Assembly (NCBI RefSeq): GCF_009765985.1
Contig: NZ_LMUM01000031.1
Coordinates: 1-55,941 of the forward strand
DNA: 55,941 nucleotides
From: Acidobacterium sp. S8
Lineage (GTDB): Bacteria > Acidobacteriota > Terriglobia > Terriglobales > Acidobacteriaceae
Direction: 5' to 3'
In this document: piece after piece, positions 1 through 55,941 of the stretch
Numbering within the stretch: the stretch's first letter is position 1
Layout: every line of letters begins with the position of its first letter
Translations under genes and position numbers: made by a program
Notes under the pieces: generated by a model
The model's input: only the letters and a program-made list of their open reading frames with translations
What the model was told of the DNA's origin: nothing
The model's database searches: none

Positions 1-1
1 C

Positions 2-1252
2 CTTACCGATTGGCTGCCGAGCGGAGATGGCCTGGTTGCATACCATATCATTGCCGGCCTTGCGGAACGCGGCCACCGCGTTCATGTTGTTACACCCTAT
101 GCAGATCTTCGGAATCCCATTCCTGATCGCGTAACTGTCGATCAAATGAATACGCGAAAAGATCAGCCGCGACCTGGAGCTTTGTCATACATGCGCTGGA
201 CCCGCCGCATGTTGAATCGCACCCGCAACACGATGAGCGTGGATCTCATTCACGAACTCAATCCGGTTTTCACACTTCGTAGCCTTGCTTTTGCCTATTC
301 GGGCATTCCGGTCGTCCTGGGCCCTCATTCTTCTCGCTGGCCCATCGATTCAGATCACAAACGGCCTTCGCCGAATGACTTCCTTTTCCGCGGTACGCAA
401 TTGCTTAAAGATATTTGCGTAAGAACGCAGCATCGAAATGCGAAGGCAATTTTACTGTCCACCCAGGCGGCTCTAAACAACGTAGCCCAGCCTGAGCGCA
501 TGATCGATCGGTTATTCATCCTGCCGCCGGGAATTGACGATCGCGAATTCTCGCCTGGACCGAAGTCCTCCGGAGAGAATCCCACCATATTATTTCTGGC
601 CAATCTATTAATGCGTAAAGGAATTTTCACTCTGCTTGATGCATTCGAAGAGTTATCAAAGCGTATGCCTTTAGTCCGACTCACTATCGCCGGCGACGGC
701 CCGGCGATAGACGCAGTGAAGGCGCGGGCAGCGGCTTCACATTTCCGCGCCCGGGTACAATTCCTGGGCCATATAGACCGCGCAGGAATACCAGATTTAC
801 TTCGGCAATGCTCAGTCTATTGCCTACCGTCTTATGGGGAACCCTTCGGTATGACAGCACTTGAAGCCATGGCATGCGGCAAACCACTTATCGTGACCGA
901 TGCCGGAGGACTTAGTTATATGGTTTCTGACCGGGGTGGCCGTCGAGTTCCCGTGAAAGACCCTATTGCCCTGACGCACGCTCTAGAGGAGCTGCTGTCG
1001 GATCCGGAACTCTGCCGTCGGATGGGGGAATATAACCGCGCACAGGTCGAGACACATTACACATGGCCTATCGTAGTAAGTCGGCTGGAAACTATATACC
1101 AACAAGTCCTCAGCGGCGGATCGCAAATCAACCTCGACAGGATTACGAATAGCGACATTGCAGAATATAGAAGCCGTTTGACCCCGAACTTTACGTTCGA
1201 GCATGCTTCGCAACCACAAATTAGGTCTACGGAAGTGGCGGTGCGCGCATGA
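2..1252 (+). CDS. Glycosyltransferase, GT4-like (5' end outside window)
   Basis: Open from the first bases of the window; the reading frame runs upstream of the first ATG (146) without a stop and encodes a typical GT-B N-terminal stretch (GDGLVAYHIIAGLAERGHRV), so the true start lies outside. The C-terminal half has the GT4 pattern: LANLLMRKGIFTLLDAF, IAGDGP, a VQFLGHI segment, and the sugar-nucleotide-binding YGEPFGMTALEAMACGKP with the E-x7-E signature. It probably transfers a sugar from an NDP-sugar to a lipid-linked or growing polysaccharide at the cytoplasmic face of the inner membrane. The stop overlaps the next gene's ATG (ATGA), so the two are translationally coupled in an exopolysaccharide operon. 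Donor and acceptor cannot be read from the sequence. Confidence 0.9.
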   Translation, partial: LTDWLPSGDGLVAYHIIAGLAERGHRVHVVTPYADLRNPIPDRVTVDQMNTRKDQPRPGALSYMRWTRRMLNRTRNTMSVDLIHELNPVFTLRSLAFAYSGIPVVLGPHSSRWPIDSDHKRPSPNDFLFRGTQLLKDICVRTQHRNAKAILLSTQAALNNVAQPERMIDRLFILPPGIDDREFSPGPKSSGENPTILFLANLLMRKGIFTLLDAFEELSKRMPLVRLTIAGDGPAIDAVKARAAASHFRARVQFLGHIDRAGIPDLLRQCSVYCLPSYGEPFGMTALEAMACGKPLIVTDAGGLSYMVSDRGGRRVPVKDPIALTHALEELLSDPELCRRMGEYNRAQVETHYTWPIVVSRLETIYQQVLSGGSQINLDRITNSDIAEYRSRLTPNFTFEHASQPQIRSTEVAVRA

Positions 1253-2439
1253 GTGAACGTCCCATCCGAGTTCTCCACCTTCTCAATAGCGTCACAGATG
1301 TGGGCTGTGGAATTGTGAACGCTGCGCTGGACATTATCTCCGGACAGATTCTCCAGTCATTGGACGTCGCCGTGTGTTCTAACCCTGGTGGATTTGTATC
1401 TCTACTGAAACAGAACGGGATACGGCACTTTCCTCTTGACCAGGGACGACGAGTGGTCAACCTACCGCGGGCTACTATTGCGTTGCGGCAAATCATAAAA
1501 CAATTTCAACCTGATATCGTTCACTGCCACATGATGACCGGCATGGTGCTGGCAAGGGCTGTTCGCATAACCACCCGCTTTGGCTTGGTCGCGCATGTCC
1601 ACAACGTTCATCAACGCAGTTCTAACTTGATGCGGCTGGCAGATCGCGTGGTAGCCGTCAGCAATGCTGTGATGTCTGACATGGCGGCACGCGGTGTACC
1701 TCGCAGAAAGCTGCGTGTGGTTCATAACGGAACGTTGGGAAGCTTACGTTTATTAGATTTAGCAACCGCAGAACCAAAGAATCTCTCACAACCGGCGATC
1801 GTCACGGTTGGCGGCATGAATCACAGAAAAGGGATTGCCGAACTGATAAGCGCTTTTGAACAGGTATCGGAACGAATCCCTGGACCTCACCTTTATCTTG
1901 TTGGCAACGGACCCAATCGCTTGGAGTTTGAGACCCAAGCTGCCGCTTCCCGTTTCGCGTCGAATATCCACTTCGAAGGATTTCAGGCGAATCCATTTCC
2001 TTATATGAAGGCGGCACACACATTTGTCCTCGCCTCTCGCCGCGACTCATTCGGACTCGTTCTGACTGAGGCTCGGCAATGTGACTGCGCAATTATCGCA
2101 ACGAATGTGGATGGCATTCCAGAAGCGCTCGATGGTGGCAAAGCAGGGCTGCTCGTGCCTCCGCAAGATATACCGGCACTCGCAAACGCAATCATCGGGC
2201 TTTTGGAGACACCCGCAGAGCATGCCAGGCTAAAGTCGCGAGCCAAGGTAGGTCTTGAGCGTTTTGGAGTCGAGCGGATGGCATCGCAAATTACCGACAT
2301 CTATCGGGAACTAATCGATGCATCCCTTGGGCGCAAGCAAGTACTCGAAGAGACCGGAGACATTTCCCACACGCCAATGTCTCTTACTCGCAATGATGAG
2401 TGCACATCTACATGTACGCTTTCTGGAGAGTTGCGATGA
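1249..2439 (+). CDS. Glycosyltransferase family 4
   Basis: 396 aa GT-B glycosyltransferase. N-terminal acceptor domain (VLHLLNSVTDVGCGIVNAAL, HVHNVHQ) and C-terminal donor domain with VGGMNHRKGIAELISAF, LVGNGPNRLEFE, FEGFQANPFPYM and ASRRDSFGLVLTEARQCDCAIIATNVDGIPE, which carries the GT4 E-x7-E-like region although the second acidic position looks degenerate. No signal peptide; expected to be cytosolic or peripheral to the membrane. ATGA overlaps join it to the genes on both sides, so it is an internal member of the exopolysaccharide operon. Substrate unknown. Confidence 0.9.
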   Translation: MSERPIRVLHLLNSVTDVGCGIVNAALDIISGQILQSLDVAVCSNPGGFVSLLKQNGIRHFPLDQGRRVVNLPRATIALRQIIKQFQPDIVHCHMMTGMVLARAVRITTRFGLVAHVHNVHQRSSNLMRLADRVVAVSNAVMSDMAARGVPRRKLRVVHNGTLGSLRLLDLATAEPKNLSQPAIVTVGGMNHRKGIAELISAFEQVSERIPGPHLYLVGNGPNRLEFETQAAASRFASNIHFEGFQANPFPYMKAAHTFVLASRRDSFGLVLTEARQCDCAIIATNVDGIPEALDGGKAGLLVPPQDIPALANAIIGLLETPAEHARLKSRAKVGLERFGVERMASQITDIYRELIDASLGRKQVLEETGDISHTPMSLTRNDECTSTCTLSGELR

Positions 2440-3323
2440 ACATTTCGGTTATTATTTGCACCTTGAACCGGCCAATTATTCTGCATGAGACGATAACGTC
2501 AATACTCAAGCAGAATCTGCCGCCCTGGCAAATTATTATTGCGAGTCCAGGGCAGGATCACATTCTCCCTGAAACTCTGGCGCTGGAAGGCGTCCAGTAT
2601 GTCCAGACCTTGACCGGCCTCTGTAAGCAACGGAACAAAGGCCTGGAAGCAGTTGCTCCGGGCACAGGGCTAGTTGCCTTTCTCGATGACGATATTGAAT
2701 TGTCAAGATCCTATCTGGAAGCAATGGCCCGTCTTTTCCGGGAGAAGCCTGGAATCATTGTCGCATCAGGCAGGATGTTGCACGACGGCGGTCGCGACAC
2801 GCGAATTAGCCGTGAACAGGCTATCGACAAATGCGAGGCATACGACTTAACTCACAAACATGACGCGCCGCTATCATACAAGTCAATCAGCTCCGGCTAC
2901 GGTTGCAATATGATTGTCCGACATAGCGGAATAGGGGCGTTTAGATTTGACGAGCACCTCCCGCTTTACGCGTGGCTCGAAGATCGGGACTTTTCTCATC
3001 GATGCACGGTCGGACGCTGCGCTCCCGTTGAATGCAACAATGCTGTTGCTGTGCATCTGGGATGGAGATCGGGAAGAATATCTGGAGTTCGTCTAGGCTT
3101 TTCGACGGTAGTGAATCCTGTATATCTGAGAAGGAAGGCGAACATGTTCTCATTCCAGTTTATTCTCGTGAATTATTGGCTTCGCTGTATCGCCGGCAAT
3201 ATCATCGGCGTCATAACTGGCGATAGCGAACACGATCGAATAGGTCTCATTAAAGGCAATATGATCGGCTTCTGGCATCTCATCACCGGAAAGTGCGATC
3301 CGGAATATATTCTCACCCTATAA
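2436..3323 (+). CDS. Glycosyltransferase family 2
   Basis: GT-A fold glycosyltransferase of about 295 aa. It opens with the GT2 signature ISVIICTLNRP, has the metal-binding acidic motif in VAFLDDDIELSRSYLEAM, and a WLEDRDFSHR motif where GT2 enzymes carry the ED catalytic pair. An upstream in-frame ATG at 2400 exists, but the start at 2436 is preferred: it follows CTGGAGAG at a good distance, overlaps the previous stop as ATGA, and puts the conserved strand at the N-terminus. The C-terminal region (about 230-290) is hydrophobic in places and may touch the membrane. Part of the exopolysaccharide operon. Confidence 0.88.
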   Translation: MNISVIICTLNRPIILHETITSILKQNLPPWQIIIASPGQDHILPETLALEGVQYVQTLTGLCKQRNKGLEAVAPGTGLVAFLDDDIELSRSYLEAMARLFREKPGIIVASGRMLHDGGRDTRISREQAIDKCEAYDLTHKHDAPLSYKSISSGYGCNMIVRHSGIGAFRFDEHLPLYAWLEDRDFSHRCTVGRCAPVECNNAVAVHLGWRSGRISGVRLGFSTVVNPVYLRRKANMFSFQFILVNYWLRCIAGNIIGVITGDSEHDRIGLIKGNMIGFWHLITGKCDPEYILTL

Positions 3324-3350
3324 GTAGCCAGCTAATTGAGGTCGTAGGAC

Positions 3351-3767
3351 ATGATAGCTCTGTTTCTATTTTTAGCCTTACCCCACGTTGGAGGAGAACC
3401 AAGTCCGTGGGAGACAGTAACGGGTGTTAACAAGGTGCAATACCGGTGGTCGCGTCCTGCATCGAATACCTGCCTGGTGGAATTTGAAAATCAGGATGCC
3501 GGCCAGCCCGCGCAATTCACGGCCGTCGCCACCTTTGCATATACACGTCCGACAAAACCCGTAGTGACGAAAAGCCTGGCGCCTAAGAAAGATAACCCGA
3601 CAGTCGTCAAGGAAAAGACCGCAGACCGCCAACTCCCAGTTCACATTTTCAGATCGGGAACATACAGTACAACGATTGACAGCTGTTATCATGTGACGCT
3701 TATCACAGCTTCCGCCCCATCATCGAACGATGCAACTGAGACAGTACAACCGCCGACAGAGAGATAG
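3351..3767 (+). CDS. Small secreted protein of unknown function
   Basis: 138 aa. The N-terminus (MIALFLFLALPHVGGEP) is a short hydrophobic stretch that could be an export signal although it lacks basic residues. The rest is polar and Thr/Pro/Lys-rich, with two cysteines (TCLVEF, SCYHVTL) that could form a disulfide. I recognise no family. It lies 27 bases after a glycosyltransferase and 12 before the pyruvyl transferase on the same strand, so it is likely co-transcribed with the polysaccharide genes; a periplasmic accessory role is a guess from position only. Confidence 0.6.
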   Translation: MIALFLFLALPHVGGEPSPWETVTGVNKVQYRWSRPASNTCLVEFENQDAGQPAQFTAVATFAYTRPTKPVVTKSLAPKKDNPTVVKEKTADRQLPVHIFRSGTYSTTIDSCYHVTLITASAPSSNDATETVQPPTER

Positions 3768-3779
3768 GTGCGTTAAATA

Positions 3780-4748
3780 ATGAAGCCGACACTTTTTACA
3801 ATCAAAGATGAGCTTACTGAGATGCTCCATCATTTCGATAAGGATCAACGATGCATTTATGTTGATTATCCTCTTCATACAAATGTCGGAGATCTGCTCA
3901 TCAACACGGGTTGCGAACAATTCTTTCTAGAGCAGAAGGTCAATATCTGGCGGCGTTATAACTACTACGATTTCCCGAAGCGTATTCCAGGGATTACCAA
4001 CAAAGACGTGCTTCTCTTACACGGGGGCGGAAACTTCGGCGATCTATGGTTCAATTTCCAGTCGTTTCGGGAGCGAATCATGGATCAGTATCCCAACAAT
4101 CGCATCGTGTTCCTGCCTCAGACGGTTCATTTTAGCTCCGAAGAGAAGGCAGTTGCCGCCATTCAGCGAATGAACAGACATGGAAATTTTCATGTGTTTG
4201 CACGCGATCACCGATCTCTTGAACAGTTAAAGAGACTAGGCCTGCGCTCTGTGTCGCCTATGCCGGACACGGCTCATGCGCTCGCTGGCACCTTGCGGCC
4301 GGATACAACAACCGCGCCATCCGGCGTTCTACGCCTGGTGCGACAGGATGTCGAATCAAGCGATATGCCTTCGCATCTAGCGCCAATCCAAGGTGATACA
4401 CGCGACTGGGATCAGAACTTTTTTGGACGTGGGCGCAGGATAGCGCATTACGGCGTCGTCAACTTTGTCAAGGGCATCGGCCGCTACGGCCCTCCGATCG
4501 ATTGTCATCCGCTGTGGTATTGGCATCGGGACAACCTCATTCAGGATGGTATAAACACCTTTTCCTCTTACGACGCCGTCTTTACGAACCGACTGCATGG
4601 CATGATTCTCGCTCTCTTACTAGATCGGCAAGTTATAGCGTTCGATAATAATTACGGAAAGCTATCCACCTACTATGATTCATGGCTAAGTGGCATTGAT
4701 GGTCTTGACTTCCATAAACCAAGAGTAAACAATGCGGCCATCGCTTAA
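3780..4748 (+). CDS. Polysaccharide pyruvyl transferase family protein
   Basis: 322 aa. Family hallmarks: CIYVDYPLHTNVGDLLINTGCEQFF near the N-terminus, LLHGGGNFGDLWFNFQSFRE (about 77-96), RIVFLPQTVHF, the VFARDHRSLEQLKRLG segment, and the C-terminal TNRLHGMILALLLDRQVIAFDN. These enzymes transfer pyruvate from phosphoenolpyruvate to make a ketal on a polysaccharide or wall sugar. The protein has no signal peptide and should act in the cytosol on lipid-linked repeat units. It overlaps the next gene by 17 bases. Its presence suggests the polymer made by this cluster is pyruvylated and therefore acidic. Confidence 0.9.
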   Translation: MKPTLFTIKDELTEMLHHFDKDQRCIYVDYPLHTNVGDLLINTGCEQFFLEQKVNIWRRYNYYDFPKRIPGITNKDVLLLHGGGNFGDLWFNFQSFRERIMDQYPNNRIVFLPQTVHFSSEEKAVAAIQRMNRHGNFHVFARDHRSLEQLKRLGLRSVSPMPDTAHALAGTLRPDTTTAPSGVLRLVRQDVESSDMPSHLAPIQGDTRDWDQNFFGRGRRIAHYGVVNFVKGIGRYGPPIDCHPLWYWHRDNLIQDGINTFSSYDAVFTNRLHGMILALLLDRQVIAFDNNYGKLSTYYDSWLSGIDGLDFHKPRVNNAAIA

Positions 4749-6309
4749 CGTGCACTTTCCGTCCCGTCAAATAACCGTAGTCGCTCTTCGTGTACTGTTG
4801 GCGTCTTTAGTTTTGCTGCTTGTTTCTTGCAGCATTGACGCTCAGCATCTGTATTTGCGCTACACCTACCAACAGAATCCTGTGAGCCAACCCACGGGCG
4901 GGATAAAAACCGTGCAGGCTGCCAGTACTGCACAATTTATTGACAGCATCGGAGTCGGATCGCATTTCGGCGCGGGTTACTCGAGCACACCATATCGCAA
5001 GCAGACTGCACAATTGATACAACTTCTAATCAATTCAGGTATTCGTCACATACGTGACGGAGGGACCTATCATGACGGCGACTACAGAACAATGGCCTCA
5101 GCAGGCATTCATGTGACCTTTGTGACTGATCCTAAAGTTGCCATCATTCCGACACCAGACTATTGGTGCAACAAGAACGGCTATAAAACTTGCATATTGT
5201 TAGCAGATTATCTAAAAGGGCTCGGTCCGGGCATTGTCGATTCGGTAGAGGGTTTAAACGAAATCAACGCGTCTTACCCAGGTATTAAGTGGCACGCGGC
5301 CTTGAATGATCCCGTAACGAACGCGCCGGATAGCCCGAATTATTGGGTTAAATACGCAATATCTTATACGGGTGATACCTGTAATGTGCTTCGGCATGAT
5401 CCGACGCTTTCATCTGTGAAGTGCCTTGCGCCTTCATTAAGTGGCGCTACGTCGGTGTTATTCCCGCAATCGGAATTTTATGGCACAGTCGACTACGGGG
5501 CGCTTCATCCATATCCGTATGGAGGCAACAACCATGGAACGCCGGTGGTTGCTTACGATGGCGTGCCCGATTATTTTCGTTGGACTACCGATCCTGACAT
5601 CAACATCGATGAATACCCGTGGTGGATCGAAAGAATGGCGGCCTATGTCAGGTCGCCGGATGGTCTGCACGACCCGATTATTGCGACTGAAACAGGCTAT
5701 TACACAGGTAGCGCAACGCTTTCGATCCCTGAGGATGTCCAAGGGAAATATGTACCTCGCCTGTTTGCTGAATATTTTCGTCATGGATTCGATCGCTCAT
5801 TCTGGTATGAGCTGGTTGACGAGGCGGCCCATCCATTAAGCACGGAGGCGAACTATGGTCTATTACGTAATGATCTGACCCCGAAACCAGGCTATCTGGC
5901 TCTACAGTCTCTTATCGCATTGTTGAGAGATTCATCAACCAGCGCACCGTCGTCTGCAGGATCTTTAGCATACGGCCTTTCGGTAGATGAAAACGGAGCC
6001 TTTACTCATACGCAGTATGTTCACGACTTGCTTCTTCAAAAGGGAAACGGAGTATTTTATCTATTGCTCTGGCACGAAATCAGCGATGTAGCAACACGGA
6101 CCAATCAAGGACAGTTGCGGTCCACAGACCAGGAGCTATATCCGCCCGCTTTAAACACAACGATTAAATTGCCTCCCAATATCCTGACGGCAACACTCTA
6201 CAAATATGACAGTCAATGGCAACTGCGACCGACTGCACTATCGATACAATCGCATGCGCTTAAGGTAGCGGCGGCTGACACAATTTCAGTAATTGAGCTA
6301 CGCAGCTGA
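4732..6309 (+). CDS. Secreted glycoside hydrolase, clan GH-A-like
   Basis: 525 aa with a basic N-terminus and hydrophobic stretch (VVALRVLLASLVLLLVSC); LVSC fits a lipobox, so it may be a lipoprotein. The body looks like a (beta/alpha)8 retaining glycosidase: IRHIRDGGTYHDG, SVEGLNEINASYPG where NE is the expected acid/base, LHPYPYGG, and PIIATETGYY where the E of TET is the expected nucleophile. This resembles GH5/GH39-type proteins, but I cannot assign a family. Encoded inside an exopolysaccharide operon, it could trim or degrade the polymer during export. The start overlaps the pyruvyl transferase end, supporting coupling. Confidence 0.75.
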   Translation: MRPSLNVHFPSRQITVVALRVLLASLVLLLVSCSIDAQHLYLRYTYQQNPVSQPTGGIKTVQAASTAQFIDSIGVGSHFGAGYSSTPYRKQTAQLIQLLINSGIRHIRDGGTYHDGDYRTMASAGIHVTFVTDPKVAIIPTPDYWCNKNGYKTCILLADYLKGLGPGIVDSVEGLNEINASYPGIKWHAALNDPVTNAPDSPNYWVKYAISYTGDTCNVLRHDPTLSSVKCLAPSLSGATSVLFPQSEFYGTVDYGALHPYPYGGNNHGTPVVAYDGVPDYFRWTTDPDINIDEYPWWIERMAAYVRSPDGLHDPIIATETGYYTGSATLSIPEDVQGKYVPRLFAEYFRHGFDRSFWYELVDEAAHPLSTEANYGLLRNDLTPKPGYLALQSLIALLRDSSTSAPSSAGSLAYGLSVDENGAFTHTQYVHDLLLQKGNGVFYLLLWHEISDVATRTNQGQLRSTDQELYPPALNTTIKLPPNILTATLYKYDSQWQLRPTALSIQSHALKVAAADTISVIELRS

Positions 6310-6349
6310 CATACCAGCTAATTAATCAGAGCTAAATTAAGGAGCGAGC

Positions 6350-7072
6350 ATGAAAGCGATCGTGAGTATGCTGGTGTTAACTCATAATGCGCCCGAATAT
6401 GTTGAGAAGACTATTGTATCGGTTGCAGAGCACACAAAAAACGTCGAATATGAGCTTGTTGTCGTCGATAATGCTTCGGAAGAGCGCACACGGAATCTTG
6501 TTATAGAGCTGCGCGAGCGAGGCTTGATTCATAAGCTTCAGCTCCTCGATTACAACTCGCTTTTTGCCAAGGGAAACAACATCGCAGCATCACTCGCATC
6601 TGAGAACGCAACACACTTCCTGCTCTTAAACAGCGATGTGGAGGTTCGATCTCCGGAGTGGCTTTCAACACTGCTGGCTTCTCATCGTCAAGGCATTAGT
6701 GCCTATGGAATCGTTGCGAGTCCCCCAAGGCGGGTGGATGGTTATTGTTTATTGATCGATGCGCCTTTGTATAGGAACTACCAGCTTGATGAAAGATTTC
6801 AGTGGTGGTGGAGCGTGACCCAATTGCAGGCAAACGTTCTGCGTGATGGATATTCTGTACTCGGCTTTGAGAAGCACGAGCAATACCTGCATCACTTCGG
6901 CGGCAAAAGCGGCCCAAGCTTCACAGGTGCTAAAGGGATGGATGTCTGTCAACTAGAAGTACTATCGTGGTTCGGTATAAACAAAATCGCGATCGAAAAT
7001 CCATCCCGAGGAAGACAGCTCAAAGATTTTGGAAAAAAGATCGTAACGAGTCTTGTCCCCATCAGACAGTGA
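6350..7072 (+). CDS. Glycosyltransferase family 2 (short)
   Basis: 240 aa. GT-A core: VSMLVLTHNAPEYVEKTIVS, YELVVVDNAS, FAKGNNIAASLA, and LLLNSDVEVRSPEWL, where NSD replaces the usual D-x-D. A clear ribosome site (AAGGAGCGAGC) precedes the ATG. This is the rhamnosyltransferase-like GT2 subgroup that starts with THNAPE and VDNAS; the C-terminal part includes HHFGGKSG, a frequent feature of that subgroup. Shorter than the usual 280-300 aa, so only one catalytic domain. It follows the secreted hydrolase in the polysaccharide cluster. Sugar donor unknown. Confidence 0.88.
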   Translation: MKAIVSMLVLTHNAPEYVEKTIVSVAEHTKNVEYELVVVDNASEERTRNLVIELRERGLIHKLQLLDYNSLFAKGNNIAASLASENATHFLLLNSDVEVRSPEWLSTLLASHRQGISAYGIVASPPRRVDGYCLLIDAPLYRNYQLDERFQWWWSVTQLQANVLRDGYSVLGFEKHEQYLHHFGGKSGPSFTGAKGMDVCQLEVLSWFGINKIAIENPSRGRQLKDFGKKIVTSLVPIRQ

Positions 7073-7175
7073 TCGTGGCTTCGACCAGTGTTCATCGCAG
7101 CGCCAACGACTTTTTAGGCAGCGGCAAAATCAGCCTCTGTCGTAGTTACAACCTGGAAAGTGAGGTTCTGTCCTA

Positions 7176-8438
7176 ATGTGTGCGACTCAGGTAATGCAGA
7201 CATCTACTTCGGAACCAATCTCAAACGACTCTTTAGGAAAGCGCTTTTACCAGCCAGAACTGGACGCGCTGCGCTTCCTTGCTTTTTTGCTCGTTTTTTG
7301 CCGTCACGTCTTCTCCGCATACGGTTTGGTAAAGAAGCACCAGGCTGTTCCCAGCGCTCCCATGCCTGGTGAGATTTCTTCTGCTACAACTATTTCCCAT
7401 GTTTCTTACCACCTAAATCCAACATGGGAGATGATACAAAGCCTGGCTCAGAGTTGTGATTTCGGAGTATGTTTGTTTTTCTTTTTGAGTTCCTTCCTGA
7501 TTACCAGGCTGCTGCTGATCGAACAGAAATCCACAGGCACTGTGGCTATCAGGGATTTCTACATCCGTCGTACTCTCCGCATCTGGCCTCTTTACTTCTT
7601 CTTCCTCGGCGTTGTGACGCTACTCTCGGTTTGGATTCCTTCCGTCCGCTCAACGGAATGGCGCGTAATTACTAGTCTTGTTTTCGTCGCAAACTGGACC
7701 ATCGTATTGCATGGCTTCGCAGGCACTCCGATCGAGCCCCTTTGGAGTATCTCTGTCGAAGAGCAGTTTTATCTCATATGGCCAGCTTTCGCGGCCTTCG
7801 GTAAGAAGATGATTATCGCGATCTCTTCCCTTTTTATGATTGTGCCGATATGCATTCTGATTTATTCCGGTCATCGGCCCCAAACGATCAACAGCAATAT
7901 CTGGCCGAATAGCTTGGTGCAATGCCTTTTTTTCTCATGTGGCGCTCTCACTGCAATCTTCAGTAAGCCGGAAAATCGACGCTGGAAAGTATCGAAACGG
8001 CTGTCCATACTCTTAGGCGGATTTGCATGTTGGTTATTTGCTTCAGCAGTTTGTCATGTTGTTCGAACGGAGAGTCCCGGCGTAGTTAGCTTGGTCGCCG
8101 GCTACTTCTTTGTTTTGTTAGGAACATTTCTGATCTTTACTGCTTTCGCAGGAGCGCCTTCGTCGCTCTTCCCAAAAGTCACTCTCTATCTCGGAAAAAT
8201 TTCTTATGGCTTATACGTCTTCCACGTTCTTTGTTTGTCTCTCGTAATGAAGATATTATTTTCTCTGACCGGTCATGGGAGCCTCTCCACGTCGCATGTT
8301 GCCATAGTGATTGGCATTGCAGCTCTCCTTGGACTAGGCATCACGATATTGTGCGCAACGGCTTCCTATCACTTTCTGGAAAAGCCATTCATTCGCCTGA
8401 AGAAACGCTTCACCTTGGTGAAGTCTCGACCGGCTTAA
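7176..8438 (+). CDS. Acyltransferase 3 family membrane protein (OafA/YrhL-like)
   Basis: 420 aa with about ten predicted membrane segments. The N-terminal signature ELDALRFLAFLLVFCRHVF carries the arginine and histidine typical of Acyl_transf_3 proteins; RRTLRIWPLYFF and SVEEQFYLIWP are further conserved elements. Family members O-acetylate (or otherwise acylate) exopolysaccharides and O-antigens at the inner membrane. AAGTGAGG about ten bases upstream supports the ATG at 7176; a second ATG at 7194 is possible. It is the last gene of the polysaccharide locus and runs towards the convergent fucosidase. Likely role: decorating the polymer made by the upstream transferases. Confidence 0.9.
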   Translation: MCATQVMQTSTSEPISNDSLGKRFYQPELDALRFLAFLLVFCRHVFSAYGLVKKHQAVPSAPMPGEISSATTISHVSYHLNPTWEMIQSLAQSCDFGVCLFFFLSSFLITRLLLIEQKSTGTVAIRDFYIRRTLRIWPLYFFFLGVVTLLSVWIPSVRSTEWRVITSLVFVANWTIVLHGFAGTPIEPLWSISVEEQFYLIWPAFAAFGKKMIIAISSLFMIVPICILIYSGHRPQTINSNIWPNSLVQCLFFSCGALTAIFSKPENRRWKVSKRLSILLGGFACWLFASAVCHVVRTESPGVVSLVAGYFFVLLGTFLIFTAFAGAPSSLFPKVTLYLGKISYGLYVFHVLCLSLVMKILFSLTGHGSLSTSHVAIVIGIAALLGLGITILCATASYHFLEKPFIRLKKRFTLVKSRPA

Positions 8439-8507
8439 CTCCTATAACCTCGTGCAAAGGTGAACGGCGCTGATTTGTGTCCTTCGAATTCGAAATCACC
8501 TCTATCG

Positions 8508-9866
8508 CTAATACGTTTTGATGGCGATGACGCTGACATTAGGATCGGGAGCCTGCGGAGAGACATCAATTTTCAATTTGCCTTCGGCCTGGTGGAAGGT
8601 CAATGGCTTTCCATTAGCGAGTAGCCTCGCCGACAAGACCCTGGCATCGATCCCTGCAATCTCACAAGTCCTGGCAGGCCAGTCAAAGATATGGGCGTAG
8701 ATGTTCTTCCCTTTCGCAGTTGTCCTCAGGGTCGGTAGGCCCTGTACGGGACCGTAGGTGGTTCCATAAATCGAATCGCCATTGAGAGTCAGCCAGTCTC
8801 CGATGGCACGCAGCCGTTGCTGGAACTCGGGCTGGATCTGGCCATCAGGCTGCGGTCCTACATTGAGAAGGAAGTTACCGCCGCGACTCGCTACCTCAAC
8901 CAGAGACCGGATGAGGGTTTGTTCCGATTTGTAATCGTGATCGTTACTATTGTAGGCCCAGGTATTGTTAATGGTCATGCAGGTTTCCCAGAGGCGGAAA
9001 TCCTCTGGCCGCGGAACTGTATTGCTGAGTTTCGCAGACACTTTAGGATCGATTCCGGTCAGGACGACGCCCTTGGTCGGAATGGCTGTGGGAATAAATT
9101 GCTCGGGCGTCTCATAGTCGGCGTCGACCCCGATGCGGTCGTTAACGAGTGTCTCTGGCTGCAGCTCGCGGATCATCTCCAAAACCCGTACGCCATCATA
9201 TTTTTCCTGATGGGATAGACCATCGAACCAGATAATGGCAGCAGGACCGTAGCGCGTCAGCAACTCGGTCAATTGCAGCTGCATGTATCGCAGGTAGCCT
9301 GGCCATTCAGGCCGCTGCGGCTCTCCGTTCCAGTTGTCCCTCGCAAGTTTCGTGGTATCGCGGAAATCAGGATGGTGCATGTCCGGGGGCGAATAATAGA
9401 AGCCGAGGGGCATATTATCCTCTCCACATGCCTTCGCGAGCATCGCCACAATGTCCTTGCCGTATGGACTTTTGGTGATCTTATAGTCGGTATAGTCCGA
9501 ATCAAACATGCAGAAGCCGTCGTGGTGTTTGGTGGTGAACACCATATATTCCTGGCCTGCCGAGCGCGCGAGATCTACAAAGGCATGAGGGTCATATTTC
9601 ACAGGGTTGAAAGTCTTCGCCAGCGCAACGTAATCGGCTTCCGTGATCCCTCCTGGTTTTGGCCTCATGATTGGCCAGGATGCTTCAACACTGGCCTGCG
9701 AGTAAGGTCCCCAATGAATGAACATGCCGAATTTGGCGTTCCGGTACCAGCTCGTCCGATCGCACGCCGGTGACTGAGCCCAGCTGAAACCGGGCAGAAA
9801 AGAAAGACAGGAGGTGGCAGCGGCAAGACGAAGAAATTCGCGACGTCCGGGAATATAAGCACTCAT
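8508..9866 (-). CDS. Alpha-L-fucosidase, GH29, Tat-exported
   Basis: 452 aa. The N-terminus has a twin-arginine signal (GRREFLRLAAA) followed by a hydrophobic stretch and a likely cleavage after FSWA, so the enzyme should be exported folded. GH29 features: WYRNAKFGMFIHWGPYSQAS (about 40-59), EYMVFTTKHHDGFCMFDS (about 106-123), IIWFDG with the nucleophile aspartate near residue 215, and GGNFLLNVGPQPDG. It hydrolyses terminal alpha-L-fucose from glycans. It is transcribed away from the GntR/dehydratase/symporter genes, with the mutarotase gene between, making a fucose-use locus. Length is at the short end of GH29: catalytic domain plus a small beta-sandwich. Confidence 0.93.
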   Translation of the reverse strand: MSAYIPGRREFLRLAAATSCLSFLPGFSWAQSPACDRTSWYRNAKFGMFIHWGPYSQASVEASWPIMRPKPGGITEADYVALAKTFNPVKYDPHAFVDLARSAGQEYMVFTTKHHDGFCMFDSDYTDYKITKSPYGKDIVAMLAKACGEDNMPLGFYYSPPDMHHPDFRDTTKLARDNWNGEPQRPEWPGYLRYMQLQLTELLTRYGPAAIIWFDGLSHQEKYDGVRVLEMIRELQPETLVNDRIGVDADYETPEQFIPTAIPTKGVVLTGIDPKVSAKLSNTVPRPEDFRLWETCMTINNTWAYNSNDHDYKSEQTLIRSLVEVASRGGNFLLNVGPQPDGQIQPEFQQRLRAIGDWLTLNGDSIYGTTYGPVQGLPTLRTTAKGKNIYAHIFDWPARTCEIAGIDARVLSARLLANGKPLTFHQAEGKLKIDVSPQAPDPNVSVIAIKTY

Positions 9867-10009
9867 TTGAGTGGAAACAATATCGCTTCAGCAGCATCGC
9901 TGGCAAATACAAAAGATGCTTCGGATGACTTTTATTCGGTATTCCGCTTCTGTAGTACAGCCTCCTGAGGGAATTCAGTGAGCATTTTAGGTGCTCAAAT
10001 CTCTGATTG

Positions 10010-10333
10010 CTAATCGAGATGAAAGACTTCCTCCATTTCGGCCCACCACTCTCCTTCTTGCCGCGTTTCCAGCGGAGCCTGCATTGGATCCATGATGGCC
10101 CACCATTCCTGCGTTTTGGGGTCGGCGGCCATTTTAGCCCGGTCTGCTTTGATGTCGGAGCCATGGTATTCGTAGTAGCCGAAGAGAATATCGTCCTTGA
10201 AATAGATAGAGTAGTTTTTGATATTGCAATCCGTCAGCTTGCTCAATACCTCTGGCCAGACGGCGCGATGGTACTCCTTGTATCTTTCCGCACTGCCCGG
10301 CGCGAGCCGAATCGTCATTCCGAATCGTTGCAT
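10010..10333 (-). CDS. L-rhamnose/L-fucose mutarotase (RhaM family)
   Basis: 107 aa starting MQRFGMTIRLAPGSAERY. The family pattern is clear: YKEYHRAVWPEVLSKLTDCNIKNYSIY, FGYYEYHG, the AADPKTQEWWAIMDPMQ segment and a C-terminal WWAEMEEVFHLD. These dimeric alpha/beta-barrel proteins interconvert the alpha and beta anomers of 6-deoxyhexoses in the cytosol. An in-frame ATG upstream (10366) was rejected because AAAGGA sits just before the ATG at 10333 and the shorter length matches RhaM (about 104 aa). The neighbours (fucosidase, fuconate dehydratase) suggest that L-fucose is its real substrate here; this is inference. Confidence 0.9.
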   Translation of the reverse strand: MQRFGMTIRLAPGSAERYKEYHRAVWPEVLSKLTDCNIKNYSIYFKDDILFGYYEYHGSDIKADRAKMAADPKTQEWWAIMDPMQAPLETRQEGEWWAEMEEVFHLD

Positions 10334-10513
10334 ACGAAGTCCTTTGAATGTGAAGGATAGAGCCAAAGCTCAGCAGCTAACTTTATACACGACTATCGGC
10401 TTCCACCAGGATCACATCGATTACTCTCACTGTTAATGGTTGAGCGCTTAAACTATGAGCTTGTCACTTTCTCTGTCGACAATTTAAGATGACCACGATT
10501 CTTGAGTGCTTAT

Positions 10514-11200
10514 ATGAGTACAACTGCTAATCATCAAGCGGAAACACTCCTCAAACATGACGTCGCGGACAGACTCCGTACCGCGATTGTGAACGGCGTG
10601 CTGCGGCCACGGGAACGCATCGTCGAGGGCAAATGGGCGGCTGAGTTCGGCGTAGCGCAAGGCTCCATCCGTGAGGCCATCAACATTCTCGCGATGGAAG
10701 GTTTTGTTACCAAACAGAGCGGTCGCAGCGCCAAGGTCAGCCACTTCAGCGAACAGGATGTGGCGCAACTGTATCAGTTACGCGGAGCCATTGAGGGCTT
10801 GGCCGCCAGGCTGGCCGCAACTCGAAGGCCCGATCTAAGTCCTCTGCAATTTGCGGTAGACGGGATGCGCACGGCGGCTGCGGCCGGCCACCGGGAGGCG
10901 TTGTTGGACTGCGATCTGCAATTCCACCTGGTTTTGTGCGAGTTGTCGGGCAATTCGTTTCTGCTGGAGCAGTCCCGTCGAATTCTGCTGCCTTTCTTTG
11001 CCTTTGTGCGTATGCGAGTTACTTCCAGCGGGCAGGAGGCAGCAGTCTGGAGCAAAGATCTCGAGGCTCATCAACGGATCATCGATCTGATTCGGGAGGG
11101 CGAAGGCGAGATTGCCGATGAGTATGTCAGGCGAGCGATGGAGCGCTTCTCGAAGACGGCCTATGACAATTGGGAGCGACGCAGTCCTTCGGACCGATGA
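10514..11200 (+). CDS. GntR-family regulator, FadR/FCD subfamily
   Basis: 228 aa. N-terminal winged helix (VADRLRTAIVNGVLRPRERIVE, FGVAQGSIREAINILAMEGFV) and an all-helical FCD ligand domain with the metal/ligand residues in FHLVLCELSGN and the late AHQRIIDLIREG histidine. An upstream TTG at 10502 is in frame, but the ATG at 10514 is more likely. It is divergent from the mutarotase/fucosidase pair and sits directly before the dehydratase and symporter, so it probably controls both directions from the 180-base gap, responding to a fucose-derived acid. No clear operator palindrome is visible there. Confidence 0.9.
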   Translation: MSTTANHQAETLLKHDVADRLRTAIVNGVLRPRERIVEGKWAAEFGVAQGSIREAINILAMEGFVTKQSGRSAKVSHFSEQDVAQLYQLRGAIEGLAARLAATRRPDLSPLQFAVDGMRTAAAAGHREALLDCDLQFHLVLCELSGNSFLLEQSRRILLPFFAFVRMRVTSSGQEAAVWSKDLEAHQRIIDLIREGEGEIADEYVRRAMERFSKTAYDNWERRSPSDR

Positions 11201-11218
11201 TGATTGGAGACAAATAGA

Positions 11219-12472
11219 GTGCCCAGTTGCACGATAAAGAGAATTTTGAGTGTTGACGCTCACTTTTCGCTGCCTCCCGGAGCGGGTACAGATTCGGTTC
11301 ACACCAAGTCGGAATACTCGATGGCCGTGACGTTGTTACAAGGGGACAATGGCCTCCGCGGGTCTGGCATAGCGCTCACGCTCGGAGATGGAAACCGGCT
11401 CGTGTGCGACGCCATCGAACAACTGGCGAAACCGTTGGGGGGAATGGAGATTGAGACCCTCATGGCGGATTTTGGAGCTGTGTCACGCAGTCTGGCCAAC
11501 GATCCTTCGCTGCGTTGGCTGGGGCCGCACAAGGGCGTGGTTCATCTGGCTCTGGCGTCGATCACCAACGCATGTTTCGATCTCTGGGCCAAGAACCGCA
11601 GAGTGCCACTGTGGATGTTGCTCCTCGACCTCTCGCCGGAAGATGTAGTCAGTACTCTGGACCTTAGTTATGTGGAGGATGTTCTGAACGAAGACGACGC
11701 GCTGGCGTTACTTCGTGACAATATGGCATCGAGAGCTTCGCGTGAGCCAATTCTGAAGACAGGCTATCCGGGCTATGACACTTCGGTAGGTTGGATGGCT
11801 TACGACGATGAGAAGGTACGCGAGCTTACGGCTCGGGCAATCGATCAGGGTTTTCACGCTTTTAAGCTCAAGGTAGGATCTTCCGACGAATCACGCGACT
11901 TGCGTCGAGCGGCGATGCTACGCGATGTCGTCGGCAATTCCGGGATCTTGATGTTCGATGCCAACCAGAGCTGGAATCTGTCTACTGCGCTTCGCATGTG
12001 CAGCGAACTCTCCGCGTTCCGTCCGCTGTGGATCGAAGAACCAACACATCCGGACGATGTTTATGGGCACGCGGTTCTGGCAAAGACGATTGCCCCAGTA
12101 AAGATTGCGGCTGGAGAACACATTCCGAACCGGGTGCTCTTCAAGAATTTTCTGCACTATGGGGCCCTCCATTTCGTGCAGGCCGACTGTACAAGACTCG
12201 CGGGAATAAACGAATTTCTTACGGTCAGCCTGATGGCGAAGAAATTCGGCTTGCCTATCGTGCCTCACGTGGGCGACATGGGCCAGATTCACCAGCACCT
12301 TGTCTTGTTTAACCGGATCGCACTCGATCACGAAGTCTTCTTCCTGGAACACATCCCCCACCTCAAAGAACACTTCGTCTTCCCTGCTCAGGTGAAGGGT
12401 GGATTCTATGAGGCCCCACAGACTCCGGGAGCCTCGTCTGACATGGTCTTGACTATCGAGGGAAGCGTTTAG
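11219..12472 (+). CDS. L-fuconate dehydratase-like enolase-superfamily enzyme
   Basis: About 417 aa from a GTG preceded by GGAG at nine bases; a TTG at 11204 is an alternative. Mandelate-racemase-type barrel with AFKLKVG (catalytic KxK lysine, about residues 216-218), metal ligands in FDANQ and WIEEPTHPDD, AAGEHIPNRVLFK, and the histidine in IVPHVGDMGQIHQH. The WIEEPT-PDD, NRV-FK and HEHF-like (KEHFVFPA) segments match L-fuconate dehydratases, which make 2-keto-3-deoxy-L-fuconate from L-fuconate. D-arabinonate or L-rhamnonate dehydratase is the main alternative. It lies between the GntR regulator and the symporter. Confidence 0.82.
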   Translation: MPSCTIKRILSVDAHFSLPPGAGTDSVHTKSEYSMAVTLLQGDNGLRGSGIALTLGDGNRLVCDAIEQLAKPLGGMEIETLMADFGAVSRSLANDPSLRWLGPHKGVVHLALASITNACFDLWAKNRRVPLWMLLLDLSPEDVVSTLDLSYVEDVLNEDDALALLRDNMASRASREPILKTGYPGYDTSVGWMAYDDEKVRELTARAIDQGFHAFKLKVGSSDESRDLRRAAMLRDVVGNSGILMFDANQSWNLSTALRMCSELSAFRPLWIEEPTHPDDVYGHAVLAKTIAPVKIAAGEHIPNRVLFKNFLHYGALHFVQADCTRLAGINEFLTVSLMAKKFGLPIVPHVGDMGQIHQHLVLFNRIALDHEVFFLEHIPHLKEHFVFPAQVKGGFYEAPQTPGASSDMVLTIEGSV

Positions 12473-13498
12473 ATGCCGCAGTCCCTGGTAATTGGACTCG
12501 GCTTGACGCTGCTTGCAGGCATCATGTCCGGTAATTGCCTGCTACCGATGAAATTCAATCGAAGCTGGCAATGGGAGAACAACTGGCTGGTCTTCAGCAT
12601 TGTGTCCCTGATCATTCTCCCGTGGCTGCTGGCGGCTTGCCTGGTAAGTCATCTTCTCGACACTTATGCGGCACTTTCGTTTGCTCAGATCGTCGTGCCG
12701 GTTGCATTCGGAGCAGGATGGGGTGTTGCGCAGGTGCTCTTCGGGATTTCCGTTCAGCGCCTGGGACTTGGGCTGGCTTACGCGATCATCATCGGGCTCG
12801 GCGCACTGCTGGGCACGCTCGTGCCATTGTTCGTGCAGCATCGCTCGCAGGTTGGCCGAGACGCGCTGGCGGATATACTGGGCGGCGTCGCCTTCATGGT
12901 CGTGGGCATTGGGTTATCGGCGTGGGCAGGCAACCGGCGGGAGCGCGTCCGGGACCCTTCGTCCCAGCCTGCTCTGCAATCAAATCCCAGGAGCAGCTAC
13001 TTTTCAGCGGTCCTGTTGGCCGTGTTGTGCGGCGTGATGGCGCCGATGCTCAACTACTCCTTCGCCTTTGGCCAGGAGATCGCGCGACAAGCCGTGCACC
13101 TGGGCAATTCTGAGGTGCGGGCGGCCTATGCGGTGTGGCCGATTGGACTGGCGGGTGGCTTTCTCCCCAATATCGGCTACAGTCTTTATCTGCTTCAAAA
13201 AAAGCGAAGCTGGCTGTTGTTTAAACCAGCTTCTCCCGATGTGTACTGGTCGACGCTGATGGGCGGGTTATGGATGGGCGCATTCGCTCTATATGGTATG
13301 AGCACTTCTTATCTTGGAAACCTTGGCACCTCGATCGGATGGGGATTGATGCAGATCTTCATGATTATGACGGCAACGCTGTCGGGTATTCTGACGGGCG
13401 AGTGGAAGGGCGCGTCGCGCTTTGCAAAACTGCTGTTGGGATGCGGACTGGCGTGTTTAGTCGCAGCCACGGCGCTGCTGGCAATGGGTAATCAATAG
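12473..13498 (+). CDS. RhaT-family 6-deoxyhexose:H+ symporter
   Basis: 341 aa with ten predicted membrane helices, close in length to E. coli RhaT (344). Family motifs: GLTLLAGIMSGNCLLPMK at the N-terminus, WENNWLVFSIVSLIILPW, FGAGWGVAQVLFGISVQRLG, and SIGWGLMQIFMIMTATLSGILTGEWKG near the end. RhaT imports L-rhamnose with a proton. Here the start directly abuts the dehydratase stop, so both are translated from one message, and the pathway context points to L-fucose as the likely cargo (inference). A rhamnose role cannot be excluded. Confidence 0.9.
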   Translation: MPQSLVIGLGLTLLAGIMSGNCLLPMKFNRSWQWENNWLVFSIVSLIILPWLLAACLVSHLLDTYAALSFAQIVVPVAFGAGWGVAQVLFGISVQRLGLGLAYAIIIGLGALLGTLVPLFVQHRSQVGRDALADILGGVAFMVVGIGLSAWAGNRRERVRDPSSQPALQSNPRSSYFSAVLLAVLCGVMAPMLNYSFAFGQEIARQAVHLGNSEVRAAYAVWPIGLAGGFLPNIGYSLYLLQKKRSWLLFKPASPDVYWSTLMGGLWMGAFALYGMSTSYLGNLGTSIGWGLMQIFMIMTATLSGILTGEWKGASRFAKLLLGCGLACLVAATALLAMGNQ

Positions 13499-13662
13499 GA
13501 TTGCTTCTACTTCCCTGCCGCAATCCTGCGTTCTTCAGCGATACCGAGCTGAGAGCCCACCATCCAGCAAACGCGCTCTAAGTTGATCGAGTTTCACCGT
13601 ACGATAGCAGACGCATAAAGTGGGATACACTGACCACCACTGGATGAAAGGATAGAACGCTA

Positions 13663-14427
13663 GTGATAAATCCCTTGAATTTTCCCTTACTCGTTCTCGT
13701 GATATCTCTCATCGCGCTGTGGCTTGCCACAAAAGTAGGAATTTTCATGCGGGCGAAAAAAGGACAGCTCAGTGACCAGTCCCGTCCAGACTTCGAAGTT
13801 GTCCTCGCCTCTACCCTGACACTTCTGGGACTCATCATCGGTTTTACTTTTTCTATGGCAACTACCCGATACGATCAACGCAAGAACTATGAAGAAGAAG
13901 AAGCCAACGCCATCGGAACCGAATATCTGCGGGCAAATCTGCTACCCGCCTCCGATGCGGTAAAAGTGCAACATCTGTTAATCGGCTATCTTGATCAGCG
14001 CATCTTGTTTTATAAAACACGGCGGGCAAGCCAACTTCAGAAAATCAACGCGGATACGGCTCAACTTCAGGATCAATTGTGGGCCGCGGTACAAGCTCCA
14101 GCTACTGCACAGCCAACACCCGTCATTGCACTCGTAGTCTCGGGCATGAACGATGTCTTGAACTCGCAGGGATACACACAGGCGGCTTGGTGGAACCGCA
14201 TACCCTATGCGGCATGGGGTTTGCTGGGAGCCATTGCCATGAGTGCCAGCGCTATGATGGGCTATAGCATACGCAACGTCAAAGCTGCAATTACACTGTT
14301 CATTCTGCCGCTTACTGTGTCGATCTCTTTTCTTCTCATCTCCGATATCGACAGCCCACGCGGCGGGATTATTCGTGTGAATCCAAGAAACCTGATGAGT
14401 CTTTCTCAATCCTTAAACAACCATTAG
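13663..14427 (+). CDS. DUF4239/bestrophin-like membrane protein
   Basis: 254 aa from a GTG start. Two hydrophobic helices at the N-terminus (FPLLVLVISLIALWL; EVVLASTLTLLGLIIGFTFSMA), a long charged soluble middle (YDQRKNYEEEEANAIGTEYLRA, about 65-170), then two helices (AAWGLLGAIAMSASAMMGY; ITLFILPLTVSISFLLI) and a conserved tail DIDSPRGGIIRVNPRNLMSL. The ATTRYDQRKN-EEEANAIGT and DIDSPRGG motifs are the ones I associate with DUF4239 proteins. Function unknown; some relatives are named bestrophin-like, but channel activity is not shown. It stands alone between the symporter and the signalling genes. Confidence 0.8.
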   Translation: MINPLNFPLLVLVISLIALWLATKVGIFMRAKKGQLSDQSRPDFEVVLASTLTLLGLIIGFTFSMATTRYDQRKNYEEEEANAIGTEYLRANLLPASDAVKVQHLLIGYLDQRILFYKTRRASQLQKINADTAQLQDQLWAAVQAPATAQPTPVIALVVSGMNDVLNSQGYTQAAWWNRIPYAAWGLLGAIAMSASAMMGYSIRNVKAAITLFILPLTVSISFLLISDIDSPRGGIIRVNPRNLMSLSQSLNNH

Positions 14428-14887
14428 CGAGAAACATCCTGCTTCACATATGCCGTTCTTCAGTCCAGAAGATTCGTCCGATGCGGACTGCCAAAATCCC
14501 AAATGGCTTCTGCATCGCGGCCGCACCTTCAATTGAATTGAGGCATACTTCCCTCGTGGACGCGCTTGGTGAAAAAATTAGTCACATAGCTTGCAGAGAG
14601 TCCGCAGTCAGCTGTGCAGATAATTATCGGGTCCCAATGTTGAGCAGTTAAGCAACTTATCATCCGCGAAGATGTGATCGCCTGATCGGACAGGAATGAA
14701 GATACCCGAAAGCGCCCTTTTGCTGGAACGGACTCTAACTCGGAAAGAGAGAATTGTCACATGCTAAAAGAATCGCTTTTCTGGCGGCGAGCAACTCTAA
14801 AATAGACAAGATCGGACCTGCCGCAAACAACTGTCCGGCATCACAAACCAGTTTGCGGTTGCTTGGTGGAAGGTTTGCCAGCTCCGC
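14428..14887. other. Intergenic stretch, no gene seen
   Basis: About 460 bases between the DUF4239 gene and the convergent EAL gene. I found no credible coding sequence, tRNA-like fold or strong terminator hairpin. It is more AT-rich than its surroundings. Confidence 0.5.
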
Positions 14888-16465
14888 CTAATCAGGGGGA
14901 GCCGAGGCGGGCTTGCGGTCATTGATGTCCTCGAGCAAGCCGTACCACCCAAGAATTTCACCGTGTTCTCCGCGCTGGGGTGACGTCCGTGCGCGCATCC
15001 AGCGCCATCCCCTCCTGTCCACCGACCGCATGCGAAATTCCATTTCGTATTGAGTTCCCGCCCGAACATTGACCGCCCAGCTCTCTGCCACCCAAGAAAC
15101 GTCCGCCGGATGCACGGCTCTGAGCCAGCCCATTCCGCGTGCCTCGTGCATTCGAAGTGTGTCGGACCCTCGCGCTTGCGCCCAACTGATTTTCCCCTCT
15201 GGGTCAGCTGTAAAGGGGTACGTGGAATTCAGGTCCAGGGGGAGCTGGTAGTGCTCCTTGTGTTCAAGCAGGGCTTCCTCGAGCTTTTTATATTTCGTAG
15301 TGTCCTTGAGAGTTACACAAACCCCAACGATCTCATGCGCTTCATCCCGGACCGGCTCACAGCACATCGACATTGTCCGATTGGGAAATATCGGATTCAG
15401 GACCTCGACGTTGTAAATGCGCTCTCCTGTTTGAGCAAGGCGCAGATATGATCCTATCTTCGAATAGATGAGGGGCTGTACATCTTCGATAGTCCGGCCA
15501 AGCCGGGGTTCCAGGGCAGGCGCCATCTCACCGAACCGTTCATTGATGCTTACAAAACGAAGGTCTTTGTCAAGAAAGCAGAGGCCCATCGGAGCACTAT
15601 CGTAGATTGCCATTAGGTGGGCCATACGCAGTGCAGGTGAAACTTCCAGGTGGGCAGCCATATCCTTCGATAGCAGCGGAGACTTGGGAGGGGAAGACAG
15701 AGCAGGTTTCGCGATCATCGCGGCAACATCTGCTGCTGGAACAGGACGGCTGTACAGATAACCCTGTGCCAATTCACAGCCGAGGTAAAAGCAGGCGTCC
15801 GCCTGGATATTCTCTTCGACCCCTTCCGCAACCACCATCAATCCGAGACTATGGCCCAGGCCCGCTACCGCCGCAGCAATCTTCCGGCTCTCCCGACGCT
15901 CATTTATGGAATGGATGAAACTGCGGTCGATCTTGATCTCGTCCAGCGGCAGTGAATTGAGATAAGACAGACTGGAATAGCCGGTACCAAAGTCATCGAG
16001 TGCTAACCTGACTCCCTGCTCCTTGAGATCGTTTGCGACAGCCTCGGCTACTTTAAAGTCTCGGAACAGCACGGTCTCCGTGATTTCGACGATGAGCTGA
16101 GTGGGTGGAAATCCAGCAGACTCCATCCAGGAGAGAATCCGCCCCGCCAAGGAGCGATCGCGCATCTGCGTGGGAGCCACATTGACCGACAAAGAAAGAT
16201 GTGCGGGAAAGTCCGGCATCAGAGCTTCGCAAGCCTGCTTCGTCACGGAGTCACACACAGCGTCCATCAATCCCGACGATTCAACGAGAGGGATGAACTG
16301 ATTAGGAGGAATCATTCCCAACTGGGGATGCAGCCAACGAGCCAGCATCTCGAATCCCCACAACTCCCCGGAGCGCAACTCAACGATCGGCTGAAAGTAG
16401 GGAACGACCTCGCCGCGCTCAATGGCGTTTTGCAGGTCAGCGGAGGAAAACGTCCGAGCCGTCAT
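14888..16465 (-). CDS. EAL-domain c-di-GMP phosphodiesterase with two C-terminal PAS domains
   Basis: 525 aa. The EAL domain is N-terminal (about 12-260): FQPIVELRSGELWGFEMLARW holds the EML form of the signature, then VEITETVLF, the loop-6 motif DDFGTGYSSLSYL (157-169) and EIKIDRSFIHS. The key acidic residues and the lysine are present, so hydrolysis of cyclic-di-GMP to pGpG is likely. Two PAS domains follow (about 285-395 and 410-520); the second ends in a PAC-like WYGLLEDINDRK. The domain order, catalytic first and sensors after, is uncommon. No membrane segment, so cytosolic. It is 170 bases downstream of the response regulator on the same strand. Confidence 0.93.
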   Translation of the reverse strand: MTARTFSSADLQNAIERGEVVPYFQPIVELRSGELWGFEMLARWLHPQLGMIPPNQFIPLVESSGLMDAVCDSVTKQACEALMPDFPAHLSLSVNVAPTQMRDRSLAGRILSWMESAGFPPTQLIVEITETVLFRDFKVAEAVANDLKEQGVRLALDDFGTGYSSLSYLNSLPLDEIKIDRSFIHSINERRESRKIAAAVAGLGHSLGLMVVAEGVEENIQADACFYLGCELAQGYLYSRPVPAADVAAMIAKPALSSPPKSPLLSKDMAAHLEVSPALRMAHLMAIYDSAPMGLCFLDKDLRFVSINERFGEMAPALEPRLGRTIEDVQPLIYSKIGSYLRLAQTGERIYNVEVLNPIFPNRTMSMCCEPVRDEAHEIVGVCVTLKDTTKYKKLEEALLEHKEHYQLPLDLNSTYPFTADPEGKISWAQARGSDTLRMHEARGMGWLRAVHPADVSWVAESWAVNVRAGTQYEMEFRMRSVDRRGWRWMRARTSPQRGEHGEILGWYGLLEDINDRKPASAPPD

Positions 16466-16635
16466 TTGCGCGGATTATACCGCTCTTTCGGTTCAGTTGT
16501 GGTGTCTCACCAGGTCTTTGGATATCGAGCCCGAGTGTGCGGGCTAAAAACCCTTCCCATCTTCGCTAGCCCAGAACCCTGAATTCGCGTAAAGACCGGG
16601 CATGGAGGTGACCTGTCGAAGGTAATCTCGGCAAG

Positions 16636-17568
16636 TCATGCTGGAGTCAACATGTCAGCAATTGCCGTCCGGTTGCGTCCGTCAGCTTTGGCTCTATAGA
16701 GCGCGATATCTGCCCGGGCGAGAATGCGCTCAATCGAAAGCCGAGGGTCCCATCTTTGGCAAGCAACAGCACCAACACTAACGGAGATTGATAATTCCTC
16801 GCTACCCGCCACAATGGGAGTATCCGCAACCCCGGCACGAATCTCTTCGGAGCGCGCTTTGAGATTGGACTCGTCGCAGTGGCTGAGGAAGACCAGGAAC
16901 TCTTCACCGCCGTAACGACCTACGGCGTCGTATGAGCGGACAATAGATGTGAGCCTTTTGGCTACCTCCTGCAAAACGATATCTCCGATGAGGTGACCGT
17001 GATTGTCGTTGACTTGTTTGAAGTGGTCGACATCACAGAGAAGGACCGAAGTCGATTTGCTTTCGCGGACTGAACGCTCGAGTTCACTTTGCAGCAAAGA
17101 GAGAATGGAGGCACGATTCCAGATGGAGGTAAGGGCGTCGTGCGTAGCCCTATAGCGCATCTGTTCCCGCGCCTGGACCAACTTCTCTTCCAGCGACAGA
17201 ATGCGACAGCCGGTATGGAGACGGGCCTTCAATTCTCCTGGTTGACACGGCTTGGTAATATAATCGTCCGCTCCGGCTTCCAGACCGGCAACAATATCCG
17301 CGGTGCTCCGCTTCGTTGTGGTGAGAACGATGTAGATATATCCATCATCTTCTCGATGAGAGCTGCGCAGTTTCCGGCACAGTCCAGCCCCATCGAGCTC
17401 AGGCATCATCCAGTCAACAAGCGCAAGTCGCGGACCATCGCTTCGCATGAGGATTTCGGCGGCTGTCCGCCCATTTTCCGCAAGAACGACTTCATAGCCA
17501 AATTTCTGCAGGGTTCGCTGCATGAGGATGCGGAGAATCGAATCATCATCTGCAACCAGAATTTTCAT
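16636..17568 (-). CDS. Response regulator with GGDEF domain (PleD-like diguanylate cyclase)
   Basis: 310 aa. An N-terminal receiver (1-120) has the acidic pair ADDD, phospho-acceptor D52 in ALVDWMMPELDG, and the switch residues T and K (VLTTTKR, ITKP). A short coiled linker leads to a GGDEF domain with GGEEF at about 220-224 and an RSYD motif five residues upstream that fits the inhibitory I-site. It should synthesise cyclic-di-GMP when phosphorylated. Its ATG overlaps the stop of the upstream hybrid kinase (ATGA), so that kinase is the natural phosphodonor. With the EAL protein downstream the block can both make and destroy the messenger. Confidence 0.94.
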   Translation of the reverse strand: MKILVADDDSILRILMQRTLQKFGYEVVLAENGRTAAEILMRSDGPRLALVDWMMPELDGAGLCRKLRSSHREDDGYIYIVLTTTKRSTADIVAGLEAGADDYITKPCQPGELKARLHTGCRILSLEEKLVQAREQMRYRATHDALTSIWNRASILSLLQSELERSVRESKSTSVLLCDVDHFKQVNDNHGHLIGDIVLQEVAKRLTSIVRSYDAVGRYGGEEFLVFLSHCDESNLKARSEEIRAGVADTPIVAGSEELSISVSVGAVACQRWDPRLSIERILARADIALYRAKADGRNRTAIADMLTPA

Positions 17569-20343
17569 TGCGTAACCACCAGACAGAGCGCATCAAGAGC
17601 GCGCATTACCCTGCCAAGTTCAAGAACGAGGCGATCGAGTACCGTCTGCGCTGCGCTTAGATCGGCGGATCGGCCGATCTCTTCCAGTTTCGCGGCAAGG
17701 GCTGATGCATCCGTAGCCGAAAAGTTTCCCAGCGCACCATTGAGTGCATGTCCCACACGCTCAAGGTCAGCCGGCTTCTGTAGGTCTATCGCCCTTTGTG
17801 CAGCTTGCAGTTTATCCGGATATTGCTTTCGAAAGATCTCGACCAATTCGGCTAGAAGTACGCGGTCATCATCGATGAGATCCAGAAGCGGGATTACTTC
17901 TATGGAGTTATTTGGGATTGAAGGAGGATAGCTCCCCGTCGAAAGTTCCTCTTTTGGCTCGAGAAATTCATCGAGAGTCTCGTCGAGTTCCTGCGGCCGG
18001 ATAGGTTTGGATAGGTATCCATCCATTCCAGCGGCCATGCAACGCTCTCGATCGCCAGCCATGGCAAGGGCTGTCATAGCGATGACGGGTTGATGTTTGC
18101 CTGTGGACTTCTCCTTTTCGCGAAGAATCCTGACGGCTTCAAAACCGTCCATCTCGGGCATCTGCATGTCCAGGAGCACCAGGTCATAGTTGTTCTTTTC
18201 CAGAGCGCCAAGGGCTTCCCTGCCATTGGAAACAACCGTAACATTGTGGTTGCGCTTCTCCAGCAATCGCGAGGCGAGCTCTTGGTTAACCAGGTTATCT
18301 TCAGCCAAAAGAATCGTGAGGATCCTGCTGCCATTGGCTTGCTCGCGGAGCGCGGCGCGAGTGATCATACCGGTCGATCCCAACGGGCGCGCGGAGAGAA
18401 CTCGAATGATAGCCTCGCGGAGCTCGGACTGGCGAGCTGGCTTAGGGAGGTACGCTGCAATGCCAAGCGCCTGGCATCGTTGTGCATCGCCGCGCTGGCT
18501 GCTCGAGGTAAGCATCATAATCGTGGAACTGCTCGCGGCGGATTTCTCTTTGAGGCGCTCTACGAGAGAACCCGTCCATTTTTGGCATGTGCATGTCAGC
18601 CAAGATGAGATTGAACGGTTGCCCATCATCGATGGCGGCCTGATAAAACGACAGAGCCTGCTCACCATCACAAGCAACAATAGTAACCATGCCCCAGTGA
18701 TTAAGAACGCCCTCCAGAATACGACGGTTCGTGCGGTTGTCATCGACAATAAGCGCTCTGGCGCCCACCAGAACGGAAGGTGCGATGGGGATTGATCGCA
18801 GTGGGTCTGGAGCAGTTGATTCTGCGAAGCGCACGGTGAAATGGAAGCAGGACCACTTGCCAAAAATGCTCTCCACCCATATGCGGCCCCCCATAATCTG
18901 AACGAGACAGCGCGAAATCGTCAGCCCCAGTCCTGTTCCGCCAAATATGCGCGTCGTTGAAGTGTCTGCTTGGCTGAAGGACTCGAAGATAGCCTCCAAC
19001 TTGTCTGATGGAATACCGATACCCGTGTCACTGACTATGAAGTGAAGAGTGGAGAACTTCTCTTCGAGGAGGTCAACTTCAACCTTGAGGACGACTTCGC
19101 CCTGTTCCGTGAATTTCACAGCGTTGCCGATCAGGTTCAGAATGATCTGGCGCAGACGCCCAGGGTCGCCCGTTACGAACGTAGGGACCTCAGACGCAAT
19201 CTCGCAGAGCAATTCGAGTCCCTTTTCATCTGCGCGGAAAGCAACGGTCTTAAGCGCATCTTCGATACACGAACGGAGATCGAAGTCCACATGTTCCAGA
19301 TCGACCTTGCCGGCTTCGATCTTTGAAAAATCAAGAATGTCATTGATGACGTTGAGCAGCGCGTCGGCTGAGAGCTTCACGGCCCGAAGGTAATCGCGCT
19401 GCTCGCGCGTGAGCTCGGTTTCGAGGGCCAGGTCAGTCATGCCGACAATGCCATTGAGCGGGGTACGGATTTCGTGGCTCATGTTGGCCAGAAATTCGCT
19501 CTTGGCTTTGTTACTGAGCTCTGCGGTGTGCGCACGTTCGCGTTCGAGTTCAGCATGATAGCGCTGCTCCGCGAGCGCCAACTCCATCGAATGGAGGGAG
19601 AGCCTGCGATCCATAATGGCAGAGAAACAAACGAATATAAGAACGAATGCGATAACGCCGCCAATTCCGGCCAGCCCGAGATAGGAAATGCTGATGGCGT
19701 GCGCAAGACTGCTCTGATCCATCGGTATCGACACAAAGGTTACGGCGGCCATTCCGACGTAATGCATCACGGGTATACCCAACCCCATGACAACTGCGGA
19801 TAATGTCTCGCGCCAGCTAAAGGTCGCCGACTGGTTCCGGGAGAAAAATGTAAGCAATAACGCCACGAAAGAGAAGACTACTGCCAGCACAAAGGAGAGT
19901 ATTACTATGCCAACGTTGTAGTGATGCATGGCGGGAAGCCTCATGGCTTCCATACCGATGTAGTGCATGGCGCAGATGCCCGACCCCATGAACAGACTGG
20001 AGACTCCGGCTCGGAAAAGGCTCATCGTCTCACGGCTGACGACGAAAAGGGCAATAGCAGAGGCCACCACCGCGGCGACCATGGACAATAACACGGTCGG
20101 CCAATCGTAAAGAACCTTCACAGGAAGACGAAAGGCTTCCATTCCCATGTAATGCATGCACCAGATGCCAACGCCGAGCGCAAGTGCCCCGCCGCAGAGC
20201 CAAACAAACCGTACGAAGCCGCGTGTCGCCGTGACCCGGCCAGCCAGTTCAAGCGCCGCGTACGCGGCGAGTATAGCTATGAGGAATGAGACCAAGACCA
20301 AGCCGTCGTTGTACGAGCCCGTCAGTATTGCCGATTGGTCCAT
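17565..20343 (-). pseudogene. MHYT-domain hybrid histidine kinase, frameshifted in first receiver
   Basis: Domains read across two frames: seven-helix MHYT sensor (1-240) with MHYMGM, MHYIGM and MHYVGM at about 63, 126 and 193; coiled linker; HisKA with [12 protein letters not shown] (H290); HATPase with [15 protein letters not shown] and GGTGLGL; receiver 1 with D583 in [10 protein letters not shown]; receiver 2 with LLDMQMPEMDG; and a C-terminal HPt with GHALNGALGN. The frame breaks just after MDG of receiver 1. Reading GG instead of GGG (CCC at 18571-18573 on the + strand) restores [12 protein letters not shown] and the rest. Either a one-base insertion in the strain, which would remove receiver 2 and HPt, or an assembly error. 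Upstream partner of the diguanylate cyclase. Confidence 0.9.
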
Positions 20344-20828
20344 AATCGCCTCGGGGAAGGGCTGGCAATCTTGTACCAGTTACTTTAAATATCTGTCATT
20401 AGCCGATTTGAGTTACAGGTGTTTTTTCCTCAAAACGCGGTGGGAATTTCTAAAGGCAGGGCGGAGTAACGCAGTGCACGGAAATTAAACCGAGACAATA
20501 GGTTGCGCCGATCTGGCGTCAGAAATCAATTTCTCAAAAGCTAGGGCTACGAATGTCGAGACCAAAGTTTCTGTGGGATTCAGCGTTCGTTCAAATCGGC
20601 CGGGCGCAATGGAGTCCACACATCTCTGCGGCAGAGCCACGTGGCCATCGCAAATGTCCACGCGAAGGGCGATCCACACGATCTCCCAATGCCGGAGGCG
20701 AGAATAGCGCTCGCAAAGGCTGGCGTGCAACTGCTTCTCGCTGTCTGAGTCAGCCATATTCTCGGACGAGCGAAGGCCCGATTACGTCATTGCTCGTCCA
20801 AGTAGTCGTGTGATTGGGTGGTCGGCAA
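20344..20828. other. Intergenic stretch, no supported gene
   Basis: About 485 bases between the histidine kinase start and the carbonic anhydrase end. A 90-codon frame on the - strand (20485-20757) is open, but has no ribosome site and no family likeness I can name. It must contain the kinase promoter. Confidence 0.45.
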
Positions 20829-21596
20829 TCACTTACTTACGAGCACCGTGCGGCCGTTCAGGGACTGAGTTGGCCGTTCATCGTATGGATAGATCTCGGC
20901 AAACGTCGCCACTTGTTTCTTCGAAATCGTTACAGGCGTCTTGAGTACGAACCAACTCACGCCTTCGGTGCACGGCGGAGTCGTCAACGAACCGGCGAAA
21001 GTGAAATAGCTACGGTTAGCAGGCAGCAAGTCCGCGGCATTGATTTGCAGATTATCGTCCGCCTTCTCCGGGCCGGCCGTCTTCGGCGCAATACCCCACA
21101 GCGTTTCAACAAGCGGATTTGCAGAACCCTCGTTCATTAGCACGGATACCACGGCCAAATTTCCGTCGGCATCTGCATGCACCAGGTGGACCTCTATGGG
21201 AAACCGCTTGTTCTTGATTGTCTCCTCGCTGGGATGGTGGAAATGGAATTGTTTTAATTCGTAACGCTTGTCTCCGACTCTCATGAAACTGCCGGGAGCG
21301 TAGATAATTTCAATCGTGTGCCCATTATTGACGATGTGGAGCGGGCTGGATTTGTATTCGAACTGAATTGGTGGCAGATTAGCACTCTGAGCGCCGACAA
21401 TATTGACTGGCGACTGGAGGTGTCCGGTTTTGCATGCGGCGAACGTGGGACTCAGTTCGCCCCAGTGCGCAGGGCCTTCACTTCCACTGTAACCCCATTC
21501 ATGTGCAGGCTGTTCCTGCGTCATGGCTGCGTGGGGCACGCACATGCTGCAAAATACGATTAGCGCCGCCACAGCCGGCACCCGTCGTCCGATCAT
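20829..21596 (-). CDS. Alpha-carbonic anhydrase, periplasmic
   Basis: 255 aa precursor. The start at 21596 follows AGGAG and gives a normal signal peptide (RRVPAVAALIVFCSMCVPHAAM); an in-frame start at 21656 would only add an unlikely leader. The mature part is typical: WGYSGSEGPAHWGEL, LQSPVNI, and the zinc histidines in KQFHFHHPSE (H118, H120) and EVHLVHAD (H137), then LTTPPCTEGVSWFVL, with the substrate-gating threonine. It hydrates CO2 to bicarbonate in the periplasm. Monocistronic here; its relation to the neighbours is unclear. Confidence 0.94.
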   Translation of the reverse strand: MIGRRVPAVAALIVFCSMCVPHAAMTQEQPAHEWGYSGSEGPAHWGELSPTFAACKTGHLQSPVNIVGAQSANLPPIQFEYKSSPLHIVNNGHTIEIIYAPGSFMRVGDKRYELKQFHFHHPSEETIKNKRFPIEVHLVHADADGNLAVVSVLMNEGSANPLVETLWGIAPKTAGPEKADDNLQINAADLLPANRSYFTFAGSLTTPPCTEGVSWFVLKTPVTISKKQVATFAEIYPYDERPTQSLNGRTVLVSK

Positions 21597-22097
21597 GAAC
21601 ACTCCTGGAAATGAATTCACCTTGTCTCCTTCCGACGTGCGCAATCCTGGGCTCACACCAGCATACGCCGACCATTTCAGCCATCATCTGGATTCTGTGA
21701 ACGGCTTCTCACCAAAGAATCGGAGGGCTAGCTTTAATCTGGAACTGCTACGCCCACGTTCCTCTTGCGCCGGTTCGTATTCAAGGCGTGGGCCCATTCA
21801 CAACAAACGTGAGGCAGGTTCACTCTTCTGCGAGTCATACGATGCCGCTTCGAATCGGATTAGCCATTGGAAGAGCGATGCTGCTGCGATCGCTCCGGTC
21901 TATGAGGCGGCAACAAATCCTGCTGAATCGGCGGGTCTGATATCGGCGAACGAGTTGTTCAGCAATCGAGTGAGAGTAACGGCGGGATTCGCGAATGATA
22001 TCGAAAAGGTGAATTCGGGGTCAGCTGGGCCCGTTGGGCCGTGAGAGATCTGACCGTGTGACTTGCACTGATTCGCAGAACATGATTCAAACACTAT
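21597..22097. other. Intergenic stretch between divergent genes
   Basis: About 500 bases holding the promoters of the carbonic anhydrase (-) and the glycosidase (+). Open frames exist on both strands, but none has a ribosome site plus a recognisable protein pattern. Confidence 0.45.
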
Positions 22098-24083
22098 ATG
22101 AAAATAATGATCGCGATCTTGCTGTTCCTCGGAGTCTCAACGCACGTATCTGCACTCGGAGGCGGAGCAGGCATCGATGGAACGCAGCCGAGGAGTGCCG
22201 CTGGGATTCTGCAGTCAATCGAAAACGCCAACGTGACTCACGTTGGAGAAGATCTTCTGGTTACGCAAAAGGACGCTCACACTCCGGTTGAGATGGTATT
22301 TACGCGTTGCCAGGGGTTGGGGGTCCAGTACGAAGAGAACCAGTGGTGGGTTCTTCCTATAACCGCAACGGGCGTGCTGGTGGATGCGAACAGAGCGCTG
22401 TGGATTCTGCCGCTCGATGCGATGTCGAAGGATCACTCATGGCATATCAAGCTGAATAGCGGCGACCTAAGTGCCAAGAAGACCGAAACGGGACTCACGG
22501 TTACTCTGCACGCGAAGAGTGTGACTCTCTCGATGGCGGAGGCTCGGCCGCACAGCGACCCCTTCGGTCATCGATTTTCTCTTGAGATGGCGGGCGGCGC
22601 TGAGTTGGAAGAAGCTCTGGCTGCGTTCTATTGGGGCACCATTCTGCCATCGGTTGTGGAGAAGACCATGGCCGCGGATTTTCCGTATCACAGCGGATAT
22701 GTGCTAAGCACGTTAAATGTGAGCTCGTATGCGGGCTCTTATCCTGCTGTCGATCATGAATTTCAAATCAAAGGACGCCTGGCGATGGGCTCGGAGGCCG
22801 ATCTGGATGTTGTGAGGCGGATGATCGAGCTCCAGTTCAAGCTGATAAATGATGATCCGGAAGCTCTCTACCGCATGCCCACTTCAGTGCAGCCGGATGG
22901 ACGACGCGAATACCACGTACGCAGAAACAGCCTGGATAACCGCCAGAACGCGGCCATGTTTCCAGTGACCGGAAACATTGAGGTGATTGAAGAGGCTTGG
23001 CGCTACTACGAGGCCAGAAAAGATGCAGCGTGGCTGCGGGCGAACATCGGGAACCTGGAACATGCGGCCGGCTGGATTCTATCGAACACCGATCAGTATG
23101 GACGCGTGTGGTCGGATGTTTATTACGAAGATCAGGTAATCAAGGATGGACGCGTGACGCAAGCCCAGGCGTTCGCTGCACGCGCGTTTGTGTTGCTGGC
23201 AGGGATGGAGAGGTTACTGGAACGGCGTTATGAGGCGGCGCGGTTTGGCGAAGCTGCCAAGAAAATGGCCGATGTGCTGGTTACACCTCTTCCGATGGGG
23301 TATTGGGATGCGAAGAACGAGAGATTCATCGATTGGGTGGACCGTGACGGAAAGGCACATGATCACATTCACCTTCTTGCCAATGAGCTGCCCGTGGTCT
23401 TCGGATATGCCACGGCGGAGCAAGCTGGTCAGGTGCGCCGTTTGATCGACATGAATGCCGAAGAGTTTGAGCGATTTCCCACCTTCGTGGCGGCGAAGAT
23501 CGCCGACTACGATAAGGCCGAGATTGGCTCAGGCGGTCCGTATGATCTTTGCGCAGCAGGCAGGTACTGGTACTGGGACGCAGCTTTTCGCGAGGCACAG
23601 CAGCAGAACGGGGTACTGCTGGATCAGTTGAAGAAGGTCGCGGCCGAGGGCGCGAAAAATAGTTACTTTATGAGCGAGCGGTACGACATGGACCATGTGT
23701 ATTACATCGATGGCAAAGATGCGCATGGAGCCGAGAAGTATTACGAATATCCCAATGTCTTCGCGGCTGTACTGATTGAGAAGCTGCTGGGTTTAGCTGT
23801 TCCCGCCGACGCGGACGTATCCGTCGCGCCGCATCTGACGAGCTATGGCAGCGTGGAGTTTGGAATTCCCGAGTATGCATTGCGCTACAGCTATAGCCAG
23901 GACGGATTTGTACTGAAGAATCTGTCTGACCGGCCACGGCGATACAAGGTGGATTTGTCGGCGCTTGCCTTTGCCGCCACGCATTACCAACTGAGCAGTA
24001 AATCTCTCAGCGAAGTTGTGGGGGCGCGTTCCACGCTGACGTTGTCCGCGCAGGAAGAGGCGCGTTGGACTCCGGTACGGTAA
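22098..24083 (+). CDS. Secreted glycosidase, six-hairpin (alpha/alpha)6-like
   Basis: 661 aa with an N-terminal signal peptide (IMIAILLFLGVSTHVSA). Residues about 20-210 form a beta-rich domain. Residues about 220-570 are helical with repeated aromatic and acidic motifs typical of six-hairpin glycosidases: WRYYEARKDAAWLRANIGNLEHAAGWIL, YGRVWSDVYYEDQV, GYWDAKNERFIDWVD, YDLCAAGRYWYWDAAFREAQQ. A small beta domain ends the protein. I cannot place it in a numbered GH family, and catalytic residues are not assigned. A second ATG at 22107 is possible; neither has a good ribosome site. Likely a polysaccharide-debranching or disaccharide-hydrolysing enzyme outside the cytoplasm. Confidence 0.7.
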   Translation: MKIMIAILLFLGVSTHVSALGGGAGIDGTQPRSAAGILQSIENANVTHVGEDLLVTQKDAHTPVEMVFTRCQGLGVQYEENQWWVLPITATGVLVDANRALWILPLDAMSKDHSWHIKLNSGDLSAKKTETGLTVTLHAKSVTLSMAEARPHSDPFGHRFSLEMAGGAELEEALAAFYWGTILPSVVEKTMAADFPYHSGYVLSTLNVSSYAGSYPAVDHEFQIKGRLAMGSEADLDVVRRMIELQFKLINDDPEALYRMPTSVQPDGRREYHVRRNSLDNRQNAAMFPVTGNIEVIEEAWRYYEARKDAAWLRANIGNLEHAAGWILSNTDQYGRVWSDVYYEDQVIKDGRVTQAQAFAARAFVLLAGMERLLERRYEAARFGEAAKKMADVLVTPLPMGYWDAKNERFIDWVDRDGKAHDHIHLLANELPVVFGYATAEQAGQVRRLIDMNAEEFERFPTFVAAKIADYDKAEIGSGGPYDLCAAGRYWYWDAAFREAQQQNGVLLDQLKKVAAEGAKNSYFMSERYDMDHVYYIDGKDAHGAEKYYEYPNVFAAVLIEKLLGLAVPADADVSVAPHLTSYGSVEFGIPEYALRYSYSQDGFVLKNLSDRPRRYKVDLSALAFAATHYQLSSKSLSEVVGARSTLTLSAQEEARWTPVR

Positions 24084-24168
24084 GGAAGGAGGGATTGAGG
24101 TAAATTCCAATCTGGACACTTCGCATTTTTTCTGGGATCCGATCGGGTGGTGAGGCGAGCCGGATCTG

Positions 24169-24886
24169 TCAATTCGCTGCGGAAAGCTCACGTAGAGGAA
24201 CAAGCTTGAACTTCGAAATCAGATCGCGAAATTGCAGTACGGCTTGTTCCTGATCCCCGGCATTTCCGGTGCCACCGACTGACTGAAAAGTAATCGACAG
24301 CGGGATCGGTCGAGACTGATAGGCGGGTTCGCGTTGCGCTTTCGCTGCTCGTGACCAGACAATCTGTGGCGCATCTTTTATTAAAAGAGGAGCTTCGCCG
24401 CAGCCGCCCGCCCCGCATACTGTCGATGCAATGAAGAGAGTCGAATGGCCTGCACCACTGAGCGACTGGTCGCCGATAAAACCCACATCGAAGATTGCGG
24501 ATGAATCAGCTGCCTGCACCCGTTCGGCACGTCGGCTCTCAAGCACCATACCCCGCGTTAGATAGCATGCCAAGCCATTATGAGCTCCGGCGTTGATCAT
24601 GATGTCGAACTGCGCTGTCTGCCTGCCGCTCGCATCCTGATAAATCGCGCCCTGCTCTACCACTGAGCCCTGCGGGTTAATCCATCGGTTCACAACATGG
24701 TAATTGCCGAGCTACGCAGGTAACAGGTATTCATAGGAGCGTTCTGCACTCTGGGGCACTGCCAACTTGCGCTCAAGCAGGAAATTACCGTTGACCACAC
24801 CATCGGAGTCGCCGCCGCGCCAACTCCGATCAGGACCAATACAACCATGCATGGGATCTTCCGGCCACTACCCCCACTCAAGCCAA
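24169..24886 (-). pseudogene. Remnant of an exosortase-associated (EpsI-like/XrtJ C-terminal) protein
   Basis: A - strand frame can be read from about 24852 (MHGCIGPDRSWRGGDSDG) through ERSYEYLLPA, then a TAG stop at about 24714, then LGNYHVVNRWINPQGSVVEQG and on to 24169. The later part (QFDIMINAGAHNGLACYLTRG, and a tail LQFRDLISKFKLVPLRELSA) resembles the soluble EpsI-type domain that accompanies or is fused to exosortases. No membrane-embedded exosortase core is encoded; upstream the frame closes at once. It sits just downstream of the small TM-motif-TM gene, where an XrtJ-type exosortase would be expected. Family likeness is from memory of the pattern and is moderate. Confidence 0.45.
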
Positions 24887-24927
24887 ACGAAAGTTTGACT
24901 GGAGCACTCGCTGGGTTCCAGGATGGC

Positions 24928-25128
24928 TTACCGGGTGCGTTTGCGGGCTCGTATTCTCGATCGCAAAATTGGGATCGCGGCAGCGCTGCAACCCAAAATG
25001 GCCAGCACTGCGGTTGGGTCTTCGGGTGAATCGACGCAGCCGCCGACAAGGCCAAAAGCTGCCTTGGTAGTAAGCGCAAACAAGGCAACCGCGGTCAAAA
25101 GAAGCATGGGGATGTTCTTCCGTTGCAT
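24928..25128 (-). CDS. XrtJ-associated 'TM-motif-TM'-like small protein (PExP-CTERM type)
   Basis: 66 aa. N-terminal helix (MQRKNIPMLLLTAVALFALTTKAAF), then GGCVDSPEDPTAVLA, a second hydrophobic stretch and an Arg/Lys-rich end (RSRIRARKRTR). The C-terminal half looks like a sorting signal of the PEP-CTERM class (Pro-Glu-x-Pro, helix, basic tail). GGAG seven bases before the ATG at 25128 fixes the start; an ATG at 25140 overlaps that site. In acidobacteria such small proteins lie beside a specific exosortase; here only a broken remnant follows, so the substrate-like protein may be orphaned. Confidence 0.6.
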   Translation of the reverse strand: MQRKNIPMLLLTAVALFALTTKAAFGLVGGCVDSPEDPTAVLAILGCSAAAIPILRSRIRARKRTR

Positions 25129-25763
25129 AGACGTCTCCAAGTAGTCGTTAAGACCCGGGGGGGAATCTGATTACGTCATATGTAGCTAACTATCGTACAT
25201 TAGCCCTGTTTGCCTAGACTGTTTCAGTGTTAAAGCTACCCCATAGCCGTCTCAAATGCAAGAAAAGTTCATCTCATTGCATTTAAAAGTAATTTCATTC
25301 CGTCAACAAAATATCACGGGCCTCAAGGAAATTACATCTCGACAATTACATGTTTTTGTCAATATATTTTGGGAAAGCAATAGGATCTAATTCCTGTTGC
25401 TTGCTGTTCAGCTTTTCATTTTCAAGATGTAGTAGTGTCTACCGCTACTATGGGGCCTTCCCATCCGCTTCGGTTGAAGCTCTTTCAGGATGGTATCTGG
25501 TTTGGCTATCGGGACCCGCAATTCCTTGCCTTGCTTTTTGTAATCGTCCTTCAGGGCCCGGCACGCGACTTTCCACATGAGACAGATTAACTAAGGCCGT
25601 CACTCTATCAGGGTTAATTTTCCCCCGTTGATTGCCTGAGTGCGGCAAATGTTCTCTTCTCTTTCCCAGAGATGCATGGTATCGCGCGAAACTATACTGG
25701 CTCACCCCACGTGAGTCAGAGTTGTCTCCGCTGTTCTCACTCTCACTCCGTAGAGGTTGCGAA
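25129..25763. other. Intergenic stretch, AT-rich, no gene seen
   Basis: About 635 bases between divergent genes. The part around 25180-25400 is distinctly AT-rich compared with the coding DNA. Open frames within it lack ribosome sites and family likeness. It probably contains the promoters of both flanking genes. Confidence 0.45.
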
Positions 25764-27644
25764 ATGCGAATTACAACATCAGGCTTTTCGAAGGCAAAAC
25801 TTCTGCTGTACGGCTTCATAGGAGCGGCAGCATGCTCAGGCATCGGGTGCGGTAGCGGCCCTCTTTCAGTCGACCACCCGGCTGCTCTTACGGGTATGTC
25901 GCTTCACGCCACCGTCATGGGCGGCCGAAAACCGATTAGCGGTTCGTCGCTTACGCTTTATGAGGCAGGTACCACTTCCGGCGGGAACGCGAGCGTACTC
26001 GCTACCACGACGTCGGATTCAAAAGGGAACTTCAGCATCGATTCCTTCAATTGCGCCTCGACGTCTGAGCTCTATATCACCGCTAGCGGCGGAGATGCCG
26101 GCAACGGCGTCAACTCCAACATCGAACTTCTCGCCTCGCTCGGTCCCTGCAACGCTTTACCCGACAACGTTAACATCAACGAACTGTCCACCGTTGCTGC
26201 CGCGTACGCATTTAACAAGTTCATGCACCCTGCCGATCCTTCGCAGATTAGCGCATCGGGCTCTCCAGGCACGGACCACTACATTGGCCTTGCCAATGCC
26301 AGCCTGATTCTCAGGACGAATCTTATAAAAGTGGCCTCAGGCAGCCCGTCGGCAGTACTCAGCACCAACCAAAATTCACCCGCCACCTTGAATACCCTGG
26401 CTGACGTTCTTGTGGCTTGTGTGAACGCAGTATCTCCTTTTAGCGTTTGCGACACCTTGTTCAGTGCAGCTACTCCGACAGGCGGCGACACTCCAGCGAC
26501 CACGTTGCAGGCTGCGTATGACATCGCGGCTCATCCAGCCGAGAACGTACCGTCGATCTACGGGGTGCTCAATCTTTTGCCTTCGGATGTTTCGGCGCCT
26601 TTCACGCCTACCTTGGATGCTGCCCCAACCGACTGGATGCTGGGAGTGAGATTCGTTCCGACGGGTATCAACATTCCTGAATACATTCGAATCGACTTGA
26701 ATGGAAACGTGGTGTTTTCAAACTACGGTGGCAGCAGCATGATGAGGTTGAGCCCGACAGGAGCAGCGTTGTCGCCGTCCGGTGGCTACAAGCCTGCCGG
26801 AATCGACGGTCCGAAAGGCTTCACTGTCGACAGTTCGGGAAACATCTGGATCGCGAACCTCGATGGAGGAACAGTTGAACAGATAAGCGGCACCGGTACG
26901 GTTCTCGTCCCGGCCGTCGCTGCGGGAATACGCCCGGCGTCGATTGTCCTTGATTCTTTCAGCCATCTTTGGATTGCGGATGCGGGTGGAGGAAGCGGCA
27001 CCAACGACATCACGGTGGATAACCTCAATGGCACACTCGACTTTGGCCTGCCGAATGGGTTCGCAATGGACGAACCGTTTATCGTCCTCGCTGACACCAC
27101 CGTAACTCCTAACATCATATGGCTCACCAACTCTGCGGGTGGTGCTGTATCGAGGTTGGTAGATGACGGCTCGACCAAGGTAACGGGGGACAGAGCTTCC
27201 GATGTCGGAAACACGTTATATGGTATGGCCCTCAATTCAAATGGGGAGGTCTGGGTAGCGGACAACAATCCCGTTTCCGGGAGTGTGTCGAAGATCAGTA
27301 ACACGGCCACGCCAACCATTCTCCTCGGGCCGATCACCGGTGGCGGAATCACATCCACCAGCCAACCCGCAGGCATCACCGTCGATAGCGGGAACAACGT
27401 ATGGATAAACAATCTCAAGGGCGGCCTCGCCGAACTTGATAACAATGGAAATCCGATAAGCCCCTCGGGTGGATTCACCGCGGGCGGACTTATCAAGAGT
27501 CCGGACCTCGGCATCTTCGTCGATCGTAGCGGCAACCTATGGGTAGCCAATACTGCCAACGGCAGCTTCTCTATCGTTCAACTGATCGGAGCCGCCAAAC
27601 CAGTGATCACTCCAAGACTAAGCGGCAGGCCGGTCGCTCCGTAG
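25764..27644 (+). CDS. Secreted NHL/virginiamycin-lyase-like beta-propeller lipoprotein
   Basis: 626 aa from the ATG at 25764, which follows AGAGG; an upstream in-frame ATG at 25632 would only add a hydrophilic leader. The N-terminus (KAKLLLYGFIGAAACSGIGCGSG) has a possible lipobox at GIGC or at AAAC. Residues about 40-110 form a carboxypeptidase-regulatory-like beta-sandwich (ATVMGGRKPISGSSLTLYEAG, SKGNFSIDSF). From about 290 on, repeated blades of the form VDSSGNIWIANLDGG, DSFSHLWIADAGGG, LNSNGEVWVADN, VDSGNNVWINNLKGG and VDRSGNLWVANT make a six-bladed NHL/Vgb-type propeller. Function unknown; likely a surface-anchored binding protein. Confidence 0.8.
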   Translation: MRITTSGFSKAKLLLYGFIGAAACSGIGCGSGPLSVDHPAALTGMSLHATVMGGRKPISGSSLTLYEAGTTSGGNASVLATTTSDSKGNFSIDSFNCASTSELYITASGGDAGNGVNSNIELLASLGPCNALPDNVNINELSTVAAAYAFNKFMHPADPSQISASGSPGTDHYIGLANASLILRTNLIKVASGSPSAVLSTNQNSPATLNTLADVLVACVNAVSPFSVCDTLFSAATPTGGDTPATTLQAAYDIAAHPAENVPSIYGVLNLLPSDVSAPFTPTLDAAPTDWMLGVRFVPTGINIPEYIRIDLNGNVVFSNYGGSSMMRLSPTGAALSPSGGYKPAGIDGPKGFTVDSSGNIWIANLDGGTVEQISGTGTVLVPAVAAGIRPASIVLDSFSHLWIADAGGGSGTNDITVDNLNGTLDFGLPNGFAMDEPFIVLADTTVTPNIIWLTNSAGGAVSRLVDDGSTKVTGDRASDVGNTLYGMALNSNGEVWVADNNPVSGSVSKISNTATPTILLGPITGGGITSTSQPAGITVDSGNNVWINNLKGGLAELDNNGNPISPSGGFTAGGLIKSPDLGIFVDRSGNLWVANTANGSFSIVQLIGAAKPVITPRLSGRPVAP

Positions 27645-27668
27645 TTTTGTAGTACGCATTGCTCGCAG

Positions 27669-27722
27669 ACCCTGCACTTGTGTGTCAAATCATCTACACG
27701 CAGGTGCAGGGTTTGCTATTTC
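27669..27722 (+). terminator. Strong hairpin, probable terminator of the propeller gene
   Basis: ACCCTGCAC (27669-27677) pairs perfectly with GTGCAGGGT (27704-27712); the helix continues inward for about eight more pairs with two G-T wobbles, leaving a ten-base loop. TTGCTATTT follows. It starts 25 bases after the stop at 27644. The tail is only moderately T-rich, so termination is likely but not certain. Confidence 0.7.
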
Positions 27723-28077
27723 CGCAAGCTCTCCCAGCAAGCCGCAGCCTGCTCAAGGCCTTGTCCAGAACATCGTCAACTGGGGATGCAGCGTGATAGC
27801 TCCTGTTTTCGGCATCGCCTGCCCTGGAATCGCTGGATGGCATTTCAAGAACGGACGCGGCTACATTGGTTGGGGAGGCACAGGCGTCGCGCTAATTTTG
27901 ATCTCCTGTCTCGGACGCATGGCGGAAGGTTTCATCACCCAGGCCGAAGGAATCAACTTGATAACCAAACAGGGACGACGAGCATGCCTGTGGCTTCAGG
28001 CGCGGCACGAAGACTCTCGGCTTCGCTTGACTTTACTTATCATGGATGACCAAGATGCCGGCTTTACGGCCGAGTGA
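27682..28077 (+). CDS. Possible membrane protein or fragment, unrecognised
   Basis: An open frame of 131 codons with two hydrophobic segments (NWGCSVIAPVFGIACPGIAGW; GWGGTGVALILISCLGRM) and a polar end. The only start codon upstream of these, a GTG at 27682, lies inside the terminator hairpin and has no ribosome site, so it is more likely a fragment whose 5' end was lost. No family recognised. The remaining bases up to the USP gene at 28138 show nothing else. Confidence 0.25.
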   Translation: MSNHLHAGAGFAISASSPSKPQPAQGLVQNIVNWGCSVIAPVFGIACPGIAGWHFKNGRGYIGWGGTGVALILISCLGRMAEGFITQAEGINLITKQGRRACLWLQARHEDSRLRLTLLIMDDQDAGFTAE

Positions 28078-28137
28078 CGAGATCGGGTGCAGATACGAGA
28101 GTGGAAGTGGCCAAGCGTAGTCCGCTAAGGAGATCTC

Positions 28138-29085
28138 ATGACTTACTCCAAGCAGTTCCCATTTGAAACGATCGTTGTGGCGACAGATTTCTCTGAGCAA
28201 TCCTCGTCCGCGCTTCGTTATGCCCAGGCCATAGCGCTCTGCCATGGCGCCAAACTAGTGCTCGTGCACGTGATCGATCCCATCGGCTATGCGTTTCCCA
28301 CGGGAGTGCCCAGCTCTCTCTCCGCCGATCAAGCGGCTCTCAAAGAGCTGAATCGGGTTGAAGAGCAACTGCGAGCGGACGGGATCCCTGTTCACTCCGT
28401 CGTCGAAACAGGCGACATCTGTGACCTTATTTTGCAGACGATCCGTGACGATGGCGGGGATCTTCTGGTTCTCGGAACGCGAGGCAAGACGGAAGTTGGC
28501 CGCGCGGCTCTCGGAGCGGTCGCACGTCAACTCCTGACGAAGGCTAATTGTCCCGTCCTAACGGTCACTCCCGACGTCGAACCTCTGATGCCCTGGGCGG
28601 GAAAATGGAGAACCGTTCTATTGGCGACGGATTTCTCCGCTTGCTCCCTTTCTGCGTTGACCGCGGCACACCGCATCGCACATGTGCAGCTGACAGTTCT
28701 ACATTCTGCGGCGGCCCAGAGTGACGCTGAGCGTCGCCATCACCTGGAACGGCTGCGCTTTCTCGCGCCCATGAACGAGTCGCACACGGTTCCCGTCGAA
28801 CACGTAGTGACTACTGGCGAAGCTGGGCCGGTCATTGTGGACTTTGTCCTCAAACATCAAGTCGATCTTGTGGTTCTGGGCAGCCCTGCGACGACGCTGT
28901 CGGAGGAAGATATGCAGACCAGCACTGTCCTCCAGGTGATATCCGGAGTCCACTGCCCAGTGTTATGTGTTCCTGTCCCCTGCCAGGAGAAAAAAACCAC
29001 AACGTCGGCAACTAAGGCTGAAAGAAAAGAAATCCGGGTACTAGAAAAGGATATGGCAACTGTTCCTCAAGCTCCCTTCAGTTAA
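28138..29085 (+). CDS. Tandem universal stress protein (UspA family)
   Basis: 315 aa with two Usp domains (about 6-145 and 155-285) and a charged Lys-rich tail. Domain 1 opens with FETIVVATDFSEQSSSALRYA and ends in the nucleotide-binding loop LVLGTRGKTEVGRAALGAVA-QLL-CPVLTV; domain 2 opens with RTVLLATDFSACSLSALTAA, but its final loop (LGSPATTLSEEDMQ) has lost the glycine motif, so only domain 1 probably binds ATP. AAGGAGATCTC before the ATG is an ideal ribosome site. Cytosolic. It heads the region rich in Crp/Fnr, receiver and energy-metabolism genes and is likely induced with them. Confidence 0.92.
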   Translation: MTYSKQFPFETIVVATDFSEQSSSALRYAQAIALCHGAKLVLVHVIDPIGYAFPTGVPSSLSADQAALKELNRVEEQLRADGIPVHSVVETGDICDLILQTIRDDGGDLLVLGTRGKTEVGRAALGAVARQLLTKANCPVLTVTPDVEPLMPWAGKWRTVLLATDFSACSLSALTAAHRIAHVQLTVLHSAAAQSDAERRHHLERLRFLAPMNESHTVPVEHVVTTGEAGPVIVDFVLKHQVDLVVLGSPATTLSEEDMQTSTVLQVISGVHCPVLCVPVPCQEKKTTTSATKAERKEIRVLEKDMATVPQAPFS

Positions 29086-29198
29086 AGAGCAAGATGTCGC
29101 GGATAATAGTCGCGATCCGACTAAATGCCGATGCGTCCAAGGCCGAATCGAGAACTTATGTGGCGACGCTTTCGATGGCGACCGTGATCTCGAAGCCG

Positions 29199-29370
29199 CT
29201 GCTCCCAAGGAGCAAACTGCCGTATTCCCCGCTGGCTTCTTCTTTGGGTCTCGTCCATTTGCCTCACTTGTACTGGCCGATCCTGATAATGACGCTGCTT
29301 GCCTATATGCGACTTACGCAAACAATTAAAGTGTGGTTTGCTCGGAAGAAACTGGATCTGATGCAGAAGT
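29199..29370 (+). pseudogene. C-terminal fragment of an Mg2+-transporting P-type ATPase (MgtA-like)
   Basis: The stretch SSLGLVHLPHLYWPILIMTLLA followed by YMRLTQTIKVWFARKKL matches the last membrane helix and tail of MgtA-type ATPases (pattern LG-PLP-YWP, LLAY-LTQ-VK-WF-R). No phosphorylation motif or other ATPase domain lies upstream; the preceding bases encode the USP. An ATG at 29094 opens the frame, but the first 35 codons have no likeness. This is the end of a deleted gene. Confidence 0.6.
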
Positions 29371-29629
29371 ATGATTCGATCACGCTTTCACTCCCGCGAA
29401 ATAACGGAGTCGATCCCAGTGCTATGCGACGCGAATCGACATCAGGATGTGGAAAGTAACGTGCGAGCAATCAGAATGTTAGCCCAAGGATCGAAACGCC
29501 CGTGCAAGGACCTCCATCACTGAATTTATAATCTCTTTTGAAGATTCCCCGATTTACTCAGATCGGTTGCGGTCGCGTAGCAATTCTGGATTCTCCTCGC
29601 CAAGACCGCATTCGGGAGGGCCATTTCAG

Positions 29630-30283
29630 ATGACAAAGCTAAACACAGCCTTCGATGTCTTCGGCTTTCTGGCGAAAGCTGGGCTAGGACGAAGGATTAT
29701 TCAACTAAAACCAAAGCAGGCCTTCTTTTCGCAGGGCAATCCATCTGACTCCGTCTTCTATCTTCAAAAGGGCCGCGCACAACTTACAGTTGTTTCGAAA
29801 AATGGTAAAGAGGCGACGATCGCGCTGCTCTCCGTCGGTGACTTCGTTGGCGAGGAGTCGATTGCCGGAGTGATCGGTCTTCGGCTGGCGACGGCCACCG
29901 CGATTACCGCCTGTACAGCTCTCAAGATAGAGCGGGAAGAGATGCTACGCGCGCTGCACGAAGAGCATGCATTCTCCGACTTATTCTTAAAGTTTCTGCT
30001 CGCACGCAGCATGCGAACCCAGGCTGATCTTGTCGATCAGCTTTTCAACTCCAGTGAAAAGCGTCTGGCAAGAATTCTTCTGTTGATGGCCGAGTTTGGT
30101 AAGCCCGGAGAACCAGAAACACTCATACCGAAGATCACGCAGGAAACGCTGGCGGAGATGATCGGAACTACTCGATCCCGCGTCAGCTTTTTCATGAACC
30201 GCTTTCGCAGCATGGGATTTATTGAGTACAACGGCGGCATCAAGGTTCACAAGTCGCTGCTCAATGTCATTCTGCACGACTGA
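29630..30283 (+). CDS. Crp/Fnr-family transcription regulator (copy 1)
   Basis: 217 aa. Cyclic-nucleotide-binding fold with FFSQGNPSDSVFYLQKGRAQLTVVSKNGKEATIALLSVGDFVGEESIAG (about 27-75), a dimer helix (LLARSMRTQADLVDQLFNSSEKRLARILLL) and a Crp-type helix-turn-helix (ITQETLAEMIGTTRSRVSFFMNRFR). The four cysteines of FNR are absent, so no iron-sulfur oxygen sensor. An in-frame ATG at 29567 was rejected; GGGAGGG precedes 29630. A near-identical paralogue lies at 48411-49142, and each copy is followed by a receiver gene, so this pair was duplicated. Confidence 0.92.
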   Translation: MTKLNTAFDVFGFLAKAGLGRRIIQLKPKQAFFSQGNPSDSVFYLQKGRAQLTVVSKNGKEATIALLSVGDFVGEESIAGVIGLRLATATAITACTALKIEREEMLRALHEEHAFSDLFLKFLLARSMRTQADLVDQLFNSSEKRLARILLLMAEFGKPGEPETLIPKITQETLAEMIGTTRSRVSFFMNRFRSMGFIEYNGGIKVHKSLLNVILHD

Positions 30284-30368
30284 ATACGGTTTGCGAAGTC
30301 CCGGTGGGTACTCATTCCGCGAGAACTATCGGGCTGAATTGACAGCAGCCAATCAACAGGCGGGCAAT

Positions 30369-30449
30369 GTGAGCAAAATTGAGCAGTATGAAGATTCGCG
30401 GGGTGGAATACTGCAACTCCGAGCTAGCGATACGATGCACGGAGAATGA
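30369..30449 (+). CDS. Short ORF (26 aa) between regulator and receiver
   Basis: GTG-started frame encoding VSKIEQYEDSRGGILQL and nine further residues, stopping seven bases before the ATG of the receiver gene. Alone it would be dismissed, but almost the same beginning occurs at 33680 (VSKIDQYEDERSGIL), and a decayed version sits at the same place in the second regulator-receiver pair (49154). It could be a leader peptide coupled to the receiver's translation, or the conserved N-terminus of a deleted gene. Confidence 0.35.
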   Translation: MSKIEQYEDSRGGILQLRASDTMHGE

Positions 30450-30452
30450 CAT

Positions 30453-31133
30453 ATGATGCCCAACACAAAAGTAAAGCTCCTCATCGTTGATGACGAGCCG
30501 TCGATTCGAATGTCACTGTCGCAAATCTTCATCGCCTCTGGAAATAGTGTGCGATCTGCGGTAGACGGATTCTCTGCACTGAATGAGATCCGGCAGGAAA
30601 CTCCCGAGATCCTTCTATCGGACCTCAATATGCCTGGGATGTCGGGCTTCGAATTGCTCTCAGTGGTGCGACGACGGTTTCCCGCGATCCAGGTAGTCGC
30701 CATGAGCGGCGCGTTTTCCGGCGATGGCGTACCGCCCGGTGTAGCTGCCGACGCTTTTTACGAAAAAGGTACCGATGCGCGTTCCTTGTTGCAGATTGTA
30801 AAAACCATGTCCGAGATGGAGCGTCCGCCGTCTTTCGAACGGCCCAATACGCTGGCGCCCATCTGGATTCCACGGAACGGGCATGACCCTTCCGGAGAGG
30901 AATATGTCATGATCGCCTGTCCCGAGTGCCTGAGGACCTTCCCACAGGTCTTCGGTAATGGCATCCATACTATCTACGAAACAGGTTGTGTCTATTGCCA
31001 CGGTCTGATTCCCTATGCCATCGTCCAGCCGACAGATCCGGTGACCGGACAGACCTCCAGCGAAACCCAGGTACTGGAGCGCCAACATCTCAAGGGGTAC
31101 CAGATTTCCGGTAGAGGTGAAGAAGAAGCATAA
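30453..31133 (+). CDS. Single-receiver response regulator with C-terminal Cys pairs
   Basis: 226 aa. The receiver (about 6-125) has the acidic pair in LLIVDDEPSIR, phospho-acceptor in EILLSDLNMPGMSGFELL, the switch serine in VVAMSGAF and a lysine in FYEKG. After a linker, a C-terminal region contains CPECLRTFPQ and ETGCVYCHGLIPY, two C-x-x-C pairs about 30 residues apart that look like a zinc ribbon. No DNA-binding or enzyme domain is recognised. A second ATG at 30456 is equally possible. Downstream of Crp/Fnr copy 1; the paralogous pair at 48-50 kb has a broken version. Confidence 0.88.
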   Translation: MMPNTKVKLLIVDDEPSIRMSLSQIFIASGNSVRSAVDGFSALNEIRQETPEILLSDLNMPGMSGFELLSVVRRRFPAIQVVAMSGAFSGDGVPPGVAADAFYEKGTDARSLLQIVKTMSEMERPPSFERPNTLAPIWIPRNGHDPSGEEYVMIACPECLRTFPQVFGNGIHTIYETGCVYCHGLIPYAIVQPTDPVTGQTSSETQVLERQHLKGYQISGRGEEEA

Positions 31134-31256
31134 CCTAACTCACGGAGCTGGATGTCGAGGTCTCAGTGAGGGTCGCTTGGTTAATGGACGCGGCATCACT
31201 AAATAAACACATACGGATCGTTGCCATCTCGGTCGAACCGACGGAACGAGACGACG

Positions 31257-31421
31257 TTATACTTTCTCGGAACGAGCGGGATGCTCTTTGACTGCCCGCG
31301 CAGCTTGGCCTCTCAGGTCGTTGCGGACTGACTCCGTCAATCGCGGTTTCTGCATCTCCTTTTTCACATTGGAAATGATCTTCCTCGCCAGCTCCGAGCG
31401 ACTTCTTTTCTTCGTCTTCAT
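31257..31421 (-). CDS. Possible small basic protein
   Basis: A 54-codon frame starting MKTKKRSRSELARKIISNVK and ending in ARAVKEHPARSEKV. The composition (many Lys, Arg, Glu; helix-forming) is like a real small cytosolic protein rather than a random frame, but there is no good ribosome site and no family I know. It is antisense to nothing supported, between the receiver gene and an arylsulfatase fragment. Confidence 0.35.
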   Translation of the reverse strand: MKTKKRSRSELARKIISNVKKEMQKPRLTESVRNDLRGQAARAVKEHPARSEKV

Positions 31422-31517
31422 CCAATGAATATGTCACGTACCGTGCACAGAATCTGTTCTCAATGGCTCATAGTTCTGTCTCGATTTGCCCAACAGTCGT
31501 CGAATAAGCAGCAGCCT

Positions 31518-31720
31518 ACTGCATCAAGCAAGACCGATCTGACGGTATTGCCGCTGCCTACTCCGAGATTCACGGGTGTGATCGGAAAAACTTACAAAAG
31601 ATTCGAAGAAAGCGTGGCCTCTGGTGCCGATGCCGCCAGGCAGCTCGTTGACCAATCCTCGATAACGCAGCCGAGAAAGGCCGACGCCGAACTTCGGGGT
31701 TACGATCAGGGACATTCCGC
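31518..31720 (+). pseudogene. N-terminal fragment of an arylsulfatase
   Basis: In one frame the sequence reads TDLTVLPLPTPRFTGVIGKTYK, and the next frame continues DSKKAWPLVPMPPGSS. Joined, these match the start of bacterial arylsulfatases (pattern VLP-P-P-F-GVIG-TYKDS--AWP---PP-GAPN). The join is at the AAAA of TACAAAAGATTC (near 31600), a one-base shift. The sulfatase catalytic motif (C/S-x-P-x-R) is not present downstream. A short relic only. Confidence 0.5.
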
Positions 31721-31727
31721 GGATACA

Positions 31728-32612
31728 TCACACACTGAGAACGGGGCAAGGTGACTCGCGAATGATTGCACAAAGATCAGACCAGGCGCGAGAGAAGTTG
31801 CCTCTTTCACGTCCACGGCCCACAACAATCAAGTCTGCCGCTTCTTCGATCGCCACGCGCCGTATGCCTTCTGGTGTGGCGCCCTCCAGGACCCGCACAC
31901 TGGTGTCCTCAACCATTTCTCCGCCACCAGACCGTACCGCCTGATCATAGGTGTCGCTGACTGATTGGGCCGAATGCTGTCTGTCATGTTTGTTGCTGGA
32001 TGGTTCGATGTGTAACAAGCACAGTTTTGCTCCATAGGATTGGGCGAGAAAGGCAGCCACCTTGAGAAGAGCTTCTGCCTCAGAGTTGAGATCGATGGCA
32101 CAGATGATCGAACGGTATTCACTGGGCCGGGCCAATGCAGAATCAGACGCATGTACGCTGGTCAGGACAGGACAGGCGAGATCGTGAAGCACCTTTGTTG
32201 TAACCGATCCCAGTAAAAGACGACGGAATCTTCCAAGACCTCTTGTGGGCATTACGATCAGATCCGTATTCTCATGTTGCGCAACCCATTCAATCACTGT
32301 GGCTGGTTCGCCATCTTCAATTCTTGTCGTTTGGACCACACCTTTGAAGTGCGTGCGTGAAAACTCCTGTAGATGCGCTTCGCGTTGTTGGCGCAGTTCA
32401 TGGAGTGCCGGGGTGTAAGGTATCGCGACACTTTGAAAGTCGCCCATGTCATCGAAGCGAGGAGCCAAAATATACCCGGGTACAAAATTGAAGGCATTCA
32501 ACACAGTTATGGTGGCGCCGAACCGCTGGGCCATCTCACTTACATAGGGAACCATGGCCGTGGTTGCCGGAGAAAAATCGACCGGAAAGAGGATTCTGCG
32601 GAAAGGCATCAT
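31728..32612 (-). CDS. Tandem universal stress protein (UspA family)
   Basis: 294 aa, two Usp domains. Domain 1: FRRILFPVDFSPATTAMVPYV at the N-terminus and LIVMPTRGLGRFRRLLLGSVTTKVLHDLACPVLTSV, with the full G-x2-G-x9-G-S ATP-binding loop. Domain 2: EYRSIICAIDLNSEAEALLKV and a final loop LIVVGRGRERGNFSRAWSDLCAIIRESPCPVLSV, which departs from the ATP consensus. An adjacent ATG gives one residue less. It is transcribed opposite to the other genes of the region. The order of intact and degenerate nucleotide loops is the same as in the USP at 28138. Confidence 0.92.
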   Translation of the reverse strand: MMPFRRILFPVDFSPATTAMVPYVSEMAQRFGATITVLNAFNFVPGYILAPRFDDMGDFQSVAIPYTPALHELRQQREAHLQEFSRTHFKGVVQTTRIEDGEPATVIEWVAQHENTDLIVMPTRGLGRFRRLLLGSVTTKVLHDLACPVLTSVHASDSALARPSEYRSIICAIDLNSEAEALLKVAAFLAQSYGAKLCLLHIEPSSNKHDRQHSAQSVSDTYDQAVRSGGGEMVEDTSVRVLEGATPEGIRRVAIEEAADLIVVGRGRERGNFSRAWSDLCAIIRESPCPVLSV

Positions 32613-33141
32613 AGGTAACCTGCACCGATATATTGTTCAAGGGACCTTATGATAAGCCGTGCCTGGCACATAGGCACGATGTCATCCAGCGAGATGTGCA
32701 AAGCAGGCGCGAAGCTTGTCAATATCTCTCCGAAAGCCGCCACCTATCATTCCCTGAGTTTTTTGTCGGAAATGCCAGAAAGGAGGTGGAATTCTGTCGG
32801 CATCCACGGTTCGCGCACTCTACAAGCCTGTGTTCTGACAAGTCGAATAATGTCGACCATCGCAGGCTGATCATCACTATCGAAGAAATATGGCGAACAA
32901 TCTGGTCAGTTTTGAACAGCAGATACGTCGGTTCGGCCTGTAGGCTCCACTTGTAGTGAGATCAGCCCTGGAAGACAACGGTTTTGTTTCTAGTCCTTCC
33001 AGCTCGTCTCTAGTTCGCGAATCTCAGAGCTCCATACATATCCTGGTAGAGCCAGCGGCATGTAACGAGACCAAGTTCAGTCTGTGCGCAACGCAGCTTT
33101 CTGGATAAAACAAGCAGTGGTTTTTATAGGAGAAATGAACA
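32613..33141. other. Intergenic stretch, no supported gene
   Basis: About 530 bases upstream of the divergent USP and small-protein genes. Open frames of up to about 107 codons exist, without ribosome sites or family likeness. Confidence 0.4.
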
Positions 33142-33306
33142 ATGTCTACTCAAGCGGAAAGAACAGATGCACCGATGCCCGAGAACTCCAAATCCGTCGA
33201 GACTCCAGCGGACAAAAGGTTGAACCGCGCCGCAGAAGAAGCTGCAGAGAAAGCTGGAAAAACGGAACAACGTTACGATCGGGACCACAATATCTTTACG
33301 AAGTAG
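33142..33306 (+). CDS. Small hydrophilic protein, 54 aa
   Basis: Starts MSTQAERTDAPMPENSKSVE and ends in AEEAAEKAGKTEQRYDRDHNIFTK. AGGAG lies nine to ten bases upstream of the ATG. The protein is acidic-basic mixed, Ala/Glu/Lys-rich, probably helical, without cysteine or membrane segment. An overlapping frame from an ATG at 33135 is longer but has an unnatural Arg/Ser-rich composition. I know no function; its place beside USP genes suggests a stress-related small protein. A hairpin follows. Confidence 0.55.
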   Translation: MSTQAERTDAPMPENSKSVETPADKRLNRAAEEAAEKAGKTEQRYDRDHNIFTK

Positions 33307-33309
33307 TAA

Positions 33310-33350
33310 GACCCCGGGATATTCAATCCACATGCGAGGATCCTGGGGTC
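33310..33350 (+). terminator. Hairpin after the 54-aa gene
   Basis: GACCCCGGGAT (33310-33320) pairs with ATCCTGGGGTC (33340-33350), eleven pairs with one G-T wobble and a 19-base loop, directly after the TAG. No T-run follows, so it may be a message-stabilising hairpin rather than an intrinsic terminator. Confidence 0.45.
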
Positions 33351-33679
33351 CAGTATTCGATATTGTCGGTGAGTACATTTTCCCCGTATCCAAAGCACTC
33401 ACCAAAATCCCGGAAAGCACTTCAGAATCTTGGAGTATCCATCAGTTCTCCGTCGAATCGGGCGCGGGACACTGGCGTCGGTCGGGTCCAGTGCATCCGA
33501 ATGGATGGCGGCGGTCTTCGTCGTTTCTGCCCGGAGATCTCACATTGGCCGATGCATGTAGATCATATGGCTCGATCGTAAGAATAGCTCAGGCGATCTA
33601 ACAGCCGAGCAACGTTGCACAAGATAACTCCGTTTGCGTCTCTCAACTACACACCTCTCCATGCGACCAAAAGCCCGGG

Positions 33680-33775
33680 GTGTCCAAAATTGATCAGTAT
33701 GAAGACGAGCGCAGTGGAATACTTTTCATGCCATGGTGTGGTGCCTCTGGGAACCCGGCCCGATTCTCAGGCTAG
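33680..33775 (+). other. Second copy of the SKI-QYED short ORF
   Basis: GTG-started frame whose first 15 residues (VSKIDQYEDERSGIL) match the short ORF at 30369. The first 26 bases differ at only three positions; the similarity then fades after GGAATACT. It continues FMPWCGASGNPARFSG to a TAG. No receiver gene follows here. Confidence 0.35.
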
Positions 33776-33945
33776 ACGCCCCTCATCGGATAGGGCAACG
33801 TATGGCTTCAAATATCGTGGCCGCCATTCTTCTCTATGAGCGGTTGTCATGTGAGATCTGCCGCGAACCGATCCGGCGCCAAGGCGTAAGCGAAGAAATT
33901 CCGGGTAACCGGGCGAGCCAGAAAAATCGAAATGAGGCAAGGTGA

Positions 33946-34928
33946 ATGACGAAGAACAGATCGTTTCAGGGATTGATATTCATCGTAATTCTAGGCGTTG
34001 GCGCAGCACTCTCTTATGCCATGTATAGAGTGTCAGCAAACTTCGCAAGCATATGGATTGTTGCTTGCGCATTCGTTCTTGCCTTTGTTGCCTCTTCGGC
34101 CATTCAGGTTGCGGATCAATGGAGCAAGGCAGTTGTCCTGCGTCTAGGTAAGTTCCACGCTCTTGAGGGACCGGACTATTTTTGATTATTCCGCTCGTCG
34201 ACACCATTCCCTACTGGATTGACATTCGCGTCCTCACAAGTTCGTTCAAAGCGGAAAAGACACTGACGAAAGACACGGTACCCGTGGATGTAGACGCAGT
34301 GCTGTTTTGGAAAATCGTAGACCCCAAAAAGGCGGCGCTCGATGTAGCGGACTACCAGAGCGCGATCAGTTGGGCTTCGCAGACGGCTCTTCGTGATGTG
34401 ATCGGCAAGACCATGCTTTCGGACATGCTCGAAGGCCGGGACAAGATCAGTGGTGTGCTACAGACGATCATTGATGAGCGCACTGAGCCGTGGGGCATTA
34501 ACGTCATTTCGGTAGAAGTCAAGGATGTATTGATCCCCCCGGCCCTGGAGAATGCGATGTCGATGCAGGCTCAAGCCGAGAGAGAGCGCCAAGCCCGCGT
34601 GATTCTGGGTGACTCGGAACGTCAGGTGGCAGAGAAATTTGGCGAAGCGGCCAAGACCTATGCGAACGATCCAGTCGCGTTACATCTGAGAGCCATGAAC
34701 ATGCTGTACGAAGGCTTAAAGCAAAACTCCACGATTGTTATCGTTCCCAGCTCCGCAGTCGAAACCATGCAACTGGGTGGGCTTGCCGGGTTGACGGCAC
34801 TGACCATGGGACTAGGCCAGGAGCGTGCGATCAGAGAGAGGGAAAGCCAGCTCGTAACCAGCAATGGCTCTAAGCCAGTTCCGGTAGGCGAGTCGTTGCA
34901 AATCCCGCCTATCCCCGAGGCGGCATGA
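33946..34928 (+). pseudogene. Slipin/stomatin-like SPFH protein, frameshifted
   Basis: Frame 1 (33946-34185) has a charged start, two hydrophobic helices and the SPFH opening VADQWSKAVVLRLGKFHALEGP. Frame 2 continues with IIPLVDTIPYWIDIRVLTSSF, AEKTLTKDTVPVDVDAVLFWKI, ALRDVIGKTMLSDML, and EAMS-like ENAMSMQAQAERERQARVI to 34928. One base is missing near 34172; adding one after GGACC restores EGPGLFLIIPLVD, the family consensus. The full product would be about 327 aa, an inner-membrane scaffold protein. The partner NfeD gene is not here. One indel only, so assembly error is possible. Confidence 0.85.
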
Positions 34929-34979
34929 TCTGGCAATACGCTCAAGTCTGCCGAATCGGATTGAGAATGCAGGGAGCGA

Positions 34980-35192
34980 ATGAGTAAGAGCACTCACACT
35001 CACCACGAACAGGGACCGCACCCAAAAGGCATCCACCATGACCATCGTCCGTACTGGAAACGCGCGCACCGTGATTGGCGTTTCTGGGTAGCCGTCTTCT
35101 TCATCAGCGCGGCCTTGTTCATTTATGTGACGAGTGTCGATTTGTCGCTGGTGCCTAGCAGTCACCCGCACTCCGTTCCCGTCAGTCAATAG
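34980..35192 (+). CDS. Small His-rich single-span membrane protein
   Basis: 70 aa. Histidine-rich hydrophilic start (THTHHEQGPHPKGIHHDHRPYW), one helix (FWVAVFFISAALFIYV), and a short tail with two more histidines. GGGAG sits five to six bases before the ATG. Nine histidines in 70 residues suggest metal binding, but no family is known to me. It follows the slipin gene by about 50 bases and may share its transcript. Confidence 0.6.
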   Translation: MSKSTHTHHEQGPHPKGIHHDHRPYWKRAHRDWRFWVAVFFISAALFIYVTSVDLSLVPSSHPHSVPVSQ

Positions 35193-35312
35193 CGAAGGCT
35201 ATCCGGATTCTCGCTCTCCAAGAGACTTCTCGGAAAGAGGGCGCCGGCGCAAGCCTCAACAACCGAGCCAGCTCCCACCAAGACGGCGACGATAAGAGCG
35301 ACTACAGGTTCA

Positions 35313-36320
35313 ATGACCGAGATGATTTTGTATCCGCTACGATTCGAACCGATCTATCAATACCGGCTTTGGGGCGGACGGCGTTTGGCCGCTCTGCTCA
35401 CCGCGCCGCTGCCAAACGATGACCCCATAGGCGAAGCGTGGATACTCAGCGACCGCCAGGACCACTCGAGCAAAGTTGCCAATGGACCGCTTCAGGGACA
35501 GACCCTCGGTCAACTGATGGAGCAGTCACAGGAGCAATTGATGGGAAGGCTGGCTCAGCGCTTCCAACGATTCCCTTTGCTGCTGAAGTTTCTCGATGCG
35601 CATCAGATGCTCTCAGTCCAGGTGCACCCTGGATATAAGCACGCAGGTATATCACCGGCGGTCGAGACCGTGAAGACCGAAGCGTGGGTCGTGCTGGAGG
35701 CGGCAAAAGAAAGCCGAATCTATGCAGGCCTGAAGCCTCGCACAACTGCGGAAATCCTTCGGCAATCGGTGACGAACGGAACGCTGGCAAATCAGCTTGT
35801 ATCGATCAGCCCAAAGCCAGGAGACGCGGTATTCATCCCGGCAGGGACGGTTCACTCTCTAGGCGACGACGTTGTTGTGTTCGAGGTTCAGCAGAACAGT
35901 GACACGACGTTTCGCCTGTACGACTGGGGTCATATTGACGCGAAGACAGGCGAGTCGCGGGCACTCCAGGTCGATCAGGCGCTTGCCTGCATCGATTTCG
36001 CAAATGGTAGGGCTGGCCTGGTAACTCCTGTAGCGGAGTCGGCAACGCCGGTGGGACGCGAGACGCTCTTTGACTGCGACGCATTCTGGTTATGGCGTGT
36101 GCGGGGTAGATCGCCATTCACCGTCGGTGCAACAGGCGTGCCGCGCGTGCTGGTATGCACTGAGGGAACAGGGCAGATCGAATACCACGTCGATACCTAT
36201 ACAGTCGGAAAAGGTGAAGTATGGCTCCTGCCGGCGGCTGTTGGAGCATGTACATTTCGCCCTGGCAGTGCAGTCAATTTATTAGAGATCGCGATACCCG
36301 CACATTCCGCAAGCGACTAA
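35313..36320 (+). CDS. manA: Mannose-6-phosphate isomerase, class I
   Basis: 335 aa cupin-type zinc isomerase. YQYRLWGGRRLAALL and GEAWILSDRQDHSS open the protein; zinc ligands are expected in LSVQVHPGYKHA (Q and H), VKTEAWVV (E) and FIPAGTVHSLG (H); an FEVQQNSDTTFRLYDW motif follows, typical of the short bacterial PMI form. It interconverts mannose-6-P and fructose-6-P in the cytosol. An ATG three codons in is an alternative start; neither has a strong ribosome site. Next genes are a phosphomannomutase-like HAD enzyme and a GH130 phosphorylase, so the trio can move mannose units into glycolysis. Confidence 0.92.
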   Translation: MTEMILYPLRFEPIYQYRLWGGRRLAALLTAPLPNDDPIGEAWILSDRQDHSSKVANGPLQGQTLGQLMEQSQEQLMGRLAQRFQRFPLLLKFLDAHQMLSVQVHPGYKHAGISPAVETVKTEAWVVLEAAKESRIYAGLKPRTTAEILRQSVTNGTLANQLVSISPKPGDAVFIPAGTVHSLGDDVVVFEVQQNSDTTFRLYDWGHIDAKTGESRALQVDQALACIDFANGRAGLVTPVAESATPVGRETLFDCDAFWLWRVRGRSPFTVGATGVPRVLVCTEGTGQIEYHVDTYTVGKGEVWLLPAAVGACTFRPGSAVNLLEIAIPAHSASD

Positions 36321-36384
36321 GACGACGCGCTTTGCAGGACGGGGATTTCCAATTGAGCCGGCAACATTTCGGAGATGGACAGGA

Positions 36385-37173
36385 ATGAAGAAGCTGATAG
36401 TTTTCGATCTCGACGGTACACTCGCCAAAAGCAAATCGTCTCTCGATAGTGAAATGTCGACACTTCTCCACGACCTTCTCAGCGTCGCCAAAGTGGCTGT
36501 CATCTCAGGAGGCGACTGGCCCCAGTTTGAAAAACAACTACTCTCTCATCTGCCTCATGACAAAGGACTGGCTAATCTATCCATCCTTCCGACATGCGGG
36601 ACCAAGTTCTTCCGATACTCCGGAGACTGGAAGAAGATCTATTCGGAGGATTTCACGGCTGACGAAAAGAAGAAAATTATCGATGCTCTGAATAAAGCAT
36701 TCCAGGTCGCGGGCTTCAAAGTCGAAAAGGTCTGGGGAGAAGTCATTGAAGACCGCGGAAGCCAGATTACGCTCTCCGCATTGGGTCAGCAGGCTCCATT
36801 GGCGGAAAAGATAAAGTGGGACCCGGATTTCGCGAAGCGGAAGAAGATCAAAGCAATTCTCGATCCTTTGATTCCCGGCTTCTCCGTCCGGCTTGGCGGC
36901 GCAACCTCCATCGATGTCACCAAGCCCGGGATCGACAAGGCCTACGGGATTCGAAAGCTGCGAGACATTCTGGGCATTTCACTGAAAGAGATGATCTATG
37001 TTGGCGACGCCTTGTTTCCGGGAGGAAACGACTACCCGGCGGAGCAGGTAGGAGTGATTTCTATACCGGTTCGGGGGTCCGAGGACACGAAGCGGGTGAT
37101 CGAAGCAATCATCGCTTGTTTAGGCGGCGATCAGCAGGCTGACTTTCACCTGGGATCAGATGAGCGAATTTAA
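36385..37173 (+). CDS. HAD-IIB phosphomannomutase-like enzyme
   Basis: 262 aa. HAD motif I is FDLDGTLA, motif II is AVISGGDW, and the late acidic motif is YVGDALFPGGNDYP. The central cap has VWGEVIEDRGSQITLSALGQQAPL and KIKWDPDFAKRKKI, then GGATSIDVTKPGIDKAYGIRKL, which closely follow the eukaryotic-type alpha-phosphomannomutases that convert mannose-1-P to mannose-6-P. Some bacterial relatives may be phosphatases. GGACAGGA precedes the ATG. It overlaps the GH130 gene by 14 bases and follows manA, which supports a mannose-1-P to mannose-6-P step. Confidence 0.85.
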   Translation: MKKLIVFDLDGTLAKSKSSLDSEMSTLLHDLLSVAKVAVISGGDWPQFEKQLLSHLPHDKGLANLSILPTCGTKFFRYSGDWKKIYSEDFTADEKKKIIDALNKAFQVAGFKVEKVWGEVIEDRGSQITLSALGQQAPLAEKIKWDPDFAKRKKIKAILDPLIPGFSVRLGGATSIDVTKPGIDKAYGIRKLRDILGISLKEMIYVGDALFPGGNDYPAEQVGVISIPVRGSEDTKRVIEAIIACLGGDQQADFHLGSDERI

Positions 37174-38270
37174 GTTACAGCGACTCGGCATGATCATGGA
37201 GCCGGAGCCGGGTAATCCCCAAGAGGCCGAAGGTGTTCTCAATCCAGCCGCCGCTCGCGGACCTGACGGACAACTCTATCTTTTCCCGCGGCTGGTCGCG
37301 AAGGGAAATTACTCGCGCATCGGCGTAGCGCGGGTGCGGTTTAATCCAGACGGAGATCCGGCAAGCGTCGAGAGGTTTGGCATTGCACTGGAGCCGGAAG
37401 CTGAGTATGAGCGAAGGCCGGATGGCGGCGGTGGGTGCGAGGATCCTCGTGTCACCTTTGTCGAACCGCTCAGGCGCTACATCATGACCTATACTGCATA
37501 TTCGCCAGAGGGTCCGCGTATCGCTTTAGCTGAGTCGGAAGATCTCTTGCACTGGCAGCGTCTGGGGCTTGCGACATTTGCTCCTTATCACGACATCTCA
37601 TTGGACGACGTAGATGACAAAGATGCCAGCCTCTTTCCCGTCGCAATTCCAAATCCATCCGGAAAACCGGAGCTCGCAATCCTTCATCGGCCGCTGTTTC
37701 CCCGGTACTCGTCCGGAGGAAACCGCGTGTCGCCCCACGTCGCGCAAGTTGGACCTTGAGCGGGAAAGTATATGGATTTCTTACTGCCCAATGGCATCGG
37801 AGAGTGGTGGACCCGATCGGCTCGGCCAGTTTACTTCGCATCACCGGTTGGCAACTCCGGTGTCGCCCTGGGAGCGTCTGAAGATCGGCAGTGGCACACC
37901 ACCCATCTTGACCCGGCATGGCTGGTTGATTGTTTATCACGGTGTCAGCGACCTAGCGAAGCCGGGTAGCGCAGAGCATCAACTCTGCTACTCGGCCGGT
38001 GTGATGGTGCTCTCAAAGGTGCATCCGCAAGTGATTCTCTATCGCTCGGCGGAGCCGGTGTTGAAGCCGGAGCTGTCGCAGGAACGAAGCGGCACGATCG
38101 CCAACGTTGTGTTTCCCACCGGCATCGATTGCCGTGACGATCTGGGCTTACCGAACCGCTTCGATGTTTATTATGGAATGGCCGACAACAGAATCGGCGT
38201 CGCGCGCCTTGACGTGCCGGATTGCCTGCCGGTGGGAGGAGCCGCCGACCCGCCGGAAGCAAAGGTATAA
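37160..38270 (+). pseudogene. GH130 mannoside phosphorylase, single frameshift
   Basis: Frame 1 reads LGMIMEPEPGNPQEAEGVLNPAAARGPDG, LFPRLVAKGNYSRIGVAR, GGGCEDPRVTFVEP (with the catalytic-region ED), ISLDDVDDKDASLFP and ELAILHRPLFP. At the CCCC of 37700-37703 the frame slips by one, and a different frame continues GTRPEE, DLERESIWISYCP, LKIGSGTPPILTRHGWLIVYHGV, and RFDVYYGMADNRIGVA. CCC instead of CCCC gives one product of about 370 aa. GH130 enzymes phosphorolyse beta-mannosides to mannose-1-P. Overlap with the HAD gene fits a mannose pathway. The lesion is a homopolymer indel, so sequencing error must be excluded. Confidence 0.85.
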
Positions 38271-38280
38271 CGCTGAATGT

Positions 38281-38706
38281 ACTTTCGATCAATGCTCGCC
38301 GGACTTCTGCAATGCTGCGGGAGTCGTCGCTCCAGTCGGGTTTGCCAGGCTCAACGCCATGCCATTCAATGCGAGTCTTGGTGAAATAGTCTTCGAGGCT
38401 TTTCCGGCGAACTTCGATTCCATGATCGAACTCGAGACGAACCCGAATCATATGCTGTACAACCGAAGTAACTCCTTGTCGCCAGTGCAATGCTTCCAGT
38501 CGAACCAACTGGTTTCACCATCCCGACCGTAGACGTTGTTGTTTCCGAGTTGCGTGCGCCGAACCTCGTGGCAAGTAGCGAAATTGATGGTCTGTCCTGC
38601 CGCCCGATCTCCCGCGTTATAGAGGTCGAAACTCTCTGTAACACTCTCACGAAGATTTAGAACCGTGGTTCGGTCACCCTTGATGAAGCTGAGGATAGTC
38701 CGGGAG
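38281..38706 (-). pseudogene. Fragment of a GlgX-type glycogen debranching enzyme
   Basis: On the - strand successive frames read LSFIKGDRTTVLNLRESVTESF then DLYNAGDRAAGQTINFATCHE, next RTQLGNNNVYGRDGETSWFDW, and finally RRKSLEDYFTKTRIEWHGVEPG and KPDWSDDSRSIA. These match, in order, the C-terminal half of GlgX (INF-TCHDGFTL, GNNN-Y--D-E-SWFDW, RR--, I-WHGV----PDWSDDS-SLA). The stretch between TCHE and RTQLGNNN has lost the LADLVSYN-KHNEANGE part, and there is at least one frame change. Too many lesions for assembly error. Confidence 0.75.
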
Positions 38707-38719
38707 GGGAAGTCAGACG

Positions 38720-39592
38720 TTATTTTTCCTCCAGCTGCTTGCGGATTAACTGCAATTCCGCCCGGCGCTTCGCAGTGGTTTTTGGATAGGCCATTTTGAG
38801 GCCTTCGAGCGCGTTAAGAACGATTCCCGAAACGATCAGGCGGGCGTTCTCCTTATCGTCGGCCGGTACAACGTACCATGGTGTGTGATGGGTGCTTGTC
38901 GCCTGTAAGCAAGCCTCATACGCTTCAACGTAAAGCTTCCAGTATTTCCTCTCATGAATGTCCGCGAGGCTGAATTTCCAGTTCTTGTCAGGCTCATCGA
39001 TCCGGGCGAGGAATCGCTTTCGCTGCTCATCTTGCGAAAGGTGAAGAAATATTTTGACGATCTTCGTGCCGTTGCGATCGAGATGCCTCTCCATGTCTAC
39101 GATGGAGTCGTACCGTTCCTGCCAGGTGGTTTTCTCGTTGCGCAATTCCGCCGGAAGTCCCTGGCTGCGGAGAATCTCCGGATGCACGCGAACCACCAGC
39201 ACTTCCTCGTAATAGGAACGATTGAAGATGCCGATCCGTCACCGCTCGGGAAGCCGACAGGTCGAGCGCCAGAGAAAATCGTGTTCCAATTCCTCGGCGC
39301 TCGGTTGCTTGAAGCTGAATACCTCGCAGCCTTCAGGATTGACCCCGGACATGACGTGCCGGATCGCGCCGTCCTTGCCAGCCCCGTCCATACCCTGAAA
39401 GATCAGCAGCAGTGCATAGCGGTTCGAAGCGTAGTGAAGGTGCTGCAGTGAACTCAACTCTTCAACATGCTTTTCCAGAAGTTCCTGATACTTCTCCTTC
39501 GATTTGTACACTGGCTTCACAATCGTCGGCCACTTCGAGAGCTTGACCTTTTTCCCGGACGGAACACGGAAGTCCTTCGCATCGATTTTCAT
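38720..39592 (-). pseudogene. Polyphosphate kinase 2 (PPK2), interrupted by one TGA
   Basis: Starts at 39592 after an ideal AAGGAG. Part 1: [21 protein letters not shown], Walker A in [22 protein letters not shown], and [18 protein letters not shown] at 39241-39239 (- strand) stands where family members have glycine; the same frame then goes on [43 protein letters not shown] and the end, as in intact PPK2 (about 290 aa). PPK2 makes nucleoside di- or triphosphates from polyphosphate. No frameshift is present: one base (GGA to TGA) separates it from an intact gene. The C-terminal part could restart at an internal start but would lack Walker A. Confidence 0.88.
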
Positions 39593-39634
39593 TTTTTCTC
39601 CTTCCGTGTCATTGGCTGCATCCGGCAAGCGCTC

Positions 39635-42373
39635 TCACGCGACCTTCGGGGGCACTGACGGATCGCTGCGAGTCTCGCGCTCTGCCTCCAGCCAGTGGTG
39701 ATCCTGCTGGCTTTCGCCTTGGACGCGCTCCTGGTAGAGTTCATAGGCTCGTGCAGCGATCTGAGGCGTAAGGTCGACTGGCGTCTTCTTCGCCAATAGC
39801 GGGACTTTCGCCGGGTCAAAGATTCGATAGGCGAGCAGTTTCACTCGGTCATTCACAAGGAACCACACCAGAGCGTAGCCCCAGACGAATCCTGCCCACT
39901 TCCAGCCGAGGGGCGTCATGAACAGCCCATACACGGCAATCAGAGTCGCCACCGTTTGCGTACCGAGTACGGCTATCCACAGAATCCGTGCCGGGCGTAT
40001 CGACCAGAATGGGCCGCGTGTGCGTGTCAGGAAAATCGTCAGATGTCCTGCCACCGACAGCTTCAGGTACATCAGCGTCTGGATGTGCCCGCGGTCGAGG
40101 TGAAAGACACGCTCACCAAGATAGAAGAGCCCGAACGCGGCGATAACGCCGATGACGCCGAGCACGGTAGAGATCCCCAGTACCATGCGCATGTTCCAAG
40201 CCTCGGGCTTGTCCTTGTAATGAACGTTGTCATAGGCGATGGACAGAATCGCCCCGTCATTGAGCAGCGCCAGCATCACGATCATCACTGCTGTGACTGG
40301 ATAGAAGTTGAATACCAGGATCGCGAGAGTCATGAAGAGCAGCACGCGCAGCGTTTCGGCGATGCGGTACATGGCATAGCTGTTCATCCGCTGAAAGATG
40401 CGCCGGCTCTCCTTGACTGCGTCGATGATCACTGAGAGCCCGGAAGCGAGCAGCACGATTGAGGCCGCAGCCCGCGCCGCGTCCGTCGCGCCGGAAACCG
40501 CGATGCCGCAGTCTGCCTTCTTGAGCGCCGGTGCGTCGTTCACTCCGTCGCCGGTCATCCCAACGATGTGGTCGCGCTTCTGCAGCACATCTACGATGAA
40601 GTACTTATGTTCCGGGAAGACCTGGGCGAACCCGTCTGCTTTTTCGATGGACTCAGCGGTCTGTGTACTCGCTTGCTGTTTGGTGTCGCCCAATCCACTG
40701 GCATCGAGGATGTTCGTGCCCAGCCCCAGTTGCCGGGAAGTCTCCCGAGCGATCGCGATCTGATCACCGGTAACCATCTTGACGTTGACGCCCATCTGCC
40801 GTGCGCTGGCGATGGTTGCTTTAGCCTGCTCGCGCGGTGGATCGAACAACGGCAGCACCCCGGCGAACTGCCACTTGCCTTCTTCATCGGCGCGGGCCAC
40901 GCCGAGTGAACGGAAACCTCGTCCCGCGAATTCATTAACAGCTTTCTCGACGGCGGACTTCACCTCATCCTTGTTCGTCGACATTTCCAGAATGACCTGC
41001 GGCGCCCCCTTCGTCACAAAGAATTGTTTTCCGTCCCCGCCCTTGACGGTGGCTTCGGTGCGCTTATGCACCGGGTCGAACGGCTGGAAATGCAGCACCT
41101 GATAGCCTTTCAACGCTTTATCGTCTTTCATACCGCCTATCACGGCCAGGTCGATGGTGTCTTTGTCTTCCGCACGAGAGGCGAGTGCCGCCCAGAGAAT
41201 CAGCTGGTCGCCAGGAATGCTGTTTACGCTGAACGGATCGCCCAGCGTCAACTTGTTCTGGGTCAGGGTGCCGGTCTTGTCCGAGCAGAGCACATCCACT
41301 CCCGCCAGTTCTTCAATGGCTGATAACCGGGTCACAATCGCTTCTTTTTTCGCCAGCAGCCGCGCACCCACGGCCATGGTTACCGACAATACTGTAGGCA
41401 TGGCCACAGGGATCGCGGCCACCAGAAGCACCAGGCAGAATTCCAAAGTAGTGAGGACTTTATCGCCACGGAAGAGTGCTACAACGAGGATCAACGCGAC
41501 CAGCGCCACCGCGAGGATGATCAGGTAGTCGCCAATCTTCAGCACGGCACGTTGAAAATGGCTGACGGTGTGGGCTTCCTGCACCAGTTGTGCGGTCTTG
41601 CCAAAGTAAGTGTTCGCACCGGTGGCGTATACCATCGCGTCGATCTCGCCTTGACGGAGGATAGATCCCGAAAACACCGCGCCGCCAGGTTTGCACGTGA
41701 CGGGCAAAGATTCTCCCGTCAATGCCGATTGGTCAACCTCCACTGGATCGCCCGCCAGGAGGCGCGAATCCGCCGGGACAATGTCTCCCAGCCGCAGACG
41801 TATCACGTCGCCGGGCACCAGTTCACTTGCCTTCGGAGTAGTCCACTTTCCATCTCGTTTGGCGCGGGCATTGATCGCCAGCTTGGCCTTCAGCGCTGCG
41901 ATGGCGTTGCCCGCCTGGTGTTCTTCCCAGAATGCGACCACCGCGTTCGAACAAAGCAGAAGAAGAATGATAAAAAAATCCAGCCAGTGCCGCACAACTC
42001 CCGAGAGGATCACTGCCGCTTCGATCATCCACGGAATCGGGCCCCAGCAATAGGAGAGAAACTTCAGAAACTCATTGGTTTTCTTTTCCGCAATTTCATT
42101 GGGCCCATATTGTGTCAGCCTCTTCTGAGCCTCGGCCTGGGTGAGGCCGTCCGGTGTTGACTCCAGCTTCTTCTGCAGATCCGGCATTGGAATGGACTTG
42201 AGGTCGTCCTTGGACGTGGACTTTGCGTCAGGCTCCAAATCTTCTTTAGCCTGAGTTTCTGAATCGGACTTCGTCCCGTTCTTTGCCGGAGGCTTCGACA
42301 GGATCTTCGCCACAGGCTGAGAATCCTGCTTAGACTCATGCTTGGATTGAGGGGTTTCGAGATCTGGGCTCAT
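39635..42373 (-). CDS. P-type proton ATPase (plasma-membrane P3A type)
   Basis: 912 aa. A 60-residue Lys/Ser/Asp-rich, low-complexity tail precedes the cation-ATPase N-domain (GLTQAEAQKRLTQYGPNEI). Next come membrane helices, the actuator loop with TGES (about 219-222), PVAMP (about 322-326), phosphorylation site SDKTGTLTQNKLTLG (D365), MVTGDQIAIARE, and hinge [19 protein letters not shown]. The size, KTNEFLKFLSYCWGPIPWMIE start and C-terminal layout match plasma-membrane H+-ATPases, which export protons using ATP. AGGAGAG precedes the ATG. The stop lies 42 bases before the PPK2 start on the same strand, so the two are probably co-transcribed. Confidence 0.92.
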   Translation of the reverse strand: MSPDLETPQSKHESKQDSQPVAKILSKPPAKNGTKSDSETQAKEDLEPDAKSTSKDDLKSIPMPDLQKKLESTPDGLTQAEAQKRLTQYGPNEIAEKKTNEFLKFLSYCWGPIPWMIEAAVILSGVVRHWLDFFIILLLLCSNAVVAFWEEHQAGNAIAALKAKLAINARAKRDGKWTTPKASELVPGDVIRLRLGDIVPADSRLLAGDPVEVDQSALTGESLPVTCKPGGAVFSGSILRQGEIDAMVYATGANTYFGKTAQLVQEAHTVSHFQRAVLKIGDYLIILAVALVALILVVALFRGDKVLTTLEFCLVLLVAAIPVAMPTVLSVTMAVGARLLAKKEAIVTRLSAIEELAGVDVLCSDKTGTLTQNKLTLGDPFSVNSIPGDQLILWAALASRAEDKDTIDLAVIGGMKDDKALKGYQVLHFQPFDPVHKRTEATVKGGDGKQFFVTKGAPQVILEMSTNKDEVKSAVEKAVNEFAGRGFRSLGVARADEEGKWQFAGVLPLFDPPREQAKATIASARQMGVNVKMVTGDQIAIARETSRQLGLGTNILDASGLGDTKQQASTQTAESIEKADGFAQVFPEHKYFIVDVLQKRDHIVGMTGDGVNDAPALKKADCGIAVSGATDAARAAASIVLLASGLSVIIDAVKESRRIFQRMNSYAMYRIAETLRVLLFMTLAILVFNFYPVTAVMIVMLALLNDGAILSIAYDNVHYKDKPEAWNMRMVLGISTVLGVIGVIAAFGLFYLGERVFHLDRGHIQTLMYLKLSVAGHLTIFLTRTRGPFWSIRPARILWIAVLGTQTVATLIAVYGLFMTPLGWKWAGFVWGYALVWFLVNDRVKLLAYRIFDPAKVPLLAKKTPVDLTPQIAARAYELYQERVQGESQQDHHWLEAERETRSDPSVPPKVA

Positions 42374-42859
42374 AATGAATCTCTCCTGGTCTGCTTGACT
42401 CAGTGACTTCGAGTCCGTTGATGGAGGCGCTCACACCCTTGTCGTGGGGAGGTTTGATCCTGGTCGAAGCTCTGTTTTGCGACCCAGGTGTGGGTCTCGG
42501 GCTGCTACTAAACTGTTCGCACCGGTTGAACATGTTCCTTAGAAGTAGGCCCGCGCCGATAACCTTTCCTCCACGGACGTTGTATGGAGTATCCCTTCGT
42601 CAGGGTGAGAGATGCTGTGCATTATTGCTCACAATGAGCCGAGCGAGTCAGTTGGAAGTCTGCAATGGCTGCAAGATGCCGAACTGTAGTTGGAACGACC
42701 GAAGCTGGCCTGTCAGGGATACTGCATTCCCGGACGCTACCATCGGCCAGATAGGACGACAAAGCTGGTCAATTGTGCACAGAACTCAAATCTTTTGCTG
42801 TTTAGGATTGAGCCGTTAAGTACTGAAATTCGCCTTGCGCGTTAGGTTCGGTACGCCCT
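42374..42859. other. Intergenic stretch, no gene seen
   Basis: Nearly 490 bases upstream of the H+-ATPase (-) and of the HAD relic. No supported coding sequence; it should hold the ATPase-ppk2 promoter. Confidence 0.4.
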
Positions 42860-43161
42860 CAAATCGTTGTGGTTAGCGATGAATCGCGCGAGGTGAATTC
42901 AGCTCTTCCTGTTTGGTTCACATGCGCAAGCCTGACCTCGATATCTTTCGGCTTGCTCTCGACATTGCCCAGACATCGGCGGCGCAGGCCATCTTCATCG
43001 ACAACAGGCCGATGCTCGTTCAGATTGAGGAACGCCTCGATATTCGAAGCATTCTTCATGTCGATTCCGAGCTCACATATGCCAAGCTGCCTCTTCGGGT
43101 TGCAGACGCATCCAGAACGCTAGCGATACACAAATTCAACCGTACTGTTTCACGCACATAG
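42860..43161 (+). pseudogene. C-terminal fragment of a HAD-family hydrolase
   Basis: One frame reads VVSDESREVN, another continues MRKPDLDIFRLALDIAQTSAAQ, AIFIDNRPMLVQIEERLDIRSILH. Together they match the second half of YihX-like HAD hydrolases (S-E-RELN, then VGLRKPD--IYRLAL--A-, -FIDDR--LVE-A--LG---I-H). The N-terminal DxD motif is missing and the halves are out of frame. A relic next to the phosphoketolase promoter. Confidence 0.6.
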
Positions 43162-43178
43162 AAACAAAGGAGAATTAA

Positions 43179-45626
43179 ATGATGCCGACTGACATGCTCA
43201 CCACCGAGGAACTGCCCCACGAGACACCCGAAGCGTTAGGCGAAGAAGATTCCATGAAGGAGAGCCGCACGCTCGATCCGGAGTCGCTTCGCAAAATGAA
43301 TGCCTATTGGCGCGCTGCCAATTATGTGTCGGTGGGCCAGATCTATCTCTACGAAAATCCTCTGCTGAAGGAGCCGTTGAAGCTCGGACATGTGAAGCCG
43401 CTGGTGGTCTCCCACTGGGGCACGACGCCGGGTCAGAACTTCATCTATGTTCACCTGAACCGGGCCATCAAGAAGTACGACCTGAATATGTTCTACATCG
43501 CGGGCCCCGGCCATGGCGGCCCGGCGATTGTGGGCAACGTCTACCTCGAAGGCACTTGGAGCGAAGTTTATCCGAACGTCACCCAAGACGAAGCCGGGCT
43601 CAAAGAGCTCTTCAAGCAGTTTTCCTTTCCTGGCGGGATATCCAGCCATGTTGCGCCGACGACGCCTGGATCGATTCACGAGGGCGGTGAGCTGGGTTAC
43701 TCGTTGAGCCACGCATTTGGTGCAGCGTTCGACAATCCCGACCTGATTGTTGCCTGCGTCATCGGTGACGGCGAGGCAGAAACGGCGTCCCTGGCGACTT
43801 CGTGGCAGTCCAACAAGTTCCTCGATCCAAAGACCGATGGAGCTGTGCTGCCGATCCTGCACCTGAACGGTTATAAGATCAGCAATCCAACCGTCCTCTC
43901 ACGCATCGAGCATGAGGAACTGGATCAATTCCTAAGGGGCTGCGGCTGGACGCCTTACTTTGTGGAGGGAGATGAGCCGGAGAAGATGCACGAACTTATG
44001 GCCGCCACCCTCGACAGGGTCATCGAAGACATCCAACGTTTCCAAAGTGAGGCCCGCAGCAACAACGACATGACTCGCCCACGCTGGCCCGTGATCGTCC
44101 TCAAATCGCCCAAAGGCTGGACGGGACCAAAGGTTGTCGACGGCCTGCAGATCGAGGGGACATTCCGAGCCCACCAGGTTCCGCTGCTGGTCGATCCCCA
44201 GCATCCCGATCACGTCAAGCTCCTCGAGGACTGGATGAAGAGCTACAAGCCTGAAGAGCTCTTCGATGAAAAAGGACGACTCATCCAGGAACTGGCCGAC
44301 CTGGCGCCAATTGGCACTCGGCGGATGGGCGCTAATCCACACGCTAACGGCGGCATTCTTCTTCACGATCTGCACATGCCGGACTTCCACGACCACGCGG
44401 TCAAGGTAACTTCACCAGGTGCAGTGCAGATTGAAGACACGCTCGTGCTGGGTTCGTTCTTGCGCGATGTTGTTAAGTTGAATCAGGACAAGCATAACTT
44501 CCGCGTCTTCGGTCCGGATGAAACAGTCTCGAACCTCCTGCAAGCAGTCTTCGAGGTCACCAATCGTCAGTGGGACGCGCGCGAATCCTGCAACGACGAG
44601 TTCCTCGCGCCTGCGGGCCGCGTTCTCGACTCCATGCTGAGCGAGAACCAGTGCGAGGGTTGGCTGGAAGGATATCTGCTGACCGGACGCCACGGGCTGT
44701 TCAATAGCTATGAAGCCTTCATTCGCATTATCGACTCGATGTTCAGCCAGCATGCAAAGTGGCTCAAGGTATGCCGGGAACTGCCTTGGCGGCGCGATAT
44801 TTCATCGCTCAACTATCTGCTCGCCTCCCATGTCTGGCAGCAGGACCACAACGGATTCACGCACCAGGATCCCGGCTTCCTCGACCACGTCATCAACAAG
44901 AAGGCCGATATCGTGCGCTGTTACCTTCCCGCCGACGCCAACTGCCTGTTGTCCGTCTTCGATCACTGCCTACGCAGCCGGAATTACGTCAACGTGGTGG
45001 TTGCAGGAAAGCACGCGCTTCCCCAATGGTTGACGATGGATGAGGCGGTCGTGCATTGCACGGAAGGCGTCGGCATCTGGCAATGGGCCAGCAACGATCA
45101 GGACAGTGATCCGGATGTGGTGATGGCCTGTTGCGGAGACACGCCTACCCTGGAGATTCTTGCCGCCGTCTCCATCCTTCGCGCACATCTGCCTGAGCTG
45201 AAGATCCGTGTGGTCAATGTCGTCGATCTGATGAAGCTCCAACCCAGCACGGAACACCCGCACGGACTGACCGAGAAGGATTACGACTCTCTTTTCACAA
45301 AAGACAAACACATCATCTTTGGATTTCATGGATATCCATGGCTGATCCATCGGCTGACCTATGCCCGCACCAACCGCAACCTGCACGTGCGGGGTTATAA
45401 GGAAGAGGGCACGATCACGACCCCCTTTGACATGAGGGTTCAGAACGACCTGGACCGCTTCCACCTGGTTATGGACGTGGTGGACCGGGTGCCGGATCTG
45501 GGCTCCAAGGGCGCGTATCTGAAGCAGCAGATGCGGGACAAGCTCATCGAACACAAACACTACATCGACGCTCACGGCCAGGACATGCCGGAGATACGGA
45601 ACTGGAAATGGAACGCCACCAAGTGA
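43179..45626 (+). CDS. xfp: Xylulose-5-P/fructose-6-P phosphoketolase
   Basis: 815 aa, the usual length. ThDP-enzyme features: [92 protein letters not shown], and the cofactor motif [32 protein letters not shown] and the C-terminal [14 protein letters not shown] are family hallmarks. The enzyme splits xylulose-5-P or fructose-6-P with phosphate to acetyl-P plus glyceraldehyde-3-P or erythrose-4-P. AAGGAG precedes the paired ATGs. It overlaps the aldolase gene, so xfp-fba-tpi form one operon. A matching acetate kinase or phosphotransacetylase is not in the window. Confidence 0.95.
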
Positions 45627-46702
45627 ATACACACTCTCTTGAAGCTACCGCCAAGAGGATGGTCGCCGACGACAAGGGACTGATCGCGATCGATGAAAGC
45701 ACTGGAACCTGTAACAAACGATTTGCGAAGTGGGGGATTCCGCAGACTGCGGAGACACGCCGCAAATATCGCGAGCTGATCGTAAGCACTCCCGGCCTTG
45801 GCGAGTCGATCAGTGGCGCAATCCTCTATGACGAAACCATTCGGCAGCAGAAGGACGATGGCACCCCGTTTGCGAAAGCGCTCGTCGACGTGGGAATCAT
45901 TCCCGGCATCAAGATCGACACCGGAGCGAAGGAGATGGCCGGCTTCCCTGGCGAGAAGATCACCGAGGGTCTAGATGGACTGCGCGCACGTCTGGCGGAG
46001 TATGCGCAGATGGGCGCACTCTTCGCCAAGTGGCGGGCGGTGCTTGCCATCGGCGACGGCATTCCGAGCGAAGGATGCATCGAGGCCAACGCGCACGCGT
46101 TAGCCCGCTATGCGGCGTTGTGCCAGGAAGCCGGGTTGGTCCCCGTAGTCGAGCCAGAAGTGCTCATGGACGGCGCTCACACCCTCGAAACATGTGGCGA
46201 GGTCACGGAAAAAGTGCTGAGAGCCGTATTCAAAGAACTCTACTCGCAACGCGTAAAGCTGGAAGGATTGATCCTGAAGCCCAACATGGTGCTTCCAGGA
46301 TCGACATGCCCAAAGCAGGAGACAGTGGATGAAGTAGCCGACGCTACGGTGAGGTATCTACTGCGAGGCGTGCCCGCTGCTGTGCCAGGGATTGCATTCT
46401 TGTCGGGCGGCCAAACCGGCGAACTTGCTTCTGCACGTCTGAATGCCATGAACGTCAGGGTCAAGTCGCGGCTGCCTTGGGCATTGGCGTTTTCGTTTGG
46501 GCGCGCCATCCAGGAACCTGCCTTAGAGATATGGCATGGCGACCAAAGCAACCTGCAGGCGGCACAGCAAGCCCTTTACCATCGAGCCAGGTGCAACCGG
46601 GCTGCGCGCCTTGGCGAATACAACGCCACAGTTGAGGCGGATCACAGTGAAAATGCGCCGCTCGTAGTTTCATCGTTAGAGCTCGCAGGGAGTGCACGAT
46701 GA
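45608..46702 (+). CDS. Fructose-bisphosphate aldolase, class I
   Basis: 364 aa of the animal/plant-like class I type. [78 protein letters not shown], and the Schiff-base lysine K224 in [15 protein letters not shown] are all present; the tail [21 protein letters not shown] is also standard. It cleaves fructose-1,6-bisphosphate to triose phosphates without metal. It overlaps the end of xfp by 19 bases and the start of tpiA by four, so translation is coupled. The typical C-terminal tyrosine is replaced by a different end (LAGSAR). Confidence 0.95.
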
Positions 46703-47499
46703 AACCGGGCCAGCGCCGGAAGGTTGTTGTCGGCAACTGGAAGATGCATACGACCGCCGCGGAGGCCACGCAGTTGGCTCAGGGAGTCGTAGATGGTGTC
46801 GGTAATGAGGACGGGGTATCCGTCATTCTCTGTCCGCCTTTCCCCTATCTGGCCCTAGTCGGGGCGATCCTCAAGCGCAGCCGCATTACGCTCGGGGCGC
46901 AGAACATGTACCCCGAAAAGAAAGGTGCATTCACCGGCGAAGTCAGCCCGACGATGCTGCTCGACGTGGGCTGCAAGTACGTCATCCTGGGACACAGCGA
47001 GCGTCGGCACAAGATGGGAGAATCGGATGCGTTCATCAATCAAAAGGTTCGGTTTGCCCTGGCTTCCGGCCTCGACGTGATTTTGTGCGTCGGCGAGACT
47101 CTGGAGCAACGTAAGGCCAACCAGACGGAAGCGATGCTCGACCGGCAACTCAACTCGGGATTAGCCGACGTGCCGGTCGCTGACTTGCCTCGCATCAGCA
47201 TCGCCTACGAGCCGGTGTGGGCGATCGGCAATGCTGACCACCATGCCACCCCGCAGCAGGCTGAGGATGCGCATGCCATCCTTCGAGGAAGATTCTCGAA
47301 GCTATTTGGCAAGGAGGCGGCTGAAGCAGTCACGATACAGTACGGCGGTAGCGTCGAGCCGGACAACGCCGCCGCATTTCTTAGCCGTAATGGCGTGGAC
47401 GGTGCTCTGGTCGGTGGGGCCAGCCTGAAAGCCGACGAATTGCTTGCCATTGTCCGCGCTGGCATCAATGAGGGACGAGTAGAAATGCAGCCGACATGA
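46699..47499 (+). CDS. tpiA: Triose-phosphate isomerase
   Basis: 266 aa. Catalytic residues are all visible: VVGNWKMH (N13, K15), ILGHSERR (H99), and IAYEPVWAIG (E171), then the phosphate-binding VTIQYGGSVEPDNA and DGALVGGASL. It interconverts dihydroxyacetone-P and glyceraldehyde-3-P. ATGA overlap with the aldolase stop. As part of xfp-fba-tpi it links hexose and triose pools around the phosphoketolase. This may be a second copy besides the usual gapA-pgk-tpiA set; the window cannot tell. Confidence 0.96.
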   Translation: MKPGQRRKVVVGNWKMHTTAAEATQLAQGVVDGVGNEDGVSVILCPPFPYLALVGAILKRSRITLGAQNMYPEKKGAFTGEVSPTMLLDVGCKYVILGHSERRHKMGESDAFINQKVRFALASGLDVILCVGETLEQRKANQTEAMLDRQLNSGLADVPVADLPRISIAYEPVWAIGNADHHATPQQAEDAHAILRGRFSKLFGKEAAEAVTIQYGGSVEPDNAAAFLSRNGVDGALVGGASLKADELLAIVRAGINEGRVEMQPT

Positions 47500-47687
47500 A
47501 ACGACCCTTGCAAGTTGGTTGAGTCTGATTCGACGGTTCGTTCACTGTTCCGTATTTCGCCGCCTTGTTGCGCCGCCAACTCTGTTATCGCGAGCGCGAG
47601 TCTGAGATCTCTCTGCCGACAGTCTTGCTCGCACATACAACTCTGGATCGCAGCCGGACTGAATCCCGACGTCGGCTCCCGAAGAAC

Positions 47688-48115
47688 TGCGGAACCAGCT
47701 TGGCATCGCCATCGCTGGAAAGGTCTATGAGAGTTATCGCTCGGTGCTCGACTCGGCTCGCTGGCAGCGCATCTTCAACGCCGTCGCACGCGCCCAGCGC
47801 CTGATTTTTGCCAGCGCCGGGACCAAGGACCCCAAAGCCCCCCGACACGCTGTACATCCGGCCCTTGCCGCGCCCTTCACCGTGAACACCATGCCTGAGG
47901 CCACGTTGAAAGCCCTCGCCGATCACGGGCTATCGGCGAAATCCTGCTTGCTCATATTGAGAATCCGCTGGAGAAATTCACCAAGGCGGGAATCGACACC
48001 GACGCTCTTGGGCTCGCACCTCCAGGACGAGGGGGCTGCGTCGTTCTTCAAGTCGTGGAAAGACCTGCTGGAGTGCATCGCGTCCAAGAGTGCAGCGCTC
48101 AAGGCAGCGTGAATC
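47688..48115 (+). pseudogene. C-terminal part of transaldolase, multiple indels
   Basis: Reads EELRNQLGIAIAGKVYESYR, VLDSARWQRIFNAVARAQRL, IFASAGTKDPKAP; then DTLYIRP in another frame after a run of six C (near 47840); then LAAPFTVNTMPEATLKALADHG back in the first frame; then IGEILLAHIENPLEKFTKAG in a different frame; and DEGAASFFKSWKDLLECIASKS at the end. These are the consecutive last third of a bacterial transaldolase, with at least three small indels. The Schiff-base region and everything before are absent. Being downstream of tpiA, it was probably once the fourth gene of the sugar-phosphate operon. Confidence 0.8.
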
Positions 48116-48410
48116 GGGCAAACTGGGGCTGACAATCTGCCACCCCATCCTTCGTGTCTGGAGGATGAAGCAGGTTTCTACGCGATGTCCCGGAATGAGC
48201 AAAATAGAACATACACAGTGTTCCCCCGAGGGCGATAATGCCTGAGGCAAGAGTATAAATGCGCTTAGAGATGACGTATTTCCCTCTCGTTTCGGAACCG
48301 GCTCACGAATTTTGAGATATGGGCCACAATGCATTTGTGTACCGGGTCTGGGCCTTCATACAGAACGATCAATCGTTACCCGTAAACGTATGCGGAAGAG
48401 AGGCACTCAA

Positions 48411-49142
48411 ATGAATACCGACAACAGTATCTTCGACCCCGCTGACTTCTTGGCGAAGACAGGGCTGGGACGTAGGATCGTTAAATTGAAGCCAAAGCAA
48501 GTCTTCTTTTCGCAGGGTAATCCCGCCGACTCCGTTTTCTATCTGCAGAAGGGCCGTGCAAAAATCACGGTGGTTTCGGAAAGAGGGAAAGAAGCTACGA
48601 TCACGCTTCTCTCGTCCGGAGACTTCGTCGGTGAGGAATCCATTGCAGGAGCCGTCGGACTTCGTATGGCGACGGCTACTGCAATCACTGCATGTACAGG
48701 TCTTAAGATCGAGCGAGCGGAGATGATCCGTGTAATGCACGAGGAACACGCGTTCTCCGATCTTTTTTTGAAGTTCCTGCTAGCCCGGAGTATGCGCACC
48801 CAGGCTGATCTGGTCGATCAACTCTTCAATTCCAGCGAGAAGCGTTTGGCGAGAATCCTCCTTTTGATGGCGGAGTTTGGCAAACCAGGTGAACCGGAAA
48901 CGATGATTCCGCAGATCACGCAGGAGACGCTGGCGGAGATGATCGGCACCACGCGCTCCCGAGTCAGCTTTTTCATGAACCGGTTTCGCAAAATGGGTTT
49001 TATCGAATACAACGGTCGCATCCATGTGCATAAGTCACTGCTCAATGTGATCCTGCACGATCAATTGCCCGAGCAGAATGCAGAAAAGCCGCCGATCGTA
49101 GGCTTGCCGGAAGCTCAACCAAGGGCTGCGGGACGGGCTTAG
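48411..49142 (+). CDS. Crp/Fnr-family transcription regulator (copy 2)
   Basis: 243 aa, from an ATG after GAGG; an in-frame ATG at 48312 is less likely. Nearly identical in the core to the regulator at 29630: FFSQGNPADSVFYLQKGRAKITVVSERGKEATITLLSSGDFVGEESIAG, LLARSMRTQADLVDQLFNSS and ITQETLAEMIGTTRSRVSFFMNRFRKM. It has an extra C-terminal tail of about 25 residues (QLPEQNAEKPPIVGLPEAQP). No FNR-type cysteine cluster. The helix-turn-helix recognition helix is the same in both copies, so they probably bind the same sites. Followed by the dead receiver copy. Confidence 0.92.
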   Translation: MNTDNSIFDPADFLAKTGLGRRIVKLKPKQVFFSQGNPADSVFYLQKGRAKITVVSERGKEATITLLSSGDFVGEESIAGAVGLRMATATAITACTGLKIERAEMIRVMHEEHAFSDLFLKFLLARSMRTQADLVDQLFNSSEKRLARILLLMAEFGKPGEPETMIPQITQETLAEMIGTTRSRVSFFMNRFRKMGFIEYNGRIHVHKSLLNVILHDQLPEQNAEKPPIVGLPEAQPRAAGRA

Positions 49143-49153
49143 TACAAGCAAAA

Positions 49154-49207
49154 GTGAACAGAATCGACGTTGGTGGGATGGGATACTTGCTTCAGGGGGT
49201 GCTTTGA
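49154..49207 (+). other. Decayed third copy of the short leader-like ORF
   Basis: GTGAACAGAATCGA aligns with the start of the short ORF at 30369 (GTGAGCAAAATTGA), and GGATGGGATACTTGCTTCAG with its GGGTGGAATACTGCAACTC; about nine bases between them are missing. It lies between regulator copy 2 and the receiver pseudogene, exactly as in the first pair. Confidence 0.3.
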
Positions 49208-49223
49208 TGCCTGGGAAAGGCAC

Positions 49224-49715
49224 ATGATGCCCAATGCAAAAGTAAAGCTCCTTATCGGGGATGACTAGGCGTCGCTTCGAGCCTCGTTGTCTCTGATCTT
49301 TACGCATTTGGACATAGTGTCTGGTCGGCCGAAGATGGTTTCTCCGCCCTCGCTGAGCTGCGGAATGATGTTCCCGACATCCTTATCTCCGACCTCAACA
49401 TGCCGGGTATATCTGGCTTTGAATTCCTCTCCGTAATCCGCCGTCGCTTCCCCGCAATTCAGGTGATCTCGATGAGCGGAGCGTTCTCAGGCGACAGTGT
49501 GCCACTCGGTGTTGCAGCGGATGTCTTCTACGAAAAGGAAAGCAATCCGGGCACTATGTTGGAGACGGTGAGAGCCATGGCTCAGATGGAGCACGCGGCT
49601 ATCCAGCATCCGAATACGCCGGCGCCTATCTGGATTCCGAAAAATGGGCACGATCAAGCCGGGAAGGAGTATGTGATCGTTGCCTGCTGCGATTGTCCAA
49701 CCTGCAGAGATAATT
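49224..49715 (+). pseudogene. Receiver-domain response regulator (copy 2), inactivated
   Basis: Begins MMPNAKVKLLIGDD, then a TAG at 49266-49268 where copy 1 has Glu; a small deletion follows, then frame changes, and GHSVWSAEDG leads into DGFSALAELRNDVPDILISDLNMPGISGFEFLSVIRRRFPAIQV. From 49400 an open frame continues MSGAFSGDSVPLGVAADVFYEK, PAPIWIPKNGHDQAGKEYVIVACCDCP and then diverges, so the Cys-rich end of copy 1 (30453) is lost. Several independent lesions: a true pseudogene, the sister of the intact receiver. Confidence 0.85.
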
Positions 49716-49757
49716 ATCTCCCTCAGATCGGCGTCCTATTGAGGTCCGAGCACGAGA

Positions 49758-49958
49758 TCACTTCTTCTCGGAGCGCGCGGTCTCGGCGATTAGCTCTTCG
49801 CTGTGCTTATGTGCATTCCTGGAGTGCTCAAGGGCCTGTTTGGAGAGTTCGTGAGCAGTGAGATGGTCTCCTTTGCCATGAGCTGTGGCTGCGGCGCTGT
49901 GAGCGTGCGCAGCAAGATTATGGAGTTCTGCAGCTCGTTCATGTCTGCTCTGAGGCAT
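49758..49958 (-). CDS. Small His/Ala-rich helical protein, 66 aa
   Basis: MPQSRHERAAELHNLAAHAH, AAATAHGKGDHLTAHELSKQ, LEHSRNAHKHSEELIAETAR, then four basic residues. AGGAG lies seven bases before the ATG. Eleven or so histidines and regular heptad-like Ala/Leu spacing suggest a helical hairpin, perhaps metal binding. I recall similar short proteins in many soil bacteria, always of unknown function. It is antisense to the end of the dead receiver gene and convergent with it. The region from here to the copper ATPase (to 50179) shows no further supported gene. Confidence 0.65.
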   Translation of the reverse strand: MPQSRHERAAELHNLAAHAHSAAATAHGKGDHLTAHELSKQALEHSRNAHKHSEELIAETARSEKK

Positions 49959-50179
49959 TCTAATTCTCCTATCCAATTTCGATGCGCTGAAAATGATCGC
50001 GGTCGACCAGCTCTTTCCATCGTGGATGTTCCAAACGGCTGCGTCAAGAGATTGAGAAGATCTTCGACATCGTTGAGCATGGCAGGTAGAAAGACATGTA
50101 CAAAAGAGCACAGTTTTTCCTAGCCTGACCAACAAAAATAGGGCTCAAACCGCTTCCGTGGCGCGCCGAGGAGATTCTC

Positions 50180-52435
50180 ATGTCCGAAAAAGTTGCCCCT
50201 CGCTCCATTCCACCGGGTAAATTCGCCTGCCCAATGCACCCGGAGGTGCGGGCGGAAAAGCCGGGACCCAGTCCGAAGTGCGGCATGGCCCTTGAGCCCG
50301 TCGATCCAGCTTCTACTGCCGGCCGTACCGAATACACATGCCCTATGCATCCGGAGATCGTACGCGATCAGCGGGGCAGTTGTCCCATTTGCGGAATGGC
50401 GCTTGAGCCGCGCAACGTGTCGGTCGACTCGGCGAACCCTGAGCTAACCAACATGACGAGACGCTTCTGGGTTGCCGTTGTTCTCACAGCTCCCCTGCTC
50501 GCCGTCATGGTTTCTGCCATGCTGCCCGGTCATCCGCTCGAACGTCTCCTGCCCGGGCGTTGGCTCGGATGGGTCGAGTTCGCGCTTGCGACACCTGTCG
50601 TTCTATGGGCCGGCTGGCCTTTTTTCGAGCGCGGCTGGGCCTCAGTCGTTCATCGCAGCCCAAATATGTTCACCCTAATTGCAATGGGTGCCGGTGCCGC
50701 ATATCTCTATAGTATTGCCGCCGTTTTCGCGCCAGGCATTTTTCCGCGGACCTTCCGAGATATGTCCGGCAATCTTGCCTTGTACTTTGAGGCGGCGGCG
50801 GCGATCACCGCGCTGGTACTGCTGGGGCAGGTCTTGGAGTTGAAAGCCCGCAGCCAGACGAGCAGCGCAATCAGAGCGCTCCTCGGGCTTGCCCCAAAGA
50901 CAGCACGCCGTATCTCACAGGACGGGAAAGAAGCCGATGTCGTTTTGAGCGAGATTCAGGTGGGGGATCACCTGCGTGTCCGTCCCGGGGAGAAGGTCCC
51001 CACGGATGGGTCGGTGATCGAAGGCCGCAGCTCTGTAGACGAGTCGATGGTCAGCGGCGAACCGATTCCAGTCGAGAAGACTGTCGATGCAAAAGTAGTC
51101 GGCGGCACCATCAATGGAACCGGAAGTTTCGTAATGAAGGCGGAAAGGGTGGGAGCCGACACTCTTCTCGCACAGATCGTGAAGATGGTGAGCGAAGCGC
51201 AAAGGACGCGCGCGCCGATTCAGCGGCTCACGGACAGGGTTGCAACGTACTTCGTCCCTGCGGTTCTGGCCGCGTCTGTGATCACGTTTGCTGTCTGGGC
51301 AATCTTTGGCCCCCAGCCTCACTATGCCCACGCACTGGTGAATGCGGTGGCGGTACTCATCATCGCCTGCCCGTGCGCTCTGGGATTGGCCACTCCGATG
51401 TCCATCATGGTGGGCACCGGTCGTGGGGCAGGTGAAGGAATCCTCATCCGAAACGCTGAGGCTCTGGAGATCTTTGAAAAGGTGGACACCCTTGTCGTGG
51501 ACAAGACGGGAACGCTTACCGAAGGCAAGCCGAGCCTCACTGCGGTTATCCCGGCGGAAGGTTTCGATGAAACTAACCTTCTCCAGTCTGTCGCTAGCCT
51601 TGAAAAAGCGAGTGAGCATCCACTGGCGGCAGCCATCCTGGCTGGAGCCAGGGAGAAGCAGATCGAGCTAGTCACGGTCGCGGAATTCCAATCGATTACG
51701 GGAAAAGGCGTCACCGGAACCATGCAGGGCAAGCGGATTGGGACGGGAAATGCTGCGCTGATGAAGGACCTTGGCGTGTCCGTTGAACCCTTGCTGGAGC
51801 GGGCGGAGGGCCTTCGCAAGGAAGGCCAGACGATCATGTTCGTGGCCTCCGATGGGCGCTTTGCCGGCCTTATTGGGGTAGCCGATCCGATCAAAGCATT
51901 CGCGCTTCAGGCGATTCAGCAGTTAAAGCAGGCAGGCATCAAGGTTGTGATGGTTACCGGTGACAATCACACGACCGCCGACGCGGTAGCTCGAAAGCTG
52001 GGCATTGATTTTGAAGCTGACGTGCTACCAGAGAAGAAAGCCGAGGTCGTAAAGAAACTTCAATCGCAAGGGGCAGTAGTGGCGATGGCCGGGGATGGGG
52101 TGAATGACGCGCCAGCGCTGGCACAGGCGCAGGTCGGCATAGCCATGGGAACCGGAACCGATGTGGCGATGGAGACCGGAGGTATCACACTGGTCAGAGG
52201 CGACCTGCGCGGGATAGTGAAGGCACGACAGTTGAGCAAGCGCACTATGGGCAACATCCGCGAGAACCTGTTCTTCGCCTTCTTCTACAACGTTCTGGGC
52301 GTGCCTCTTGCTGCCGGTGTTTTGTATCCCGCATTTGGGTGGCTGCTCAACCCCATGATTGCGGCGGCCGCCATGAGCTTCAGTTCCGTCTCAGTAATCG
52401 CTAATGCCCTGCGGCTCCGAACCAAGAAACTGTAG
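50180..52435 (+). CDS. Copper-type P1B ATPase with two N-terminal CPMH metal-binding motifs
   Basis: 751 aa. Two heavy-metal-binding repeats: [24 protein letters not shown] (17-40) and [24 protein letters not shown] (54-77). The first has Ser in place of the first Cys of C-x-x-C-G-M. Then come eight helices, TGES-like [10 protein letters not shown], the ion-path motif [12 protein letters not shown] (CPC 397-399), phosphorylation site [12 protein letters not shown] (D441), [15 protein letters not shown] and [17 protein letters not shown] with this N-terminus is typical of Cu(I) exporters (CopA/CopB-like). GAGGAG precedes the ATG. No copper chaperone or CueR/CopY regulator gene is adjacent. Confidence 0.93.
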
Positions 52436-53153
52436 CTTTCAAAGCTGAGGTGGCCCTTATTGGAATGATGAATTGATTGGACGCAATTCCCACCGACTTG
52501 AGGGCGAGCGGGCCGTTTATCCGTCGCGCACATCGTAATCTAACGTAATTAAGAGAAACAAGACGAAGCCATGCTACCGAAGAGAGGCAGCGATTCTTTG
52601 TAAACCTCTCAAAGTAGAGAGGATGTTCACTGTACCCATTTTTGTACCTGAAACACGACCGTCGAGAGCAAGGTCGCTATGCGACAGAGTCTTGGTCGTC
52701 GTAAGTTATTTCATATAAGTAAGTTAAGGTGTAAGGAGTGGTGCCGGAGGGGGACTCGAACCCCCACTCGATTGCTCGATGCGAATTTTAAGTCTCTGAA
52801 GAACACCGTAAATCTATGATAAATAAGGGAAATTAAGCGTAAGTTGGCTTGACCCTAAGTCTTTGTTGAACAGCCATTTAGCGTAATTGAGCGTAATTTG
52901 ACCAAACTGATGTCTGTACCCGAATCTGTACCCAAAATCGTTGCATTTTAAATCCGTCCAGTACTGCAATTGCAGTATGAAGCTACCGCAATCTAGCGCC
53001 AATTCCCTCCTTCTTTAGTTAATCGTTTGGGTTTGAACATTGGATAGCAACTACCACAGAGGAGCGTTTAGCCAGCGCGAAGCAGCGGGAGGCCGCAGAA
53101 CAACTTCAGATTAAGCTGATTTCTGCTCATTCGGGCTTAACCGCATCAAGGCG
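52436..53153. other. AT-rich intergenic stretch with tRNA relic
   Basis: About 720 bases, clearly more AT-rich than the flanks. It contains a degenerate tRNA 3' half (52739-52793) and two related TGTACCC-type elements described separately. No supported gene. Confidence 0.5.
52739..52793 (-). tRNA. Degenerate 3' half of a tRNA-Leu-like gene (probable att-site relic)
   Basis: On the - strand the sequence reads CTTAAAA (anticodon-loop-like, UAA), a long variable arm with inverted ATCGAG-like ends, GGGGGTTCGAGTCCCCC (T arm with consensus loop) and TCCGGCACCA with the CCA end. No matching 5' half (acceptor strand, D arm) exists upstream; instead TTCTTCAGAGA precedes. With CCA and an A discriminator the 3' acceptor strand and T stem overlap by one base, so one nucleotide seems lost. 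Tyrosine-recombinase elements commonly leave such 3' halves at their far end. Confidence 0.6.
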
Positions 53154-53642
53154 TCAACAGAGCCAATCTGCCTCTACTCCGCCGTCTGCACGGGCTTCTG
53201 CTCGCTCGCGTCCATTTTGCCGCCGCGAGTGCGGAGCTAGACGCACAAAGCTCAGGGCCATTGTCACTCCGCAAATCAGCATCGTTATATGGAAGCCTAC
53301 TTCAATGAAGAGCAAGTGATGCATGTTCATACCATTGTGCATGTGCAGGCTGTCGTGCATCCACCAGTTGCCCATGAACCAGCAGAGAGTGACGAACAAC
53401 CATTTGTTTAGCCAAGCCGCACCGAGGCCCAAGCCGCGGATCGCTGGCCATCCGAATAAGGCGAACGCCACAGCAAAACCAAAGGCGAGCGCCTCAATGG
53501 CCGAGAGCACAATGTATCCGGGCAAAAGGTTCGCCGGTGGCATGGGAACGTCAGGTGCCATCGGCCAAATGTGTGGCCCACCAACAAAGGCGGTAAGGCC
53601 GATCACAATCGTCACGATGAGCATCCACCACGATCTACTCAT
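53154..53642 (-). CDS. Four-TM membrane protein of unknown function
   Basis: 162 aa. Four hydrophobic helices: WWMLIVTIVIGLTAFVGGPHIW, LLPGYIVLSAIEALAFGFAVAF, KWLFVTLCWFMGNWWMH and LLFIEVGFHITMLICGVTMALSF, followed by a basic-acidic cytosolic tail. The second loop is His/Met-rich (WMHDSLHMHNGMNMHH). Several upstream ATGs are in frame (53672, 53663, 53651); 53642 is preferred because AAGGAG lies nine bases before it. A 15-base block CTAAGGAGATGAAAA-like occurs twice in tandem here. No family recognised. Downstream of the NmrA-like gene, separated by a perfect inverted repeat. Confidence 0.65.
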   Translation of the reverse strand: MSRSWWMLIVTIVIGLTAFVGGPHIWPMAPDVPMPPANLLPGYIVLSAIEALAFGFAVAFALFGWPAIRGLGLGAAWLNKWLFVTLCWFMGNWWMHDSLHMHNGMNMHHLLFIEVGFHITMLICGVTMALSFVRLAPHSRRQNGRERAEARADGGVEADWLC

Positions 53643-53704
53643 GATTTTCATCTCCTTAGACATGGTTTTCATCTCCTTAAATTTGCTGCAACTCCAAGTG
53701 CGCG

Positions 53705-53744
53705 GTGCATCTCTTGAGTTCAAAGGTGAACTCAAGAGATGCAC
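53705..53744 (-). promoter_or_regulatory. Perfect 18-bp inverted repeat between two genes
   Basis: GTGCATCTCTTGAGTTCA (53705-53722) and its exact complement TGAACTCAAGAGATGCAC (53727-53744) flank a four-base loop. It lies five bases after the stop of the NmrA-like gene and about 60 before the next start, on the same strand. No T-run follows on the - strand, so a factor-independent terminator is doubtful; a processing or stabilising hairpin or an attenuator is possible. Confidence 0.75.
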
Positions 53745-53748
53745 GGAC

Positions 53749-54621
53749 TTACGCCCTGACGGCGTTTTGTGCAGCCGCAAACACATCGCGTGCAGACGTC
53801 GTACCCGCTATGTGCTCCGTACCCGCGATTCCCAGGTCCATCCACCCCGCGCTAATGCCCTCAAACATTTCTTCAGCAGATCCGGTGTGGCCCTTCGGGA
53901 TGCCGAACTGCTGGAATGCTTCCGCCCACCCTGCGCGCGGGACCGCAAAGGCTTTTACGTCGAGTTTCAGGACTTCACCCAACTGTCCGGCCACTTCATC
54001 TGCGCTTACCATCGAACCCAACTCGATGACGCGATGCCTTGACCACGCCGGCCCGGTCAGAAGCGTTGCCACCTCTGCGCCGATGTCTTCTGACGCGACC
54101 ATTGTCGATTTCCGGTTTGTAGGATTGTAGAAGACCGGTAACGTTCCGCCCTGGGCGGCCTGTAAGCCGAAAAGAAAGTTTTCGAAAAAGCCGCCTGCGC
54201 GCACAAATGCGACCGGAGACGGCAGGCTCCGAAGACCTTGCTCCAAGAGTGATAAGGCCGTGACATTTCCCACGCCACTTGTCCTATTCGCGCCCATCGA
54301 CGAGAGCGCTACTACCCGCGGGGGCGCCACCCTGCTCAACGCCTCGACATAGTTCGCAATCACACCCTTCGCTTCTCTGTAGTCAGGCGAGGGTGCCCAT
54401 ACAGCCGGCAACATAACAAACGCGCCCTCAACACCTTTGAGCGCCGCCGCTATGGCTGTTGCATCGTTCCAGTCTCCATCCATCAACTCCACTCCTTGGT
54501 CTGCCCACTTCGCCGCTTTCTCGCGATTGCGCACAAGTGCTCGCACTCGTTTGCCTTGCTTCAGCAGATGCCGCGCGGTGGCGCCCCCAACATTTCCAGT
54601 AATTCCCATGACTAAATACAT
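53749..54621 (-). CDS. NmrA-like NAD(P)-binding oxidoreductase
   Basis: 290 aa from the ATG at 54621, which follows AAAGGAG; an in-frame ATG at 54663 is ignored. Rossmann fold with GITGNVGGATARHLLKQGKRVRALVRN (G-x2-G-x2-G, then R for NADP preference), GVELMDGDWND, VVALSSMGA and AFVRAGGFFENFL. This is the atypical SDR group of NmrA/HSCARG and QOR2-like proteins; the usual SDR Y-x3-K pair is not evident. It may reduce quinones or sense NADP+/NADPH. Divergent from the TetR gene, with palindromes in the shared gap, so it is probably TetR-controlled. Confidence 0.87.
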   Translation of the reverse strand: MYLVMGITGNVGGATARHLLKQGKRVRALVRNREKAAKWADQGVELMDGDWNDATAIAAALKGVEGAFVMLPAVWAPSPDYREAKGVIANYVEALSRVAPPRVVALSSMGANRTSGVGNVTALSLLEQGLRSLPSPVAFVRAGGFFENFLFGLQAAQGGTLPVFYNPTNRKSTMVASEDIGAEVATLLTGPAWSRHRVIELGSMVSADEVAGQLGEVLKLDVKAFAVPRAGWAEAFQQFGIPKGHTGSAEEMFEGISAGWMDLGIAGTEHIAGTTSARDVFAAAQNAVRA

Positions 54622-54692
54622 GCTCGTTTCTCCTTTTGCCTCGTATTTTGGCCGCCCATCCAAATGCGCGACCTGACAATTAGAGACTTGTC

Positions 54693-54707
54693 GTAACCAT
54701 TGGTTAC
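54693..54707. promoter_or_regulatory. Candidate TetR operator, site A
   Basis: GTAACCATTGGTTAC is a perfect palindrome around 54700, about 85 bases upstream of the NmrA-like start and 130 from the TetR start. Its core AACCA-n-TGGTT recurs at site B. Divergent TetR/target promoters usually contain such sites; binding is inferred. Confidence 0.6.
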
Positions 54708-54772
54708 AAATTAATCAGTGGTTTCATATCGTGAATAATAACCAAACTGTGCCATTAGAGGTGACGTGTTGA

Positions 54773-54783
54773 AACCACTGGTC
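54773..54783. promoter_or_regulatory. Candidate TetR operator, site B
   Basis: AACCACTGGTC has the same AACCA-n-TGGT pattern as site A with one mismatch. It is part of a longer inverted repeat: TGAAACCACTG (54770-54780) is the exact complement of CAGTGGTTTCA (54716-54726). It is about 55 bases before the TetR start, so it could mediate autoregulation. Confidence 0.5.
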
Positions 54784-54834
54784 ATAAATCAACAAGCGGT
54801 TGCAAAAATCGTTAAAAACGACTAATCTTTTGAA

Positions 54835-55515
54835 GTGACATCCGCATCACCAAGTCGCCGGGTAGAGCGCAAGGAGAGGTTGCGGCGCGAAATCCTTGCG
54901 GCTGCCAGCAAAATGTTTGCCGATCGCGGCTACGAAGCCGTGACGCTTCGCGAGATCGCTAAAGAGATCGGCTATACGCACGCCGTGATCTATCAGCATT
55001 TTCCCGACAAATGGCATATTCTCGCCGAACTGAGCCGCGAGACGATCGGCCTGCTGATTCAGAACTTCGACGCGATTGCCGCTAAACATCCTGTACCCAA
55101 AGAGCGCCTTTTTGCGACTTCACGTGGCTTGATTCAGTTCTGCACTGCCCATCCACAGCAGTTCCGCAACGTCTTCTTCGGGCCGGAGAACCGTAACGGT
55201 ATCCGCGCTGGACAATATATCGACGACATTGGCAGGCCTTTGTTCGAACGTTTCGTACAGCTCTTCTTCGAAGTTGCCAAGGCCGAAGGACTGCCAAGCA
55301 GGAATGACATCGTGGTAGCCCACACCTGGTGGTACACGATCTTCGGCCTCGCCACGCTCATGGTCATCCAAGGGGTTGTGCCTGACCGGCCCGACCAGAC
55401 TCTCGTGGTCGAGCAAACGCTCGCAACGCTTTGGGCAGGCGTCCAGGTTGTTCCACGATTGCCGAAGAGGGCGGTCTCTGAGCGATCCGGCCGATCCCGT
55501 GCCTCAAAGCAATAA
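54835..55515 (+). CDS. TetR/AcrR-family transcription regulator
   Basis: 226 aa from a GTG; no earlier start fits. The N-terminal helix-turn-helix is textbook: RREILAAASKMFADRGYEAVTLREIAKEIGYTHAVIYQHFPDKWHIL (about 17-63). The C-terminal ligand domain resembles TetR_C_33/WHG-like domains (FCTAHPQQFRNVFFGPENR, VVAHTWWYTIFGLATLMV). It presumably represses the divergent NmrA-like gene and itself through the palindromes between them. The C-terminus is basic (RAVSERSGRSRASKQ). Ligand unknown. Confidence 0.92.
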   Translation: MTSASPSRRVERKERLRREILAAASKMFADRGYEAVTLREIAKEIGYTHAVIYQHFPDKWHILAELSRETIGLLIQNFDAIAAKHPVPKERLFATSRGLIQFCTAHPQQFRNVFFGPENRNGIRAGQYIDDIGRPLFERFVQLFFEVAKAEGLPSRNDIVVAHTWWYTIFGLATLMVIQGVVPDRPDQTLVVEQTLATLWAGVQVVPRLPKRAVSERSGRSRASKQ

Positions 55516-55941
55516 CAGATCTGTCTACTTAGGAGTCGTTGGATGTATGCCCGTGGCGTACCCGGTGTCAACCGTTTTTCCAAGGCCGTAGACCTACTGA
55601 TGACGCAACAGACCGGTGACGGTCGAGATTTTGGGAGAAGGAAAGTCCCAGTGCTCTCTACCGAAACCTCCTGAAGTCCAGTCCCACACACATCAACTGT
55701 TGCCAACAGGGCAATGCGCTCATCGAACTATTCAGATCGGTCTACGTCTTCTCCAGTTGGCCGTAAAACCGGCTATCCGGAGAAGTGATCCTATAAGATG
55801 CTGGCCCACAGTCACTTGTCCGACAAGCCGACTATTCGGCCAAGTGACGAGAAGCGCGTTTCTATGAGCAGGTCACTGGTGTTAAGGGTTAGTTCTTTGT
55901 TTTTCCTTCACAGGGCTTTTGCTTTTGTTGTTGCTCTGGTT
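55516..55941. other. Terminal intergenic stretch with an inverted repeat
   Basis: About 425 bases to the window end; no supported gene. GTCACTTG (55811-55818) pairs with CAAGTGAC (55841-55848), and inside it CCGA pairs with TCGG across one mismatch, leaving a 12-base loop. The repeat has no T-run after it. Confidence 0.5.

Follow-up and report, generated by a model that had tools for sequence, protein, structure and literature searches.

The interval from 29,199 to 49,715 of a 55,941-base stretch of Acidobacterium sp. S8 DNA (the whole stretch is called the window below) is, in our judgement, probably a horizontally acquired, modular and partly redundant energy/stress island, now undergoing decay in its host. 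A preliminary description of the same DNA had missed the acquisition by which the island appears to have arisen. We propose horizontal acquisition because the gene families recur across phyla and on plasmids, and because the phosphoketolase gene (xfp) groups apart from the genus. The decay itself is ordinary; acquired islands that are partly redundant are well known to lose genes in this way. The interest lies in the spread of the module.

Intact genes and truncated remnants

Pfam agrees with the preliminary description on the genes that survive intact. At the left edge lies a universal stress protein with two Usp domains (28138-29085, + strand; PF00582), followed by a Crp/Fnr-type regulator (copy 1, 29567-30283, +), a response regulator that is likewise intact (copy 1, 30453-31133, +; PF00072) and another universal stress protein (31728-32612, -). 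Phosphomannose isomerase (PMI; 35313-36320, +) and a PMM-like HAD phosphatase (36385-37173, +) come next. Further along are a plasma-membrane-type H+ P-type ATPase with a C-terminal DUF2934 (39635-42373, -) and three genes on the plus strand: the phosphoketolase Xfp (43179-45626; 91% identical to that of the relative L033), a class I fructose-bisphosphate aldolase (45608-46702) and triosephosphate isomerase (46699-47499). A second Crp/Fnr-type regulator (48390-49142, +) and a Cu-type P-ATPase with HMBD repeats (50180-52435, +) complete the set. Crp/Fnr copy 1 has a 73% DNA copy within the window, at 48451-49686.

Between these genes six gene fragments had been named, and five of them match full-length relatives. 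The last 44 or so residues of a P-type (MgtA-like) ATPase remain at 29217-29348 (+; 55% identity, E 9e-10), and its Mg2+ label is assumed by resemblance. A GlgX-like debranching enzyme is left in pieces in two frames (38308-38696, -, with a weaker match to 38197), which correspond to residues 527-769 of an 812-residue L033 protein. The HAD hydrolase remnant (42844-43089, +, with the protein match from 42860) is a C-terminal part that has lost its 5' end. Its main piece covers residues 136-199 of a 216-residue full-length relative, and 14 further residues match in a different frame (E 0.15). Aligned with the DNA of L033, the window is missing 46 bases between the two pieces.

The transaldolase C-terminus (47635-48112, +) matches the relatives' full-length protein: 47672-48103 corresponds to residues 227-373 of 375, apart from a stretch inside that does not align, and a weak extra piece of 15 residues lies at 47635-47679 (E 0.41). 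The second response regulator (49224-49696, +) has an in-frame stop (49266-49268), a frame change near 49300 and a lost end, the match ending at residue 159-165 of 226. An intact counterpart pair is present in genome G001. The fragments are cut at differing points and on both strands, as had been claimed, and the full-length versions in relatives indicate that the gene set was formerly bigger. That the fragments are conserved small genes at full length can be ruled out; the relatives carry ordinary full-length genes.

The sixth fragment, an "arylsulfatase start" near 31509-31640, found no support, and its label is an assumption. No match was found in the plasmids searched, and the 20 relatives yielded just two matches (E 0.05 and 0.07), one in L171 and one in L172. 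By eye, the listed open reading frames of L172 show no recognisable sulfatase.

Genes with one lesion

Compared with full-length relatives, three further genes each carry the single inactivating change that had been reported. Slipin (33946-34928, +), otherwise full length, has a frame change at about 34182, in a run of five T. The GH130 phosphorylase (37160-38270, +) has one at 37698-37702, and PPK2 (38720-39634, -) has a single in-frame TGA at 39239-39241. The frames are uninterrupted in relatives: slipin in both (L035 and L037), PPK2 in 13 of 14 and GH130 in seven of nine, the other two being cut by the sequence end.

Could programmed frameshifting or stop read-through still yield these proteins? 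The slipin change sits at a T run before a stop, and PPK2 has its TGA in an otherwise sound frame, as recoding would have it. Yet the uninterrupted frames in relatives speak against recoding, as do the paralogues in the same genome, which have no inner stop. We regard recoding as highly improbable.

Alternatively, the three lesions could be sequencing or assembly errors, leaving the stubs as the only true decay. Exactly one lesion per gene, no excess of change where this was examined, and the T run in slipin all fit such errors. The stubs, however, would remain unexplained, and the same assembly shows few comparable faults elsewhere. In 16 control stretches from this genome (315,263 bases) a frame-aware coding model found no in-frame stops and a single unexplained frame change that does not lie at a gene junction. 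In the window it found two frame changes: that of GH130 and another, beyond the interval, at 18577. This control is a tuned one, as the run used lower penalties and a model retrained on the control, the window and seven island loci. The method is also insensitive: it overlooks the slipin, PPK2 and receiver lesions, and a stricter setting gave no frame changes in either control or window. On balance we consider errors unlikely as the source of all three lesions, and we take them as decay below.

Damage above background

Damage in the window exceeds the background, and the lesions hit genes that are intact in relatives, as in a pseudogene cluster. The window has damage in six of its 13 island genes, against 27 of the 329 scored in relatives (Fisher p 0.0005). 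Two of the relatives' loci, L110 and L168, lie on contigs of equal length and are probably one contig; with one of them dropped, 26 damaged genes remain in relatives and p is again 0.0005. Since xfp served as the bait and is hence biased towards intact copies, we also subtracted it, which gives 6/12 for the window against 25/242 for relatives.

The coding fraction is low at 29-39 kb (0.596 vs 0.851). It is also low at 0-10 kb (0.645) and 50-56 kb (0.633), and for this reason we set it aside as evidence.

Age of decay and redundancy

The decay has two ages: the stubs, with several lesions, are older, and the genes with one lesion are newer. In relative-rate counts the HAD stub has 11 changes against one. 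The counts for PPK2 (10 vs 20) and GH130 (22 vs 11) can be set beside those of the intact H+-ATPase (28 vs 13) and xfp (26 vs 12). Neither GH130 nor PPK2 has accumulated extra changes, and both were therefore broken recently. The comparison of dN/dS between intact and broken genes, which had been suggested as a check, gave a partial answer. It supports past constraint on the broken genes, with dS saturated (pS up to 0.76). The broken genes were constrained for most of their history, and dN/dS tells no more than that.

The island is partly redundant with intact resident genes, a point that the preliminary description overlooked. For five of the decayed families the genome holds an intact counterpart outside the island. 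The H+-ATPase has no close second copy and is intact. Xfp is intact in the window even though the genome has two further copies; hence redundancy alone does not decide survival.

The gene set in other bacteria

A recurrent gene set is found in other bacteria: xfp, aldolase, H+-ATPase, PPK2, PMI, PMM, GH130, slipin, transaldolase and GlgX, in shuffled order. Copies of xfp 75-91% identical to that of the window occur in 80 loci under 15 phylum labels (kept from 577 confirmed candidates; many of these relatives are MAGs, whose phylum labels may be wrong). Parts of the set lie on plasmids of three phyla. Plasmid unnamed2 of Rhodococcus sp. AQ5-07 shares slipin, xfp, class I aldolase and H+-ATPase with the window, and plasmid unnamed2 of Lichenicola cladoniae shares slipin, PPK2, H+-ATPase, tpi, aldolase and xfp. 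These clusters differ from the window in being plasmid-borne, with IS elements in the Lichenicola one; the window is part of a contig that may or may not be a plasmid.

Synteny with relatives, which had been proposed as a check, revealed rearranged operons along with the full-length versions of the fragments: operons that face each other in L033 point away from each other in the window. Of the repeated insertion and deletion that had been suggested, this orientation bears out deletion, truncation and rearrangement. Repeated insertion found no such backing, as Pfam detected no transposase or integrase among the 20 interval ORFs and eight main genes scanned.

Acquired or resident

Decaying acquired islands have a foreign phylogeny, are patchy within the genus and are rich in pseudogenes and stubs. 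The window resembles them in all three respects. For xfp, the one gene so compared, gene phylogeny and host lineage are at odds. In a quick tree of 89 xfp, which carries a long-branch warning, the genome's copy on C9 pairs with that of the congener G003 (100*) and the window copy lies elsewhere, and the six Acidobacteriota-labelled rows need six changes, at least four of them forced by starred branches.

These data also bear on a rival reading, in which the decaying island was inherited vertically within the family and not acquired recently. The relative G024, of the same family, has H+-ATPase DNA 81-82% identical to that of the window and carries PMM, GH130 and xfp on one strand, and xfp occurs in 38 of 61 relatives, among them G011 and others of the family. 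Such findings favour residence. Against it, the distribution in close relatives is patchy: H+-ATPase DNA is found in none of three congeners (two of them incomplete drafts, 59 and 77%), and across the 41 genomes searched G024 is the one other family member with a long match. Moreover, the congeners' xfp are 62-67% identical to the window copy and group elsewhere, and the nearest relative varies by gene, with other phylum labels included. We therefore do not see one simple transfer. Vertical residence strikes us as quite unlikely, and we continue with acquisition.

The window differs from typical acquired islands in several ways. The ORFs scanned include no integrase, and no attachment site was found. 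The window has no tRNA, and its GC content of 0.552 is close to the control mean of 0.557. A further difference is the donor pool, which seems to extend over many phyla. An empty site was sought in the genus, with only scattered matches. The ends of contig C36 (83,596 bases) do not overlap, and a repeat at its end recurs on other contigs.

A possible history

Entry may have taken place through plasmid-borne or island-to-island recombination from distant relatives. Rearrangement would have followed; several members are indeed truncated at rearrangement borders and carry multiple lesions. The intact module would drain sugar phosphates via phosphoketolase to acetyl phosphate, while polyphosphate (PPK2) and the H+-ATPase would aid ATP and pH homeostasis under limited respiration, presumably regulated by Crp/Fnr and the receiver. 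Members whose functions the resident genes already supply (PPK2, GH130, transaldolase, GlgX, slipin and the second receiver) would be free to decay, and the H+-ATPase, which is unique, would persist together with the xfp-fba-tpi operon.

More tentatively, with slightly more doubt than confidence, we suggest that the window is among the most worn copies of an undescribed cross-phylum modular island. Such an island would be partly plasmid-borne, a shared anoxic/energy-stress toolkit of peat, lichen and cold-soil bacteria, constantly reshuffled and with stubs as its footprints. Its proposed content is xfp, class I aldolase, acetate kinase, H+-ATPase, PPK2, PMI-PMM-GH130, slipin, HAD, glycogen enzymes and Crp/USP. 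No published description of the module was found among the matches listed, with subscription journals mostly beyond reach. The donor pool adds interest: much the same phosphoketolase and its companions turn up in bacteria with 15 different phylum labels, also on plasmids, their order varies, and several lineages contain stubs. Should this be confirmed, it would be a concrete case of central energy metabolism traded across phyla, and the fragments would let the sequence of gain, shuffling and loss be read.

In gene content the window may be likened to the lxa locus of Burkholderia cenocepacia, a cluster of universal stress proteins and metabolic genes that is considered to aid anoxic persistence and is missing from some strains (PMC6127331, PMC9104464). 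As described there, six USPs belong to lxa along with BON-type genes, whereas the window has two Usp genes (one in the interval, one at its edge). The words phosphoketolase, acetate kinase and ATPase are absent from the main text of both papers.

Some smaller features lie among the genes of the island. A 54-residue protein (33143-33304, +) resembles a small ORF of L033 (50%, E 0.003), and a small protein adjoining PMI (34980-35192, +) also occurs in relatives. Finally, a 44-nt copy of the Crp-receiver spacer lies at 33680-33723 (+; 82% to 30369-30412) and is perhaps a relic of a third Crp/receiver copy.

Gene remnants in the island

The stress and energy-metabolism island at about 29-50 kb of the window had been described as holding at least six gene fragments and three genes with a single lesion. 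This observation stands, with one fragment unverified. We searched the window with 1452 open reading frames (ORFs) from 90 loci of relatives and then aligned chosen full-length relatives. The P-type ATPase end, the GlgX-like, HAD hydrolase and transaldolase pieces and the second receiver all derive from longer genes; no confirmation was obtained for the arylsulfatase start. Alignment to relatives reveals frame changes in the GlgX and HAD remnants and in the second receiver, whose end is missing and whose frame also contains a stop. The lesion is a single frame change in slipin and in GH130 and a single in-frame TGA in PPK2; the remainder of each aligns over nearly its full length. The genes listed as intact survivors have the expected Pfam domains. 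The H+-ATPase (39635-42373) has a DUF2934 match at its C-terminus (residues 869-900).

Damage compared to the background

The host genome (5.44 Mb, 38 contigs) is 99.99% complete, and the window covers the first 55,941 bases of its contig C36 (83,596 bases). In 16 control stretches of it (315,263 bases), a tuned, frame-aware coding model finds one frame change off gene junctions and no in-frame stops, compared to two frame changes away from junctions in the window. A stricter run finds nothing in either the control stretches or the window.

Damage to 17 island families was also scored in 88 other sequences: 80 loci retrieved from genome contigs with three xfp queries, a genome of the same family (G024), five plasmid regions and two further relatives. 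Leaving out genes truncated by the end of a sequence, 6/13 are damaged in the window and 27/329 elsewhere (Fisher p 0.0005). The window is thus among the most worn copies, and only locus L100 has a higher rate (3/5). At least one damaged gene occurs in 11 of the 33 relatives that hold at least four families, stubs of fba, PMM, PGM and Cu-ATPase genes included. Hence, stubs are a recurring footprint. L110 (12352-12438), L076 (5187-5267), L085, L084 and L040 (6975-7055) carry short stubs from the 5' end of fba, 27-57 codons long, or of PMM, 27 codons long, mostly adjoining xfp.

Outside the island, a frame change near 18577 divides a hybrid histidine kinase (17565-20343, minus strand; MHYT, HisKA, HATPase and receiver domains, then receivers and Hpt) in two. 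Two adjoining minus-strand ORFs (24169-24693 and 24690-25088), neither with a Pfam match, are possibly one split gene.

Age of the decay

Changes specific to the window were counted against those specific to its nearest relative. The HAD stub has 11 against 1 and, judged by these counts, is long free of constraint. PPK2 has 10 against 20, and GH130 has 22 against 11; the GH130 ratio is near those of two intact genes, H+-ATPase with 28 against 13 and xfp with 26 against 12. Hence, the PPK2 and GH130 lesions would be either recent or misread bases.

Intact relatives of broken genes lie elsewhere in the genome: two each for PPK2 and GH130, one for transaldolase, one for slipin (54%) and, on contig C29, a GlgX together with phosphorylase and a second xfp. 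The intact counterpart of the second receiver, receiver copy 1, lies inside the window. The intact H+-ATPase lacks a close paralogue (the next is at 28%). However, the genome has two further xfp copies and yet the window xfp is intact, which weakens a simple redundancy rule.

A recurring gene set

The xfp scan gave 577 confirmed candidates, and the best 80 were kept (75-91% identity). Around these 80, the same set of families reappears in different orders. Across the 88 sequences, the counts are 56 for fba, 33 for acetate kinase, 28 for H+-ATPase, 28 for HAD, 15 for PMM, 14 for PPK2, 12 for transaldolase, 9 for PMI, 9 for GH130, 8 for GlgX and, at 40% identity or more, 2 for slipin. L035 and L037 are among the fullest sets.

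The nearest relative by xfp is L033, a Granulicella-labelled metagenome-assembled genome (MAG). There, HAD-xfp-fba-tpi and GlgX-phosphorylase-PGM end-PPK2-H+-ATPase are convergent, whereas the corresponding parts of the window diverge, HAD is truncated at its start and most of GlgX is gone. This is direct evidence that rearrangement and deletion separate the two arrangements, either of which may have come first.

In a quick tree built from 89 xfp sequences, 28 changes are needed to account for 15 phylum labels, against a minimum of 14, and the six Acidobacteriota rows need six, bearing in mind that MAG labels may be wrong and that the tree program warned of long branches. The window xfp pairs with L033 (100*), apart from the copy on contig C9, which pairs with a congener's xfp (100*). 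The nearest relative varies gene by gene. For xfp it is L033 and for the H+-ATPase G024; slipin and PPK2 are closest to those of L037, PMM and GH130 to those of L034. This suggests a mosaic island, to be taken with care since synonymous sites are saturated.

Relatives of xfp occur in 208 plasmid records and relatives of the H+-ATPase in 48, nine of these at 60-80% identity. Five regions were opened. The one from Rhodococcus holds slipin-xfp-aldolase-H+-ATPase. In Lichenicola, slipin, PPK2, H+-ATPase, tpi, aldolase and xfp are interspersed with several IS elements. The set is acetate kinase-xfp-aldolase in Hymenobacter; in Caballeronia it is acetate kinase-H+-ATPase-PPK2, adjoining integrases, and in Frondihabitans slipin and xfp with a broken aldolase and a broken H+-ATPase. 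In the last (L130, 18355-22605), the aldolase frame change and the inner stop of the H+-ATPase are unannotated in the record.

The preliminary description, read as that of a resident island, has it worn by insertion and deletion. Deletion and rearrangement hold against L033, but the better reading is a decaying module that was acquired, is a mosaic and is partly redundant. Such decay is ordinary; what merits a census is the sign of a module that crosses phyla.

Putative function

Judging from family functions, phosphoketolase and aldolase would yield acetyl phosphate and triose phosphate by splitting sugar phosphates, and acetate kinase would form ATP; the island interval holds no acetate kinase, the rest of the genome two. 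PPK2 would use polyphosphate, protons would be pumped out by the H+-ATPase, and Crp/Fnr and receiver proteins may time the system. This role resembles the one that PMC6127331 and PMC9104464 propose for the Burkholderia cenocepacia lxa locus. However, the number of USPs differs and the main text of neither paper mentions phosphoketolase, hence we do not assign the window to lxa. The congener G001 has an intact Crp and receiver pair (L184, 3096-4573) and further Crp copies, so the cassette is multi-copy in the genus.

Repeats near the end of the window

Positions 53744-55547 are an 82-89% copy of contig C4 (196-199 kb) of the same genome and match two places in the congener G003 at 85-91%. A repeat at 55850-55916 (96%) recurs at the end of the window's own contig, C36, and on C9, C11 and C21. 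On C9 and C11 it lies at or near the contig end, and it probably broke the assembly.
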